Source: Candidatus Paraburkholderia kirkii
Lineage (GTDB): Bacteria > Pseudomonadota > Gammaproteobacteria > Burkholderiales > Burkholderiaceae
Reading direction: 5' to 3'
Length of the DNA: 64,000 nt
NCBI GenBank assembly: GCA_001189345.1
Contig: LFKV01000015.1
Coordinates: 124,001-188,000 of the forward strand
The notes below the pieces were generated by a model. It was not told the origin of the DNA and searched no databases. It saw only the letters and a program-made list of their open reading frames with translations. Position 1 is the stretch's first letter; each line of letters opens with the position of its first letter. Shown one piece after another: positions 1 through 64,000 of the stretch. Position numbers and translations under genes: made by a program.

Positions 1-2970
1 AACTACGGCGAAGACCGCCACGGGTTTCTGCCGTTCAAGGAAGTCGCCCGCCAGTATTTCCGCGACGGCGTCGAGATGCGCTCCGCGCGCATTCAGGATG
101 CACTCCGCGAGGGCCAGGAACTCATCGTCCAGGTCGAGAAGGAAGAGCGCGGCAACAAGGGCGCGGCCCTCACCACGTTCATCTCGCTCGCGGGACGCTA
201 TCTCGTCCTGATGCCGAACAACCCGCGCGGCGGCGGCGTCTCACGCCGCATCGAGAGCGACGAGCGGCAGGAACTGCGCGAAACCATGGCGCAGCTCGAA
301 CTGCCGGAAGGCATGAGCATCATCGCGCGCACGGCCGGCATCGGCCGCTCCGCCGAAGAGCTCCAGTGGGACCTGAACTACCTGATGCAGCTCTGGCGCG
401 CGATCGAAGCCGCGTCGCAGAGCGGCGTCGCCGGCCAGCCGATGCTCATTTATCTCGAATCGAGCCTCGTCATCCGCGCGATCCGCGACTACTTCCAGCC
501 GGACATCGGCGAAATCCTCATCGACACGACCGAAATCCATGATCAGGCGCGCGCCTTCATGGATATCGTGATGCCCGACAACCTCTCGAAGGTGAAGCGC
601 TATCACGACGACGTGCCGCTCTTCTCGCGCTTCCAGATCGAGCACCAGATCGAAACCGCATACTCGCGCACGGTGCCGCTGCCCTCGGGCGGCGGGATCG
701 TGATCGATCACACCGAGGCGCTCGTCGCCATCGACGTGAACTCGGCGCGCGCGACCAAGGGCGCGGACATCGAGGAAACCGCCACGCGCACCAATCTCGA
801 AGCCGCAGACGAAGTCGCGCGCCAGCTTCGTCTGCGCGATCTGGGCGGCCTGATCGTGATCGACTTCATCGACATGGAGTCGGCCAAGAGCCAGCGCGAA
901 GTCGAGCAGCGCCTGAAGGATGCGCTGAAGCACGACCGTGCGCGCGTACAAATGGGCAAGATTTCGCGCTTCGGCCTGATGGAATTGTCGCGCCAGCGTC
1001 TGCGTCCGGCGCTGTCGGAAGGCAGCCACGTGACCTGCCCGCGCTGCAACGGCACGGGCCATATCCGCGATACGGAATCGTCCGCGCTGCAAGTGCTGCG
1101 GATCATCCAGGAAGAAGCGATGAAGGAGAACACCGCGGCGATCCATTGCCAGGTGCCGGTCGAGGTGACCGCCTTCCTGCTGAACGAAAAGCGCTCGGAA
1201 ATCAACAAGATCGAGTCGCGCTTCAAGGTCAACGTCGTCCTGATTCCCAACAAGCATCTCGAGACGCCGCACTACAAGCTCGAGCGCCTGCGTCACGACG
1301 ATGCGCGCCTCGACGATCCGCGCGCCTCGTGGAAGATGGCCGTCGAAGCAGCGAGCGAGCTGGAGTCGGAGACCGGCTACAGCAAGCGCAGCGAGGAAGT
1401 AAAGCCGAAGCAGGAAGCGGCCGTGAAGGGCATCACGCCCGAGAAGCCGGCGCCCGTCGAGGCCGCGCCCGCGCCCGTGCCGGCGAGCGGTGGTCTCATC
1501 GCCTGGATCAAGAATCTGTTCGGCATTCAGCCGGAAGCCAAGCCCGCACCGGCCCCGGTCGAGACGCAACCGGCCGTGCGTCCGCAGCGTGAACGCAGCG
1601 AGCGCACCGGCGGCGGCGATCGCAACCGCAACCGCCGCGGTGCCGCCGCCGGACGCGAAGGCGCGGCAGCAGGTGCGGCGACGGGCGGCAACGGCGCAGG
1701 CCGACAAGGCGCGCGCCGCGAGGATCGCGAAGCGCGTGGCGGCCGTGAAGGACGTGAGCTGCGCGAAGTCCGTGAACCGCGCGAGGCCCGCGAGCCGCGT
1801 GAAGCCCGTGAGCCGCGCGAGCCCCGCGAACCGCGTGAAGCACGCGATCGCAACGCCGAGCGCGCCGCGCGTCCGGAAGCGGGCGAACGCCGCAAGCCGC
1901 AGCCGGAAGCGGCCGTCGAGGCGCTGACGCAGGGCGAAACGGTCGTATCGGAAGTCGTCGAAACGATGCAGGTCGGCACGGACGTCGCGCAGCAGCCGGG
2001 CAGCGATGCGGCAACCGCCGATCAGACCGCTGGCGCACGTGACAGCGAAGAGCGCCGCCGCCGTCGCCGTGGCCGTCGTGGCGGCCGCCGCGAGCGCGAC
2101 GAGGAAGGCATGACGGTGAATCACGCGGCCGACGTCGCGGAAGCGGAAGGCGCGGCGGAAAGCGTGTCGGCGCAAGCCGGCGTGTTCGACGCGGAAGCCG
2201 TGCAGGAAGCGGCGGCGCGCCGCGAAACCCGTCCGACCGCTCCGCAGCCCGTTGCAGAGCCCGTCGAACCGCAGGTCGAAAAGCCGGCCGAGGTCAAGCC
2301 GCAGGAGCAGGCGCCTGCCGCCGCCGAGGAAGCGCCGGTTGCTAGGACGCAGGAAGCCGAGCCGTTCGAACTGAAGGCACCGACGCCCGAACCGGCGACG
2401 CCCGATCTCTTCGCCAAGCCCACTCCGGCGCTCGCGGTCGAAAACCCGTTCGGTCCGTCGCCGAAGGTCGTCGAGACGAAGGTGGCCGATCCGTTCGCGC
2501 CCGTCGCCACGGAAGAAGCGAAGCCGGTGGAAACGGCCCGGCCTGTCGAGGCGGCCGCGGCCGAAGCGGCTCCCCAAGCCGCCGTGGAAGCCGCTGAGGC
2601 CACCGAGCCGGTGAAGACCGCCGCGGTCGCGCCGACGCCCGAGGCAACCAGCGTCGAGCCGATCGAGGCTGCGGAAACGCCGGCGACAATGGCCGCGCCG
2701 GAGCCGGTCGCAGTCGTCGCGGAACCGGTGAAGTCCGCCGCGCCGGCGGCTCCCGCGACCTCGACGTCGATCGCCGTCGAAGCCCTCCAGCCGATGCTGG
2801 AGCGCGCGGGCCTGGTGTGGGTCAATACCGACGAAGGCAAGCTGCGCGAGGCAAACGACGCTGCGGCGCGCGAGCCGGCGCCGGTCCGCGTGCCGCGTGA
2901 GCGCAAGCCGCTCCCGCCGACCGACACCACGCCGATGCAGCAAGTGGAAACCAGCAAGAGCATCCACTGA
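1..2970 (+). CDS. rne: Ribonuclease E, 5' end cut by window edge
   Basis: Endoribonuclease E/G: single-strand RNA cleavage in mRNA decay and rRNA/tRNA processing, scaffold of the degradosome. The frame is open from base 1, where the first codons (NYGEDRHGFLPF) belong to the S1 RNA-binding region, so the real start lies upstream. The DNase I-like catalytic core follows; metal-binding Asp codons are at 733-735 (in IDVNSARATKG) and 862-864 (in LIVIDFIDME). The Zn-link CPRCNGTG has Cys codons at 1036 and 1045. From about 1400 the protein is a long low-complexity tail with an REPREAREPRE-type repeat (about 1760-1850), an Arg-rich patch (RRRRRGRRGGRR, near 2055) and Ala/Pro/Glu-rich sequence, as in beta-proteobacterial RNase E. 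Intact to its stop and followed by a strong terminator. Confidence 0.96.
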   Translation, partial: NYGEDRHGFLPFKEVARQYFRDGVEMRSARIQDALREGQELIVQVEKEERGNKGAALTTFISLAGRYLVLMPNNPRGGGVSRRIESDERQELRETMAQLELPEGMSIIARTAGIGRSAEELQWDLNYLMQLWRAIEAASQSGVAGQPMLIYLESSLVIRAIRDYFQPDIGEILIDTTEIHDQARAFMDIVMPDNLSKVKRYHDDVPLFSRFQIEHQIETAYSRTVPLPSGGGIVIDHTEALVAIDVNSARATKGADIEETATRTNLEAADEVARQLRLRDLGGLIVIDFIDMESAKSQREVEQRLKDALKHDRARVQMGKISRFGLMELSRQRLRPALSEGSHVTCPRCNGTGHIRDTESSALQVLRIIQEEAMKENTAAIHCQVPVEVTAFLLNEKRSEINKIESRFKVNVVLIPNKHLETPHYKLERLRHDDARLDDPRASWKMAVEAASELESETGYSKRSEEVKPKQEAAVKGITPEKPAPVEAAPAPVPASGGLIAWIKNLFGIQPEAKPAPAPVETQPAVRPQRERSERTGGGDRNRNRRGAAAGREGAAAGAATGGNGAGRQGARREDREARGGREGRELREVREPREAREPREAREPREPREPREARDRNAERAARPEAGERRKPQPEAAVEALTQGETVVSEVVETMQVGTDVAQQPGSDAATADQTAGARDSEERRRRRRGRRGGRRERDEEGMTVNHAADVAEAEGAAESVSAQAGVFDAEAVQEAAARRETRPTAPQPVAEPVEPQVEKPAEVKPQEQAPAAAEEAPVARTQEAEPFELKAPTPEPATPDLFAKPTPALAVENPFGPSPKVVETKVADPFAPVATEEAKPVETARPVEAAAAEAAPQAAVEAAEATEPVKTAAVAPTPEATSVEPIEAAETPATMAAPEPVAVVAEPVKSAAPAAPATSTSIAVEALQPMLERAGLVWVNTDEGKLREANDAAAREPAPVRVPRERKPLPPTDTTPMQQVETSKSIH

Positions 2971-3020
2971 GCGCAACGCGCCTGCACGGTTCCCCGACCG
3001 TGCAGGCCGATGCCGGAGAG

Positions 3021-3053
3021 AACGCCATCGACTCGAGTCGATGGCGTTTTTTT
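3021..3053 (+). terminator. Rho-independent terminator of rne
   Basis: A perfect 14-bp inverted repeat with no loop bases (AACGCCATCGACTC then its exact complement), 50 bp after the rne stop, runs straight into a T tract. Classic intrinsic terminator. Confidence 0.93.
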
Positions 3054-3165
3054 CGCGCGGCGCGCCAGAAACTGCGGGAAAACCGGGATCCCGTGTCGAT
3101 TCGCCCCAACGCCGGCGCCAGCCCGGTCCCGCTAGAATGAGACAGTCTCCCTACATCATTCGAAC

Positions 3166-3867
3166 AAGGCCGCAGCGGCCACGCTGAAAGACGCGGGCCT
3201 CTCGCGCGTCACGGTCAGTCTGGATGCGCTCGACGACGCCCTCTTTCGCCGCATGAACGACGCGGATTTCGCCGTCGGCGACATGCTGGACGGCATCGAG
3301 GCCGCGCAGGCCGCCGGACTCGCGCCGCTCAAGGTGAACATGGTGGTGAAGCGCGGCACGAACGATCAGGAAATCGTGCCGATGGCGAGCCACTTCAAAG
3401 GCACCGGTGCGATCCTGCGCTTCATCGAATACATGGACGTGGGCGTGTCGAACGGCTGGAACATGAGCGAGGTGCTGCCCTCCGCGCAGGTCGTCGGGCG
3501 CATCGACGCGCATTTCCCGCTCGAGCCGCTCGAAGCGCACAGCGCCGCCGAAACCGCGCAGCGCTGGGGCTACCGCGACGGCGGCGGCGAAATCGGCGTG
3601 ATCTCGAGCGTCACGCGCGCGTTCTGCGGCTCGTGCATACGCGCGCGGCTCTCGACGGAAGGCAAGCTCTATCTCTGTCTCTTCGCGGTGTCCGGCCACG
3701 ATCTGCGCGGCCTGATCCGCGGCGGCACGAGCGACGACGAAGTCGCCACCGCCATTGCGCGAATCTGGGAAGCGCGCGGCGACCGTTATTCGCAGCTGCG
3801 CGGCAGCGCGTCGGTGCAAGCGCGTGAAAACGCCCCCCGCGTCGAAATGTCTTACATCGGCGGCTGA
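3166..3867 (+). pseudogene. moaA: moaA remnant lacking the radical-SAM N-terminus
   Basis: GTP 3',8-cyclase MoaA performs the first step of molybdenum-cofactor synthesis. The visible frame starts mid-protein ([20 protein letters not shown]) and continues to a normal C-terminus with the second Fe-S cluster motif ([10 protein letters not shown]) and the terminal GG of SYIGG. About 130 N-terminal residues are missing, including the CxxxCxxC radical-SAM cluster. An in-frame stop (TAG) lies at 3133, and the bases at about 3136-3163 look like normal upstream sequence, so a deletion of about 0.4 kb joins the region before the gene to mid-gene. An internal ATG at 3253 could start translation, but the product could not bind the catalytic cluster. 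An assembly collapse is the alternative. Confidence 0.85.
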
Positions 3868-3883
3868 CGTACGCGAATTGCTC

Positions 3884-4525
3884 GTGCCGGCCGCTCCCAA
3901 CGCTCATTCATCGTCCGACATATCGTCCGACATCACGGTGCTCGTGCTCGCGGGCGGCCGTGGCTCGCGCATGAGCGGCGTCGACAAGGGCATGCAGCCG
4001 TTTCACGGCGAGCCGCTCGCGCTGTACGTGATGCGGCGCCTCGCGCCCCAGGCCGGCGCGATGCTAACCAGCGCCAACCGGTCCATCCGTGAATATGAGC
4101 GGCTGGGCGCGCAATTCGGCGCACGCGTCATCCCGGACGCGCGCGCGGATTACCCTGGCCCGCTCGCCGGCATCGCCGCCGGGCTGCGCGCCGCGAGCAC
4201 GGAATTCGTCCTGACCGCGCCCTGCGACGCTCCTTTCGTCGACGAACATCTCGGCGCCGCGCTGATGCATGCGCTCGATGCGAAGCACGCCGGCATTGTG
4301 TATGCCTCAACGGTCGATGCGGCCGGAGAAGTCATGGCGCATCCGGTGTTCGCGCTCGTGCGCACCTCGCTCGCCGACGATCTCGACGCCTGGCTCGACG
4401 CCGGCGAACGCAAGGTGCGCGCGTGGTACGCGCGCCACACGGCGGTGGAAGTCCAATTTCACGACGAACGCGCGTTTTACAATATCAACGATTCACAGCA
4501 GCTGGCCGAGCTGGAGCGCCGCTGA
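3884..4525 (+). CDS. mobA: Molybdenum cofactor guanylyltransferase MobA
   Basis: Transfers GMP from GTP to molybdopterin to make the guanine-dinucleotide cofactor. The nucleotidyltransferase signature LAGGRGSRMSGVDKG is near the N-terminus, followed by PGPLAGIAAGL and TAPCDAPFV (metal/nucleotide-binding Asp). Length of about 213 residues fits the family. The start is uncertain: the frame is open upstream into moaA with no ATG near the expected N-terminus, so the GTG at 3884 or the TTG at 3878, just after the moaA stop, are the best choices. Lies between broken moaA and broken moeA. It is intact, but its substrate pathway appears lost. Confidence 0.86.
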   Translation: MPAAPNAHSSSDISSDITVLVLAGGRGSRMSGVDKGMQPFHGEPLALYVMRRLAPQAGAMLTSANRSIREYERLGAQFGARVIPDARADYPGPLAGIAAGLRAASTEFVLTAPCDAPFVDEHLGAALMHALDAKHAGIVYASTVDAAGEVMAHPVFALVRTSLADDLDAWLDAGERKVRAWYARHTAVEVQFHDERAFYNINDSQQLAELERR

Positions 4526-4629
4526 CCCCACCCCCGGCTGTTCGCTCATGTCCGCCGTCGTGGCCTGACGAGGCACGGGCGCTCGATCATCCCGCGGCCG
4601 TCCATCCGGCGCGCGACCCGCTCCGATTC

Positions 4630-5936
4630 ATGACCACGTCCAAGGAATTCTCCGCCTGCGTCGCCCAGTACGATCCCGATGCCCTGCCTGTCGAGGCGGC
4701 GCAGGAAATCGTGCGTCAGTGGGCGATACCGCGCGCCGCCGATGTACAGGTGGAACGCGTGAGCCTGCACGACGCGCTCGACCGCGTGCTCGCCGAAGAC
4801 GTGATCTCCCCCATCGACGTACCCGCCTTCGACAATTCCGCGATGGACGGCTACGCGTTCGCCGACGCTGCACTGGCGCGCGGCGGCGGCACTATCGATC
4901 TCTCCGTCGCGGGCACGGCGCTCGCCGGGCGGCCGTTCACCGCCACGCCGGGGGCGGACGAGTGCGTGCGCATCATGACGGGCGCGCTCATGCCTCCGGG
5001 CTGCGACACGGTCGTGCCGCAGGAACTCGTCACGCGCGCAGGCGACACGATCCGCTTCGCCAACGCGAAACTCCGCGCGGGCCAGAACCGGCGCCTGTCG
5101 GGCGAGGATCTCGCGAAAGGCAAGCCCGTGCTGCACGCCGGCCGCATCGTGCGCGCATCGGATCTCGGCCTGCTCGCATCGCTCGGCATCGGCGAAGTGT
5201 CCGTGCGCAAGCGGCTCGTCGTCGCGTTCTTCTCGACGGGCGACGAACTGCGTTCGGTTGGCGAGACATTGAGCCCGGGCAGCCTTTACGACAGCAACCG
5301 CTACACGCTCTTCGCGATGCTCAGGCGCCTGGGCGTCGAGACGGTCGATCTCGGCATCGTGCGTGACGACCGCCCCTCGCTCGAAAAGGCGCTGCGCCAT
5401 GCGACCGAAAGCGCGGACGTCGTCATCAGCTCGGGCGGCGTATCGGTCGGCGATGCGGACTTCACGCGCGAGCTGATGAATTCGCTCAGCGAAGTCGCCT
5501 TCTGGAAGATCGCGATGCGCCCCGGCCGGCCGCTCGCCTTCGGCCGCCTGTGGTCGGGCGAGCGCGCGGGCACGGGCAAGCCGGCGCTCTTTTTCGGCTT
5601 GCCGGGCAATCCGGTCGCCCCGTGATGGCGACCTTCTACTTCATCGTGCGCGAGGCGTTGCTGGCCATGTCGGGCGCGACGCGCCAGCCGCTCACGGTCA
5701 TCCGCGCGACCAGCGCCGAGCCGATGAAGAAGCGCGCCGGCCGCACCGAGTTCCAGCGCGGCATCGTGACGCGTGACGTCGACGGGCGCTTTCGCGTCGT
5801 CACGACCGGTCCGCAAGGATCCAGCGTGCTCAGCTCGATGAGCGAGGCGAACTGCTTCATCGTGCTCGAGCAGGCGCGCGGCGACATAGACGCCGGCGAC
5901 GAAGTCGAGATCGTGCCGTTCGACGGGCTGATCTGA
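4630..5936 (+). pseudogene. moeA: moeA, frameshifted
   Basis: Molybdopterin molybdenumtransferase inserts molybdate into adenylylated molybdopterin. The ATG at 4630 opens a typical MoeA (VPAFDNSAMDGYAF, SSGGVSVGDADF, FGLPGNPVA). After the conserved GNPVA the frame hits a stop at 5623-5625. The C-terminal domain continues one frame over (VMATFYFIVREAL onward) to a stop at 5936. An extra CC at about 5617-5621 explains the shift exactly. Without it the protein would be about 434 residues, the family norm. The C-terminal part of the cofactor-binding region is therefore lost. Confidence 0.9.
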
Positions 5937-5999
5937 CGGGTGCTGCACGCGGCGTCGCCACGACAAACATTCCTACATCGACAGACGGGGCTTCCTTCC

Positions 6000-6275
6000 A
6001 TGAAAAAGCAGATCTCATCCATCGCACCGGGACAGACCGCCAAGGCGCTGATCCTCGTGTACCTAACCTTCAGCGTGCCCATCGTGCTGCTCGGCGTGGT
6101 GGTCGCCTTCGTGCGGTACGGCTCGGTGGAAGTGAGCACCGTCACGAGCGCGCTCCTGCTCAATGCGATTCTCGGCTTCATCCTGCTGTGGATCGCGTGC
6201 CATGCCTATAACTGGGTGGCCTCGCGCTTCGGCGGCATCGAGATCGTGTTGTCCGATGTACCGGAGGAAGCATGA
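6000..6275 (+). CDS. Small two-helix membrane protein, unknown function
   Basis: A 91-residue protein starting MKKQISS. It has two hydrophobic stretches (about residues 17-40 and 50-70) that should span the membrane, and a short acidic C-terminus (SDVPEEA). The stop overlaps the start of the downstream acetyltransferase gene by 4 bp (ATGA), so the two are probably translated together. I do not recognise a named family. Intact, with codon use like its neighbours. Confidence 0.75.
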   Translation: MKKQISSIAPGQTAKALILVYLTFSVPIVLLGVVVAFVRYGSVEVSTVTSALLLNAILGFILLWIACHAYNWVASRFGGIEIVLSDVPEEA

Positions 6276-6766
6276 GCGCCGTGAACGGGCGCGCCACGAT
6301 CCGCGCCGCCACGCCCGCCGACGTCGCCGCGATCTTCGCGCTGATGATGTATGAGCTGGCCGAGTTCGAGAAGCTCACGCATCTCTTCATCGCCACGGAA
6401 CGAGGCGTGCACGACGCGCTCTTCGGCACGCGTCCCGCCGCTGAAACGCTCGTCGCGGAGCAGGACGGCGAGATCGTCGGCTATGCGCTCTTCTTCCAGA
6501 ACTTCTCGACCTTCCTCGGCAAGCGCGGCCTCTATCTGGAAGATATCTACGTGCGTCCGTCGATGCGCGGCAGCGGCCTCGGCACGCTGATGCTCAAGCG
6601 GCTCGCCGCGCTCGCGGTCGAGCGCCAGTGCGAACGCTTCGAGTGGTCGGTGCTCGACTGGAACCAGAACGCCATCGACTTCTACGAAAAGATGGGCGCC
6701 ACCGTGCTGCCCGACTGGCGCATCGTGCGCGTGACGGGCGAGCTGCTCGAACGCCTCGCCCGCTGA
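6272..6766 (+). CDS. GNAT-family N-acetyltransferase
   Basis: A 164-residue acetyl-CoA-dependent acetyltransferase. The acetyl-CoA-binding motif A is clear: LYLEDIYVRPSMRGSGLGTLML, with the (R/Q)xxGxG/A core as RGSGLG. The later stretch WNQNAIDFYEKMGA is typical of the diamine / thialysine acetyltransferase branch (SSAT-like), so an amine substrate is plausible but unproven. The 4-bp overlap with the upstream membrane-protein gene suggests one operon. Its stop is one base from the rmuC stop on the other strand. Confidence 0.88.
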   Translation: MSAVNGRATIRAATPADVAAIFALMMYELAEFEKLTHLFIATERGVHDALFGTRPAAETLVAEQDGEIVGYALFFQNFSTFLGKRGLYLEDIYVRPSMRGSGLGTLMLKRLAALAVERQCERFEWSVLDWNQNAIDFYEKMGATVLPDWRIVRVTGELLERLAR

Positions 6767-6767
6767 T

Positions 6768-7808
6768 TCACATGTCGTCGCTTTCGGGCGACGATGCATC
6801 GCCCAGCAGTCCCGCCGCCTGTTCTCCCGGCAGCGCCTCGACATCGCGCAGGCGCTTGTTCATCTGCCGCGTGCGCGTCTGCGCCGCTTCGATCGAGCGG
6901 GTGACGGTTTCGAGCTGCGACTTCGTTCGCGCCAGCACTTCGCCGAACTTGCCGAACTCGGTCTTCACCGCGCCTAGCACCTGCCACACTTCGCTCGAAC
7001 GCTTTTCGATGGCGAGCGTGCGAAAACCCATCTGCAGGCTGTTGAGCAGCGCGGTGAGCGTGGTCGGTCCCGCAACGCTCACGCGATGCTCGCGCTGCAG
7101 CGCATCGCTCAGGCCCGGGCGCCGCAGCACCTCGGCGTAGAGTCCTTCGGTCGGCAGGAACAGCAGCGCGAAGTCGGTGGTATGAGGCGGCGCGACGTAC
7201 TTCTGCGCAATCGACTTCGCCTCCGCGCGCAAGCGCCCTTCGAGCGCGCGCGACGCTTCCTCGACCGCGACCGGGTCAGCGCGCTCCTGCGCGTCGATCA
7301 GGCGCTCGTAGTCCTCGCGCGGAAACTTCGCGTCGATGGGCAGCCACACGGGCGTGGCCGCGTCGCCGGGCGCGCCCGGCGCATCGTGCCGGCCGGGCAG
7401 CTTGACCGCGAACTCGACGCGCTCGCTGCTCTTCGGAACCGTCGCGACGTTCTTCGCGTACTGGTCGGGCGTGAGCAGCTGCTCCAGCAGCGATTCCAGC
7501 TGCACCTCGCCCCAGGTGCCGCGCGTCTTGACGTTGGTCAGCACCTTCTTCAAATCGCCAACGCCGGCCGCGAGCGTCTGCATTTCGCCGAGCCCGCGAT
7601 GGACCTGCTCGAGCCGCTCCGACACGAGCTTGAACGACTCGCCAAGCCGTTGTTCGAGCGTCGCGTGCAGCTTTTCGTCGACCGTGCGGCGCATTTCCTC
7701 GAGCTTCGTCGCGTTGTTCGCCTCGATGTCCTTCAGACGCGCTTCGAGCGTCGCGCGCACTTCGGCGAGGCGCCGCTCGTTTGCTTCGGACAGTTGCCCG
7801 AGATGCAG
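6768..7808 (-). pseudogene. rmuC: rmuC, 5' end removed by an IS66-family end
   Basis: RmuC is a coiled-coil protein with a nuclease-like domain thought to limit DNA inversions and rearrangements. The conserved domain is present (TRGTWGEVQLESLLEQLL, PIDAKFPREDYERLI, LLFLPTEGLYAEVLR) and ends normally at 6768. Upstream the frame runs back through coiled coil (HLGQLSEANERRLAEVRATLE) to position 7808, where it is cut by the terminal GTAAGCG of an IS66-family element. The N-terminal anchor and part of the coiled coil, roughly 100-150 residues of a typical 450-500, are missing. A GTG at 7760 could give a truncated product. Confidence 0.87.
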
Positions 7809-7949
7809 GTAAGCGCTCGATCAGTACCGTCGAGGGTCGACATTGACCTTTGAAGGCGGCGCTGCTAGCGAATGGAATCGATGTGCGCGGAGGCGGGCAA
7901 CACAGGAGCGACGTTCCAGGGTAACAGGTCGTCGATGCGGTTTATCGGG
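7809..7949 (-). mobile_element. Right end of an IS66-family element (tnpC C-terminus)
   Basis: Starts with GTAAGCGCTCGATC, the IS66-type terminal repeat. Its first 22 bases match the left end of the IS66 element at 39996 with one mismatch. On the minus strand, 7865-7949 encodes the last TnpC residues (PINRIDDLLPWNV...SIR, stop). The rest of the element is replaced by an IS3-family fragment that begins at 7950. It sits directly in rmuC. Confidence 0.82.
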
Positions 7950-8486
7950 TGGACTTGCCCCCGCATAACCGGACAGCCGGTCCCGCTTAGGTTGGAGGAT
8001 TTGCTTGCCGACGAAACTCGCGCGGCGAGCGGTATTTAAGGGCGCTATGCGGGTGTGACTCGTTATCGTGGTCGAACGCGATGGCCAGATTTTGCAGCGC
8101 CGTCCTGGCGTCGGGTTTCGGCATCCACGAAACGTAATCACGCTTTATCGTTTCGTAATCACGCTTTATCGTTTTAACGAAGCTCTCGGCCATCCCGTTG
8201 CTTTGCGGACTTCTGACGGGTGTCGTTACTGGCTTCAGTCCGATTTTTCGAGAGAACTTCAATGTGTCATCGGCAATGTAGCAGGAACCATCGCCGCTTA
8301 ACCACTCGACTTCCCTGTCGGCCTTCAACGCGCCGGTGAAGCGGTTCTCGACGGCTTGAAGCATGACGTCACGCACCATATCGCCAGTGTAACCGCCTGT
8401 GCTCGCGGCCCAACTCATGGCTTCGCGGTCGCAACAGTCGAGCCAGAGACCGTTGCACCGGGCTCGAAAGTCTCGCGAACTATCGC
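7950..8486 (-). mobile_element. IS3-family fragment (orfB C-terminal part)
   Basis: Begins on the plus strand with TGGACTTGCCCCC, the terminal repeat type of IS3-family elements common in Burkholderia. The minus strand at 7987-8451 encodes the end of an OrfB integrase-type transposase ([32 protein letters not shown] with the last catalytic Glu, [14 protein letters not shown]). OrfA and the first two thirds of OrfB are absent. The truncated side abuts IS630 copy 1 at 8487, so the element was inserted in IS66 and then cut by IS630 or a deletion. Not able to transpose by itself. Confidence 0.85.
8133..8174. repeat. 21-bp tandem duplication inside IS3 orfB
   Basis: Two exact copies of the 21-mer CGTAATCACGCTTTATCGTTT (8133-8153 and 8154-8174). 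It keeps frame and doubles seven residues, giving [13 protein letters not shown] in the encoded protein where family members have a single TIKRDY. Confidence 0.93.
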
Positions 8487-9604
8487 TATTGCGCTGCGTT
8501 ATTGAATTAGCACCCTGTCTGTGTTCAGATACAGGTCATGGGTCAAAATGAACCTGACAGATATCGAACGTGAGCAACTGTTGTCGGCGGCGCGCAGCCG
8601 AACGGTGCGTGCGGCGGACGTGCGACGCGCAAAGTTGATCCTGATGCTCGAGGACGGCGAATCGCGCGACAGTATCATGCGCACACTGGGTTGCGATTCG
8701 CGCTTCATCGCACGCTGGTCGGGGCGCTTCCTCAGCGAGCGACTAGCCGGCATGTACGCCCGGCACCGCGGGCGGGCGCCTACGCAGCCACCGGCCAAAC
8801 TGGAAGCGCGGGTGCTCAAGTGCACCCTCAAGCACAAACCCGCCGACGGTTCGACACACTGGAGTAGCTACAAGCTCGCAGCAGAACTCGGCGACGTATC
8901 GGTCTCGGCCGTGCAGCGCATCTGGCGCAAGCACGGCATCAAGCCGCAGCAGTTGGAGCGGCACATGGTCTCCAACGACCCGGACTTCGAGACCAAGGCA
9001 GCCGACGTGATCGGGCTGTACCTGAACCCGCCGGCGCACGCAGCGGTGTTCTGCGTGGACGAGAAGACCGCGATCCAGGCACTCGATCGCAAGGACCGTA
9101 TGCTGCCGCTGTCGCCCGGGCGCGCCGAGAGTCACGGCTTCGAGTACAAGCGCAACGGCACGCTCAGCCTGTTCGCGGCGTTCAATACTGCCACCGGCGA
9201 GGTGCTGGGCAAGACGGTGGCGCGCCACACCAGCGAGCAGTTCGTGGCCTTCCTGACCGACGTCGTCGCCAGCCAGCCCAAACGCCGGGAAATCCACGCG
9301 ATCTGCGACAACGTCAGCAGCCATAAGACGCAGCGGGTTGCCGACTTCCTTGATGCGCAGCGCAACGTGCACCTGCACTTCACGCCGACCTACTCGTCGT
9401 GGCTCAACCAGGTGGAGAACTGGTTCTCGCGCATTCAGCGTGAAGTGATCGCTCGCGGCATCTTCACTTCGGTGAAGGATTGGGATCGCAAACTGATGCC
9501 GATACATCCGCGAACACAACAAGAACCCGAAACCGATCAAGTGGAAATATGACGATCCTTCGCGCCGGATTCGACCAGTGCCAATTCAATGACGCAATGG
9601 AATA
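8487..9604 (+). mobile_element. IS630-family element, copy 1
   Basis: About 1.1 kb with one transposase gene. The right end reads GTGCCAATTCAATGACGCAA followed by TGG, the inverse of the left end of copy 3 with two mismatches over 23 bp. TA dinucleotides at both edges (8487-8488 and 9603-9604) fit the TA target duplication of this family. The first 8 bases after the left TA (TTGCGCTG) differ from the canonical end seen in copy 3. Otherwise essentially identical to copies at 41923 and 55745. Confidence 0.88.
8548..9552 (+). CDS. IS630-family transposase (copy 1)
   Basis: A 334-residue DDE transposase with N-terminal helix-turn-helix (residues about 1-60), catalytic Asp171 (FCVDEKT), Asp254 (ICDNVSSHKT) and Glu290 (WLNQVENWFS), i.e. 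a DD35E layout. The ATG at 8548 (MNLTDIEREQ) is preferred; the frame is open to 8521. The C-terminus looks frameshifted. An extra C at 9499/9500 sends the frame to a stop at 9552. Without it the protein would end with RYIREHNKNPKPIKWKY and stop at 9590-9592, a tail typical of the family. All three copies carry the same extra base. Confidence 0.92.
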   Translation: MNLTDIEREQLLSAARSRTVRAADVRRAKLILMLEDGESRDSIMRTLGCDSRFIARWSGRFLSERLAGMYARHRGRAPTQPPAKLEARVLKCTLKHKPADGSTHWSSYKLAAELGDVSVSAVQRIWRKHGIKPQQLERHMVSNDPDFETKAADVIGLYLNPPAHAAVFCVDEKTAIQALDRKDRMLPLSPGRAESHGFEYKRNGTLSLFAAFNTATGEVLGKTVARHTSEQFVAFLTDVVASQPKRREIHAICDNVSSHKTQRVADFLDAQRNVHLHFTPTYSSWLNQVENWFSRIQREVIARGIFTSVKDWDRKLMPIHPRTQQEPETDQVEI

Positions 9605-9730
9605 GCTTGGCAGACCGTGCGCGAGCCAAGTCCCGTGAGTCCTTTGAGGGCGACACTTAGAGGCTGGGCCAGTCCGAACGATGACGACGAGTCTGCCTGA
9701 AGTACTCCGGGCCAAAAGCTGCTTTCTTTG

Positions 9731-9762
9731 GTCACTTTCTTTGCAGCAGCAAAGAAAGTGAC
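9731..9762. repeat. Intergenic hairpin repeat with perfect 13-bp stem
   Basis: GTCACTTTCTTTG, loop CAGCAG, then the exact complement. It is followed by CTGCCGCCCCGCACAGGGGC. I recall similar CTTTCTTTG hairpins as dispersed intergenic repeats in Burkholderiaceae, but this rests on memory. The surrounding stretch 9605-9840, between IS630 copy 1 and the end of iolD, holds nothing else recognisable. Confidence 0.65.
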
Positions 9763-9840
9763 TGCCGCCCCGCACAGGGGCAGTGCTAATAGACCGACAA
9801 GAAAACAAGTTCCATAGAAGCCCGATCAAAAAAACAACCC

Positions 9841-11721
9841 TCACCCCTCCCGCGCCCGAACAGCGCGCTTATAAGCCTCACGAGCAACGACCACCGCCGC
9901 GCGGTCCGAAATCTCCGGTACGGCGACTTCCCACCACCATCCGCCTTCCTCGGTCGGTCGCGAGGGATCGGTGTCGATCGAAATCAGATAGCTTCGATCC
10001 GCCGCACGCGCACGCTTCATCGCGGATTGCAGCTCGTCGATGCCCGACACATGCTCCGACAACGCGCCAAGCGATCTCGCATGCATCGCGAAATCGATCT
10101 CCGGCGCACCGAGCGCCCCCCTGCCTGCAATCGCCGATGAGATTGTTGAACGGCGCACCACCGCAAGCCTGCTGCAATCGATTGATGTAGCCGAAGCCCC
10201 GGTTGTCGAGCAACACGACGATCAGCTTCGCGCCGAGCATGACCGACGTCGCCAGCTCGCTGTTCATCATCAGATAGCTGCCGTCGCCGACGATCACGAT
10301 CACCTCGCGCTCAGGCCGCGCGAGCTTCACGCCAAGTCCGCCCGCCACCTCATAACCCATGCACGAATAGCCATACTCCACGTGGTAGCCGCCCGGCTCG
10401 CTCGTGCGCCAGAGCTTCTGCAAGTCGGCAGGCAAGGTGCCCGCCGCGCACACCACGATGTCTTCCGCAGGCGAGTCGTCGTCCGAACGCTGCACCGCGC
10501 CGATCACGTCCGCCTCGTGTGGCAGGAGACCATCGGCGACAGGCGTGTTCGTCACGTGCGCGACGGTCTCGCGCCACTCGTTCGCGAGCCGGTGCGCACG
10601 CGTCGTCCATTGTGGCAATGCGCGCCAGTCGCCGAGCGCTTCCGAAAGCGCCTCCAGTGCGGGACGCGCATCCGCTTCCACGGCGACGGCGTCCTGCTTC
10701 AGCGCGTCGAACGGATTGGCGTTGATCGCGACGAGCCCCGCCTGCTTGAAAAGCGTGTTCGAGCCGGTCGTGAAATCCTGCAGACGCGTGCCCACCGCGA
10801 GCACGCAATCGCTCGCATGCGCGAGCTCGTTCGCGGCCGAGCTGCCCGTTACGCCGATGCCGCCCACGTTCAACGCATCGTCCCAGGTGAGCGCGCCCTT
10901 GCCCGCCTGCGTCTCGGCGACAGGAATGCCATGCCTGTGCGCGAACGCGCGCAGCGCCTCGGTCGCGAGGCCGTAGAGCACGCCGCCGCCCGACACGATG
11001 AGCGGCTCGCGCGTTTCACGCAGCGTCGCGGCGGCGCGCTCGATTTCGCGCGGCACCGGCGCCGGCGCATGGAACTCGAGCGCGGCTCGAAGAACGAAGC
11101 AGGATAGTTGTATGCTATCGCCTGCACGTCCTGCGGCAGCGCGAGCGTGACGGGACCGCACAGCGCCGCATCGCTCAGCACGCGAATCGCGCGCGGCAAT
11201 GCGCTCAGCAACTGCGCGGGATGCACGATGCGATCGAAGTAACGCGACACCGCCTTCAGCGCATCGTTCGCGGACACGCCGCCATCATGACCGTCCTCGA
11301 CCTGCTGCAGCACCGGGTCCGGCGCACGCGAGACGAAGATATCGCCCGGCAGGAACAGCACCGGCAGGCGATTGACATGCGCGAGCGCCGCCGCCGTCAC
11401 CAGGTTGGTCGCGCCCGGACCGATCGACGTCGTCACCGCCATCATGCGGCGGCGCATGTGCGCCTTCGCATAGGCGATCGCGCTGTGCGCCATCGCCTGC
11501 TCGTTGTGGGCACGATACGTCGGCAATTCCTCGCGATGCCGATAGAGCGCCTCGCCCATGCCCGCGACGTTGCCGTGCCCGAAGATCGCGAACACGCCGC
11601 CGAAAAGCGGCTCGCCATGCTCCGTGCGCTGCGCCGCAAGGTAGCGCACGATGGCCTGCGCGGCGGTCAGGCGAACCGTGGAATTCACGGCAGTTTCGGG
11701 TTGCGTTGCACGCTGGTTCAT
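9841..11721 (-). pseudogene. iolD: iolD, two frameshifts
   Basis: Thiamine-diphosphate-dependent 3D-(3,5/4)-trihydroxycyclohexane-1,2-dione hydrolase of inositol catabolism. The ATG at 11721 overlaps the iolC stop by 4 bp. The N-terminal half (LFGGVFAIFGHGNVAGMGEAL, HNEQAMAHSAIAYAKA) is in frame to about 11085. The middle part (SGGGVLYGLATEALRAF, then the TPP-binding motif GDGSYLMMNSEL) lies in a second frame to about 10118. The end (ALGAPEIDFAMHARSLGAL onward) is in a third. The second lesion is an extra base in a six-C run at 10116-10121 (plus strand). The full gene would encode about 625 residues, the usual size. Confidence 0.92.
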
Positions 11722-13718
11722 GCGGCCTGCTCCTGGCTTGCGTGGAGGGAATCGGCGGGTGCGTCGTACGAGGCTCGCGCATCGCGCCACGCGCTGATCA
11801 GGGCTTCGAACGTGCGGCGCACGCGCGCGATCAGTTCGCGGTCGTCGATCTCGTTGGCGAGCCACGCGCGGCTCGGCTCGTGGAAGATCGTGCGTCCGAC
11901 CGTGAAGCCTTTGCACGTCTTCGACGATGCCGCCGCCCGAAAGCCGTCGCGCAACTGATCGACGCCCGCCGACAAGCCCAGCAGCACGACGCCGCGGCAA
12001 TACGGATCGCGTTCGGCGATCAGCGCGTCGATCGCCTGCCATTGCTTCGCGCTCATCGGCTCCAGCTTCCACCATTCCGGATAGATGCCGAGGTTGTAGA
12101 GACGCTTCAGCGCGCGATACACCGTGTCGTCCTCCACCGGCGGCCCTTTTTTCGGCACGATCACTTCAAGCAGCAGCTCGTTGCCGCTTTCCTGCACGGC
12201 ATCGTAGAGCGCGCGCAGCTGCGCTTCCTGTTCGAGACGGAGTTCATGCGGATGATCGGGGTGATACTGCACGAGGCACTTCGCAACCTGTTCGCGCGGC
12301 CATTGCACGAGCGTCGTGCCGATCGAGCGGCCATGATCGAAGACGAGCGGCAGGGAGCCCGGCAACTCGACCGGACGTCCGACCCACCAGCCGCGCCCTG
12401 TCGCGGCGTTGAGCGCGTCCTGGCCGTAGCGATCGTCGATCAGCACGCCGATGCGCCCTTCGAGCCCGAGCGCCTTCTCGGTCTGCGCGACGGCTTCGAC
12501 GAACAGATTCTTCAGCGTCGGGATACGCGCCTCGCTCGCGCCCGCCTGCTGCGCGAGATCGAAGAACTGGTTGCGATGATCGAACGCGAAGCCGAGCACT
12601 TCGTCCCATTGCTTGCGGTTCGGACTCACGCGATGCAGGCGCGCGAGCTTCGCATCGAGATCGGGACGGCGCATGCGCGCAGGATCTTCCTTCGCCGCGT
12701 CGAGGAAGTAGTCGAGCTCGGCGGGCGTGGGCATCGCGGGCGCGCAGCCATGGCGCGACACGACGAGCGCGCCGCAGGCGTTCGCGGCGCGCGCGCATGC
12801 CTCGAGCGGCTGGTCGCGCAGCCAGCCCGACAGGAAGCCCGAGGCGAACGCATCGCCCGCGCCGAGCACGTTGAGCACGTCCACTTCGACGCCGCCGTGA
12901 ACCGGCGCATCGTCGATCGATGCGGGCACCGCGCCTTCGATGATCGAGCAGCCGAGCGGCCCCCGCTTCACCACGAGCGTCGCGCCGGTCACCTTGCGGA
13001 CCATCGCGAGCGCGTCGATCAGACGATCCTGGCCGTCCGCGATGCGAAATTCTTCTTCGGTGCCGATCACGAGATCGATCAGCGGCAGGATGCGCTGCAA
13101 ATGCGCGGTGACGCCTTCGTCCGCGATGAAGCGCGTCTCGCCATCGGCCTTGCCGGTGAGGCCCCACAGCACCGGGCGATAGTCGATGTCGAGAATCGTG
13201 CGTACCTGATTGCGCCGCGCATATTCCAGCGCGCGCCGGCTCGTGCGGTTCACCTGCTCGGTCGAGAAGTGGGTGCCGGTGATGAGCAGCGCTTTGGAGG
13301 ATGCGATGTATGCCTCGTCGAAATCGCTTTCGTCCACGGTCATGTCCGCACAGTTCTCGCGATAGAACCCGAGCGGGAAGGTATCGCGGTCCTCGAGGCC
13401 GAGCAGCACGAGCGCGGTGAGCCGTTCGGGATCGATGCGCACATGGCTCACGTCGCAGCCTTCGCGTTCGAGCGTCTGCGTGAGAAAGCGCCCCATGTGA
13501 TCGTTGCCGACGCGCGCGAGCATCGACGAATCGAGGCCGAGCCGCGCGCAGCTGAACGCGATGTTCGCGGACGAGCCGCCGAGATATTTCGCGAACGTCG
13601 ATACGTCCTCGAGCCGCGCGCCCACTTGCTGCGCATAGAGGTCGACGGCCAGGCGTCCGAGGCACACGATATCGCGCTGACGATCCGGGGCGAAACGAGA
13701 GGTGGTCTGTGTTGGCAT
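11718..13718 (-). CDS. iolC: 5-dehydro-2-deoxygluconokinase fused to a DUF2090-type domain
   Basis: IolC phosphorylates 2-deoxy-5-keto-gluconate in inositol breakdown. Residues 1 to about 330 form a PfkB/ribokinase-fold kinase: the N-terminal GGSSANIA signature and the C-terminal LGAGDAFASGF signature with the catalytic Asp are present. Residues from about 345 to 666 form the second, aldolase-like DUF2090 domain, a fusion common in proteobacterial IolC. The ATG start follows a GAGGA-like site. It overlaps iolD by 4 bp (ATGA), so the two were co-translated. The only structural gene of this cluster without a lesion. Confidence 0.95.
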   Translation of the reverse strand: MPTQTTSRFAPDRQRDIVCLGRLAVDLYAQQVGARLEDVSTFAKYLGGSSANIAFSCARLGLDSSMLARVGNDHMGRFLTQTLEREGCDVSHVRIDPERLTALVLLGLEDRDTFPLGFYRENCADMTVDESDFDEAYIASSKALLITGTHFSTEQVNRTSRRALEYARRNQVRTILDIDYRPVLWGLTGKADGETRFIADEGVTAHLQRILPLIDLVIGTEEEFRIADGQDRLIDALAMVRKVTGATLVVKRGPLGCSIIEGAVPASIDDAPVHGGVEVDVLNVLGAGDAFASGFLSGWLRDQPLEACARAANACGALVVSRHGCAPAMPTPAELDYFLDAAKEDPARMRRPDLDAKLARLHRVSPNRKQWDEVLGFAFDHRNQFFDLAQQAGASEARIPTLKNLFVEAVAQTEKALGLEGRIGVLIDDRYGQDALNAATGRGWWVGRPVELPGSLPLVFDHGRSIGTTLVQWPREQVAKCLVQYHPDHPHELRLEQEAQLRALYDAVQESGNELLLEVIVPKKGPPVEDDTVYRALKRLYNLGIYPEWWKLEPMSAKQWQAIDALIAERDPYCRGVVLLGLSAGVDQLRDGFRAAASSKTCKGFTVGRTIFHEPSRAWLANEIDDRELIARVRRTFEALISAWRDARASYDAPADSLHASQEQAA

Positions 13719-13730
13719 GCTTGAAAGTCC

Positions 13731-14500
13731 TCAGATCGTCGCGCCTTCGAGCTCGCTGATCATCTTCTGCATTTCCGCGCCGCCCGCCATCATGTCGAGC
13801 ACTTCGTTCTTGCTGATGGTGTACTTGGTGAACGTGCCCATCGAGTGGCCGCGGTTGAGCAGTGTGAAGGAGTCGCCGATCGGATAGGCGTGGTGCACGT
13901 TGTGCGTGATGAAGATCGCCGAGATGCCTTTCTCGCGCGCCTTGTGAATCAGCTTGAGCACGTTGAAGCTCTGCTTCACGCGGAGCGCGGCAGTCGGCTC
14001 GTCGAGGATCAGCACGCGCGCGCCGAAGTGAATCGCCCGGGCGATCGCGAGACATTGCTTCTCGCCGCCGGACATCGTGCCGATCGGCGGGTGCGGGTCG
14101 CGCACGTTGATGCCCATTTCGGCGAGCTTGGCGCGCGAGGTCGCGGTTGCAAGGTCGAGGTCCATCACGCTGAAGAGGCCGAAGCGCTTCTTCTGCGGCT
14201 CGCGTCCCATGAAGAAGTTGCGTGCCACCGAAAATCCTGATAGACGGTCGCGATGCCGAGGTCCAGCGCTTCCTTCGGCGATTCGAAATTCACCGGCTTG
14301 CCATCGATGAGATACTCACCGGAAAAAGGCGCGTGCACGCCGGCCAGGGTCTTGATGAGCGTGGACTTGCCCGCGCCGTTGTCGCCCAGCAGGCAATGCA
14401 CCTCGCCGCGCTTCAGCCGCAACGTGACGCCGTTGAGCGCGATCACCTTGCCGAAATACTTGCTGACGTTCTCGAGCGCGAGGATGTTGTCGTCGTTCAT
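13731..14500 (-). pseudogene. Sugar/inositol ABC transporter ATPase, short internal deletion
   Basis: ATP-binding subunit of a CUT2-type importer. The Walker A motif GDNGAGKST is in the first frame, read from the ATG at 14500 to the Q-loop (ATVYQD). The signature MSGGEKQ and Walker B LILDEPTAAL lie in a second frame. Between VYQD and [10 protein letters not shown] about 20 bases are missing at about 14230-14236, which deletes several residues and shifts the frame. Belongs to the minus-strand unit with permease and binding protein upstream and iolC-iolD downstream; the likely substrate is an inositol. Confidence 0.9.
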
Positions 14501-14513
14501 GTCGGTTCTTACC

Positions 14514-15681
14514 TCATTGCGCCTGCGAGACGCGGCGGCGCACATAGTGGTTGAAGAGCACGGCGATCAGCAGCATCACGCCGAGGAACACGCGGAACCA
14601 GTCCGAGCTCACGTTCGTATAGGTGATGCCGATCTGCACGACGCCGAAGATCAGGGCGCCGAAGCATGCGCCGACCACCGAACCGTAGCCGCCCGTCAGC
14701 AGCGTGCCGCCGATCACGGCCGCGATGATCGCCTCGAACTCCTTCTGCAAGCCGCGGTCCGCCGCGGCCGAACCGATGTCGCATAACTGCAGCATGGCGA
14801 AGAGGCACGAGCAGAACGCGGTCAGCACGAACAGCGAGATCTTCACGCGCTTGACCGGCACGCCGACGTTCTTCGCGGCGTTGGCGTCGCCGCCGACCGC
14901 GAGAATCCAGTTGCCGTAGCGCGTCTTGGCGAGCACGAACGCGCCGATCGCCGCGAGCACGAGCCACCAGATGATGACCTTCGGAATGCCGGGCACGAGC
15001 GGCTCGCCACTGTCGAGCAGCTTGCCGACGCCCATGTGCGCGAGCCAGGTGAACACGCCGTGGAGCGCGACGCCGTGAAACAGCGCATTGGCGACGGGAT
15101 CGTTCTGCGCGAGATTGCCGACGCCCGAGATGATGGTGCGGTCCGCGAACATGACCGAGAGGGCGAGCGTGAGGCCGCGCAGGATGAAGAGGAACGCGAA
15201 CGTGACGATGAACGACGGCAGGCGCGTGCGCATCACAAGGTAGCCGTTGAGCGCGCCGAGCAGCATCGACGTGACGAACGCGGAGAGAATGGCCAGGGGA
15301 AATCGGCCAGTGGAAATACACGGCGGGGAGCGCGACCATCATGCCCACGAAGCCGATCATCGAGCCGATCGACAGGTCGAACTCGCCCGCGATCATCAGG
15401 AGACATGCGCCGACGGCGAGCAAGCCGAGATAGGCGGCAACCTGCGACCAATTCATCACGCCGTCGAGATTGAACATGCCCGAAGAGCCGGCGCTGAATC
15501 CGAACACGAGGAACACCAGTACGGTGCCGGAAATTGCCGCGAATTCCGGGCGATTCAGCAAATGGCCGAACCACGATTGCCGGCGTACGCGCTCATCCGA
15601 GGGCTTTGTCTTGTCAGGTGTGTCAGCGTTGTCCTGCTGAGGGTTCACATGAGGAGGATAGTGCTTGCCGGCTACGCCCAT
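14514..15681 (-). pseudogene. Sugar/inositol ABC transporter permease, frameshifted
   Basis: Membrane subunit of the same CUT2 importer. The first frame from the ATG at 15681 covers the N-terminal tail and the first helices (GEFDLSIGSMIGFVGMMVALP). The remaining helices (LLGALNGYLVMRTRLPSFIV, AAVIGGTLLTGGYGSVVGAC) are in a second frame to the stop at 14514. One extra base in the GGGG run at 15297-15300 (plus strand) explains the break; the native join would read FHWPISLAILSAFV. Intact length would be about 389 residues. Confidence 0.9.
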
Positions 15682-15823
15682 GACGGCTCCTTGAGACTCG
15701 ATTTCGATGCGGTACCGATGTGCGCGCCTCCGCCGCGCCCGCGAATGGACACTACAGGAAGCGATGAACGTTGATAAAGGCGGGCGGCGTCAGGCAAGCC
15801 GCCCGAAGAAGGTCATGCCGCGA

Positions 15824-16884
15824 TCAACGATATTGACCCGCGTACTTCACGACCTTGTCGAGATTTTCCTTGTGATGAAACCCGGGCCGGAACGAATGTT
15901 CTTCGGGCCGTACGAGGGCTGCAGTCCGTAGGTTTCGAAGCGCGCCTTGAACTTCGGGTTCGCCTCGAGAATCTGACGGATCTTCGCCGGATCGGTGGTG
16001 TGCTCCTTCTTCGCGATCGCGAGCACCGCCACCGAAATGTAGCCTTGCAGATACGGCTGCTGATCGATCGCGAACTTGACCGTACCGTCCTTGATCGCCT
16101 TCGCGATGTCGTCCGAGAAGTCGAAGGTCACGAAGTAGATCTTGTTCTGCAGGCCCATTTGCGCCACGGCCTTGAGCGTCGCGGAAGCGGGCGTCGGTCC
16201 GAGCGTGAGGATCGCCTGCGTGTCCGGATGATTGCGCAGGAACGCGGAGACCTTCGACTGGATCTCGGTCGGGTCTTGGCCCGAGTCGAGCGTCGCGGCC
16301 TTGTAGTCGACGCCGAGCGCGTCGGCGAAGCCGCGGCAGCGGTCGAACGAGACCGTGTTCGTCGCGATGTGATTCACGCACAGGAACGACTTGATGTCCG
16401 CGGCCTTGGCCTTCTCGCCGGCCGCCTTGCCCGCGACGTATTCCGGCTGGCCGACGTGCATGATCGCGCCCAGTTGCGCGCTCTGTTCCTCGGTGCCGGA
16501 GTTGATCGTCACGAGCGGAATCTTCTTCGCCGTGACCTTGTTGATCGCGCTCTTCAGCACGTCGAAGTCCGCGATGGTGGTGATGACGCCGTCGTAGTTG
16601 CGCGCGGCGGCCTGCTCGATCAGGCGCGACATGTCCGCGATGTCGCCGTTCGGCGGATTGCGGTAGTCGGTCTGGACGTTGAAGTCCTCGTCCGCCTGCT
16701 TGATCGCGTTCTTGATAGTGTTCCACCACGAATCCGAGTCCGGGGCGTGGCTGATCAGCACGAACTTCGCGTCCGGCGCCGCCTGAGCGGGGCTCGACGC
16801 GATCAACGCCGCATTGCACAACGCAGCAGCAGCCACCAGCGCGCGCAGCGCGGCCCGACCGTTGCAAAGGGTGATTGTCTCCAC
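15824..16884 (-). pseudogene. Sugar/inositol ABC substrate-binding protein, 3' frameshift
   Basis: Periplasmic binding protein of the ribose/inositol type. It has a signal-peptide-like N-terminus (ALRALVAAAALCNAALI, then AQA) and a normal mature domain (ISHAPDSDSWWNTIKNAI, GVITTIADFDVLKSAI, LTLGPTPASATLKAV). One base is missing at about 15871, so the last residues ENLDKVVKYAGQYR fall in another frame and the shifted frame ends at 15847. Only about 15 residues are altered, so this may be the mildest lesion of the cluster. The only start is GTG at 16884, inside the AGGTGGAG that resembles a ribosome-binding site. The ATC six bases on may be a mutated ATG. Confidence 0.85.
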
Positions 16885-16997
16885 CTATCTCGGTTGTTGT
16901 TTGGTGTGATGTTTTCCCGAGCCCGCGCCGGCTGGACGCATTCGGCGCCGTGCTCAGGACCAAGAGTAGGTCAGTTTTCGGTGGACTGCAATAGCAA

Positions 16998-17031
16998 TTT
17001 TACTTGCTCGTAAAATGGAAAATACATTCCA
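16998..17031. promoter_or_regulatory. Candidate RpiR operator between the divergent iol units
   Basis: Two adjacent inverted repeats: TTTTAC-N6-GTAAAA (16998-17015) and TGGAA-N6-TTCCA (17016-17031). They lie in an AT-rich patch of the divergent intergenic region, and the second overlaps the -35 region of the rpiR promoter. The placement fits autoregulation plus control of the transporter-iolC-iolD unit. The binding protein is inferred from the neighbouring gene. Confidence 0.6.
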
Positions 17032-17055
17032 ATTTGCCTGCGACCTTCCTATAAT
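17027..17055 (+). promoter_or_regulatory. Sigma-70-type promoter of the rpiR gene
   Basis: Perfect -10 TATAAT at 17050-17055, 17 bp after a weak -35 TTCCAA at 17027-17032. The weak -35 lies within the inverted repeat, which suggests regulation by the bound protein. Confidence 0.6.
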
Positions 17056-17102
17056 CGGTTCCACGACGCTCGCTCTGGAGCGTGCAAAAAACGAGCGTTG
17101 AT

Positions 17103-17978
17103 ATGGATGAGACCAGCACCGAAGTCCAGAGCGTCGACGAGCTGATGCAGCGGATCACCGACGCGTACGACTCGCTGCCGCGTCAGTTGAAGAGCGTCGC
17201 GACGTATATCGAGCAGCATCGCTCGAGCGTGATGATGGACCGCACGAGCGACATCGCGAGCGCGTGCGGCGTGCATGCGTCGGCGGTGGTGCGGTTCGCG
17301 CAGCGCTTCGGTTTTTCCGGCTTCTCCGACCTGCAGGCCGTGTTCCGGCAGGCCTACGCGGGCGGCGGCGCGCAGCAGAGCTATCAGCAGCGCATTCGCA
17401 AGCTCATCGACGAGAAAGCGGGCGAGGCGTCGGGCGTGTCGGTGGCGCGCGAGTTCATCGCCGCGAGCTGCACGGGTCTCGACGAGCTCGAAGCCGGGCT
17501 CGACGACCAGCAGTTCGAAGCCGCCGTCGAGATGCTCTCGCAGGCCGAGAACATTTATGTGATCGGCGTGCGCCGCTCGTTCGCGGTGGCGAGCTACATC
17601 GTCTATGCATTGCAGCACACCAAGAAGCGCGTGCATCTGATATCGGGCTTCGGCGGCATGTTCCGCGAGCAGATCCGCAGCGTGAAGAAGGGGGACGTGG
17701 TGGTCGCGATCAGCTTCGCGCCCTACGGCAAGGAGACGCAGTACTGCGTGCGCGCCGCGCAGCATCACGGCGCCGCGACCCTCGTCATCACCGATAGCCA
17801 GCTTTCGCCGCTCGCGCGTCACGCGAGCGCGAGCCTGTTCGTGAAGGAGGGCAGCGCGTTCGCGTTCCGCTCGCTCACGAGCACCATTTGCCTGTGCCAG
17901 GCGTTGTTCATCGCGCTCGCGTACCGGCTCGAGTTGAATGGCGAGGAATCCAAGGAGACAGGTGGCTATGACGATTGA
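17103..17978 (+). CDS. RpiR/MurR-family transcriptional regulator of inositol genes
   Basis: A 291-residue regulator. Residues about 15-90 form the N-terminal RpiR helix-turn-helix (ASACGVHASAVVRFAQRFGFSG). The C-terminal SIS sugar-phosphate-binding domain includes IYVIGVRRSFAVASY and GDVVVAISFAPYGKET. The ATG at 17103 gives the usual N-terminus; an upstream ATG at 17082 is possible. The gene diverges from the transporter genes and overlaps the start of iolG by 11 bp, so it was the first gene of an rpiR-iolG unit. Intact, while nearly all its probable targets are broken. Confidence 0.92.
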   Translation: MDETSTEVQSVDELMQRITDAYDSLPRQLKSVATYIEQHRSSVMMDRTSDIASACGVHASAVVRFAQRFGFSGFSDLQAVFRQAYAGGGAQQSYQQRIRKLIDEKAGEASGVSVAREFIAASCTGLDELEAGLDDQQFEAAVEMLSQAENIYVIGVRRSFAVASYIVYALQHTKKRVHLISGFGGMFREQIRSVKKGDVVVAISFAPYGKETQYCVRAAQHHGAATLVITDSQLSPLARHASASLFVKEGSAFAFRSLTSTICLCQALFIALAYRLELNGEESKETGGYDD

Positions 17979-18969
17979 TGTGGCGGTGTTCGGCGCGGGC
18001 GCATCGGCAGGATTCATGCGGCCAATCTCGCGCGCCAGCCGGGCGTGCGCTTGAAATACGTGGTCGACGTGAATCGCGACGCGGCTTCCGCATTGGCCGC
18101 CTTGCATGGCGCGCAAGTCGCGGATGTCGACGGCGCGATGGGCGATGCATCCGTCGGCGCGACGGTCATATGTTCCAGCACGGATACGCATGCGGATTTG
18201 ATCTCGACGTCCGCGGCGCAGGGCAAGCACGTGTTCTGCGAGAAGCCCGTCGATCTGACGGTTGAGCGCGCGCGCCTGCGCGGATGCCGTGCAGAAGGCG
18301 GGCGTCGTCTGCATGATCGGCTTTCAGCGGCGCTTCGATCCGACGTTCTCCGCGCTCAAGGCGCGCATCGACTCGGGCGAGATCGACGATCCGGAAATGC
18401 TTGTCGTGACGAGCCGCGATCCGGGCGCGCCGCCTGTCGAGTACATTAGGCATTCGGGCGGCATCTTCAAGGACATGCTGATTCACGACTTCGACATCTT
18501 TCGCTGGATTCTCGACGACGAAGCCGACACGCTGCATGCGACGGGCAGTTGCCTCCCCGACCCGGCCATCGCAGATGCGGGCGACATCGATTCGACCGCC
18601 GTGACGATCCGCACGAAGCGCGGCCGTCTGTGCCAGATCAATACGGCGCGGCGCGCGGCGTACGGCTACGATCAGCGCTTCGAGCTGCTCGGCAGTCAGG
18701 GCATGCTGCAGGCGGGCAATGTGCGGCCGACCGAAGTCGTTGCCTATACGAAGACTTCGGTTTCGAGCGACAAGCCCGAGGCGTTCTTCCTTGAACGCTA
18801 TCGCGCGGCGTACGCGGCGGAAATCGCGCATTTCTTCGATGCGGTCGATAACGGCAAGCCAGTTCGCACGACGGTAGCGGATGGCCTGAAGGCGCTGGAA
18901 CTCGCGGAGGCCGCCACGCTGTCCTGGCGCGAGAAGCGCATCGTCCGGCTCGGGGAGCAGGCCGCATGA
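17968..18969 (+). pseudogene. iolG: Inositol 2-dehydrogenase iolG, two frameshifts
   Basis: NAD-dependent oxidation of myo-inositol to 2-keto-inositol. The first 11 codons (MTIDVAVFGAG) are in frame; one C is missing at about 18000, inside the GxGxxG nucleotide-binding loop. The second frame gives RLKYVVDVNRDAAS to HVFCEKPVDLTVERA. Two bases are missing from the CG run at about 18272, and the third frame (ACADAVQKAGVVCMIGFQRRFDP, including GGIFKDMLIHDFDIFRW) runs to 18969. The stop overlaps the next dehydrogenase gene by ATGA. Confidence 0.92.
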
Positions 18970-19978
18970 GCACGGTGCGCTTCAGTATCGTCGGATTGGG
19001 CAGGCTCGGGCGCCGGCATGCTGGGAATCTCGCGTGGCATGTGCCGGGCGCGAAACTGGTCGCCGCGTGCAGTCCGGTGAAGGAGGAACGCGACTGGGCG
19101 CGGGAGACGCTGCCGGAGTTGTCGCTGTACGCCGCCTACGACGCGCTGCTCGCCGACGCTTCGGTCGATGCGGTATGGCTCGTCACGCCGACGTCCCTGC
19201 ACGCGACGCAGATCATCGCCGCATTGCGTGCGGGCAAGCATGTTTTCTGCGAGAAGCCGCTGTCGCTCGATCTCACCGAATGCGATGCCGTGATCGAAGA
19301 GCACACGCGTCATCCGCATCTGCAGGTGATGATCGGCTTCGTGCGCCGCTTCGACGCGAGCTATCGCGACGCGTTCGACGGCATCGCGAAAGGCGCGATC
19401 GGCCGGCCGTTCATGGTGCGCTCGCAGACCTGCGACAAGAACGATCCCGAAGGCTTCTTCGTGCGCTTCGCGCCGACCTCGGGCGGGCCCTTTCTCGATT
19501 GCAGCGTGCACGACATCGATCTCGCGCGCTGGCTGCTTGGCAATCCGAAGCCGAAGCGCGTGTATGCGAGCGGCACCATCGCGATTCACGAGGGCTTGCG
19601 CGAATGCGGTGACATCGACAATGGCGTGGGCACCATCGAATTCGAAGACGGGCGGCTGGCGGTGCTTTACGCATCGCGCACGATGGCGCACGGCCACGAT
19701 ACGCAGAGGGAAGTGATCGGCACGGCGGGCGTGCTGTCGGTCGCAATCCGCGCGTGAACCGCGTCGAGATCGCCGACGCGCACGGCATGCGTAATGCGTG
19801 CACGCCGACGTTCTTCGAGCGTTTCGAGGATGCTTTCCTGCGCGAGGCGCAGGCCTTCGTCGCGGCGCTCGTCGACGGGACGCCGACCGGGCTTACGCTG
19901 GAGGATGCGCGGGAAGCGACGCGCATCGGCATCGCGATGCGCGAGGCATACGAGGCCGAGCGCGCGGTGGATTTTTAA
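18966..19978 (+). pseudogene. Second Gfo/Idh/MocA dehydrogenase, one frameshift
   Basis: A paralogue of iolG, probably another inositol or inositol-isomer dehydrogenase. The N-terminal Rossmann motif (SIVGLGRLGRRHAGNLA), GKHVFCEKPLSLD and GGPFLDCSVHDIDLARWLLG (catalytic Lys and Asp/His region) are all present. One G is missing at about 19742. The frame stops at 19757, and the last 75 codons (NRVEIADAHGMRN to AERAVDF) are read in another frame to 19978. Full length would be 337 residues. Confidence 0.9.
19935..19974. repeat. 40-bp direct repeat, copy A (3' end of the dehydrogenase gene)
   Basis: This is the coding end MREAYEAERAVD of the preceding gene. It matches 20925-20964 at 37 of 40 bases in the same orientation. 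The two copies bracket the HigBA-like module. Confidence 0.8.
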
Positions 19979-20032
19979 GCGTTGCCTGTCGTCGATCCGG
20001 TGCTTCGAGGCCCGCATTGTGGATGCGGGCCT

Positions 20033-20368
20033 TTAACCCACCACCAGCTTCACCGGCTTGCCTATTCGAGCGAGCATCTCCACCAGCGTATCGATGGTGA
20101 ATTTGCTGGTTTTCTTGTTTACGACGTTCGATACTCGAGGCCGCGTGACGTGCAGTATGTCGGCCGCCTCGGCTTGTTTGAGATGATGCGCTTCGATCCA
20201 GGAAGCGAGCTCGTCCATGAGCTGTTCCTTGAGCATCAGTGTCTGACCGATCAGCGCCTGCGATTCTGCTTGATACCGCCGGGCTTCTTCAGGTGCAAAG
20301 CCCAGTTCGGCGAACAGGTTGGCTCCGGGCTTCGTCACGTGCCGCACATGTGTGTCCATTTTTTTCAT
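20033..20368 (-). CDS. XRE/HigA-like antitoxin
   Basis: A 111-residue protein starting MKKMDTHVRH. The C-terminal half is a helix-turn-helix of the XRE type: HHLKQAEAADILHVTRPRVSNVVN. The ATG overlaps the stop of the upstream toxin gene by 4 bp (ATGA), the toxin-first order typical of HigBA-type systems with a Gp49-like toxin. As an antitoxin it would neutralise the toxin and repress the shared promoter. Intact although its toxin is not. Confidence 0.88.
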   Translation of the reverse strand: MKKMDTHVRHVTKPGANLFAELGFAPEEARRYQAESQALIGQTLMLKEQLMDELASWIEAHHLKQAEAADILHVTRPRVSNVVNKKTSKFTIDTLVEMLARIGKPVKLVVG

Positions 20369-20708
20369 GCCTGTGCCTTCCTTTCCCGCACGATCGCGCG
20401 ATAGCGAACCGCTGTAATTTCCTTGTCCTGCTTCGACGTCGCTCGCGTTTGCTTCTGGAAACAATGAAGCACGTAAATCGCTTCCTCGAACTTGGCCACG
20501 TACATCACACGATAAATTCCACGCTGTCATGGATACGGATCTCGCGTACCCCGGAACCGAGGTCGTCAAATGGCTTCCAGTCCTCGGGATCGAGCCCGAC
20601 CTGAATGCGGCCAAGCTGGAACCCGGCTTCGCGCCGAGCTTCCGCTGGGAATTCGAGGATGTCGTCGTAGGATGAGCCGACCCAGCGGATTTCTTTCTCA
20701 TTGTCCAT
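20365..20708 (-). pseudogene. HigB/Gp49-like toxin, frameshifted
   Basis: RelE-superfamily mRNA-interferase-type toxin of the phage-derived Gp49-like branch. The ATG at 20708 opens MDNEKEIRWVGSSYDDILEF, with SGVREIRIHDSVEFI further on. One base is missing at about 20510: the frame stops at 20505, and the remaining residues (RVMYVAKFEEAIYVLHCFQK, then QTRATSKQDKEIT) are read in another frame to a stop overlapping the antitoxin start. The native toxin would be 114 residues. The lost part contains the C-terminal strand and basic tail needed for RelE-fold activity. Confidence 0.85.
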
Positions 20709-20710
20709 TG

Positions 20711-20724
20711 TATAAAATTTTATA
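20711..20724. promoter_or_regulatory. AT-rich palindrome before the toxin gene
   Basis: A 14-bp perfect palindrome TATAAAATTTTATA, 3 bp upstream of the toxin ATG. It stands out from the GC-rich surroundings and is suited to autoregulation by the XRE antitoxin. The role is inferred from position. Confidence 0.6.
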
Positions 20725-21035
20725 TATGTGTGGTTTGCGATTCGCTTGCGGGAGGGTTCTCGTTGCACCGTTGCCGTGAGGTACCCGCCGTCGGTCGAGG
20801 AGCGCCGCATGAAATGCGATAAGGGAACAAGAGAGGACTGGACGAAGGTGCGAGCGCAATCTAATTTGCGCGGCACATGAACTAGAAAAGTCTCAACCGT
20901 GCGAAGCATTGCCGTGCGCAAGCACGATGCGCAAGGCATACGAGACCGGGCGCGCGGTGGATTTGTGAACCCTGCGTTAAAATCGAGCCTTCACCGAGCG
21001 CACATCTCAACAGGCATACGGAAGGTTCAATCGCG
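20725..21035. other. Intergenic stretch between the TA module and tusA
   Basis: About 310 bp without a convincing gene. It contains the second copy of the 40-bp repeat (20925-20964), which could encode the end of a dehydrogenase (MRKAYETGRAVDL, stop), and the leader of tusA. Confidence 0.5.
20925..20964. repeat. 40-bp direct repeat, copy B
   Basis: Matches 19935-19974 with three mismatches. It is followed by a stop codon in the corresponding frame, as if it were the 3' end of a second dehydrogenase gene or a duplicated junction left when the TA module entered. Confidence 0.8.
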
Positions 21036-21263
21036 ATGGAAGTTCACAAGGAAGTCGACGCGCGCGGGCTCAACTGCCCGTTGCCGATCCTGCGGGCGAA
21101 GAAGGCGCTCGCCGACATGACGAGCGGCCAGATTCTGAAAGTGCTCGCGACCGACCCTGGATCGCAGCGCGATTTCGCGGCGTTCGCCAAGCAGACCGGC
21201 AATGAAATTGTCGAAGCGACGGCGCAGGACAAGACGTTCATTTTCCTGATGCGTCGTCGTTGA
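21036..21263 (+). CDS. tusA: TusA-like sulfur carrier protein
   Basis: A 75-residue SirA/TusA-fold protein that relays persulfide sulfur, for example for tRNA 2-thiouridine synthesis. The hallmark CPxP motif is present (GLNCPLPILRAKKAL, Cys13 as the sulfur-carrying residue), and the length is right for the family. A monocistronic unit between the TA module and a terminator shared with galU. Intact. Confidence 0.93.
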   Translation: MEVHKEVDARGLNCPLPILRAKKALADMTSGQILKVLATDPGSQRDFAAFAKQTGNEIVEATAQDKTFIFLMRRR

Positions 21264-21290
21264 GCCGGGCAGGCAAGCGCCCAAAAGCAA

Positions 21291-21327
21291 AATGCCCGTC
21301 ACGATTGCGTGGTGACGGGCATTTTTT
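21291..21327. terminator. Terminator between tusA and galU
   Basis: A 12-bp stem AATGCCCGTCAC / GTGACGGGCATT with a 9-base loop. Flanked by a T run on the plus strand and A-rich sequence on the other side, so it can serve both convergent genes. Confidence 0.88.
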
Positions 21328-21345
21328 CAGGAGCAGCGCCGGGCG

Positions 21346-22227
21346 TCAGCCTTCGAGAATCGGCGCACGCGTGCGCAGGTATTCCTCGAATTCCGCCTTC
21401 ACTTCCGGATGGCGCAGCGCGAATTCCACCGTCGCCTTCAGATAGCCCAGCTTGCTGCCGCAATCGAAACGCGTGCCGTGATACTTGTACGCGAGCACCT
21501 GCTCGTCCGACAGCAGCGACTGAATGGCGTCCGTCAGTTGCAGTTCGCCGCCCGCGCCCGGTTTGAGTGCGCGGATGTGATCGAAAATGCGCGGCTTCAG
21601 CACATAACGGCCGACCACGCCCAGATTCGACGGCGCGACCGCCGGCTCCGGCTTCTCGACGATGCCCGACAGCTTGAAGATGTTGTCTTCCCACTCCTTG
21701 CCGTCGATGATGCCGTACGACTTCGAGTCTTCCGGCGGGATCTCCTCCACGCCTATCACCGAGCTGTGATAGTGGTCGAACACTTCGATCATCTGCGACA
21801 TGACGGGCGGCTTGCCGTACAGCAAGTCGTCCGCGAGGATCACCGCGAACGGGTTATCGCCGACGAGCTTCTCCGCGCACAACACGGCGTGGCCGAGACC
21901 GAGCACTTCGGCTTGACGCACGTAGAAGCAGTCCACATGGCTCGGCTTGATGCTGCGCACGAGCTCGAGCAGCTTGTCCTTGCCGCGCGCCTCGAGTTCC
22001 GCTTCGATCTCGTAGGACTTGTCGAAGTGGTCTTCGATCGCGCGCTTGCTGCGCCCGGTGACGAAGATCATTTCGGTAATGCCGGCCGCCATCGCTTCCT
22101 CGACCGCGTATTGAATCAGCGGCTTGTCCACGACGGGCAGCATTTCCTTCGGGCTGGCCTTGGTCGCGGGAAGGAACCGCGTGCCCAGGCCGGCGACAGG
22201 AAAAACCGCTTTGGTAACTTTTAGCAT
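21346..22227 (-). CDS. galU: UTP-glucose-1-phosphate uridylyltransferase
   Basis: Makes UDP-glucose for LPS, exopolysaccharide and trehalose or galactose pathways. The 293 residues carry the nucleotidyltransferase motif [20 protein letters not shown], the substrate-loop sequence [13 protein letters not shown], and ILADDLL with the metal-binding Asp. The C-terminal [12 protein letters not shown] is also standard. Start ATG at 22227, stop just after the terminator shared with tusA. Intact and of family-typical length. Confidence 0.96.
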
Positions 22228-22303
22228 GTGATAACCCTGATCCTCTTAATCATTTAGAACGCCGAGATAACCGGTGTGCTCGATATGATTCGAACTCCCA
22301 AAT

Positions 22304-25168
22304 TCAAACAGGCAGACGCAATAACTGGGCCTGCAATTTCTCGATAGTGGTTCCGTATTCTGCCAGCCTTTTCCGCTCCTGTTCAACGACGGCGGCCGGC
22401 GCTTTTGAAACAAAACTTTCATTGCCCAGCTTCGCGTTACATTTGGCAATTTCGGTGTTCAAACGGTCCACTTCCTTCGTCAGGCGCTCGCGCTCGGCCG
22501 CGACGTCGATCTCGACCTTCAGCACCAGCTTGCTGCCCACGATCGCGACCGGGGCGCTGTACGCTTGCTGGTCGAGCGCGGCTTCGTCCTCGATGATCTT
22601 CACTTCGGAGAGACGCGCGAGCGCGGCGACGTACGGCGCGAACGCGGAAAGACGCGCCGCGTCGCCGTGCGCGAGCAACGGCACCTTCACCGCGGGCGAC
22701 AGATTCATTTCACCACGCAGATTACGACATGCATCGATAACGGTTTTCAGTTCGGAGGCCCACTGTTCAGCGGATTCGTCGATTTTTTTCTGCTCGGCGC
22801 GCGGGTAGGGCTGCGTCATGATCGATACCTCGTCCTCGCGGGCGCCCGCCGGGAACGCGTCGGTCAAGGGCGCCACCTTCTGCCACAGCGCTTCCGTGAT
22901 GAACGGAATGATCGGGTGCGCGAGGCGCAGCACCGCTTCCAGCACGCGCAGGAGCGTGCGGCGCGTCGCGGTCTGCTGCTCCGGCGTGCCGGTCTGGATC
23001 TGCACCTTCGCGAGTTCCAGATACCAGTCGCAATACTCGTCCCAGACGAACTCGTAAATCGCGCTCGCGACATTGTCGAAACGATAGTCCGCGAAGCCCT
23101 TTTCGACTTCCGCCTCCGTGTGCTGCAGGAGCGAGACGATCCAGCGGTCGGCCTGCGAGAAGTCCGTGTAGCTGCCGGGACCGCAATCGCCCGGCTTGCA
23201 CGCGCCGGCATTCGCAAAGCCGCAATCGTGGCCTTCGCAGTTCATCAGCACGAAACGCGTGGCGTTCCACAACTTGTTGCAGAAGTTACGATAGCCCTCG
23301 CAGCGCGCGAGGTCGAAGTTGACGTTGCGGCCGAGCGTGGCCATCGACGCCATCGTGAAGCGCAGCGCGTCCGTGCCGAAGGACGGAATGCCCTCGGGGA
23401 ATTCGCGGCGCGTCTTCTTCTCGATCTGCGCGGCGGCCTTCGGGTTCATGAGGCCCGTCGTGCGCTTCGTGACGAGCGATTCGAGGTCGATGCCGTCCAC
23501 GATGTCGATCGGGTCGAGCGTATTGCCCTTGCTCTTCGACATCTTCTGGCCTTCGGCGTCGCGCACGAGGCCGTGCACATAGACGGTGTCGAAAGGCACC
23601 TTGCCGGTGAAATGCGTGGTCATCATCACCATCCGGGCGACCCAAAAGAAGATGATGTCGAAGCCCGTTACGAGCACGGACGAGGGCAGGAATGCCTTCA
23701 GCTCCTTCGTTTCGTTCGGCCAGCCGAGCGACGAGAACGGCACGAGCGCGGACGAGAACCACGTGTCGAGCACGTCCTCATCACGCTTGAGTGGACCCTT
23801 GTAGCCCTGGGCCTCGGCCTCGGCGCGGGCTTCCTCTTCCGTTTTCGCGACGAAGATCTCGCCGTTCTCGCCGTACCACGCGGGAATCTGATGGCCCCAC
23901 CACAGCTGGCGCGAGATGCACCAGTCCTGGATGTTCTCGAGCCACTGATAGTAGGTCGTGGTCCAGTTCTCCGGCACGAACCGGATCTTGCCGCTACGCA
24001 CGACGTCGAGCGACGTTTCCGTAATCGACTTGCCCGGATTGAAGGTGCCTTCCGGCGCGGGCTTGGTCACGGCGACGAACCATTGGTCCGTGAGCATCGG
24101 CTCGATCACGACATGCGTGCGGTCGCCGCGCGGCACCATCAGCTTATGCGGCTTGACGGATTTGAGCAGGCCGAGCGCCTCCAGATCCTGCACGACCTGC
24201 TTGCGCGCGTCGAAGCGGTCCATGCCGCGATACTTCTCGGGCGCGTTGTCGTTGATCTTCGCGTCGAGCGTCAGGATTTCGATCTGCGGCAGCTTGTGGC
24301 GCTGGCCTACCGCGTAGTCGTTGAAGTCGTGCGCGGGCGTCACCTTCACGACGCCGGTGCCGAACTCGCGGTCCACGTATTCGTCCGCGATGACCGGAAT
24401 TTCGCGGTCGCACAGCGGCAGCAGGACCGTCTTGCCGATCAGATGCTGATAGCGTTCGTCGTCCGGATGTACCATCACGGCGACGTCGCCGAGCATGGTT
24501 TCCGGACGCGTCGTCGCGACCGTCAGATGGCCCGAGCCGTCCGGCAGCGGATACCGGATGTGCCACAGATGGCCATTCTCTTCCTCGCTCACGACTTCGA
24601 GATCCGACACCGCCGTGCCCAGCACCGGGTCCCAGTTCACGAGCCGCTTGCCGCGATAGATGAGGCCCTGCTTGTAGAGCGTGACGAACACGTCGCGCAC
24701 GGCGGCCGACATCCTGTCGTCCATCGTGAAGTATTCGCGCGACCAGTCGATCGACGCGTCCAGGCGCCGCACCTGATTCGTGATGGTCGAGCCGGACTGC
24801 TGCTTCCACGCCCAGACGCGTTTCAGGAATTCCTCGCGGCCGAGATCGTGGCGCGAGATGCCCTGCGCGTCGAGCTGGCGCTCCACCACGATCTGGGTCG
24901 CGATGCCCGCGTGGTCCGTACCCGGCACCCACAGCGTGTTCTCGCCGAGCATGCGGTGATAGCGCGTCAGGCTATCCATGATGGTCTGGTTGAACGCGTG
25001 CCCCATGTGCAGCGTGCCGGTGACGTTCGGCGGCGGCAACTGGATGGAGAAATTCTTCGCGCCTGCCTTGAACGTGGGGGCGGAAAGCCCGCGTTTTTCC
25101 CATTCCGGCCCCCATTGGGACTCGATGTCTTGAGGCTCGAAGCTCTTCGCAAGCGTGCTGTCGCTCAT
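22304..25168 (-). CDS. valS: Valyl-tRNA synthetase
   Basis: Charges tRNA-Val; cytoplasmic class Ia enzyme of 954 residues. The HIGH motif appears as HMGH in [15 protein letters not shown] near residue 45. The editing (CP1) domain follows, then the KMSKS motif ([12 protein letters not shown]) near residue 540. A C-terminal coiled-coil arm ends the protein ([20 protein letters not shown]). The ATG at 25168 ([10 protein letters not shown]) is chosen over an in-frame upstream ATG at 25216 because it matches the usual N-terminus. Intact. Confidence 0.97.
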
Positions 25169-25342
25169 TGTTGGAATCTGCCGAAAAATGCGTGAAAAGA
25201 TGCGGAGAATCTCCAATTATAAGGTTCCGGACGGGTCGCCGGACGAATTGGGCCGCGCTCGGACCGGCCGCGTCCGAACGCCGCCATCGGCGCGGTCTTA
25301 TAATGACCGGCCTGCATCGTTCTATCCGCGTCCTGGTTTTCT

Positions 25343-27709
25343 ATGCCCGATTTGCTCGCCAACCTGAATCCCGAACAGCTCGCCGCCGTGACGCTGCCCG
25401 ACGAGTCCGCGCTCATCCTCGCGGGCGCCGGCAGCGGCAAGACGCGCGTGCTCATCACCCGCATCGCGTGGCTGATCCAGCACGGTTACGCGTCGCCACC
25501 GACCGTGCTCGCCGTCACCTTCACGAACAAGGCCGCGTGCGAGATGCTGGCGCGTCTCTCGGCGCTCCTGCCGATCGACAAGCGCGGCATGTGGATCGGC
25601 ACCTTCCACGGGCTGTGCAACCGCATGCTGCGTGCGCATTACCGCGACGCCGGCCTGCCACAGACCTTCCAGATCCTGGATACCTCGGACCAGCTTTCCG
25701 CCATCAAGCGGCTGATGAAGGGCCTGAACGTCGACGACGAGAAGTACCCGGCGAAGAACCTCCATTACTTCATCAACAACGCGAAGGAGCAGGGCCTGCG
25801 TCCGAAAGACGTCGACGCCACCGACGACTTTAACCGCAAGTTCGTCGAGCTTTACCAGGTCTACGACCAGCAGTGCCAGCGCGAAGGCGTGGTGGATTTT
25901 CCGGAACTGCTGCTGCGCTGCTACGAGCTGCTGGCGCACAATCCGCCGCTGCGCGCGCACTATCAGGCGCGCTTTCGCAACATTCTCGTCGACGAGTTCC
26001 AGGACACGAACAAGCTGCAGTACGCGTGGCTCAAGCTGCTCGCGGGCGAGCACAACGCCATCTTCGCGGTCGGCGACGACGACCAGTCGATCTACGCCTT
26101 CCGCGGCGCGAACGTCGGCAACATGCACGACTTCGAGCGCGAGTTCCGCGTGCGGAATCTCATCAAGCTGGAGCAGAACTACCGCTCGCACGGCCATATC
26201 CTCGATGCGGCGAACTATCTGATCGCCAACAACGCGCGGCGGCTCGGCAAGAATCTGCGCACCGACGCAGGCCACGGCGAGCAGGTGCGCGTCTACGAGG
26301 CCGCAACGGATTCGCAGGAAGCGGGCTGGATCGTCGAGGAAATCAAGGCGCTCATCAATACGGGCGTCTCGCGCGGCGAGATCGCGGTGCTTTACCGCAG
26401 CAACGCGCAGTCGCGCACCATCGAGCACACGCTCGTGAACGCGGGCATTCCGTACCGCGTGTACGGCGGCCTGCGCTTCTTCGAGCGGCAGGAAGTGAAG
26501 CACGCGCTCGCGTATCTGCGCCTGATTGACAACCTGAACGACGACACCGCGTTCGCGCGCGTCGTCAATTTTCCGACGCGCGGCATCGGCGCGCGTTCCA
26601 TCGAGCAACTGGCCGATGCCGCGCGTCTTTACGACTGCTCGATGGCGGCGGCCGTGCCGTACGTGACCGGCAAGGCGGGCACGAGCCTCGGCGCGTTCGC
26701 GACGCTCATCGCGAAGATGCGCGCCGAGACGCAGCAGATGAGCCTGCCGGAGACGGTCGAGTACGTCGTGCGCGCGAGCGGTCTGGCCGCGTTCTACGAA
26801 ACCGAGCGCGAGGGCCAGGATCGGCTGGAGAACCTGCAGGAGCTGGTGAACGCGGCGGCGGCGTTCGTGAGCGAGGAAGGTTACGGGCTCGACACGCCCG
26901 CGCGCTCCATCCCGCTGCGTCCGGGCGCGACGGCCGCGCCTGAGATCGCGGCGGCGAGCGCGGGCGATGATATCGAAGTGCTCGATGCGCCCGGCATCGC
27001 CGATCCCGCGCAGAATCCCGACACCATGACGCCGCTCGCCGGCTTCCTCTCGCATGCCTCGCTCGAGGCGGGCGACAACCAGGCGCAGGCCGGCCAGGAC
27101 GCCGTCCAGCTGATGACCGTGCACGCGGCCAAGGGCCTGGAATTCACGGTGGTGTTCATCACCGGGCTGGAAGAGGGGCTGTTCCCGCACGAAAACAGCG
27201 CGCAGGAGTCGGACGGGCTCGAGGAGGAGCGGCGTCTCGCCTACGTGGCGATCACGCGCGCGAAGGAGCGGCTCTATCTGTCGTTCGCGCAAAGCCGCAT
27301 GCTGCATGGACAGACGCGCTACAATATCCGTTCGCGCTTCTTCGACGAATTGCCCGAAGGCGCGCTCAAGTGGCTCACGCCGAAGATCGAGCCGGGCGCG
27401 CGCTGGGGCGGATGCTCCGATAACGCAGGCTGGGGCCGCGACTGGTTCGCGCGGCCGGGACAGGAGCGCGGCGGCTCTTCCCACGGCGGCGGGCAGTCCG
27501 CGCAGTCGTTGCCGTCGTTCGCCAACGAGCAGCGCGCGGCCGATACCGGCTTTAAGGTCGGTCAGGCCGTCTTCCATACGAAGTTCGGCGAAGGCACGGT
27601 GACGGCGCTCGAAGGCTCCGGCGGCGACGCCCGCGCGCAAGTGCGCTTCAAGCGCCACGGAGAGAAGTGGCTCGCGCTCGCGGTCGCGAAACTGCAGGCC
27701 GTCGAATGA
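25343..27709 (+). CDS. uvrD: UvrD/PcrA-type DNA helicase
   Basis: SF1A 3'-5' helicase for nucleotide-excision and mismatch repair and for removing RecA. The 788 residues contain Walker A AGAGSGKT (about residues 29-36), motif Ia VTFTNKAACEML, Walker B VDEFQDTN, motif III GDDDQSIYAFRGA, motif IV NYRS, motif V TVHAAKGLEF and motif VI RRLAYVAITRAK. The end (VGQAVFHTKFGEGTV) is the tudor-like domain that contacts RNA polymerase. Its stop overlaps the mtnN start by 4 bp. Intact. Confidence 0.95.
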   Translation: MPDLLANLNPEQLAAVTLPDESALILAGAGSGKTRVLITRIAWLIQHGYASPPTVLAVTFTNKAACEMLARLSALLPIDKRGMWIGTFHGLCNRMLRAHYRDAGLPQTFQILDTSDQLSAIKRLMKGLNVDDEKYPAKNLHYFINNAKEQGLRPKDVDATDDFNRKFVELYQVYDQQCQREGVVDFPELLLRCYELLAHNPPLRAHYQARFRNILVDEFQDTNKLQYAWLKLLAGEHNAIFAVGDDDQSIYAFRGANVGNMHDFEREFRVRNLIKLEQNYRSHGHILDAANYLIANNARRLGKNLRTDAGHGEQVRVYEAATDSQEAGWIVEEIKALINTGVSRGEIAVLYRSNAQSRTIEHTLVNAGIPYRVYGGLRFFERQEVKHALAYLRLIDNLNDDTAFARVVNFPTRGIGARSIEQLADAARLYDCSMAAAVPYVTGKAGTSLGAFATLIAKMRAETQQMSLPETVEYVVRASGLAAFYETEREGQDRLENLQELVNAAAAFVSEEGYGLDTPARSIPLRPGATAAPEIAAASAGDDIEVLDAPGIADPAQNPDTMTPLAGFLSHASLEAGDNQAQAGQDAVQLMTVHAAKGLEFTVVFITGLEEGLFPHENSAQESDGLEEERRLAYVAITRAKERLYLSFAQSRMLHGQTRYNIRSRFFDELPEGALKWLTPKIEPGARWGGCSDNAGWGRDWFARPGQERGGSSHGGGQSAQSLPSFANEQRAADTGFKVGQAVFHTKFGEGTVTALEGSGGDARAQVRFKRHGEKWLALAVAKLQAVE

Positions 27710-28493
27710 AGCGACTCGGCATCATGGCGGCGCTGCCGCAGGAACTGGGCGATCTGATCGCGCAGATGCAGGCGGCGGGCGAAGTCCGCACGGTTGCGCT
27801 CGGGCGGCGCGAATACTACGTCGGCGAGGCGCACGGCGTGCCTGCCGTCGTCACCCTCGCGCGCATCGGCAAGGTGGCGGCGGCCGCCACGGCGAGCGCG
27901 CTCATTCACGTTTTCGAGGCCGATGCGATCGTCTTCACGGGCGTCGCGGGCGGCGTGCGCGCAGACGTGCGGGTGGGCGATATCGTCGTCGCGGACGTCC
28001 TCATGCAGCACGATCTCGACGCGTCGCCGTTCTTTCCGCGCCATGAGGTGCTGCTGCTCGACCGCGCGCTTCGACGCCGACCGCGCGCTTTCCGACACGC
28101 TCGCCGCCGCCGATACGTTCATCGCCGAAGAGGGCGGCGCGGTGGCGGAGCGCTTCGCCTTGGCCGTGCCGCGTGCGTCGCGGTCTCGTCGCGAGCGGCG
28201 ACCGCTTCATCGCCAGCCACGAGGTGCTCTTCGCCTTGCGCGACGCGCTGCCGGACGCGCTCGCCGTGGAAATGGAAGGCGCGGCCATCGCGCAGGTCTG
28301 CTACGAGCACGAGATACCGTGCGCCGTCGTGCGGACCATCTCCGATACGGCGAACGCCGCCGCGCCCGCATCGTTCGCCGAGTTTCTGACGGCGATTGCC
28401 GCCACTTACTCGTCGGGCATTTTGTCGCGCTTTCTGCGCGCGGGCGGGCTTTCCACCGTTCCTCCCTGGCTCCAAATTGCCGCTTGTATTTGA
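27706..28493 (+). pseudogene. mtnN: 5'-methylthioadenosine/SAH nucleosidase, two frameshifts
   Basis: MTAN cleaves methylthioadenosine and S-adenosylhomocysteine for recycling. The ATG at 27706 overlaps the helicase stop. The first frame gives MKRLGIMAALPQEL, GVAGGVRADVRVGDIVVAD. A 2-base loss in the CGCGCG run at about 28067 moves to a second frame (FDADRALSDTLAAADTFIAEEGG). Another 2-base loss at about 28168 moves to a third, which holds the substrate-specificity region VASGDRFI, ALAVEMEGAAIAQVC and the catalytic Asp in TISDTAN. Intact length would be about 262 residues. Confidence 0.9.
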
Positions 28494-28510
28494 TAATGAT
28501 TCTCAATACA
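28492..28510 (+). promoter_or_regulatory. Fur-box-like site
   Basis: GATAATGATTCTCAATACA, close to the Fur consensus GATAATGATAATCATTATC (first nine bases identical). It overlaps the stop of mtnN and lies 44 bp before the start of the next gene, as expected for an iron-repressed promoter. Confidence 0.7.
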
Positions 28511-28553
28511 ATTGCTCATACAGCCTGAGCACAACAGGAGGAGGCCCGAGGAC

Positions 28554-28823
28554 ATGACCAACGATTTCACCGCCGGCGGCGCGGCGCGCAGGGCGGACGA
28601 GCGGAGTAAGCCGGAGGAGGCGCGTGCGATATCCGCGAACGCCGCGAAGGTGCTCGAAACGACGCGCCGCGCATGGAGCGAAGCCGCCGCGAGCCAGGCG
28701 CAGGCGAAGGCCGAGCGCCGCCCGCCGCGCGCATCGAAACCCAAGAAACGCGTCGTGCCGCGGCGTTCCCGCTGGCCGAGCCTCGTCGCCGCGCTGAACT
28801 ACTGGAGCCCGAAACCGCTGTGA
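28554..28823 (+). CDS. Small basic protein under a Fur-like box, unknown
   Basis: An 89-residue protein starting MTNDFTAGG, preceded by a strong ribosome-binding site (AGGAGG). It is Ala/Arg/Lys-rich, with a probable helix (EEARAISANAAKVLETTRRAW) and a basic C-terminal third (RPPRASKPKKRVVPRRSRW) ending LNYWSPKPL. No transmembrane segment. Not recognised. The gene ends in a GTGA overlap with the next gene, so the two form one unit, probably iron-regulated from the upstream box. Confidence 0.75.
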   Translation: MTNDFTAGGAARRADERSKPEEARAISANAAKVLETTRRAWSEAAASQAQAKAERRPPRASKPKKRVVPRRSRWPSLVAALNYWSPKPL

Positions 28824-29287
28824 ACGCCGCCGATTCCTCTTCGACACCCGTGACACTTCCTTCGCTCGCGCTCGACGAGCGTCTCTTCGACGAAAGCCGC
28901 TTTCCGCTCGTGCGGCTGCGCCCGCGTGCCGTGAAACGCGGCTACGCGTTCGCGTGGAGCGTGCAGATGCGGCGGCTCGTCGCGCTGTCGACGCCGTTCG
29001 TGCTGGTCGCCGAGCACGACGAGCAAGAAACCGCCGACGACGCGCGCCTGCGCGCGGCATGGATGCGCACGCATCGCGCGACGCTCGCGGCGTTCTGCCG
29101 CGGCCTGATCGTGATCGAGGCGCGCGCGACGACGCGCGAAACCCTGCGCGCGATGACCGAAGGCACCGGCGTGCGCACGGTCGTCGTGTCGAGCATGCGG
29201 GTCGCGGGCGAACTCGCGCCGGTGCTGCTGAAGCACGCGATTCCAGAAAGCGCGTCCGCCGCGCGCACGCGCACCCAGGCCATCTGA
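28820..29287 (+). CDS. Uncharacterised protein, second gene of the Fur-box unit
   Basis: A 155-residue protein with a GTG start overlapping the previous stop. It begins MNAADSSSTP. The body contains alternating strand/helix sequence (FAWSVQMRRLVALSTPFVLVAEHDEQ, then FCRGLIVIEARATTRETLRAM and VRTVVVSSMRVAGELAPVL) that could form a Rossmann-like fold. No Cys motif, signal peptide or membrane segment. Not recognised. Its context beside a Fur-like site suggests a role in iron homeostasis or uptake regulation, but no partner gene is visible. Confidence 0.75.
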   Translation: MNAADSSSTPVTLPSLALDERLFDESRFPLVRLRPRAVKRGYAFAWSVQMRRLVALSTPFVLVAEHDEQETADDARLRAAWMRTHRATLAAFCRGLIVIEARATTRETLRAMTEGTGVRTVVVSSMRVAGELAPVLLKHAIPESASAARTRTQAI

Positions 29288-29424
29288 ACGATCAGGGCGC
29301 GCCCGGTCTAGCAGGGGTCGGGCGGGCTGCTCTATGCTGTGTCGACCGGAGTCGGCGCCTTGGCGCTGACTCCGGTCCCGTGCACAGCAGCGGAGCCGAA
29401 GCCTTCCACCTTCAGAGGACGCGC

Positions 29425-31317
29425 ATGCCGACTTACCGAGAAGCGTATCACCGGTCGATCGAGGAGCCCGAAGCGTTCTGGGCCGAGCAGGCCCGCCGCA
29501 TCCATTGGCAGACGCCGTTCCGTCAAGTGCTCGACCGCAGCAAGCCGCCGTTCGCGCACTGGTTCGTCGACGGCCGGACGGATCTGTGCCATAACGCCGC
29601 CGATCGTCATCTGGCCTCGCGTGCGCAGCAGGACGCGCTCGTCTATGTCTCGACGGAAACGGGTATCGAGCGCCGCTACACCTACGCCGAGCTGCACGCG
29701 GAAGTGAACTGCATGGCGGCGGTCATGCGCTCGCTGCACGTCCAGCGCGGCGATCGCGTGCTGGTCTATCTGCCGATGATCCCCGAGGCGCTTTTCGCGA
29801 TGTCGCGTGCGCGCGCATCGGCGCGATTCATTCGGTCGTGTTCGGCGGGTTCACGGCGCCCAATCTCGCGGCGCGCATCGACGACGCCGAGCCCACGCTC
29901 ATCGTCACGGCGGACGCCGGCGCGCGCGGAGGCAGGGTGATCGACTACACGCCGCTCGTCGACGAAGCGCTCTCGCGCGCTCAATTCAAGGTGCCGCAGG
30001 TGCTGCTGATCGACCGGCAGCTTGGCGCCGGAGCGCCTGCAGGCGGGCTATCTCGTCGCGTACGAGCCGCTGCGCGAGCAGTTCTTCGATGCCCACGTGC
30101 CGTGCGAATGGCTCGAATTGAACGAGCCTTCCTACATTCTCTATACGTCCGGCACGACCGGCAGACCGAAGGGCGTGCAGCGCGACGTCGGCGGATACGC
30201 GGTCGCGCTCGCGGCGTCGATGGAGCATATTTTCCAGGGCGCGCCGGGCGACACGATGTTCACCGCCTCCGACATCGGCTGGGTGGTTGGACACAGCTAC
30301 ATCATCTACGCGCCCCTGATCGCCGGCCTGACGACCGTGATGTACGAAGGCACGCTGATCCGGCCCGACGGTGGCATCTGGTGGCGGCTCGTCCAGCAGT
30401 ACGGCATCAATCTGATGTTCACGGCGCCGACCGCGATCCGCGTGCTCAAGAAGCAGGATCCGGCGCTGATGGAGAAATACGACCTGTCGAGCCTGCGCAC
30501 GCTCTTTCTCGCGGGCGAGCCGCTCGACGAGCCCACCGCGCAGTGGATCCAGAGCGCGCTGAAGAAGCCCGTCATCGACAACTACTGGCAGACCGAAACC
30601 GGCTGGCCGATGATCGCGATTCCGCGCGGCATCGAGGCGTTGCCGTCGAAGCTCGGCTCGCCGGGCGTGCCGTCGATGGGCTTCAATCTCAAGCTACGCA
30701 ACGAGGCGACGGGCGAGGTCTGCGCGCCGGGCGAGAAGGGCGTCGTCACACTGGAGTATCCGCTGCCGCCGGGCTGCATGCAGACCGTCTGGGGCGACGA
30801 CGAACGCTTCGTCGACACGTACTGGAAGAGCGTGCCGAATCAGATAGTTTACTCGACCTTCGACTGGGGCGTGCAGGACGAAGACGGCTACGTGTCGATT
30901 CTCGGGCGCACCGACGACGTGATCAACGTCGCGGGACATCGGCTCGGCACGCGCGAGATCGAGGAGGCGCTGTCGGCGCATCCGGCGGTGGCGGAAGTGG
31001 CCGTCGTCGGCATCGCCGATGCGGTGAAGGGGCAGGCCGCGGTCGCGTTCGTCGTGCTGCGCGACGCCGACCGCATCAACGCGCCGGGCGCGCGCGAGGG
31101 CATGGAGTCGGAGCTGTGCCACGCGGTGGATTCGCAGCTCGGCGCGATCGCGCGTCCGGCGCGCGTGCATTTCGCGACGATGCTCCCGAAGACGCGTTCC
31201 GGCAAGCTGCTGCGCCGCGCGATCGCCGCGCTGGCCGAAGGGCGCTACCCGGGCGAGTTGCCGACGATCGAGGATCCCGGCGCATTGATGCAGGTGCGGG
31301 AGGCGCTGGGAAGCTGA
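29425..31317 (+). pseudogene. prpE: Propionyl-CoA synthetase prpE, two frameshifts
   Basis: Activates propionate with ATP and CoA. The ATG at 29425 follows an AGAGG site. The first frame covers the N-terminal cap (EPEAFWAEQARRIHWQTPF). One C is missing at about 29802. A second frame runs from FGGFTAPNLAARIDDAEP to VLLIDRQL; an extra G at about 30020 switches to the third, which contains the rest: YTSGTTGRPKGVQRD (AMP-binding), NYWQTETGWP, GRTDDVINVAGHRLGT and the acyl-CoA synthetase lysine in TRSGKLLRR. The two shifts compensate in phase, but the about 70 residues between them fall in the wrong frame and contain stops. Native length about 631. Confidence 0.9.
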
Positions 31318-31330
31318 GCGCCGAAAACGC

Positions 31331-31369
31331 GACGGGCGCGCGGTCCGCCGAGGGACCGGCGCGCCCGTC
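31331..31369. terminator. Hairpin between convergent prpE and the MFS gene
   Basis: GACGGGCGCGCGGTCC and its near-complement GGACCGGCGCGCCCGTC enclose a short loop. No clear T tract, so this is a stable intergenic hairpin that may end transcription. Confidence 0.55.
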
Positions 31370-31390
31370 GGAACGAATCAGACGCCACGA

Positions 31391-32662
31391 TCAGGTTTTC
31401 GCGCGCGCCCCGTGCGTCTTCGGCAGCAGGACGGTCAGCACGCCGAGCAGCGGCAGGAACGCGCACACCTTGTAGACGTAGTCGATGCTGGTGGCGTCCG
31501 CGAGATGCCCGAGCACCGCCGCGCCGACGCCGCCCATGCCGAACGCGAAGCCGAAGAACAGGCCCGCGACCATCCCGACCTTGCCCGGAATCAGCTCCTG
31601 CGCGTAGATCAGGATCGCCGAGAAGGCGGACGCCAGCACGAGCCCGATGATCACCGACAGCACGCCCGTCCAGAAAAGATTTGCATAAGGCATCAGCAGC
31701 GTGAACGGCGCGACCCCGAGAATCGACACCCAGATCACGGCCTTGTGCCCGACCTTGTCGCCGACCGGACCGCCGATGATCGTGCCCGCGGCCACCGCTG
31801 CGAGGAACACGAAGAGATGGATCTGCGCGGTCTGCACCGAGACGCCGAACTTGCTGATCAGGTAGAACGTGAAGTAGCTGGTGATGCTCGCGAGATAGAA
31901 GTACTTCGAGAACACGAGCAGCACGAGCACGCTCATCGCCAAGACGACCTTGTTGCGCGGAAGCGTCGCGTGCGCTCCTTGAGCACGACCTTTCTTCGTC
32001 GCCGGATAACGCTTGTACCAGCGGCCGATATTGGCCAGCACGAACATCGCGACGAGCGCCGCCGCCGAGAACCACGCGATGCTCTTCTGGCCGTGCGGAA
32101 TGACGATCAGCGCGGCGAGCAGCGGCCCGAGCGACGAACCCGCACTGCCGCCCACCTGAAACAGCGACTGCGCGAGCCCGTGCTTACCGCCCGAGGCCAT
32201 GCGCGCGACCCGCGACGACTCCGGATGGAACACCGACGAACCGCAGCCGACCAGCGCCGCCGCGATGAGCAGCGTGCCGAAATTCCCCGCGACCGACATC
32301 AGCAGCAGGCCCGACAGCGTGAAGCCCATGCCGACGGGAAGCGAATAAGGCTTCGGATGCTTGTCGGTATAGAGCCCGACGATCGGTTGCAGCAGCGACG
32401 CGGTGATCTGATACGTCAGCGTGATCAGGCCGATCTGCCCGAACGTGAGCGCGAATTCGCTCTTGAACATCGGGTAGATCGCCAGAATCAGCGACTGGAT
32501 CATGTCGTTCAGAAGGTGCGAGAAGCTGATCGCGCCCAGGACGGAATAAACGGTGCGTTGCGTGCTGCCGTTCGCGGAGTTCGCCGTGGCATGATTCGCA
32601 GCGGAAGATCCGGCCGATGCGCCGGCGGGCGACAGCGTGCCCTTGTCGATGCTCGTTTGCAT
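31391..32662 (-). CDS. fsr: MFS exporter, fosmidomycin-resistance-like
   Basis: A 423-residue inner-membrane exporter. The ATG at 32662 (MQTSIDKGTLSP) gives a soluble Ala/Ser-rich head and then about 12 transmembrane helices. The MFS loop 2-3 motif appears as GLYTDKHPKPYSLPVGMG, and the stretch LLNDMIQSLILAIYPMFK is characteristic of the Fsr branch. A substrate cannot be read from sequence alone. The frame is open 39 codons upstream but without a better start. Intact. Confidence 0.88.
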   Translation of the reverse strand: MQTSIDKGTLSPAGASAGSSAANHATANSANGSTQRTVYSVLGAISFSHLLNDMIQSLILAIYPMFKSEFALTFGQIGLITLTYQITASLLQPIVGLYTDKHPKPYSLPVGMGFTLSGLLLMSVAGNFGTLLIAAALVGCGSSVFHPESSRVARMASGGKHGLAQSLFQVGGSAGSSLGPLLAALIVIPHGQKSIAWFSAAALVAMFVLANIGRWYKRYPATKKGRAQGAHATLPRNKVVLAMSVLVLLVFSKYFYLASITSYFTFYLISKFGVSVQTAQIHLFVFLAAVAAGTIIGGPVGDKVGHKAVIWVSILGVAPFTLLMPYANLFWTGVLSVIIGLVLASAFSAILIYAQELIPGKVGMVAGLFFGFAFGMGGVGAAVLGHLADATSIDYVYKVCAFLPLLGVLTVLLPKTHGARAKT

Positions 32663-33002
32663 GGTGAATGGCTGGTGTAAGCGGAAGTCGTCTCGGTTTT
32701 TAGCTTTCTCAGCCCGATGATTATGCGCGGACTGAATTTCTGACAAGTGTAGGCTGTCCTCGTCGCGTTGTGCTGCCAAGCTTTGTCGCGAATCGGACAG
32801 GATCGCGCATCGGCTGCGGGTTATTTCGTCTGACGAAACGATTTTTGACCGGTTATAAAAACGGGCGGCGAACGAACGCCTGTTCGCTTCCTATAGAAAA
32901 ACGGCTCAAGAAAGCCGGCAAAACTGCCGTACTACCGGCGGGACCAGACCAGGATGCGCCGCACGACGGCAAAGTCCGCAGATCAAATTCGGGGATCGAT
33001 CG
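32663..33002. other. Intergenic region between divergent MFS and chemoreceptor genes
   Basis: 340 bp with no gene I can support. It must hold the promoters of both units. I see an AT-rich patch around 32820-32870 but no convincing paired -35/-10 boxes. Confidence 0.4.
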
Positions 33003-33549
33003 ATGAAACTGTTTTCGCTACGCGGCGCAAAGGACGCGGGCTTTCTGGCGAACGTCGAGGCCGCATCCGCGGGACTCGACGCGAACGCGCGCGCGGCGGG
33101 CAAGCGCGCGCTGTCCGTCAAAGCGTCGCTCAGGCTCGCGTTCGGGCTGGTGCTGGCGGGCACCCTCGCCATCGGCGCGATCGCGCTCACGCAGATCAGC
33201 CGCCTGAACGGCGCGACCGGATCCATCTATACGCAAGGCTACGTCGCGAGCCGCACGGCGGAAGAAACGCGCGGCTATCTGCTGCGCGCGAGCCGCTCGC
33301 AGAAGATGCTCCTCACCGCCACCATCGCGAAAGAGTGCGACGACCTCGGCGCGCAGATCGAGCAGGCGCTCGCGAACATCAACAAGGAGCAGGCGCAACT
33401 CGCGCAATACATCGACCACGCGGACAAGGACGCGCTCGCGCAGCAGAAGCGCTTCGCCGGCGCGCTCGCGACCTGGAGCGACAACCTGCGCACCTTCCGA
33501 TCAGGCGCGCGCGCTCAAGGCGCTGGTCAGGAAATTCCAGTTGGCCTGA
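33003..33549 (+). pseudogene. Methyl-accepting chemotaxis protein collapsed by internal deletion
   Basis: The first 164 codons are the N-terminus of a chemoreceptor: cytoplasmic head, one transmembrane helix (about residues 43-63, LRLAFGLVLAGTLAIGAIAL) and part of a four-helix-bundle sensor domain (EETRGYLLRASRSQKMLL). At about 33497-33500 it jumps directly to the usual MCP C-terminus (DQARALKALVRKFQLA, stop at 33549) in another frame. The second helix, HAMP and the whole signalling domain, about 1 kb, are gone. An out-of-frame deletion, so even the fused product differs. Confidence 0.85.
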
Positions 33550-33708
33550 CGCAGCACATCGACTAGAATCGCGGACGGGCGCGGCAGGGCGCCCGGTCTC
33601 GCGAAAGTCTTGCGCACCTGCCGCGCACAGTGAACGTCCTCTCCGGATCGAACCGCAACGTCGAACCTTTTCAGCCGCAGCGAGAACGGCGCAATAAAGG
33701 ACAACGTC

Positions 33709-34157
33709 ATGTGGTCGACAACCTGCCCGATCTCTTCCTCCGTCTCCAATAGCGACTATCTGCGCGAGCATGCGCGGCGCCTGCTTCGTCACGCCCGCGA
33801 TAGCGACACGAGCGCGGCCATGCCCGTACTGCGCCGGCTGCTCGCGGCAAGGGTCACGCGCGCCGCGCGTCTCGCCGACCTGCACGCGCTTCGCGACGAC
33901 CTGCGACTGAAGCATCTTCTCGCGATGCTCGCCGCCGAGTCGGCTACGCGAGCTGGGACGTATGCCAGGCCGCCATCGATGCGCGCCCGGCCGCGGCGAT
34001 CGACCGCTACCGGCTCGATGCCGGCGCATTCAACGACTTCGAGAAGAACTGGTTTGCGAACGAGCAGGACGCGCTCGACTGGCAGCGTGCGCACGGCGGC
34101 TACCTCGTGCGCTACGGCGTGCAGGCGGTGGCGATCCTGAAGCGCAATTCAGCGTGA
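33709..34157 (+). pseudogene. Unknown small protein gene, one frameshift
   Basis: The ATG at 33709 opens MWSTTCPISSSVSNSDYLRE with a helical N-terminal half (ARRLLRHARDSDTSAAMPVL, LRDDLRLKHLLAMLAAE). One C is missing at about 33941. The C-terminal half continues in another frame (GYASWDVCQAAIDARP, then YRLDAGAFNDFEKNWFANEQ and RYGVQAVAILKRN) to a stop at 34157. The rejoined protein would be about 149 residues. The family is not known to me; the sequence on both sides is protein-like, which is the evidence for the join. Confidence 0.7.
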
Positions 34158-34195
34158 GGTGCGTGAGGTGATGCGCGCGGGAAGGAGGCCGCCGC

Positions 34196-35647
34196 TCAGA
34201 TCAGCTCGACTTCCTTCCAGAGTTCGCGCTGGAAAAAAAAGCTCAGCTCCTTGGTGAGCTCGTTCAGCGCGCTCATCTCGGGCGGCGAGATCTTGCGCAC
34301 GTGCTGCGGATGCGTCCAGTCGCCGTAGACGAGGGCGACGGTCGAATCGTTCGATTTCACCGGCAGGAACACGAAGGCCTGCGCCTCGCCGAGCGTGTCC
34401 TTGTACCAGCGCGGCAGGCGCGCATCGTGCGCATTCTCGATGAAGATGCCCACCGGATTGGTGATCGCGAGATGGAACACGTCCGGCCGGAATTCGGCGG
34501 AGAAGCGCAGTTGCCGCAGCATCGGCTCGACGCCGTGTCCCAGCGCGAGGCGCGTGTGGAACTCGTTGTTGGCCTGCCGCCCGAACACCAGGGTGCGCGA
34601 GAGGTGGAGGCTCGCGAGGATCGACTCGGAGGCGAGCGCGGGCGCCAGAGCGCTCTTCGACGGCAGCGAGCGCAAGTCCTCGACGCTCGCGCCGATGCGC
34701 ACCTCCGCCGAGACGTTCGCGCGCGCGATGGCATTGGCGTTCGCCTGCAATTCGGAGATCTCGCGGATCACGCCGTCGCTCGCTTCCTCGTCGGCGAGCG
34801 CGAGGCTCATCGACGCGAGCGTTTCGGGATCGGTGTTGAGCGCGCCGCTGTAGCGATGGGCGATGTCGACGAGCATCGACTCGCGGCCGTCGGCGGCGAC
34901 GTGCTGCGCGGTGAGCGCGTCGGCGACTTCGGTCGAATAGTTGGTGACGGCCTGCAGCCAGCGCACGTGCTTCGGCAAGGTTTCGTCGACGGGCGCGGCG
35001 GGATTGCTCGCGCGCATGCCCTGGCGGATCGTCTCGGGCAGACGCCAGCGGTCCGCGGCCTCGATGCCGATTTCGTCGAAGGTCACGCCGAGCAGCGCCG
35101 CGCACGCGACGCTGTCGCTGATGTTTTCCGACGCGGCCTTGCGCCGCAGCTGGTCCCACTCGTGCTCGAGATAGAAGGCGACGAGCAGCTTGCCGATCTG
35201 CCGCATCAGCGTGCAGACGACCGCCTCCTCGGCGGAGCGCAGATCCTTGTGCTCGGTGAGCTGGCGCGCGACCGCGCCCGAGAGCAGCGTGTGGTTGAGT
35301 TCGAGCTTCGCGTCGATGCGGCGCGCTCTGATGAAAGTGATCGACGATCTTGAGGCCCACGACGAGATGGCCGACCGCGTCCATGCCGAGGACCGTCAAC
35401 GCGCGCGTGACCGTGGTGATGTTGCCGCCGAACGCGATGTACATCGCCGAATTGGCGAGGCGCAGCACCTTCTGCGTGAGGCCGACGTCGGACAGCACCA
35501 CTTGCACGAGCGCCGTGAAGTCGAGGTCGTCATCGCTCATCGCGGACACGGTCGAGCGCAGCGCCTGGGAAAGCATGGGGAAATCCCCGCGCTCGCTCAT
35601 GCGCGCCCACACAACTTGTCCAATAGTTCGGCCTTGGTGCGTGCCAT
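34196..35647 (-). pseudogene. HDOD-domain signalling protein, two frameshifts
   Basis: HDOD proteins are HD-related signal-output proteins often tied to motility and chemotaxis. The ATG at 35647 gives MARTKAELLDKLCGR; an extra GC in the run at about 35612 breaks the frame. The HDOD core (SQALRSTVSAMSDDDLDFTA, VLRLANSAMY, RALTVLGMDAVGHLVVGLKI) follows to about 35328, where 2 bases are missing from a CG run. The remainder (MRQIGKLLVAFYLEHEWDQL, HRYSGALNTDPETLASM, then a GAF-like C-terminal region ending WKEVELI) is in a further frame. Intact length about 483 residues. Confidence 0.87.
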
Positions 35648-35800
35648 TGCTAAAAATAAGAACCCTGCTCGATTACGCGACGGCTGACCCGAGGCGGTCC
35701 AACAAAACCAGATCCAGCGCTCGATAACACAGAAAGATACACGTTTATTATAGAGTTACGGCGCATTCCTCGATTAGAACACGAACAATTGTCCGCTCCA

Positions 35801-37074
35801 TCATGCTCCATGCAACACGAGCGAATTCGACTGGAACGATCGCGCCAGCTCGTCCGACGGCAACGCGTGGCTGATGAGCCAGCCCTGGATGTGATCGCAT
35901 CCGAGGTCGGCGAGCAGTCGCGCTGCGCTTCCGTTTCGACCCCTTCGGCGACCAGCTCCAGCCCGAGCGATTGCGCGAGCCCGACGACCGCGCTCACGAT
36001 CGCGCGATTGTTGCTCGCGAGGGCGAGATCGGCCATGCGCAGCAGGCTCGTCTACACGCCGCTGCGCGCGTTCTTGCCGGCCTGGTCCGGATACAGCGCG
36101 ACGCCCACGCTCGCCGACAGGTGCGTGTGCTGTCCGCGATGCCGGTACGGCTGCGCGATCGCGGTGAGCAGGCGCCGCCCGAGGCTTTCGGCGAGCTCTG
36201 CCGTGGTGCCCGGCGGCAAAAGCACAGCGAACTCGTCGCCGGCCACGCGCGCGACGCGCTCGCCGTGCCCGGCCGTGTGCTGGATGCGGCGCGCGGTTTC
36301 ACGCAGCAGTTCGTCGCCGGCGTCGTCGCCGAGCGCGCGGTTGATGTGCTGATAGTCGTCGATGTTGAGCAGCACGAGCCCCGCGTGCGTGCGCGTGAGC
36401 TTGGCCGCGGCCTGCGCCGTGGCGATCGCCGACTTGAGCGCGACCAGGTTCTCGAGGCCGGTGAGCGGATCGTGATTCAGCGCGTGCGTGAGCGAGGTCT
36501 CGCGCTCGCGCCAGTGCGACACGTCGAAGGCGGCGAGCGCGAAGCCGGGCGTACCGTGCGCGGCGCTCGAGATGATGAGGCGCAGCTCGACGCAGACCGG
36601 ATAGGTCAGCGATTTCACGACGGTCAGCGTCGCCGATTCGAGCTTGCCGCTCGCGCGCGCCCGGGCGACGAGCGCGTGCAGCTCGTCGGCTTCCTCGGAC
36701 GCGACGAGATCGTGCAGCGTCAGCATGCTCAGATAGTCGCGGTGATAGCCGATGAACTCGATGCTTGCATCCGACACATACTGGAAGCGCAGCGCTTCGT
36801 CGAGATGCGCGAGGAAGTCGACGGCGCCGAGCGCTGCCTCGGATGCGGCCGCGCTGATCGCGCTTGCGGTGTTTCTGGGTCCGGATGCGGCGGCCGCCGT
36901 GGTGACGGAAAGCGTTTCGACGATCGGTCCGGCGCCGGGGCCGCTGCCTCCGGTTCGGGATGCGAGTCGAGCCCGCTTTCCCGGCGCGCGCGGAGCTTCC
37001 CATGCGCGGGAAAGCACATCTAGCGCGATGCGCCACGGTGCGCGGCGTGAGGCGGTGATCCGATTCGCTTGCAT
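35801..37074 (-). pseudogene. PAS-GGDEF-EAL protein with most of the EAL domain deleted
   Basis: c-di-GMP turnover protein. From the ATG at 37074: a variable head, a PAS-like domain (ALRFQYVSDASIEFIGYHRD), then a GGDEF domain (LTHALNHDPLTGLENL, ERVARVAGDEFAVLLPPG) whose signature reads AGDEF. After SASVGVALYPDQAGKNA the sequence jumps at about 36050 to the end of an EAL domain (NRAIVSAVVGLAQSLGLELVAEGVETEAQ). A further single-base shift at about 35918 affects the last residues (native end FQSNSLVLHGA at 35801). Roughly 0.7 kb is missing. Confidence 0.85.
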
Positions 37075-37832
37075 GTTCTCGTTGGGTTCTGGCGGCGGCG
37101 CGCTCGGCCGGGCAAGCGGCGGTGCGCGGAAAACCGCTTCTGCGCGGCCTGCCGCTGGGGCGCGCCGAAACGGGCGTGGCGCGTTCTATCAGGCGAGTTA
37201 TCGGCGTGGTCGGGGATTTCTTTAACCGGTCACGCGGGTGCAACGTTCATGCACTCCGGATAGGAGAGTTTCGGATCGTGTCGACCGACGAATTCGGTTA
37301 CAGTGGCGCGTTTTCGGTGGAAACGGTTCCCGCGCCATTGTCGATTGACGCAGGGCCTTCGCCGCGCTGTTGACTCTCAGAATACGTCCGACCCGTTCGT
37401 TTCATGATCGATTCCAATACGTTGCCGGCCTGCGCCCCGGCCAGGATTTTCGAACCGGCCTTCGTGCAGGCGCGGCAGCGCCGGCGGCCGCGCGCGTCCT
37501 GAGCGCGATGCCGATCGTGGCGAGCCTCGTCGGGCTCAAGCTCTCGTCGGGGCACTGAAAGCACATCCGTTGCGCCCGCGCCACCCGGCCGTGCGCTGGC
37601 GCACCGGGAACGGCAATCGCTTGGACCGTTGCTGCACCGCGCGTATTTGCGTGGATATAATGGTTTGAGGTTAGTCGGTTTTCGTCCGATTCTTACGTCC
37701 CGAGGCTATTCGAGGTATCTTCGCGGATATAGGCGGCTTTTTTCGACATCTTCCGGAAAGACCGCTCTTTCATGCCGGCCAAATCGCCCGATAGCGGCGC
37801 ATGCCGGCGGCTGACGCATCAAGGAGGCGGCA
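37075..37832. other. Region with no clear gene; possible frameshifted zinc-ribbon ORF
   Basis: On the minus strand, 37566 down to 37298 can be read in two frames as one small protein: MCFQCPDESLSPTRLATIGI and ALRTRAAAGAAAPA in the first, then CTKAGSKILAGAQAGNVLES and IMKRTGRTYSESQQ in the second, joined near 37475. The CxxC start suggests a zinc-ribbon remnant, but I cannot confirm it. The rest is intergenic, with an AT-richer patch at 37640-37760 that includes a TATAAT. Confidence 0.4.
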
Positions 37833-38462
37833 ATGCTTGAGTCACTTTCGCTCGCAGCGGGCCTGTCATGGGCGAGCGGGCTGCGCCTGTACCTCACCGT
37901 CTTCGTCGCCGGCATGTTCCAGCGCATGGGGCTCGTTCATCTGCCGGATTCGCTTGCCATACTCGGCTCGCCCTGGGTCATCGGCGTGACGGCGGTGCTC
38001 ACCGTCGTCGAATTCCTCGCCGACAAGATTCCCGCCGTCGATTCCCTGTGGGACGCCCTGCATACCTTCATCCGCATTCCGGCGGGCGCGGTGCTCGCCG
38101 CCGGATCGCTCGGCCACGCGGATCCCGCCATGCTGACCATCGCGGCGCTCGCGGGCGGCACGCTCGCCGGCGCGTCGCATTTCGCGAAGGCGGGCACGCG
38201 CGCGCTCATCAATCTCTCGCCGGAGCCGGTATCGAACTGGGCCGCGTCGGCGACCGAGGACGTCGGCGCGCTGGCGGGCATCACGCTCGCGCTGTTCGTG
38301 CCGCTCCTGTTCCTCGTGCTCGTCCTGGTGTTTCTCGTGCTCGCGGGCTGGGCGCTGCCGCGGCTCGCGCGCGGCGTACACGGCGGCGTGTCGCGCATGG
38401 CCAAGCACATGCTGCCCGGCACCTACACGCGCATCAACCGGCTGCGGAGCAAGCACGATTGA
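37833..38462 (+). CDS. DUF4126-type membrane protein
   Basis: A 209-residue protein with a strong ribosome-binding site (AAGGAGG) before the ATG. It has several hydrophobic helices (LSWASGLRLYLTVFVAGMF, WVIGVTAVLTVVEFLADKIP, a very hydrophobic one near residues 150-180) and a basic C-terminus. The LAAGLSWASGLRLY opening and ADKIPAVDSLWDALHTFIR are features I associate with DUF4126; the function is unknown. Next to the permease remnant, whose possible TTG start overlaps its stop. Intact. Confidence 0.83.
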   Translation: MLESLSLAAGLSWASGLRLYLTVFVAGMFQRMGLVHLPDSLAILGSPWVIGVTAVLTVVEFLADKIPAVDSLWDALHTFIRIPAGAVLAAGSLGHADPAMLTIAALAGGTLAGASHFAKAGTRALINLSPEPVSNWAASATEDVGALAGITLALFVPLLFLVLVLVFLVLAGWALPRLARGVHGGVSRMAKHMLPGTYTRINRLRSKHD

Positions 38463-38545
38463 GCACCGCAGCCAAGGACGACTCATCCCCACGCAGCGCG
38501 ACGTACAAGGCCGGCCCGACTCACCGCGCGGTCCGGCTCGACTTC

Positions 38546-39408
38546 ATGCAGACGGTGCGCCAGGCCTGGCGCATGACCGCGCGCGACTGGCGCGCGGGCG
38601 AGCTCACGATGCTCCTGCTCGCGCTCGTGCTGGCCGTGGCCGCGCTGTCGAGCGTCGGCTTTCTCGCCGATCGCATGCGCCAGGGGCTCGCCCGCGACGG
38701 GCGCCAGATGATCGCGGCCGATTTCGTCGTGCGCGCCGATCATCCCGTCGATCCGGTGTTCGCGACCGAGGCGAAGTCGCTCGGCCTCGAGACGGCGGGC
38801 ACCACGATATTCTCCAGCATGATCAGCTCGACGTCCGCCCAGCCGGCCTCGCGGCTCGCGGCGATCAAGGGCGTGACGCCCGGCTACCCATTGCGCGGCG
38901 CGCTGCACATCGCGCCCGCGCCCGACGCCGCCGATGCGCCCGCGCACGGCATTCTCGCGCCCGGCACGGTGTGGGTCGATCCGGCCTTACTCGACGCGCT
39001 CAAGACGCAGGTGGGCGGCACCGTCAAGGTCGGCACGCGCACGTTCACGGTCGCGGGCGTCATCACGCGCGAGCTCGATCGCGGCTTCTCGTTCGTGAAC
39101 TTCTCGCCGCGCCTCATGATGCGCGCCGACGAGATCGCAGGCACGGGGCTGATCGGCTACGGCAGCCGCGTGACGTACCGATTGCTCGTCGCGGGTCCCG
39201 ACGAGCAGGTGGCGCGGTTCGCGAAGTTCGCCCGCGAGAACGTCGATGGCGGCAAGCTGCGCGGCGTCGCGCTGGAGTCGCTCTCCGACGGTCAGCCGCA
39301 AGTGCGCCAGACAATCGATCGCGCGAGCCATTTCCTCACGCTGGTGTCGCTGCTGACCGCGCTGCTCGCGGCGGTCGCGATCGCGATGGCCGCGCACCGT
39401 TTCGCGCG
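38546..39408 (+). pseudogene. FtsX-like ABC transporter permease, truncated
   Basis: N-terminal third of a large MacB/FtsX-type permease (YbbP-like). It has a first transmembrane helix (LTMLLLALVLAVAALSSVGF), a periplasmic MacB-type domain (GRQMIAADFVVRADHPVDP, SRVTYRLLVAGPDEQVARF), then the start of the second helix (FLTLVSLLTALLAAVAIAMA). At about 39408 the frame runs into the alaX remnant and stops at 39421. About 550 residues of a usual 800-850 are missing. Start at the ATG 38546, with a TTG at 38459 as an alternative. Confidence 0.83.
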
Positions 39409-39995
39409 GACGCCTATCTGACGCATTGCGACGCGACCGTCACCGCCATCGACGAGCAGGGCATTCACCTCGGACCGTGTTCTATCCGCTCGGCGGCGGC
39501 CAGGCGGGCGACGCGGGCACGTTCACGCTCGCCGACGGCACGAAGATCGCGATCGCCGACACGCGCAAGGCGAAGTTCGAAGGCGCCACGCCCGATGACG
39601 CCGTGCACGTTCCGGCGTCCGCTCAGGAAGCCGCCCTGGCGAAGCTGAGGCCGGCGACAGGCTCAGCGCTAAAATCGACTGGGAGCAGCGATATCGGCGG
39701 ATGCGGCTGCATACGGCGAGCCATCTGATCTGCACGGTGCTGCCGTATCCGGTCGACGGCTGCAGCATCACGACGGAGTACGCGCGCCTCGATCTGGCGA
39801 CGGTCGAGCCGATCGAGCGCGAGACGCTGGAAGCGAAGCTGAACGAACTGATCGGCGGCTCGCACGACGTGCGCACCGAATGGATCACCGACGACGAAAT
39901 GGCCGCGCGCCCCGAGTTCGTGCGCACGATGAGCGTGAAGCCGCCGATGGGCCTCGGCCGCGTGCGTTTGCTGCGCATCGAGAACGTGGATCTGC
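39409..39995 (+). pseudogene. Alanyl-tRNA editing protein (AlaX-like), broken at both ends
   Basis: Stand-alone editing domain that hydrolyses mischarged Ser/Gly-tRNA-Ala. It begins at DAYLTHCDATVTAIDEQG, so the first residues are lost to the deletion joining it to the permease. About four bases are missing near 39473, before TVFYPLGGGQAGDAGTF, and one G near 39652. The third frame carries the zinc-binding MRLHTASHLICTVLP (the HxxxH motif). At 39995 it is cut by the GTAAGCG end of IS66, removing the second zinc motif (usually CGGTH). Confidence 0.87.
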
Positions 39996-40095
39996 GTAAG
40001 CGCTCGATCTGTACCGTTGTCTCGCTCTAGGTAGAAGATGCAATCATCAGTCGCAACGGACACGATTGACCGACAGTGTCCACGAACTGCGGAGA

Positions 40096-40515
40096 ATGGA
40101 CACAGTGTCTCAGACAGTCGAATTGCCGGCCAAGCATTGCCGGCCAAGCGCCAGAACCGGCGGCATCCGTTGGAATGGAAACGAACGGTCGTCGAGCAGA
40201 CATTTGAACCAGGAGCCTCGGTCGCTCGGGTCGCCCGCGACAATAACGTCAATGCCAACCAGGTATGGGCGTGGCGCAAACTGTACGCGCAGGGCCTGCT
40301 GGTCGAAGATGCTCAGACGCAGGCCATGTTGCCTGTTGTTGTCGATGTTCAGCCCGATCGGGCAACTGACCATCTGCCGGATTCGACGAAGTTGTGCAGG
40401 CCGCTCCAGTTACTACGAGCGGCAGGATTGAGCTTCAGCACGGCAATACTTCCGTCCGGATAGAAGGCACGCCCGACGCGACGATCTTGCGCCTGGTACT
40501 CGAGCGGCTTCTCTG
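40096..40515 (+). pseudogene. IS66 tnpA, two lesions
   Basis: Helix-turn-helix accessory protein of IS66. The ATG at 40096 gives MDTVSQTVELPA. A 14-bp tandem duplication (40122-40149) then shifts the frame. The core (QTFEPGASVARVARDNNVNA, NQVWAWRKLYAQG) is intact in the new frame. A second shift at about 40398 moves the end (RIELQHGNTSVRIEGTPDAT) into a third frame ending at 40515, overlapping tnpB. Confidence 0.83.
40122..40149. repeat. 14-bp tandem duplication in IS66 tnpA
   Basis: Two exact copies of ATTGCCGGCCAAGC (40122-40135 and 40136-40149). Removing one copy restores the reading frame. Confidence 0.93.
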
Positions 40516-40863
40516 ATGATCGGCCTGCCTGCAAATACGCGGATCTGGATCGCCGCAGGCGTCACTGACATGTGATCCGGCTTTAATGCGCTTGCAGCGA
40601 AGGTGCAGACAGTGCTTGAGAAGGATCCGTACGGTGGCCAGGTTTTTATCTTCAGAGGGCGCCGTGGTGACCTTATGAAGGCGTTGTACTGGAGCGATGG
40701 CGGCCTATGTCCGTTTGCAAAGCGCCTTGAGAAAGGACGTTTTGCATGGCCACGTGCTGACACTGGTGTTGTGGCGCTGACAACGGCTCAACTGGCGCTG
40801 CTTCTCGAAGGGTTTGACTGGCGCGAACCGATCGAGGCAGCACGCCCGCGCAGCGCTTTGTAA
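40515..40863 (+). pseudogene. IS66 tnpB with a nonsense codon
   Basis: The ATG at 40515 overlaps the tnpA stop. MIGLPANTRIWIAAGVTDM is followed by TGA at 40573-40575, where family members have Arg (CGA), a single C-to-T change. The frame then continues unbroken with the conserved KDPYGGQVFIFRGRRGDLMK and GLCPFAKRLEKGRFAWP to 40863. Confidence 0.87.
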
Positions 40864-40914
40864 ACGTCAGTTACCTGATGATCCGCGTGCAGCAGACAGT
40901 CGTAAACTGCTGCC

Positions 40915-41922
40915 ATGGATCTGACCGGTAGCGACCTGCCCGACGACATCGATGATCTGAAGCTGAGGATCGCGAAGTTGCGTCGCATGCAGTTCGGTCG
41001 CAATCATCTGGAACGCGAAGAGCGCATGCACCGTCCGGCCGAAGAACGTTGCCCCGGCTGCGGTGGCACGCTCAAGCCACTGGGCGAAGACATATCCGAG
41101 CAGCTCGAATCCAAACTCGCCTGTTCGTGCTGTGACTGCATCGTGCAGGCTGCCGCGCCGAGTCGTCCAATTGACCGGGGCCTTCCTGGGCCTGCATTGC
41201 TCGCACATATCGCGACATCGAAGTTTGCCTATCACATCCCGCTCTATCGGCAATCTGTCATGTACGCGCGCGATGGCGTCGAGATTGAGTCGGGCACCAT
41301 GTGCCACTGGCTGGGCAGCCAGACATGGCTGCTCGATCCGCTGGTGGACGCAGTGCGCCGCTATGCGCTCGGTGGCACCAAGGTTCACGCCGACGACACG
41401 CCGTTGCCAGTGCTCGCGCCGGGCAATGGCAAGACGAAGACGGGGCGGCTCTGGGTATATGTGCGCGATGATTGGCCCAGTGGTTCGACTGAGGCTCCAG
41501 CAGTCTGGTTCGCTGATACACCGGATCGTCGCGGCGAACATCCGCAGCGACACCTTGCCAGCTTCAAGGGCGTACTGCAGGCTGACGCGTTTGCCGGCTA
41601 CGCGGAACTCTACGCCGGTGGTCAGATCCGGGAAGCTGCGTGCCTGGCACATGCACGTCGAAAGCTGCACGATCTGCACGCTGTGCGACCGTCGTCGATT
41701 ACCAACGAAGCACTCGAGCGCTTTGGCGCGCTCTATGGCATAGAGGAACACATTCACGGCAAGCCTCCGGGGGAACGGCTGCGAGTTCGCCAGACGCAGG
41801 CGGTGCCGCTGCTTGAGGATATGAAGCGGTGGTTCGAAGCGACGATTCTCACACTCTCCGCGAAATCGGACACCACCAAGGCGATCCAGTACTCGTTGAA
41901 TCGCTGGCCTGTGCTTGTCTAC
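40915..41922 (+). pseudogene. IS66 transposase tnpC, C-terminus lost
   Basis: The ATG at 40915 opens 336 residues of a DDE-type IS66 transposase. It has a leucine-zipper-like head, the zinc-finger-like CPGCGGTL and CSCC motifs, TKVHADDTPLPVLAPG (first catalytic Asp region) and FKGVLQADAFAGYAELY (second Asp). The catalytic Glu region and C-terminus are missing because IS630 copy 2 begins at 41923. The truncated frame stops a few codons inside IS630. Confidence 0.88.
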
Positions 41923-43040
41923 TATTGCGCTGCGTTATTGAATTAGCACCCTGTCTGTGTTCAGATACAGGTCATGGGTCAAAATGAACCTGACAGATAT
42001 CGAACGTGAGCAACTGTTGTCGGCGGCGCGCAGCCGAACGGTGCGTGCGGCGGACGTGCGACGCGCAAAGTTGATCCTGATGCTCGAGGACGGCGAATCG
42101 CGCGACAGTATCATGCGCACACTGGGTTGCGATTCGCGCTTCATCGCACGCTGGTCGGGGCGCTTCCTCAGCGAGCGACTAGCCGGCATGTACGCCCGGC
42201 ACCGCGGGCGGGTGCCTACGCAGCCACCGGCCAAACTGGAAGCGCGGGTGCTCAAGTGCACCCTCAAGCACAAACCCGCCGACGGTTCGACACACTGGAG
42301 TAGCTACAAGCTCGCAGCAGAACTCGGCGACGTATCGGTCTCGGCCGTGCAGCGCATCTGGCGCAAGCACGGCATCAAGCCGCAGCAGTTGGAGCGGCAC
42401 ATGGTCTCCAACGACCCGGACTTCGAGACCAAGGCAGCCGACGTGATCGGGCTGTACCTGAACCCGCCGGCGCACGCAGCGGTGTTCTGCGTGGACGAGA
42501 AGACCGCGATCCAGGCACTCGATCGCAAGGACCGTATGCTGCCGCTGTCGCCCGGGCGCGCCGAGAGTCACGGCTTCGAGTACAAGCGCAACGGCACGCT
42601 CAGCCTGTTCGCGGCGTTCAATACTGCCACCGGCGAGGTGCTGGGCAAGACGGTGGCGCGCCACACCAGCGAGCAGTTCGTGGCCTTCCTGACCGACGTC
42701 GTCGCCAGCCAGCCCAAACGCCGGGAAATCCACGCGATCTGCGACAACGTCAGCAGCCATAAGACGCAGCGGGTTGCCGACTTCCTTGATGCGCAGCGCA
42801 ACGTGCACCTGCACTTCACGCCGACCTACTCGTCGTGGCTCAACCAGGTGGAGAACTGGTTCTCGCGCATTCAGCGTGAAGTGATCGCTCGCGGCATCTT
42901 CACTTCGGTGAAGGATTGGGATCGCAAACTGATGCCGATACATCCGCGAACACAACAAGAACCCGAAACCGATCAAGTGGAAATATGACGATCCTTCGCG
43001 CCGGATTCGACCAGTGCCAATTCAATGACGCAATGGAGTA
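41923..43040 (+). mobile_element. IS630-family element, copy 2
   Basis: Same length and ends as copy 1, including the atypical left end CTATTGCGCTGCG; TA at 41923-41924 and 43039-43040. By eye it differs from the others by one base inside the transposase gene (T at 42213 instead of C). It interrupts IS66 tnpC. The 3' part of that element is absent on its right side, where sequence near tRNA-Leu begins, so a deletion accompanied or followed insertion. Confidence 0.88.
41984..42988 (+). CDS. IS630-family transposase (copy 2)
   Basis: Identical to copy 1 except Ala-to-Val in GRVPTQPP. All three catalytic acidic residues are present. It carries the same extra C near 42935, which replaces the family-type C-terminal tail; the unshifted tail would stop at 43026-43028. 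Confidence 0.92.
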   Translation: MNLTDIEREQLLSAARSRTVRAADVRRAKLILMLEDGESRDSIMRTLGCDSRFIARWSGRFLSERLAGMYARHRGRVPTQPPAKLEARVLKCTLKHKPADGSTHWSSYKLAAELGDVSVSAVQRIWRKHGIKPQQLERHMVSNDPDFETKAADVIGLYLNPPAHAAVFCVDEKTAIQALDRKDRMLPLSPGRAESHGFEYKRNGTLSLFAAFNTATGEVLGKTVARHTSEQFVAFLTDVVASQPKRREIHAICDNVSSHKTQRVADFLDAQRNVHLHFTPTYSSWLNQVENWFSRIQREVIARGIFTSVKDWDRKLMPIHPRTQQEPETDQVEI

Positions 43041-43061
43041 GTGAAACATTGCTAACGTTGG

Positions 43062-43098
43062 AAAAGAAAAACCCCGCAAGACGCGAGTCGGCTGGGTT
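43062..43098 (-). terminator. Terminator downstream of tRNA-Leu
   Basis: On the minus strand AACCCAGCCGACTCGCGTC is followed by TTGCGGGGTT and a T-rich run. A short GC stem with T tract, 36 bp after the tRNA end. Confidence 0.65.
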
Positions 43099-43133
43099 CT
43101 CTGGGAAAACGTTGGAGACACGAGGATATTCCT

Positions 43134-43218
43134 TGGTGCCGGGGACCGGACTCGAACCGGCAAGCCGTTAAGCGGCGGATTTTAAGTCCGCTATGTTTAC
43201 CAATTTCATCACCCCGGC
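43134..43218 (-). tRNA. tRNA-Leu (anticodon TAA)
   Basis: 85 nt with encoded CCA. Acceptor stem GCCGGGG / CCCCGGC is perfect. The anticodon stem-loop GCGGA-CTTAAAA-TCCGC gives anticodon TAA, reading UUA/UUG. The long variable arm typical of tRNA-Leu and the T-loop TTCGAGT are present. IS630 copy 2 ends 93 bp downstream. Confidence 0.95.
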
Positions 43219-43349
43219 AGGGCGGACGCGATTCTACCATCGCGTCCACGTGCGCCAAAAGCGCGGCGCGCGCTTGAATGCTGGCTATTCGACAAGGATT
43301 CGACCCTCCCGCATAATCGGTAACACCGATCCAGGCGCGAGGACATCCG

Positions 43350-43405
43350 ATGAGCAAGACCGGCCGCGAAGCATTCAACGATTGCGTGATCGAGGTGCCC
43401 TGATG
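43350..43405 (+). other. Possible 17-residue upstream peptide or gene remnant
   Basis: ATG at 43350 encodes MSKTGREAFNDCVIEVP and stops in an ATGA overlap with the phosphodiesterase start. It could be a leader peptide, or the two ends of a longer gene brought together by a deletion. I cannot tell which. Confidence 0.3.
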
Positions 43406-43864
43406 CGCGTCGGCCTTATCTCCGATACCCACAATCTCGTGCGTCCCGAAGCGCTCGAAGCACTGCGCGGCTGCGCCCACATCATTCATGCGGGCGACAT
43501 CTGCAAGCAGGACGTACTCGACATCCTCGCGCCGCTCGTGCCGCTCACGGTCGTGCGCGGCAACAACGATGTAGGCGATGTAGGCGAAAGCGTCGCGCAC
43601 CTGCGGGAGCATGCGCGCATCGAACTCGGCGGCGCCACGATCCACATCGTGCACGACATCGCCGATGTCCCCCGGCGGCTCGACGGCGTCGACGTCGTCG
43701 TGACCGGCCATTCGCACAAGCCGCTCATCGAACGCCGCGGCGAGGTGCTGTTCGTGAATCCGGGCAGCGCGGGCCCGCGTCGTTTCAGGCTGCCGATCAC
43801 GCTCGCCTTGCTCGATATCGACGCCGGCAGGATCGACGCGCGCATCGTTCCGCTCATGCAATAA
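43403..43864 (+). CDS. YfcE/MJ0936-type metallophosphoesterase
   Basis: A 153-residue calcineurin-like phosphodiesterase. The metal-binding motifs are in order: GLISDTHN, HAGDICK, VRGNNDVGD, the HD of IVHDIADVP and the GHSHKP loop, then NPGS near the end. The start at 43403 (MRVGLISDTHN) puts the first motif in its usual place. It probably acts on cyclic or phosphodiester substrates. Intact. Confidence 0.9.
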   Translation: MRVGLISDTHNLVRPEALEALRGCAHIIHAGDICKQDVLDILAPLVPLTVVRGNNDVGDVGESVAHLREHARIELGGATIHIVHDIADVPRRLDGVDVVVTGHSHKPLIERRGEVLFVNPGSAGPRRFRLPITLALLDIDAGRIDARIVPLMQ

Positions 43865-43896
43865 CAAAAAAGGGCCGGCGCTTCGAGCGCCAGCCC
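43865..43896 (-). terminator. Terminator for the minus-strand transporter gene
   Basis: An 11-bp stem (GGGCCGGCGCT / AGCGCCAGCCC, one mismatch) with loop TCG. On the minus strand it is followed by a T run. It lies between convergent genes. Confidence 0.75.
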
Positions 43897-43927
43897 CTCG
43901 CCGGTTCAAATCTTTACGGCTGGACGC

Positions 43928-45400
43928 TTACGCGCGCACCGTGCCTTCCGGGAATGCATCGTCCATTTCGGCGGCTTCACGATGGCCGCGCAGAATCGCA
44001 TGCGCCTCCGAGTGCGAGCCGACAGCCGGCGGCGAGCCCTTCAGCGGCTTCTTCGCCGTCTCGTGCAGCGCGATGACCGACACGATGCCGATGATCGACG
44101 CGCCCATCAGATAGTACGCGGGCATCATCAGGTTGCCGGTCCGTCGACGAGCCAGGCCGTGACGAGCGGCGTCGTGCCGCCGAACAATGAGACCGACACG
44201 TTGAAGCCGATCGCGAGCGCGCCGTAGCGGATCTTCGTCGGGAAGAGGGCGGGCAGTGACGAAGGCATCACGCCCATGAAGGTCGATAGCAGCGCGCCCA
44301 GAATCATCATGCCCGCGAAGATCGATGGAATCGTGCCCATGCGGATTAGCGAGAGCGCTGGGATCGAGAGCACCAGCAGGCCGATACAGCCCGCGAGCAT
44401 CACCGGCTGGCCGACCGCATCCGAGAGGCGACCCGCGAAGAGCGTCAGCGGCATCATCAGCACCATCACGACGAGCACGATGAAGAGGCCGTGCGTCTCG
44501 TTGAACTTGAGCGTCGCCGAGAGATAACTCGGCAGATACGATAGCGCCATGTAGTCGGTAACGTTGAAGATCAGCACGAGCCCGACGCACTGGAGCAGTG
44601 GCTTCCACTGCTGCACGAGCGTCTCGCGGAACTGCTCCTTGGTCGTTTCGTGCGAGACCGCGTCCATCTTGTCGGCCTCACGCTGGAACGCCGGCGTCTC
44701 TTCGAGCTTCATCCGGATGTAGAGGCCGATCAGGCCGAGCGGACCCGCGATGATGAACGGAATGCGCCAGCCCCACGAGAGGAGGAGCGCGTCTCCGAGA
44801 GCACCGCGGTCAGCACCGCCACCACGCCCGCGCCGAGCACGTAGCCGACGAGCGTGCCAAACTCGAGGAAGCTCGACATGAAGCTGCGCTTCTTGTCCGG
44901 CGAGAACTCGGCGATGAAGGTCGCCGCGCCGCCGTATTCGCCGCCCGTCGAGAAGCCCTGCTCGAGACGCGCGACGAGCAGCAGCACCGGCGCCATCACG
45001 CCGATGCTCTCGTAGCTCGGAATCAGCCCGATACAGAAGGTGCCGAGGGCCATCATGATCATCGTCATCGCGAGCACGCGCTTGCGGCCAATGCGGTCGC
45101 CGAGCGGGCCGAACACCATGCCGCCGATCGGACGAACGAGGAAGGCGGCCGCGAACGTGCCGAAGGTCGCCAGCAACTGCGCGGCGGGACTGCTCGACGG
45201 GAAGAACACCTTGCCGAGCGTCACGGCGATGTAGCTGTAGGCGCCGAAGTCGAACCATTCCATCGCATTACCGATGGCCATGGCGCCGACGGCGCGCTTC
45301 AACAGGGACTGATCGACGATGGTGATGTCGTCGATGGTGAGACCGGACTTCTGACTTGATGTATCGCGTTTGCGCCAAAAGCCCTCGTGATGAGAGACAT
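43928..45400 (-). pseudogene. proP: ProP-like MHS-family MFS transporter, frameshifted
   Basis: Proton symporter for osmolytes or organic acids. Frame one covers the N-terminal helices: AIGNAMEWFDFGAYSYIAV, the MHS motif GDRIGRKRVLAMTM, and RLEQGFSTGGEYGGAATFIA. One G is missing at about 44792, and frame two carries SWGWRIPFIIAGPLGLIGLY to LFGGTTPLVTAWLVD. A second single-base loss near 44137 puts the last helix and tail (NLMMPAYYLMGASIIGIVSV) in frame three. The N-terminus is also unclear: the ATG at 45400 (MSLITRAFG) is out of frame with SGLTIDDITIVDQSLLKRA, so a third indel is likely. Confidence 0.87.
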
Positions 45401-46006
45401 ATTTCGAAAGACTCCGTATTCGATCCCGATCACTCTCGAGGAGCTTCGGGCGCGCCGTCGAAAGGACAGCGCGTATTGCCGGGACAGTGCAGTTTCGCGA
45501 CGGCGCCGCTTGCATCGAAAAATCGAAAACGGTCGCCAATGACTCCGCACAGCATCTCGATGATGCAGATGCTGAAAACAAAAAACGCGGTGCCGGTGCC
45601 TCACGGTGGGTCGCGAAATTGCACTCGGGATAAAACAAACGAATTTGACGTGCGGACGGCGAACTGAGCAGTGAACTCGAGTTGCCGCGGGTGGACCGCG
45701 ACGTCGGCGAAAAGACAACTTGAGACGAAAAAGGCCGGCGTTATTGCTAGGAAACCGACGCGCCTCTTTGTATGAAAACTGTCACTACCGCGCCGTTTCC
45801 GGGACAAGATACGCCGGACGCATGCGCGTGAATGATGGTGAATTGCTGTTGATAATGAGTAAGATGATGGCATGATGATGTGCAAACCGGCCGGTCCGGC
45901 CACCTCTGCGCATACCGCCCGATCCCTTGTCTGGCATGCGATTGCGCGGTGTCTCGCGCGATTCGTCTGACGGTCCAGCCGGAACAATTTCCCCGGGATG
46001 GACTAT
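45401..46006. other. Intergenic region with no supported gene
   Basis: About 600 bp of lower-GC sequence. Short open frames exist on both strands, but none has a ribosome-binding site with protein-like composition. Presumably the upstream region of the proP-like gene plus decayed DNA. Confidence 0.4.
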
Positions 46007-46032
46007 AAAAAAACCGGCCGCACGGGCTGGTT
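46007..46032 (-). terminator. Terminator of yggX
   Basis: On the minus strand AACCAGCC, a short loop, then GGCCGGTT followed by TTTTT. It lies 27 bp after the yggX stop. Confidence 0.8.
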
Positions 46033-46058
46033 CCTGTCACGCGGAAGGAGCGCGATTT

Positions 46059-46331
46059 TCAGCCTTGCGGCGGCACGTAGCCCGAAGCCGTATCGGCGCC
46101 CTCGCCGAAGAAATACTTCTCCGTCTGCTTGATCAGATACTGGCGCGCGCGCGGATCGGCCATGTTCAGACGATTCTCGTTGATGAGCATCGTCTGCTGT
46201 TTGAGCCAGCCTTGCCAGGCTTCCTTCGAGATCGTTTCGTAGATGCGCTTGCCGAGTTCGCCCGGCAGCGGCGGGAAATCGAGTCCTTCGGCTTCCTTGC
46301 CGAGCTTCGCGCATTGAATCATTCGGGCCAT
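46059..46331 (-). CDS. yggX: YggX-type Fe(II)-trafficking / oxidative-damage protector
   Basis: A 90-residue protein thought to handle labile iron and protect Fe-S clusters. The family pattern is clear: [40 protein letters not shown] and [20 protein letters not shown]. The conserved Cys7 is present. It sits downstream of argA on the same strand, separated by 62 bp. Intact. Confidence 0.93.
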
Positions 46332-46393
46332 TGCATGTTTCTCCTGTGTCGGGGGACGCTAGCGCGGTTGCCTCGCGCTTCGTTGATTCGTGT

Positions 46394-47764
46394 TCAGAGC
46401 TGCTTCATCAAGACGAGCGACTTGCGCTGCCAGTTGTACAGGCGCTGGCGGTCCTCGGGCAGGTCGTCGACCGTCACCTTCACGAAGCCGCGCTTCAGGA
46501 ACCAGTGCTCGGTGCGCGTCGTCAGCACGAAGATGCGCGTGAGGCCGCGCGCGCGGGCGCGCTGCTCGATCCGCTTGAGCAGCCGCTCGCCGTCGCCGGA
46601 ACCTTGCGCTTCCGGCGCGACGGTGAGGCACGCCATCTCGCCGATGCGCTCGTGCGTGTACGGATAGAGCGCCGCGCAGCCGAACAACACGCCGTCGTGC
46701 TCAATGACCGAGAAGTGGTCGATGTCCCGTTCGATCTGGTGACGCCCGCGCTTCACGAGCGTGCCGTCGGACTCGAGCGGCTCGATCAGCGTGAGAATGC
46801 CGCCGACGTCGTCCGGCGTCGCTTCGCGCAGGCTCTCGAGGTTCTCGTACGAGATCATCGTGCCGACGCCGTCGTGCAGGAACAGCTCGAGCAGCACGCT
46901 GCCGCCGAGCGCGTACGGAATGATGTGACCGCGCGCGACGCCGCCGCGGCAGGCGCGAATCGTGTGCTTCAGATAGAACGCGGTGTCGCCCTGCAGATCG
47001 CCGCTTTCCTGCAGGCGGTACGCATCGTCGAGCGACATTTCGCGCACGAGCCCGCCTTCCTGGTCGACCAGGCCTGGAATCTCCGTCACGAAGATGATCT
47101 TGTCGGCGCGCAGGGCGATCGCCGCAGCCGACGCGACGTCTTCCATCGACAGATTGAACGCCTCGCCGGTCGGCGAAAAGCCGAGCGGGGAGAGCAGCAC
47201 GAGCTTGTTGCTCGCGAGCGACTGACGCACGGAATCGCCGTCGATTTTGCGCACGACACCCGTGTGCTGGAAATCGACGCCATCGAGAATGCCGACCGGC
47301 CGCGCCGTCACGAAGTTGCCCGACACGATGCTGATGTGCGCGTGCGCCATCGGCGTGTTCGGCAAGCCCTGGCTGATCGCGGCCTCGATGTCGAGGCGCA
47401 CTTCGCCGGCCGCTTCCTTCGCGGATTCGAGCGCGCGGGCATCGGTGATGCGCAATCCGTGCGAGAACGACGACTCGACGCCGTGCAGGCTCAGCTGCTC
47501 GTCGAGCTGCGGCCGCGAGCCATGCACGAGCACGACGTGGATGCCCATCGCATGCAGCAGGCCGACGTCCTGCACGAGCGCGTTCAGGCGTCCTTCCTGC
47601 ACCAGCTCCCCGCCGAACGCGACGACGAAGATCTTGTTGCGGAACGCGTGAATATACGGCGCGACGGAACGCATCCAGTCGACGAACTGGGCGTGGGGAT
47701 TCGGCGCTTTGGGCTCCGCCGGAGCCGGCTGCGACGCGATGGTGAGGTCGGTTTGGGAATTCAT
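46394..47764 (-). CDS. argA: N-acetylglutamate synthase
   Basis: First step of arginine synthesis. The 456 residues have an amino-acid-kinase-like N-terminal domain (FVVAFGGELVQEG, HVVLVHGSRPQLDEQL), which binds arginine for feedback inhibition, and a C-terminal GNAT domain from about residue 310 (CLTVAPEAQGSGDGERLLKR). Start ATG at 47764, 22 bp from the divergent hrpA start. Intact. Confidence 0.94.
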   Translation of the reverse strand: MNSQTDLTIASQPAPAEPKAPNPHAQFVDWMRSVAPYIHAFRNKIFVVAFGGELVQEGRLNALVQDVGLLHAMGIHVVLVHGSRPQLDEQLSLHGVESSFSHGLRITDARALESAKEAAGEVRLDIEAAISQGLPNTPMAHAHISIVSGNFVTARPVGILDGVDFQHTGVVRKIDGDSVRQSLASNKLVLLSPLGFSPTGEAFNLSMEDVASAAAIALRADKIIFVTEIPGLVDQEGGLVREMSLDDAYRLQESGDLQGDTAFYLKHTIRACRGGVARGHIIPYALGGSVLLELFLHDGVGTMISYENLESLREATPDDVGGILTLIEPLESDGTLVKRGRHQIERDIDHFSVIEHDGVLFGCAALYPYTHERIGEMACLTVAPEAQGSGDGERLLKRIEQRARARGLTRIFVLTTRTEHWFLKRGFVKVTVDDLPEDRQRLYNWQRKSLVLMKQL

Positions 47765-47786
47765 CCCGGGATTATAATGCGACGCT

Positions 47787-50700
47787 ATGCCGAATGTTTC
47801 TCGTCCCTCGCGTCCCGATCAGGCGGGCAAGTCTCAGTCCGCCGACAAATCCCTCGATACTCAGGAGCAGAGTTGCGACAACTGCGTGAAAATCTGCTGC
47901 GCGAAGCGCGGGAGGGAGCGGGTCCGTCCGGCGATTCACGGCGTTGAGCAAGAAGGAACTGGCCGCGCGGCGATTCGCCGGCGGGACGGGCGGCATCGCG
48001 GCTGCGGCTCCCGCGCAACAGAAGGGTGGCGAGCGGGGCGGCGAGCACGGGAAAGCCGGCGATGTGCCGGGCGCTGCCGCCGCCTCGAAACAAGCGCCCG
48101 CGGCGTCGGCGGTTCGGCGGCTGCAGGCCACGCAGTCGTCGCACGATCCACGCGACGTGGCGAAAGACACGACTTCTCCGCAAGCCGAGCGTGCTCCGGC
48201 ACGCGAGTCGCGTCCCGGATCCGAGCGTACCGCTCCGGCGCGCGCAAGGCACGACGACGCCCGGCGCGAGCAAGACGATCGCCCGCCGCGCGACGCGGCG
48301 AAGCGTGTCGAACGCCCGGAACGCGGCGCCCGCGCAAAACCGGCCGGGCCGCGCAAACCCGAGGCGCCGCGCGAGGCTCGACGCACCGCGCCCGCGCTCG
48401 CCGCTGAACGTGCGCCCGCCGCCCGCGAACCCCGCGAACGACGCCCGCCGCGCGTCGTCACCCCGAATCCCGTTCCGCCGATCACTTTCCCCGAAGCACT
48501 CCCGGTCTCCGGCCGTCGCGAGGAAATCGCACGCGCGATCGAAGCGAATCAGGTGGTGATCGTCAGCGGCGAAACCGGCTCGGGCAAGACCACGCAGCTC
48601 CCGAAAATCTGCCTGTCGCTCGGACGCGGACTGGGCGCGGGCGGCCGTGGCCTGATCGGGCACACGCAGCCCCGCCGCATCGCGGCTTCGGCGACGGGAC
48701 GGCGCATCGCGGAAGAGCTCGGCACGCCGTTCGGCGAAGTCGTCGGCTACAAGGTGCGCTTCACGGACAACCTCGCGCCGGGCGCGTCGGTCAAGCTGAT
48801 GACCGACGGCATCCTGCTCGCGGAAACGCAGACCGATCCGCTGCTCGAGGCCTACGACACGATCATCATCGACAAGGCGCACGAGCGCAGTCTCAACATC
48901 GACTTCCTGCTCGGCTATCTGAAGGAAATCCTGCCGAAGCGCCCCGATCTGAAGCTGATCGTCACGTCCGCGACCATCGACGCCGAGCGCTTCGCGCGCC
49001 ATTTCAGAAGCGACGACAAGCCCGCGCCGGTGATCGAGGTGAGCGGGTGTCTGTATCCGGTGGAAGTGCGCTACCGGCCGGGTCGAGGAGGACAGCGTCG
49101 CGGTGAAGTCCGCGCAGGGCACGCTGCCCAGGCGCAACGACCGCAGGACCGACCGCGACCTGATGGAGGCCATCGTCGATGCGGTGGACGAGCTGTGCCG
49201 CGTCGGCCCGGGCGACGTGCTCGTGTTCCTGCCCGGCGAGCGCGAGATCCGCGACGCCGCCGAGGTGCTCAGAAAGCACCATCCGCCGCACACCGAAATC
49301 CTGCCGCTCTTCGCGCGTCTTTCCGCGCAGGAGCAGGAGCGCGTGTTCAGGCCCTCGAACGCGCGGCGCATCGTGCTTGCGACCAACGTCGCGGAAACGT
49401 CGCTGACGGTGCCGGGCATTCGCTACGTCGTCGACACCGGAACGGCGCGCGTGAAGCGCTATTTGTACCGGAACAAGGTCGAGCAATTGCAGATCGAGCC
49501 AGTTTCCCAGGCGGCGGCGAACCAGCGCGCGGGCCGCTGCGGGCGCGTGGTGGACAGCGTGTGCATCCGTCTCTATGACGAAGCGGATTTTCAGGCGCGG
49601 CCGTGCTTCACCGATCCGGAAATCCTGCGCTCGTGGCTCGCGTCCGTGATTCTGCGCATGAAGTCGCTGCATCTGACGGCGATCGAAACGTTCCCGTTCA
49701 TCGAGCCGCCGCTGGGCCGCGCGATCGCGGACGGCTATCAGCTGCTGAACGAACTCGGCGCCGTCGATGACGAAAACGAACTGACGCCGCTCGGCCGCGA
49801 GCTCGCGCGCCTGCCGCTCGATCCGCGTGTCGGCCGCATGATTCTCGCCGCGCGCGACCATCTGGCGCTCAAGGAAGTGCTGATCATCGTGTCGGCGCTG
49901 TCGGTGCAGGATCCGCGCGAGCGGCCGATCGAGGCGCAGGAGCAGGCGGATCAGGCGCATCGCCGGTTCGTCGACGAGCGCTCCGAGTTCCTGCAATGGA
50001 CGCGCATCTGGAAGTGGTTCGAGGACGCCGGGTTCGAGGACGCCGTCGCGCACAAAAAATCGAACCGCCAGCTTGCCGACGCCTGCCGCGCGAACTTTCT
50101 CTCGCATCTGCGTCTGCGCGAATGGCGCGACGTGCACTCGCAATTGCTGACGGGCCTGCTCGGCAACGTCGGTCTCAAGGCCGACGACGAGCCGCATTAT
50201 CCCGGCGCGCGCGGCATCAGGTTCCACCTGTGGCCGGGCTCGGCGCTCTTGAAGAAAGCGGGGCGCTGGGTGATGGCGGGCGAACTCGTCGAGACGAGCC
50301 GACTGTACGCGCGCACCATCGCGAAGATCGAGCCGGAATGGCTCGAAACCGTGGGCGGGCATCTGCTGAAGAAGTCGCTGTCCGACGCGCATTGGGAAAA
50401 GAAGGCCGCGCAGGTCGTCGCGTTCGAGCGCGCGACCCTGTACGGCCTGACGGTCTACGCGCGCCGTCGCGTGAGCTTCGGCCAGCAGGACCCGAAATAC
50501 GCGCGCGAACTGTTCATCCGCGGCGCGCTGGTCGAAGGCGAGTTCGAAACGCGCCTGCCGTTCTTCGCGCACCGTTCTTCGCGCACAACTGCAAGCTGAT
50601 CGCCGACATCGAGCAGCTGGAGCACAAGTCGCGCCGCCAGGACGTGCTCGTCGACGACGAACTGATCTACGGCTTCTACGATTCGCTGATTCCCGAAGGC

Positions 50701-52260
50701 ATGTGGACGGGCGCGGCGTTCGAGCGCTGGTATCGCGACGAGCAGAAGAAAAGTCGGGCAACGAGAAGCTGCTGTTCCTCTCGCGCGACGATCTGATGCG
50801 TCACGAAGCCGCCGGCGTCACGACCGATCTGTTCCCGAAGCGCATGACGATGTCGGGCATCGAGATGTCGCTCACGTACCACTTCGAGCCGGGCTCGCCA
50901 CGCGACGGCGTCACGCTCGCGGTGCCGCTCTACGGGCTGAATCAGGTCGATGCGCGCCGCGTCGAATGGCTCGTGCCGGGCATGATCAAGGAGAAGGCGC
51001 AACTGCTGCTGAAGTCGCTGCCGCAGAAGCTGCGGCGTCATGTCGTGCCGCTGCCGGAGTACGCGGCGGGTTTCGCCGGGCGTCACGCGGGTCCGAAGTT
51101 CGGCGCGGGCGCGCTCGTCGATTCGTTGATCGCGGATATCCGCGGGGAGACGCAGATCGCCGTGAAGAGCGCGGATTTCAAGCTGGAAACGCTGCCCGCG
51201 CACTTGTTCATGAACTTCAAGGTGATCGACGAGCACGGCCGTCAGCTCGCAATGGGGCGCAATCTCGCGCAACTGCGCGCGGAACTGGGCGGCCAGGCGC
51301 AGCAGCAGTTTCAGAAGCTGACGGCGACGGCGGCGTTCGACGCCCTATCGGGCGAAACGGGCGCGCAGCCCGCGCCGCAGACGCCGCAAGCGTGCGAAAG
51401 CACCGCGCTCTACGAAAACCTCACGACCTGGAACTTCGGCAAGCTGCCGGAGTTGCTGGAAATCCACTGGCGTGGGCAGACGCTCTTCGGCTATCCGGCG
51501 CTGGTCGATCGCGGCACGCACTGCGACGTCGAAGTGTTCGATTCGTCCGAGGAAGCGGCGCGTATCCATCGCGCCGGTTTGCGTCGGCTGTTCGCGCTGC
51601 AGCTGCGCGAGCCGATCCGCTACCTGGAGAAGAATCTGCCGGGCGTGCGCGAAATGTCGATGCAATACATGGCGCTCGGCACGGCGGACGAGCTGCGCGA
51701 TCAGATCGTCGAGACGGCGCTGGACCGCGCGTGCCTGCAAGATCCGCTTCCCGACGACGACGCCAGCTTTCACGCCCGCCGCGACGCGGCCAAAGGGCGT
51801 CTCACGTTGCTCGCGCAGGAAATCGCGCGGCTCGTCGGCGCGATCCTGACGGAATACGCCGCGCTCGCGAAAAAGCTCGTGCAGGCGAAATCCTTCACTT
51901 CGGCCTACGCCGACATGCAGGCGCAACTCGGCGCGCTGATCGGAAAGCGCTTCGTGATCGACACGCCCTACGCGCAGCTCGCGCACTTCCCGCGCTATCT
52001 GAAGGGGATCGGGCTGCGAATCGACAAGCTCAAGGCCGATCCGGCCCGCGACGCGCGTCTGCTCGCCGAGCTGCAGCCACTCGCGCAGCACTATCAGCGC
52101 GCGCTGTCGCAGCGCGGCGGCGTCGCGGATGCGCGGCTCGCCGAGTATCGGTGGTTGCTGGAGGAGCTGCGCGTGTCGCTTTTTCGCCCAGGAATTGCGC
52201 ACGCCGATGCCGGTCTCGGTGAAGCGCCTCCACAAAGTCTGGGAATCGATGCAGCGCTGA
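47787..52260 (+). pseudogene. hrpA: ATP-dependent RNA helicase hrpA, multiple lesions
   Basis: A DEAH-box helicase of about 1,490 codons before damage. Start ATG 47787 (MPNVSRPSRPDQAGKSQSAD). Breaks: about 47866 and 47944 in the N-terminal region; an extra G at about 49084; a 14-bp tandem duplication at 50559-50586; an extra AA at about 50757; an extra T in the T run at about 52181. Walker A ([13 protein letters not shown]) is intact, but motif II reads DKAH instead of DEAH (AAG at 48874-48876), removing the catalytic Glu. Motif VI (QRAGRCGR) is present. The last shift erases the hrpA stop at 52258, so one frame runs on into the next gene. Confidence 0.93.
50559..50586. repeat. 14-bp tandem duplication in hrpA
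   Basis: Two exact copies of CGTTCTTCGCGCAC (50559-50572 and 50573-50586). Removing one restores LPFFAHNCKLIADIEQLEHK. Confidence 0.93.
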
Positions 52261-52403
52261 GTTCGGGCGCGGCATCGGTCCGCGCCGGATTCCCGTCATT
52301 TCTTGCGCCGACGCAGTGTATTGCGCAAAAAGCCGCGTCGGGTCAACCCATTGTACGGGGCAAACGTTCTACAATGACGCCTGCCCTCCGAAGCCAACTT
52401 TTT

Positions 52404-53429
52404 ATGCGCAATATTTTCCGTTCCAGCCGCCATTCCGGCGGCTTCCGTGCGGCCGCCGCACGCGCCGCGCTCGCTATCGGCGCCGCCCTCATCGCCACCG
52501 CAGCATTCGCCAACAACGTCATCGTGCTCAATTCGGCGGAAGCCACGCTGAGCCTGATCGACGAGAACACGCGCCAGGTCATAGGCACCGTGCCGACGGG
52601 CAAGGAGCCGCACCATCTGATGCCGACGCCCGACAGCTCGTCGCTGATCGTCGCGAATTCGGTGTCGAATAACCTGATGTTCGTCGATCCTAAAACCGGC
52701 GCATTCCAGCGCTGGGTGCAGGACATCGAGGATCCGTACCAGATCGGCTTCTCGCCGGACAAGAAGTGGTTCGTGTCGACGGGCCTGCGTCTCGACCGCC
52801 TTGATATCTACCACTACGACGGCAAGAATCTCTCCATCGCGAAGCGCCTGCCGCTCGCGACGATGCCGAGCCACATCGCATTCACCAACGACAGTTCGAC
52901 CGCCTTCATCTCGCTGCAGGTGTCGGGCGAAATCGCCGCGATCGACCTGCCGACGCAGACGGTGAAATGGAAGATGAAGGTCGGCAAGGTGCCGGCGGGC
53001 GTCTGGCTCACGCCGGGCGACAAGTACCTGCTCGTCGGCATGACCGGCGCCGATTACGTGGCCGTGGTCGACTGGCGTAACCAGAAGGTCGTCAAGACGA
53101 TCACGACGGGCAAGGGCGCGCACAACTTCCGTTCGCTCGTGGACGGCAGGCACGTGACCGTGTCGAACCGCGTGGCGAACACGATCAGCATCATCGACGA
53201 GGACACGCTCACGAACGTCGGCGACATCACCGGTCTCCTGCCGGGCCCCGACGACATGGAACTTTCCGCCGACAAGAAGTATCTGTGGGTGACGTTCCGC
53301 TTCGCGAGGCACGTCGGCGTGATCGACCTTGCGGATCGTAAGCTGATCCAGACCATCAAGGTCGGCCGCTCGCCGCACGGCATCTACTTCTACAACCGCG
53401 CGCCGGTCACGGCGCCGAACGGCGCCTGA
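52404..53429 (+). CDS. Secreted YVTN-type beta-propeller protein
   Basis: A 341-residue protein with a signal peptide (MRNIFRSS, then AALAIGAALIATAAFA; cleavage near residue 37) and seven-bladed propeller repeats of the YVTN/YncE kind (VIVLNSAEATLSLIDENTRQ, SLIVANSVSNNLMFVDPKTG, GDKYLLVGMTGADYVAVVDW). The periplasmic role is unknown; relatives act as scaffold or quinoprotein-like domains. The ATG at 52404 is chosen for the signal peptide. The frame is open upstream only because of the shifted hrpA end. Intact. Confidence 0.88.
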   Translation: MRNIFRSSRHSGGFRAAAARAALAIGAALIATAAFANNVIVLNSAEATLSLIDENTRQVIGTVPTGKEPHHLMPTPDSSSLIVANSVSNNLMFVDPKTGAFQRWVQDIEDPYQIGFSPDKKWFVSTGLRLDRLDIYHYDGKNLSIAKRLPLATMPSHIAFTNDSSTAFISLQVSGEIAAIDLPTQTVKWKMKVGKVPAGVWLTPGDKYLLVGMTGADYVAVVDWRNQKVVKTITTGKGAHNFRSLVDGRHVTVSNRVANTISIIDEDTLTNVGDITGLLPGPDDMELSADKKYLWVTFRFARHVGVIDLADRKLIQTIKVGRSPHGIYFYNRAPVTAPNGA

Positions 53430-53544
53430 TCCACGCGCCGGACGCAGGGCAATAGGGCGCTCGCGGGCGCCCATACTACGATTGAATCGGGTCCGCGCTC
53501 GGGCGGGCCGCCGGTTCAAGGTACCCGGAGTACCACGGAGCATC

Positions 53545-54564
53545 ATGTTTCATTCCATTCTCTCGGTTCTCGACAGTTTCGTTTCGTCGCTGCAGACGCT
53601 GCTGTACATCGACGTGGTCCAGCCGTTGCTGTTCAAGACCGGTATGATGGACTACGACGAGGGCACCTACGACGCGCTCTACTGGGTGATCGTCGGCGTG
53701 CTGGAAGTCCTCGCGATGTACGCCGTCCTGCGCCCGCTCGAAGCGCTTCGCCCCGCGGAAGAATGGAAGGACAGGAAGGGCGTGCGGGTGGACGTGCTCT
53801 ACACGTGGATCGTCAAGCTCGGCATCCTCAATCTGTTTTTCTTCTTCACGTTCCAGCCGCTCTTCGATTCGCTGCAAAGCTGGCTGCGCATCCACAACGT
53901 GCCGAATCTCGAGATCGACAACCTGTGGCCGGGCGTCACCACGCAGCCGCTCGTCACCTTCGTCATCTATCTGCTGATTCTCGATTTCGCGGGCTACTGG
54001 TATCACCGCCTGGAGCATCGCTTCGGCATCTGGTGGGAATTGCACGCGGTGCATCACAGCCAGCAGAAGATGTCCCTGTGGACGGACGACCGCAACCATC
54101 TGCTCGACGACATCCTGCAGGCGAGCTTTTTCGCGTGCGTGGCGCTCGTGATCGGCGTGGAGCCGTCGCAGTTCGTCGTGCTCGTCGCCATCACCAATTT
54201 CATGCAGAGCGTGCAGCACGCGAACATCCGCCTGCACTACGGCTGGCTCGGCGAGCGGATCGTCGTGAGTCCGGCGTTCCATCGCCGCCATCATGCGATC
54301 GGCTTCGGTCACGAAGGCACGACGTCCGGCTGCAACTTCGGCGTGCTGTTTTCCTTCTGGGACATCCTGTTCCACTCGGCGTCGTTCGAGCGCGCCGTCG
54401 AGCTGACCGGCATCCGCGACCAGCTCGGCGCACCGGGCGTGGCGCCCGTCCATTACGGCGACGGCTTCTTCGAGCAGCACTGGCTCGCGTTCAAGCGCAT
54501 CGCCGCGTGCCTGTCCGCGCGCCGCGCGGGCGCCTCCGCCTCGGATAACTCGGCGGCCGTCTGA
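53545..54564 (+). CDS. Sterol desaturase / fatty-acid hydroxylase family protein
   Basis: A 339-residue membrane di-iron enzyme. The histidine boxes are all present: HRLEH from residue 154, HAVHH from residue 167 and HRRHH from residue 246. Several transmembrane helices surround them (LYWVIVGVLEVLAMYAVL, FVIYLLILDFAGYWY). The substrate is unknown; bacterial members hydroxylate lipids or carotenoids. Start ATG 53545 (MFHSILSVLDSF); the upstream in-frame ATG at 53482 lacks a membrane-protein N-terminus. Intact. Confidence 0.92.
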   Translation: MFHSILSVLDSFVSSLQTLLYIDVVQPLLFKTGMMDYDEGTYDALYWVIVGVLEVLAMYAVLRPLEALRPAEEWKDRKGVRVDVLYTWIVKLGILNLFFFFTFQPLFDSLQSWLRIHNVPNLEIDNLWPGVTTQPLVTFVIYLLILDFAGYWYHRLEHRFGIWWELHAVHHSQQKMSLWTDDRNHLLDDILQASFFACVALVIGVEPSQFVVLVAITNFMQSVQHANIRLHYGWLGERIVVSPAFHRRHHAIGFGHEGTTSGCNFGVLFSFWDILFHSASFERAVELTGIRDQLGAPGVAPVHYGDGFFEQHWLAFKRIAACLSARRAGASASDNSAAV

Positions 54565-54642
54565 GCTTTTCCGCGAGACCGGCGCCCGCGGGCGGCGCTG
54601 GTTTATCCTGTCGGTTCCTCTTCCTTCTTCGACGAATCACGC

Positions 54643-55479
54643 ATGAATGACTTGTTGCGTTCGTTCGTGCGCGCCGTTGCGAACGTCTTTCATCCGCGCA
54701 TGCTCTGGTTGACGCTGATGCCGTTCGGCGTCGCCACCGTGGCATGGGGCGCGCTCCTCTGGTTCTTCTGGCAGACGCTCACCGGCGCCGCGAGCAGCTG
54801 GCTCGACGGCTGGGCGCTTACGTTCGCCATGTACCGTCTCTTCGACGCGGTCGGCTTCTCGTCGCTGCATGCGGTGATCGCGCCGTTTCTGGTCGTCATC
54901 ATGACGATTCCGCTGATCGTCGTGACCGTGCTCCTGCTCATCGCGACGCTCTCGATGCCGGGCGTCGTCAAATTGCTCACGCGCCGGCCGAAGGGGCATT
55001 ATGCGTCGCTGGAAGAGCGGCACGGCGGCTCGTGGTACGGTAGTCTCGGGCATTCGGTCGTGACGACGGTGGTGTGTCTCGTGCTGCTGGTCGTCATGCT
55101 GCCCCTGTGGCTGATTCCGCCGTTCTTCGCGCTCGTGCCGCCGCTGCTGTGGGGCTGACTCACCTACCGCGTAATGACTTACGACGCGCTCGCGCTGCAC
55201 GCGAGCGCCGACGAACGCCGCGCGATCGTGCGCGATTCGCGCTGGCCGTTGCTTGCGATCGGCATCGCGAGCGGCCTCCTGAGCTCCGTGCCGACGATGC
55301 TCTGGGCATGGTCCGTCTGGCTGCTGCCGCTTTTTCCGGTCGTCGCCGTCGTGACGATCTGGGCGTATGCGTTCATCCTCGTGTTTTCCGCGCTCTGGTT
55401 CGCGCATTACTGTCTGCATGCGCTCGAGCGCATGCGCGCGAGCGAGCCGCACTATCCGGCGATCACGGTCGAATCCTGA
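54643..55479 (+). pseudogene. EI24/CysZ-like membrane protein with a nonsense codon
   Basis: An ATG at 54643 starts MNDLLRSFVRAVANVFHPRM with several membrane helices. After VPPLLWG the frame meets TGA at 55156-55158, then continues in the same frame with LTYRVMTYDALALHASADER, another helix pair and a stop at 55479. The whole reads as one protein of about 278 residues. Family members have Trp (TGG) where the TGA is, so a single G-to-A change split it. Readthrough or reinitiation at the in-frame ATG 55174 is possible. Confidence 0.82.
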
Positions 55480-55510
55480 TCCGCGCCGCCGAACAAGAAA
55501 GGGGGCATTC

Positions 55511-55744
55511 ATGGGCATTGGCGTCATCATCATCGGCGACGAGATCCTGTCCGGCCGCCGCACCGACAAGCATCTGCCGAAGATCATCGAACTGCTGGGC
55601 GCGCGCGGCCTGTCGCTCGACTGGGCCGAATACGTCGGCGACGATTCCGCGCGCATCACCGCGACGCTCGCGCGCACCTTCGCGTCGGGCGACATCGTGT
55701 TCTCGACGGGCGGCATCGGCGCCACACCCGACGACCACACGCGC
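55511..55744 (+). pseudogene. CinA-like molybdopterin-binding-domain protein, N-terminal part
   Basis: The N-terminal 78 residues (MGIGVIIIGDEILSGRRTDK to STGGIGATPDDHT) are the MoCF-biosynthesis/CinA fold typical of nicotinamide-nucleotide-amidase-related proteins. IS630 copy 3 starts at 55745. The C-terminal end of the same gene reappears at 56859 on the far side. The core (roughly 150-170 residues) is deleted. Confidence 0.85.
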
Positions 55745-56858
55745 TAGTCCATTGCGTTATTGAATTAGCACCCTGTCTGTGTTCAGATACAGGTCATGGG
55801 TCAAAATGAACCTGACAGATATCGAACGTGAGCAACTGTTGTCGGCGGCGCGCAGCCGAACGGTGCGTGCGGCGGACGTGCGACGCGCAAAGTTGATCCT
55901 GATGCTCGAGGACGGCGAATCGCGCGACAGTATCATGCGCACACTGGGTTGCGATTCGCGCTTCATCGCACGCTGGTCGGGGCGCTTCCTCAGCGAGCGA
56001 CTAGCCGGCATGTACGCCCGGCACCGCGGGCGGGCGCCTACGCAGCCACCGGCCAAACTGGAAGCGCGGGTGCTCAAGTGCACCCTCAAGCACAAACCCG
56101 CCGACGGTTCGACACACTGGAGTAGCTACAAGCTCGCAGCAGAACTCGGCGACGTATCGGTCTCGGCCGTGCAGCGCATCTGGCGCAAGCACGGCATCAA
56201 GCCGCAGCAGTTGGAGCGGCACATGGTCTCCAACGACCCGGACTTCGAGACCAAGGCAGCCGACGTGATCGGGCTGTACCTGAACCCGCCGGCGCACGCA
56301 GCGGTGTTCTGCGTGGACGAGAAGACCGCGATCCAGGCACTCGATCGCAAGGACCGTATGCTGCCGCTGTCGCCCGGGCGCGCCGAGAGTCACGGCTTCG
56401 AGTACAAGCGCAACGGCACGCTCAGCCTGTTCGCGGCGTTCAATACTGCCACCGGCGAGGTGCTGGGCAAGACGGTGGCGCGCCACACCAGCGAGCAGTT
56501 CGTGGCCTTCCTGACCGACGTCGTCGCCAGCCAGCCCAAACGCCGGGAAATCCACGCGATCTGCGACAACGTCAGCAGCCATAAGACGCAGCGGGTTGCC
56601 GACTTCCTTGATGCGCAGCGCAACGTGCACCTGCACTTCACGCCGACCTACTCGTCGTGGCTCAACCAGGTGGAGAACTGGTTCTCGCGCATTCAGCGTG
56701 AAGTGATCGCTCGCGGCATCTTCACTTCGGTGAAGGATTGGGATCGCAAACTGATGCCGATACATCCGCGAACACAACAAGAACCCGAAACCGATCAAGT
56801 GGAAATATGACGATCCTTCGCGCCGGATTCGACCAGTGCCAATTCAATGACGCAATGG
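55745..56858 (+). mobile_element. IS630-family element, copy 3
   Basis: The left end is the canonical TAGTCCATTGCGTTATTG (TA at 55745-55746). At the right end the sequence stops at GCAATGG (56858) and the expected terminal bases plus TA are missing, so a deletion starts exactly at the element edge. The body matches copy 1. Confidence 0.88.
55806..56810 (+). CDS. IS630-family transposase (copy 3)
   Basis: By eye identical in protein sequence to copy 1, with the DD35E triad intact and the same extra C at about 56757 replacing the family-type C-terminus (unshifted stop at 56848-56850). Confidence 0.92.
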   Translation: MNLTDIEREQLLSAARSRTVRAADVRRAKLILMLEDGESRDSIMRTLGCDSRFIARWSGRFLSERLAGMYARHRGRAPTQPPAKLEARVLKCTLKHKPADGSTHWSSYKLAAELGDVSVSAVQRIWRKHGIKPQQLERHMVSNDPDFETKAADVIGLYLNPPAHAAVFCVDEKTAIQALDRKDRMLPLSPGRAESHGFEYKRNGTLSLFAAFNTATGEVLGKTVARHTSEQFVAFLTDVVASQPKRREIHAICDNVSSHKTQRVADFLDAQRNVHLHFTPTYSSWLNQVENWFSRIQREVIARGIFTSVKDWDRKLMPIHPRTQQEPETDQVEI

Positions 56859-56955
56859 TCCCGAGACGGCCAACGCCGCGTTCGACGTGCTGCGTGAAGG
56901 CATGATCGCGCTGGGCGGCGAGGTGGTGGAAGTGCCGCCGGACGAAGCGAAGTGA
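56859..56955 (+). pseudogene. CinA-like gene, C-terminal remnant
   Basis: The frame ETANAAFDVLREGMIALGGE to the stop at 56953-56955 is the end of the gene whose start lies at 55511. Its stop overlaps the GTG of cutC by two bases. Confidence 0.75.
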
Positions 56956-57646
56956 GGTTGCTGGAAGTCATTGCGACGGCCGTCGCCGACGCGCGCGCCG
57001 CGGAGCGGGGCGGCGCCGACCGGCTGGAGCTCGTCACCGCGATGGGCGAGGGCGGGCTGACGCCGAGCATCGGGCTGATCGAATCGGTGGTGGCAGCGGT
57101 CGGCAATTCCGGTGAACGTGATCGTGCGGCTGCACAGCCGCTCGTTCGTCTGCGATGCCGACGACTACGCGGTCATCACGCGCGACGTGCGCGCGATCGC
57201 CGGGACCGGCGCGAACGTGATCGTGGTGGGCATGCTGCGCGCCGATGGAGAAGTGGATACGGACGGCCTCGTGCGCGTGATCGAGGCAGCGGACGGCTTG
57301 CCGCTCACGTTCCACCGCGCGTTCGATGACGCGCGATCTTTTCTCCGCGTTCGAGACCTTGCTGCAATTCGATGCGGTGACGAACGTGCTGACGTCCGGC
57401 GGCAAGCCATCGGTGCTGCAAGCCGAAGCGACGATCGCGAGGCTGGTGGAAAGGGCCGTGGGAACGCGCTGCACGGTGCTGGCGGGCGCGGGGCTCACCG
57501 TGGATGCGCTCGCGTCGTTCGTCGCATCGACGGGTGTTCGCGCGGTGCATTTCGGCTCGGGCGTGCGCGTGGACGGGAAGATGCTCGCGCCCGTCGACGA
57601 GGAAAGGGTCAGGCGCGTGCGCGGATTGCTCGACGCGCCGGACTGA
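56952..57646 (+). pseudogene. cutC: Copper homeostasis protein CutC, two frameshifts
   Basis: TIM-barrel CutC. The GTG at 56952 starts MRLLEVIATAVADARAAERG and GADRLELVTAMGEGGLTPS. An extra A at about 57104 breaks the frame. Frame two carries VNVIVRLHSRSFVCDADDY and GLPLTFHRAFDDAR; two bases missing from a CG run at about 57332 lead to frame three (DLFSAFETLLQFDAVTNVLT, SGGKPSVLQAE) ending at 57646. Native length about 231 residues. Confidence 0.9.
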
Positions 57647-57655
57647 GCGAGCCGC

Positions 57656-58120
57656 TCAGTCCCTGATCCAGGGCAACCCGCGGAAGCACCACCCCGCGAC
57701 GGTTTTCCGATGCCCCTGTCCGTCCTTGTCGCCTTCGAATCCTTCCAGCAGATCGTAGGCCTTCGCATAGCCTTCCTTCTGCGCCGCGACCGCGGCCAGC
57801 TTCGAGCGAGTCGCGCTGCGGCACAAGAAAATCACCGGCGTATCGGGAGTGGCGACCTGTCGCAATTGTTCGATAAACTCAGCGTTCGGCACTGAACCGG
57901 GATAGCGGATCCACTCGATATGCGCGTACTGCGCGCCATCGATCGCCGGGCGGCCCACCCAGTCGAGTTCCGCGCGAGTGCGGACGTCGATGAGGCGCGC
58001 GCGCGGATCGAGTTGCAGCAGTTCGAACGCTTCGGCGGGCGAGAGGGCGCCGGCATAGGTCAGGTTGTTTTCGGCGGCGCGGCGTTCGGCCTGGCCATAA
58101 AGTTGTTCCAGCGTGCTCAT
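57656..58120 (-). CDS. Single-domain rhodanese-like protein
   Basis: A 154-residue sulfurtransferase fold. It has a helical head (MSTLEQLYGQAERRAAE) and a rhodanese domain with LIDVRTRAELDWVG and the active-site loop FLCRSATRS (Cys100 as the persulfide-carrying residue). The later GFEGDKDGQGHR is common in this subgroup. The ATG at 58120 is preferred over an upstream one at 58276 because the added residues are not conserved-looking. Intact; convergent with the broken cutC. Confidence 0.9.
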   Translation of the reverse strand: MSTLEQLYGQAERRAAENNLTYAGALSPAEAFELLQLDPRARLIDVRTRAELDWVGRPAIDGAQYAHIEWIRYPGSVPNAEFIEQLRQVATPDTPVIFLCRSATRSKLAAVAAQKEGYAKAYDLLEGFEGDKDGQGHRKTVAGWCFRGLPWIRD

Positions 58121-58211
58121 GGCGCATTGTCTCCGGAAAGCGCAAAGGATCATTCTAGCGTGGCGCGGACGAACCGAAACCTTCGCCTTCGTCACGGCGG
58201 ATGCATCGGAC

Positions 58212-58237
58212 TGGTGCAAATTCGCGCGAATGCACCA
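58212..58237. promoter_or_regulatory. Two NtrC half-sites upstream of glnA
   Basis: TGGTGCA at 58212-58218 and TGCACCA at 58231-58237, in inverted orientation around a 12-bp spacer. They match the half-site of NtrC but with unusual polarity. Possibly a weaker enhancer site. Confidence 0.45.
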
Positions 58238-58271
58238 GATCGATGCCTCGGTCGGATCGGCCATGAATTTA

Positions 58272-58288
58272 TGCACCTAAAAGGTGCA
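58272..58288. promoter_or_regulatory. NtrC enhancer site of glnA
   Basis: TGCACC-TAAAA-GGTGCA, a perfect 17-bp NtrC palindrome, about 115 bp upstream of the sigma-54 promoter. This spacing is normal for an enhancer. Confidence 0.85.
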
Positions 58289-58385
58289 AAATGCGAAGGC
58301 GACTGCCTGGATCGCGCCTCGCAGTAGCGAAGTCGTTTCACCCAAACGCGCGCTGCTTCAAGCGCTTGGCGCAAAGTTGGTGCGC

Positions 58386-58402
58386 TTGGCACGGAAGCTG
58401 CC
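58386..58402 (+). promoter_or_regulatory. Sigma-54 promoter of glnA
   Basis: TTGGCACGGAAGCTGCC: the -24 element TGGCAC and -12 element CTGC are separated by the correct 5 bases (consensus TGGCAC-N5-TTGC). About 85 bp before the glnA start. Confidence 0.82.
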
Positions 58403-58487
58403 TTCTGATCCTCGATTAGTAGTGATGTACGGAATTGGTCGAGGCGGCGAAGCGATTCGCCGACTTTTGTTAATCAGGAGATAGGTA

Positions 58488-59903
58488 ATGAGTAAATCCG
58501 TGGCCGACATCATGCAACTCGTCAGGGACGAGGACGTCAAGTTCGTCGACTTCCGTTTCACCGATACGCGCGGCAAAGAACAACACGTTTCCGTGCCGGT
58601 TTCGGCATTCGACGAAGACAAATTTGAAAGCGGCCACGCTTTCGACGGTTCGTCCATCGCCGGCTGGAAGGGCATCGAAGCGTCGGACATGCTGCTCGTC
58701 CCGGACGCGGACACCGCCTTCATCGACCCGTTCTACGAAGAGTCGACGCTCGTGCTGACCTGCGACGTGGTCGAGCCCGCCGACGGCAAGGGCTACGAGC
58801 GCGACCCGCGCTCGCTCTCGAAGCGCGCCGAAGCCTATCTCAAGAGCTCGGGCCTGGGCGACACCGCCTACTTCGGTCCAGAGCCGGAATTCTTCATTTT
58901 CGACTCGGTGCAGTGGAACACGGATCAGTCGGGCACGTTCGTGAAGATCGGCTCGGAAGAAGCGCCGTGGTCGTCGGGCAAGGAATTCGAAGGCGGCAAC
59001 ACCGGCCACCGTCCGGGCACGAAGGGCGGCTACTTCCCGGTCGCGCCGGTCGACACGTTCCAGGACATCCGTTCGGAAATGTGTCTGCTGCTCGAACAGA
59101 TCGGCATTCCGGCCGAAGTGCATCACCACGAAGTGGCGGGCCAGGGCCAGAACGAAATCGGCACCAAGTTCTCGACGCTGGTTCAGCGCGCCGACTGGCT
59201 GCAGCAGATGAAGTACATCATCCATAACGTGGCGCACACGTATGGCAAGACGGCGACCTTCATGCCGAAGCCGGTCGTCGGCGACAACGGTTCGGGCATG
59301 CACGTGCACCAGTCGATCTGGAAGGACGGCCAGAACCTGTTCGCGGGCAACGGCTACGCCGGCCTGTCGGAATTCGCGCTGTTCTACATCGGCGGCATCA
59401 TCAAGCATGCGCGCGCGCTGAACGCGATCACAAACCCGGGCACGAACTCGTACAAGCGCCTCGTGCCGCACTTCGAAGCGCCCGTGAAGCTGGCTTACTC
59501 GGCGCGCAACCGTTCGGCCTCGATCCGTATTCCGCACGTGTCGAATCCGAAGGGCCGCCGCATCGAAACGCGCTTCCCGGATCCGCTCGCGAATCCGTAC
59601 CTGTGCTTCTCCGCGCTGATGATGGCGGGTCTCGACGGCGTGCAGAACAAGATTCATCCGGGCGAAGCCGCGGACAAGAATCTGTATGACTTGCCGCCGG
59701 AAGAAGACGCGAAGATCCTGACCGTGTGCGCGGGCCTCGACCAGGCCCTCGACGCGCTCGACGCGGATCGCGAGTTCCTGACGCGCGGCGGCGTGTTCAC
59801 GGACTCGATGCTCGACGCCTACATCGAATTGAAGACGAACGAGCTGCAGCGTTATCGTCAGGCGGTACATCCGATCGAATTCGAGATGTACTACTCGCTG
59901 TAA
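58488..59903 (+). CDS. glnA: Glutamine synthetase type I
   Basis: ATP-dependent glutamine formation from glutamate and ammonia; dodecameric enzyme of 471 residues. Visible motifs: [17 protein letters not shown], the metal-binding [35 protein letters not shown], and the adenylylation site NLYDLPPEE (Tyr400). The start has a strong AGGAGAT site. It is controlled by the upstream NtrC/sigma-54 signals and followed by ntrB-ntrC. Intact. Confidence 0.98.
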
Positions 59904-60015
59904 GCATGACGCCAGCGCGTTGCCTCGAAAGCAATTCGACGAAGCGCGCAGGGCAGGCGCGGTTTCCCGAATCGAGAAGAAGATCGGTGTCACGAACGAC
60001 CTCATTCATTGCACG

Positions 60016-61158
60016 ATGGTGCTCAAGAATCTGATCAAGGCGCGCAAGGGCCACGCCGACGCCCTCTCCGACGACGCCCAGCTCGCGGCAAGCGGTCTTC
60101 TGCCGGGATTCGAGGCGCTGCCCACGAACGTGCTGGTTCTGGACATGCGCAGTCTCAAGATCGCGTACGCGAATCCTTCGGCCGAAGCGATGCTGGAGAT
60201 GTCGCGCAAGCAGCTGACGCAGATGAACTGGGCAGAGCTCTTCGCCAACGCGGAAGAGCTCGCGGCCACGATCGCATCGATCGCGGAGAACCGCTTCAAC
60301 GCGACGCGGCTCGCGGCCGTGCTAGAGCGCCTCGGCCGCGAGCCGGTGCACGTACATGCGATCGTCGGCTATCTGGAGGCCGCTACCGACTACGTGCTGC
60401 TCGAACTCTTCGAGAACGAGCGCCACCTGCGCACCGACAGGGAAGAGCGTATCCACGATCTCACGGCGGTCAACAAGCAGCTGATCCGCAATCTCGCGCA
60501 CGAGATCAAGAATCCGCTCGGCGGCATCCGCGGCGCGGCGCAGCTGCTCGAATTCGAGCTCGGCGCGCTCGAACGCGACGAGCTGCGCGAGTACACGCAG
60601 GTCATCATCAAGGAGTCGGATCGGCTGCAGACGCTGGTCGACAGATTGCTGGAGCCGCACCGGCATCTGCATATCGTCGGCGACGTGAACATCCACGAAG
60701 TGTGCGAGCGCGTGCGCGCCGTGATCCTCGCGGAATTTCCGCGCGGCCTCACGATCGAGCGCGACTACGACGTGAGCGTGCCGGACCTGCGCGGCGACAA
60801 GGAGCAGCTGATCCAGGCGCTGCTGAACATCGTGCGCAACGCGGCCGAGGCGCTCAAGGAGCGCATTTCACAAGGCTATGCGAAGATCGAGCTGCGCACG
60901 CGCATCGCGCGCAAGGTGACGATCGGCAAGAAGCTGCACAAACTGGCATTGGACTTGCGTACCACTGACAACGGTCCCGGAATCCCGAGCGAGATCCGCG
61001 ACCGGATCTTCTTTCCGCTCGTGTCGGGCCGGGAAGACGGCAGCGGTCTCGGCCTCACGCTCGCGCAATCGTTCGTGCATCAGCACGATGGCTTGATCGA
61101 AGTGGAGAGCAGGCCGGGCTGCACCGAGTTCGCCATTCTGTTGCCATTTGAGAACTGA
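60016..61158 (+). CDS. ntrB: Nitrogen regulation sensor kinase NtrB
   Basis: Two-component kinase of 380 residues that phosphorylates NtrC in response to PII. It has an N-terminal PAS domain (LPTNVLVLDMRSLKIAYANP), the phosphorylated His162 in RNLAHEIKNPLGG, an N box (LLNIVRNAAEAL), G1 box (TDNGPGIP) and G2 box (GREDGSGLGLTLA). No membrane helix, as usual for NtrB. The ATG at 60016 (MVLKNLIKARKG) is the typical start; an upstream one at 59920 is possible. Intact. Confidence 0.95.
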   Translation: MVLKNLIKARKGHADALSDDAQLAASGLLPGFEALPTNVLVLDMRSLKIAYANPSAEAMLEMSRKQLTQMNWAELFANAEELAATIASIAENRFNATRLAAVLERLGREPVHVHAIVGYLEAATDYVLLELFENERHLRTDREERIHDLTAVNKQLIRNLAHEIKNPLGGIRGAAQLLEFELGALERDELREYTQVIIKESDRLQTLVDRLLEPHRHLHIVGDVNIHEVCERVRAVILAEFPRGLTIERDYDVSVPDLRGDKEQLIQALLNIVRNAAEALKERISQGYAKIELRTRIARKVTIGKKLHKLALDLRTTDNGPGIPSEIRDRIFFPLVSGREDGSGLGLTLAQSFVHQHDGLIEVESRPGCTEFAILLPFEN

Positions 61159-61294
61159 ACCGTTTGATCACCGACATCACGCCACGAACGTCACAGGCCG
61201 CCGTCAACATGGGCCGCGTCCGCATCAAGCTTTGAAGCCTGACCGTTTCGACGGGGCTCACACCGAACCATACGAAGACTTCTCGCCGAACGAT

Positions 61295-62791
61295 ATGAAG
61301 CCGATCTGGATAGTAGACGACGACCAATCCATCCGCTGGGTGCTGGAAAAGGCGCTCGCACGAGAGAATTTCACGACGCGCAGCTTCTCGGGCGTGCGCG
61401 ATGCGCTCGCCGCGCTCGACGGAGAAAGCCCGCGGGTGCTCGTCTCGGACATCCGCATGCCGGGCGGCTCCGGGCTCGAACTGTTGCAGACCGTGCGCGA
61501 CCGCCTGCCGGGACTGCCGGTCATCATAATGACGGCGTTTTCCGATCTCGACAGCGCGGTGGCCGCGTTCCAGGGCGGTGCGTTCGAATATCTCGCCAAG
61601 CCTTTCGACGTGGACAAGGCCGTCGAGCTGATCCGCCGCGCGGTGGACGAAAGCATGCGCGGCGAAGCCGCGTATGACGAGCGCGTGACGGAAACGCCCG
61701 AGATGCTCGGGCAGGCGCCGGCGATGCAGGACATGTTCCGCGCCATCGGCCGTTTGTCCCATTCGGCGGCGACCGTGCTCATCACGGGCGAATCAGGTAC
61801 CGGAAAGGAGCTTATTGCGCGCGCTTTGCACCGACATAGCCCGCGCGCGAACGGACCGTTCATCGCGCTGAATACGGCGGCGATTCCGAAGGATCTACTG
61901 GAATCCGAATTGTTCGGCCACGAGCGCGGCGCGTTCACCGGCGCGCAGGCAATGCGCCAGGGCCGCTTCGAGCAGGCCGAGAACGGCACGCTCTTTCTCG
62001 ATGAAATCGGCGACATGCCGTTCGACCTGCAGACGCGCCTGTTGCGCGTGCTGTCCGACGTGCAGTTCTATCGCGTGGGCGGCCACAATCCGCTGAAGGC
62101 CAACGTGCGGGTGATCGCGGCGACGCATCAGAATCTCGAGTCGCGCGTGCGGCAGGGCCTGTTCCGCGAGGACCTGTATCACCGCCTGAACGTGATCCGT
62201 CTGCGTCTGCCGGCGTTGCGCGAGCGCAGCGAGGACATTCCGCTGCTTACGCGCCATTTCCTGCAGAAGAGCGCGCGCGATCTCGGCGTGGAGCCTAAGC
62301 GCGTGTCGGACGATGCGCTCGCCTATCTCGCGTCGCTGCCGTTTCCCGGCAACGTGCGTCAGCTGGAGAACCTGTGCAACTGGCTCACGGTGATGGCGCC
62401 CGCGCAGGTGATCGAGCGGAAGGATCTGCCGCCCGATCTTACGCCGCGCCAGGACGCGACGCCGGAGGCCATCGCGGTGTCGACCGACGGCGCGGTGGCC
62501 GCGGCGCCGCTCGCGCAGAACGGCACGGGCGCGGCGGCTGCGCCGGCCGCCACCACGGTATTGGGCGTTTCCGCGAGCGTATGGGAGAACGGCTTGCGCA
62601 CGGAAGTCGCGCGTCTGCTGGGGGAGAATTCCGCCGACGTCATGGACGAGCTCGCGCGCCGCTTCGAAGCCGCAGTGATCCGCGAGGCGCTCGATTTCAC
62701 GCGCGGGCGCAAGGTGGAAGCGGCGGAGCGTCTGGGCATCGGCCGCAATACGATCACGCGCAAGATCCAGGAACTGCACCTGGACGCGTGA
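61295..62791 (+). CDS. ntrC: Nitrogen regulation response regulator NtrC
   Basis: A 498-residue sigma-54 activator. The receiver domain has the phosphorylated Asp52 (VSDIRMPGG) and the Lys of AKPFDVDKA. The AAA+ domain has Walker A GESGTGKE, the sigma-54-contact GAFTGA loop and Walker B TLFLDEIGDM. The C-terminal Fis-type helix-turn-helix is AAERLGIGRNTITRKI. An Ala-rich linker (about residues 390-430) precedes it. Start ATG 61295 (MKPIWIVDDDQS). Intact. Confidence 0.96.
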   Translation: MKPIWIVDDDQSIRWVLEKALARENFTTRSFSGVRDALAALDGESPRVLVSDIRMPGGSGLELLQTVRDRLPGLPVIIMTAFSDLDSAVAAFQGGAFEYLAKPFDVDKAVELIRRAVDESMRGEAAYDERVTETPEMLGQAPAMQDMFRAIGRLSHSAATVLITGESGTGKELIARALHRHSPRANGPFIALNTAAIPKDLLESELFGHERGAFTGAQAMRQGRFEQAENGTLFLDEIGDMPFDLQTRLLRVLSDVQFYRVGGHNPLKANVRVIAATHQNLESRVRQGLFREDLYHRLNVIRLRLPALRERSEDIPLLTRHFLQKSARDLGVEPKRVSDDALAYLASLPFPGNVRQLENLCNWLTVMAPAQVIERKDLPPDLTPRQDATPEAIAVSTDGAVAAAPLAQNGTGAAAAPAATTVLGVSASVWENGLRTEVARLLGENSADVMDELARRFEAAVIREALDFTRGRKVEAAERLGIGRNTITRKIQELHLDA

Positions 62792-62809
62792 CTTCCGTTC
62801 GAACCGCGT

Positions 62810-63592
62810 TCAGCCGAGCGTCGCGATGACCGGCGCGTGGTCGGACGGCTGATCCCATTTGCGCGGCACCTTGTCCACTTCGCACGACGTGCAGCGCGCC
62901 GCCAGTTCCGCCGACAGCAGGATATGGTCGATGCGCAATCCCGCGTTGCGGCGGAACGCCATCATCCGGTAGTCCCACCATGTGTAGAGCTTCTCGGGCT
63001 GCTCGAACTTGCGGAAGGCATCGGTCAGGCCGAGCTCGATCAGCCGGCTGAAGTGCGCGCGCTCTTCGGGCGACACGAGGTTCTGCCCCTCCCACGCTTT
63101 CGGGTCATGCACGTCGCGGTCTTCCGGCGCGATGTTGTAATCGCCCAGCAGCGCGAGCTTCGGGCGACGCGCCATGTCCTCGCGCAGCCATTCGCGCAGC
63201 GCATCCAGCCAGCGCATCTTGTAGGCGAATTTCTCCGAGCCGGGCGCCTGTCCGTTCGGGAAGTACGCTGAGATAATCCGCACGCCGTTCACCGTTGCGG
63301 CGATCACGCGCTGCTGCAAGTCCTCGAAGCCGGGAATGTTGCGCACGACGCTGATTTCGTCGACTTCGAAGCCCGCATCGGCGCGCACCAGAATGCCGAC
63401 GCCGTTGTACGTCTTCTGTCCCGCGAACCAGCTCCTGTAGCCCGCGGCTGCGAGTTCCGCGCGCGGAAACTTCTCGTCGGGGAGCTTCAGTTCCTGCAGG
63501 CACAGGACGTCGACGCCGGAAAGCGCGAGCCAGTCGATGGCGTGCTGCTGTCGGACTTTGAGGGAATTGACGTTCCAGGTGGCGATTTTCAT
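62810..63592 (-). CDS. xthA: Exodeoxyribonuclease III
   Basis: AP endonuclease / 3'-5' exonuclease for base-excision repair, 260 residues. Motifs of the EEP superfamily: MKIATWNVNSLKVR, LQELK (metal-binding Glu), GDYNIAPEDRDV (catalytic Asp-Asn), RIDHILLS and the final SDHAPVIA. Convergent with ntrC. Intact. Confidence 0.95.
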   Translation of the reverse strand: MKIATWNVNSLKVRQQHAIDWLALSGVDVLCLQELKLPDEKFPRAELAAAGYRSWFAGQKTYNGVGILVRADAGFEVDEISVVRNIPGFEDLQQRVIAATVNGVRIISAYFPNGQAPGSEKFAYKMRWLDALREWLREDMARRPKLALLGDYNIAPEDRDVHDPKAWEGQNLVSPEERAHFSRLIELGLTDAFRKFEQPEKLYTWWDYRMMAFRRNAGLRIDHILLSAELAARCTSCEVDKVPRKWDQPSDHAPVIATLG

Positions 63593-63725
63593 TGCGTGGA
63601 CGAAGTGTTAGTTTGGTTATCGTCCGCTTTCGACGATGATCCAGCATGATACCCATAAGCGCGACGGCGTCCGCGCAACGTATTTTTGCAATGCCAATCA
63701 AGTCATCGACAAGGAGGTGACGAAC

Positions 63726-64000
63726 ATGACGTCGCCATTCTCTCTCGCGGTCGCCACGCCCACGCGATCCGGCTCCTTCTGCATGGATTACGTCGGCAGC
63801 GTTCTGGAGCTGCAGCATCACTGTCTCGGCAAGGGCATCGACTTTCGCTTCCTGCCGCTTGCCAACGTCACCTTGATCGACCTCGCCCGCAACACGCTGG
63901 CAAACCGCTTCCTGTGGGAGACGCCGTGCACGCACCTGCTGTTCGTCGACGACGACATGGGCTTCCACGCGGGCGAGCTCGCGCGGATGTTCGATTACCG
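63726..64000 (+). CDS. Glycosyltransferase-like protein, 3' end cut by window edge
   Basis: The ATG at 63726 follows a very strong ribosome-binding site (AAGGAGGTGA). The 91 visible residues start MTSPFSLAVATPTRSGSFCM. They contain LANVTLIDLARNTLANRF and LFVDDDMGFHAGELARMFD. The DDD after a hydrophobic strand is the usual nucleotide-sugar/metal motif of GT-A fold glycosyltransferases. The gene continues past the window. Family assignment is by motif only. Confidence 0.7.
   Translation, partial: MTSPFSLAVATPTRSGSFCMDYVGSVLELQHHCLGKGIDFRFLPLANVTLIDLARNTLANRFLWETPCTHLLFVDDDMGFHAGELARMFDY

Follow-up and report, generated by a model that had tools for sequence, protein, structure and literature searches.

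The 64,000-nt window analyzed here (positions 124,001 to 188,000 of contig LFKV01000015.1, assembly GCA_001189345.1; coordinates below are window positions with strand) very probably samples the eroding genome of an obligate Psychotria symbiont, marked by small lesions and an IS630 burst, with essential genes and two cyclase genes kept by selection. The assembly is that of Candidatus Burkholderia (Caballeronia) kirkii UZHbot2, an obligate leaf-nodule symbiont of Psychotria. Its 3,914,712 bases in 48 draft contigs equal the figures printed for this strain in PMC4896955; PMC4896955 and PMC8599487 describe UZHbot2 as a leaf-nodule symbiont of Psychotria, a tropical shrub. According to the introduction of PMC8599487, Ca. 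B. kirkii does not grow outside the plant, and erosion in leaf-symbiont genomes of this kind is already in print in that paper. The move to a restricted host niche proposed in the initial annotation is supported by this published lifestyle and by two cyclitol-type cyclase genes; host restriction is the correct reading and was already known for this genome. Compared with the published Ca. B. kirkii (same assembly figures, eroded genome, cyclitol-type genes kept), no difference was found, and for the field the present result is a confirmation of decay already published. A decaying symbiont genome was recognizable from raw sequence alone. Genome erosion in Candidatus Burkholderia (Caballeronia) kirkii was reportedly described by Carlier and Eberl in 2012 and by Pinto-Carbo et al. 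in 2016. The genome measures 3.9 Mb, compared to 5.1–10.3 Mb in 49 of 57 other genomes of the genus and 2.4–4.2 Mb in the other eight.

The erosion described in the initial annotation was confirmed: 19 of the 22 loci that it had listed as a minimum were broken against large-genome Caballeronia relatives. Broken in comparison with both G001 and G009 were moaA (3182–3867, +; a remnant lacking the 5′ part, 36–41%), moeA (4630–5936, +; frameshifted), rmuC (6774–7808, −; 3′ part), iolD (9851–11789, −; two frameshifts), a sugar ABC transporter ATPase gene (13731–14500, −; frameshifted by a 19-nt deletion) and permease gene (14516–15769, −; frameshifted), the inositol dehydrogenase gene iolG (17962–18963, +; two frameshifts) and prpE (29413–31317, +; several frameshifts). 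The same was found for a chemoreceptor gene (33003–33549, +; about one third remains), an HDOD-domain gene (34196–35647, −; frameshifts), a GGDEF/EAL gene (35811–37074, −; truncation, frameshift and stop), a YbbP-type permease gene (38459–39420, +; 37% remains), an alaX remnant (39391–39993, +; frameshifts), proP (43928–45509, −; frameshifts), hrpA (47787–52260, +; several frameshifts), an EI24/CysZ-family gene (54643–55476, +; in-frame stop) and a cinA-like gene (5′ piece, 55511–55743, +). An mtnN-like gene of the phosphorylase superfamily (27706–28442, +) and cutC (56950–57650, +) carry frameshifts and were broken in comparison with G001 only. Three listed loci remain. In the third ABC gene, encoding a substrate-binding protein (15824–16884, −), the frameshift falls within about the last 17 codons, which makes it doubtful that function is lost; the toxin gene gave only a half-length profile match (Gp49 positions 1–48 of 90) that fits damage and lacks a close intact reference; and no second broken dehydrogenase gene turned up in the tested set. 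Two broken unnamed genes came in addition to the list, encoding 114 aa (19586–19926, −; frameshift and stop) and 147 aa (33709–34145, +; frameshifted). A GNAT gene (6188–6766) has a stop at codon 8 and an available start downstream, and was left out of the broken counts.

Frames are open in rne (1–2970, +; beginning upstream of the window and shortened in frame beyond the catalytic half), galU (21346–22227, −), the essential valS (22304–25216, −), the UvrD-type helicase gene uvrD (25343–27709, +), argA, xthA and glnA, ntrB and ntrC (58488–62791, +). An iolC-type kinase/aldolase gene (11718–13718, −) and an RpiR-family regulator gene adjoining the inositol genes (17103–17978, +) are likewise intact.

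Small lesions, named in the initial annotation as the mode of erosion, proved to be half the story: small indels and stops are present, but insertion sequences and rearrangements contribute. Among the three IS630 copies in the window, copy 1 (8486–9605, +; open 343-aa transposase) and copy 2 (41922–43041, +) sit on synteny joins, which separate blocks that are out of order, and copy 3 (55753–56858, +) lies within the cinA-like gene, whose middle is absent at this site and whose two surviving ends flank the element. At least 40 near-identical copies occur in the genome, and the 18 that reach 1 kb or more within 848 kb are 99.5–100% alike. Other mobile sequences in the window include a repeated 493-nt transposase fragment (rve_3; 7949–8441, −), which recurs at a length of 400 nt or more to give 12 copies within 848 kb, and transposase pieces of the HTH_Tnp_1 and IS66 families (40038–41946, +). 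The 57 other genomes gave 0–2 IS630 matches each, except for G049, in which at least seven matches at 87–88% identity were listed, so that it may also hold many. In the other Caballeronia leaf symbionts the kirkii IS630 was not found at E ≤ 1e-100, except for one 85% piece in G038. Transposition of, or recombination between, IS630 copies as the only source of damage would fit the positions of the three window copies, one in a gene and two on joins, as well as rmuC, whose matching continuation resumes on contig C10 from about 72623, close to an IS630 copy. However, in 15 of the 19 broken loci the gene itself is interrupted by small frameshifts or stops; IS630 as sole cause is refuted and retains very little probability, while its role as a contributor stands.

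The share of broken genes was far above that in relatives. A single scripted test against G001 called 20 of the 42 genes in the window broken, and 37 of 99 genes (37%) across the portions of two contigs that were sampled, compared to 3 of 288 gene tests (about 1%) flagged in four large-genome relatives; with 0 essential genes broken in the sample, this gives a controlled figure for the decay. A gene that spans the right edge of the window is counted among the 42 and rne, which spans the left edge, is not; the 99 are 100 rows minus one row of contig C43. For 370 of the 470 G001 genes called by codon score, the sampled contigs contain no match of 65% identity, and these genes were left unjudged. 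The control in relatives omitted genes lying 80 nt or less from the end of a stretch. G001, G007, G009, G011 and G012 were called free-living on the strength of their large genomes. The right-edge gene of the window is without a family assignment and is not cutC, and era was intact by the alignment test. Decay confined to one accessory replicon or mobile region, with lifestyle irrelevant, would agree with the catabolic and regulatory functions of many broken genes and with the somewhat lighter decay of the other sampled genes beyond the window (17 of 57 broken). Yet decay is present in those other stretches too, and most loci keep synteny with the 3.0-Mb contig of G001 and have open frames in the relatives, which makes this account almost certainly wrong.

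Essential genes were spared, in line with the claim that all of them were intact. None of 44 looks broken in the wider sample, where about 26 lesions were expected (Fisher P = 2e-8), and an equal lesion density in essential and dispensable genes was not seen in this sample. For 36 of the 44 the verdict rests on an open reading frame in comparison with E. coli, unlike in the scripted G001 test; by that same test, 0 of 8 essential genes were broken compared to 37 of 91 (P = 0.024). By E. coli standards, presumably only rne and valS are essential in the window, and together they show 0 lesions where 3.9 were expected (P = 0.019). The sparing of rne, valS and the helicase gene, offered in the initial annotation as an argument against error, carries moderate weight inside the window; it is the wider sample that makes the argument strong. 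The essential-gene list follows general E. coli standards, and for 53 of its 96 E. coli queries the sampled 22% of the genome contains no match. Matches to ftsI, ftsW, infB and ffh, all in open frames, were judged to be paralogues and excluded. Non-essential E. coli queries were left untallied, and several of their matches span only part of the query.

Sequencing or assembly errors could be suspected in a draft of 48 contigs, and 7 of 28 indels, hand-picked from the window lesions, adjoin runs of at least four bases (background 3%); a few of these seven could be errors. The remaining 21 adjoin no run longer than three bases, and base-calling error does not account for deletions of 4, 5, 14 and 19 nt, nor for truncations, in-frame stops or an IS insertion. 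Errors would also have struck essential genes, and the same class of damage at the same locus recurs in separately assembled small genomes of the genus. Base-calling error, already considered unlikely in the initial annotation, is ruled out as the main cause by the indel contexts, the low rate in relatives and the intact essential genes, and it is highly improbable that errors of any kind account for most lesions. As a class, the lesions are real.

Erosion in a host-restricted symbiont would proceed as follows, probably in this order. Life in a single inherited host would render many genes dispensable and keep bacterial populations small, and dispensable genes, presumably under drift, would accumulate small indels, stops and deletions. 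The IS630 burst, together with rearrangements at IS copies that these may have caused, would add to the damage in dispensable genes, while purifying selection would bar lesions from essential genes and from both cyclase genes. The latter are two AroB-like, cyclitol-type genes on C43 that score below the aroB cut-off; the one that was searched best matched PDB chain 4p53 ('Cyclase', E 7e-98), which we take to be valiolone synthase. Their neighbors are aminotransferase and trehalose-phosphate-synthase-like genes, as described for pKIR01 in PMC8599487.

The age of the decay was approached through own-lineage changes, of which 0.70 fall at codon position 3 in intact and 0.62 in broken genes (0.76 and 0.69 in the reference pair), a difference in the direction that relaxed purifying selection would predict. 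That broken genes keep 62% position-3 changes compared to 70% in intact ones lends indirect support to a 'recent' move to host restriction. A+T drift, a late-stage sign, was not seen, as G+C (0.65 and 0.67) has not fallen against the reference (0.64 and 0.66). Early-stage host-restricted bacteria have many pseudogenes, IS bursts and rearrangements, and their essential genes are spared. The present genome has all of these in common with them, and differs in that its host is a plant leaf and its G+C is undiminished.

Seven other Caballeronia leaf symbionts (probably pumila, verschuerenii, calva, humilis, brachyanthoides, schumannianae and crenata) show no net frameshift in galU, valS or uvrD over the pieces compared, and a broken iolG where it was found. 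The assignment to pumila agrees with its valS sequence as well. In all, iolG was located in six symbiont genomes and is broken in each of them, mostly by different lesions, and the RpiR-type regulator gene beside the inositol genes is still open in 4 of these 6. An identical 2-nt loss in iolG is shared by the window and by G015 and G029, two genomes of another group. Common inheritance of this loss is contradicted by the valS tree, which places the window and G015/G029 in different, well-supported groups, and by its position in a (GC)n tract; parallel slippage is therefore likelier. Loss of myo-inositol catabolism may have been repeated because it was favored, since degrading inositol-like cyclitols would undercut the symbiosis, with the (GC)n tract acting as a frameshift hotspot struck independently in separate lineages; we regard this as unlikely, and plain decay of a dispensable locus also explains the repeated breakage. 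A link between iol loss and extra cyclases was rejected, as G033, G057 and G058 have a broken iolG yet a single cyclase-family match. The repeated breakage of inositol catabolism offers a modest lead on functions that are unused in the leaf.

The initial annotation listed 22 disrupted loci in the window, and 19 of these proved broken on alignment to relatives. The corresponding stretches of five large-genome relatives (G001, G009, G011, G007 and G012) formed the reference set, and open genes of G001 and G009, named by profile searches with the relatives' copies, were aligned to the window at mostly 84–93% DNA identity (full range 80–96%). Damage was seen against both references at 17 of the 19 loci and against G001 only for the mtnN-like gene and cutC. 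The lesions comprised frameshifts of single and multiple bases, deletions of 4 to 19 nt and in-frame stops; moaA, rmuC, alaX and the chemoreceptor, GGDEF/EAL and YbbP-type permease genes lack a 5′ or 3′ part. The other three were less clear-cut: the frameshift in the ABC substrate-binding protein gene is confined to its end region, a profile match to the toxin gene spans half the length, and no second broken dehydrogenase was found among the window genes aligned to G001 and G009. The half-length match (Gp49) lies beside an HTH_37 gene in a toxin–antitoxin-like pair (20033–20939), for which the relatives' stretches compared gave only a 125-nt match, in one of them. An intact MobA-like gene (3935–4525) separates the broken moaA and moeA, and 9752–9849 matches the Burkholderia sRNA family Bp1_684 just above threshold.

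The rate of broken genes was determined with a scripted rule, which required a net frameshift or stop at 8%–93% of the gene, or truncation. In sampled parts of the window's contig (C15) and of contig C10, 37 of 99 genes were broken: 20/42 in the window, including one gene that straddles its right edge, and 17/57 outside. The same rule scored 1/111 genes in G009, 1/90 in G011, 1/72 in G007 and 0/15 in G012, all tests drawing on the same G001 genes rather than independent ones; restricted to genes also tested in the window's genome, 0/124 tests in relatives were positive.

Sparing of essential genes was assessed by comparing genes drawn from annotated E. coli K-12 regions with 848 kb (22%) of the genome. 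Among 96 essential queries, 43 were matched, four were set aside as paralogues and all 39 kept had a single open frame, including lptA and secE, whose alignments cover <80% of the query while their frames are about full length. Adding rne, valS and what we take, from order and length beside fabF, to be acpP, fabG and fabD gave 44/44 essential genes open over 39 kb of coding sequence. At 0.65 per kb, the density of other genes, ~26 small lesions would be expected there, and no broken gene was seen. The uniform G001 test covered just eight of the 44 and found 0/8 broken, versus 37/91 of the other genes (P = 0.024). The earlier statement that essential genes are intact stands for the sample, although the window alone holds only rne and valS as counted essential genes (P = 0.019). 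RNase E (1–2970) keeps an open frame of 1047 aa but is shorter than its counterparts in two relatives (1100 and 1119 aa); the in-frame loss falls beyond the catalytic half and takes in one ~100-nt deletion. E. coli nadB finds its best match at 69754–70890 of contig C48, in a frame that spans only about half of the query and is possibly another broken gene.

Base-calling error was rejected as the main cause of the lesions: 21 of 28 hand-picked indels touch no run of >3 bases. The other seven touch longer runs, against a 3% background, an excess that is also expected from slippage in living cells. With intact and broken labels assigned by hand, codon position 3 took 62% of the lineage's own changes in broken genes and 70% in intact ones; the corresponding G001–G009 values for these two sets are 69% and 76%. 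These shares suggest that selection acted on the broken genes over most of the branch. No fall in G+C was seen in the gene comparison with the reference.

The window is a three-block mosaic whose order differs from that of G001. The joins at ~7.8–9.6 kb and 40–43 kb are occupied by IS630 copies (8486–9605 and 41922–43041) and other transposase pieces, and a third copy (55753–56858) is the one transposon insertion inside a gene, the cinA-like gene, which has lost its middle. The three copies are 99.6–99.9% alike. The genome holds at least 40 copies; within the 848 kb, 18 reach 1 kb or more. Short-read assemblies may hide others. G001 sequence beyond the rmuC remnant resumes at ~72.6 kb of C10, adjoining another IS630 copy. 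Next to that remnant, stacked with other short repeats, is a 493-nt rve_3 transposase fragment (7949–8441), which recurs across the 848 kb at 94–100% identity, 12 of its copies there measuring 400 nt or more. A genus-wide search found IS630 matches in 14 other genomes at 73–89% identity, including at least seven in G049, where a related element may be present in many copies. Insertion sequences acting alone are nonetheless a most improbable source of the damage: on recount, the small lesions lowered the already very slight share given to this explanation. The damage very probably reflects ordinary reductive evolution following host restriction, accompanied by an IS burst.

The assembly, 97% complete, has 48 contigs totalling 3,914,712 bases; of 57 other genus genomes, 49 span 5.1–10.3 Mb and eight 2.4–4.2 Mb. 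For the helicase gene, the nearest matches with names belong to Caballeronia, including entries under their former Burkholderia names. The comparison with leaf-nodule genomes that the initial annotation proposed covered, besides the window, ten genomes that were treated as symbionts on the strength of their size or cyclase content. Six of the eleven (the window, G015, G029, G057, G058 and G033) yielded iolG, which was broken in all six, mostly by different lesions. The compared pieces of galU, valS and uvrD, not all of them complete, show no net frameshift; in G057, two indels at the end of valS offset each other. A 2-nt loss in a (GC)n tract of iolG (17962–18963) is common to the window, G015 and G029; G015, at 6.2 Mb, is a candidate member of the set only. 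In the valS tree, the window's well-supported group differs from that of G015 and G029, and the label 'reduced' requires at least three changes. The tract is a possible frameshift hotspot. In the otherwise broken inositol locus, an iolC-type gene (11718–13718) and an RpiR regulator gene (17103–17978) remain open.

Genome decay in Ca. B. kirkii is not a new finding; the primary papers are reportedly Carlier and Eberl 2012 and Pinto-Carbo et al. 2016. Contig C43 carries two extra dehydroquinate-synthase-like (AroB-like) genes. Both fall short of the aroB cut-off in score, and a search with one of them gave the solved 'Cyclase' 4p53 as best match. Nearby are trehalose-phosphate-synthase-like, aminotransferase and IolG-like dehydrogenase genes. 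According to PMC8599487, plasmid pKIR01 of Ca. B. kirkii carries genes of this kind, and these genomes have undergone a 'massive erosion'. The host-restricted lifestyle first read from the sequence was correct. The 40-kb cyclitol-type stretch of C43 has a G+C content of 56%, versus 64% on C15.
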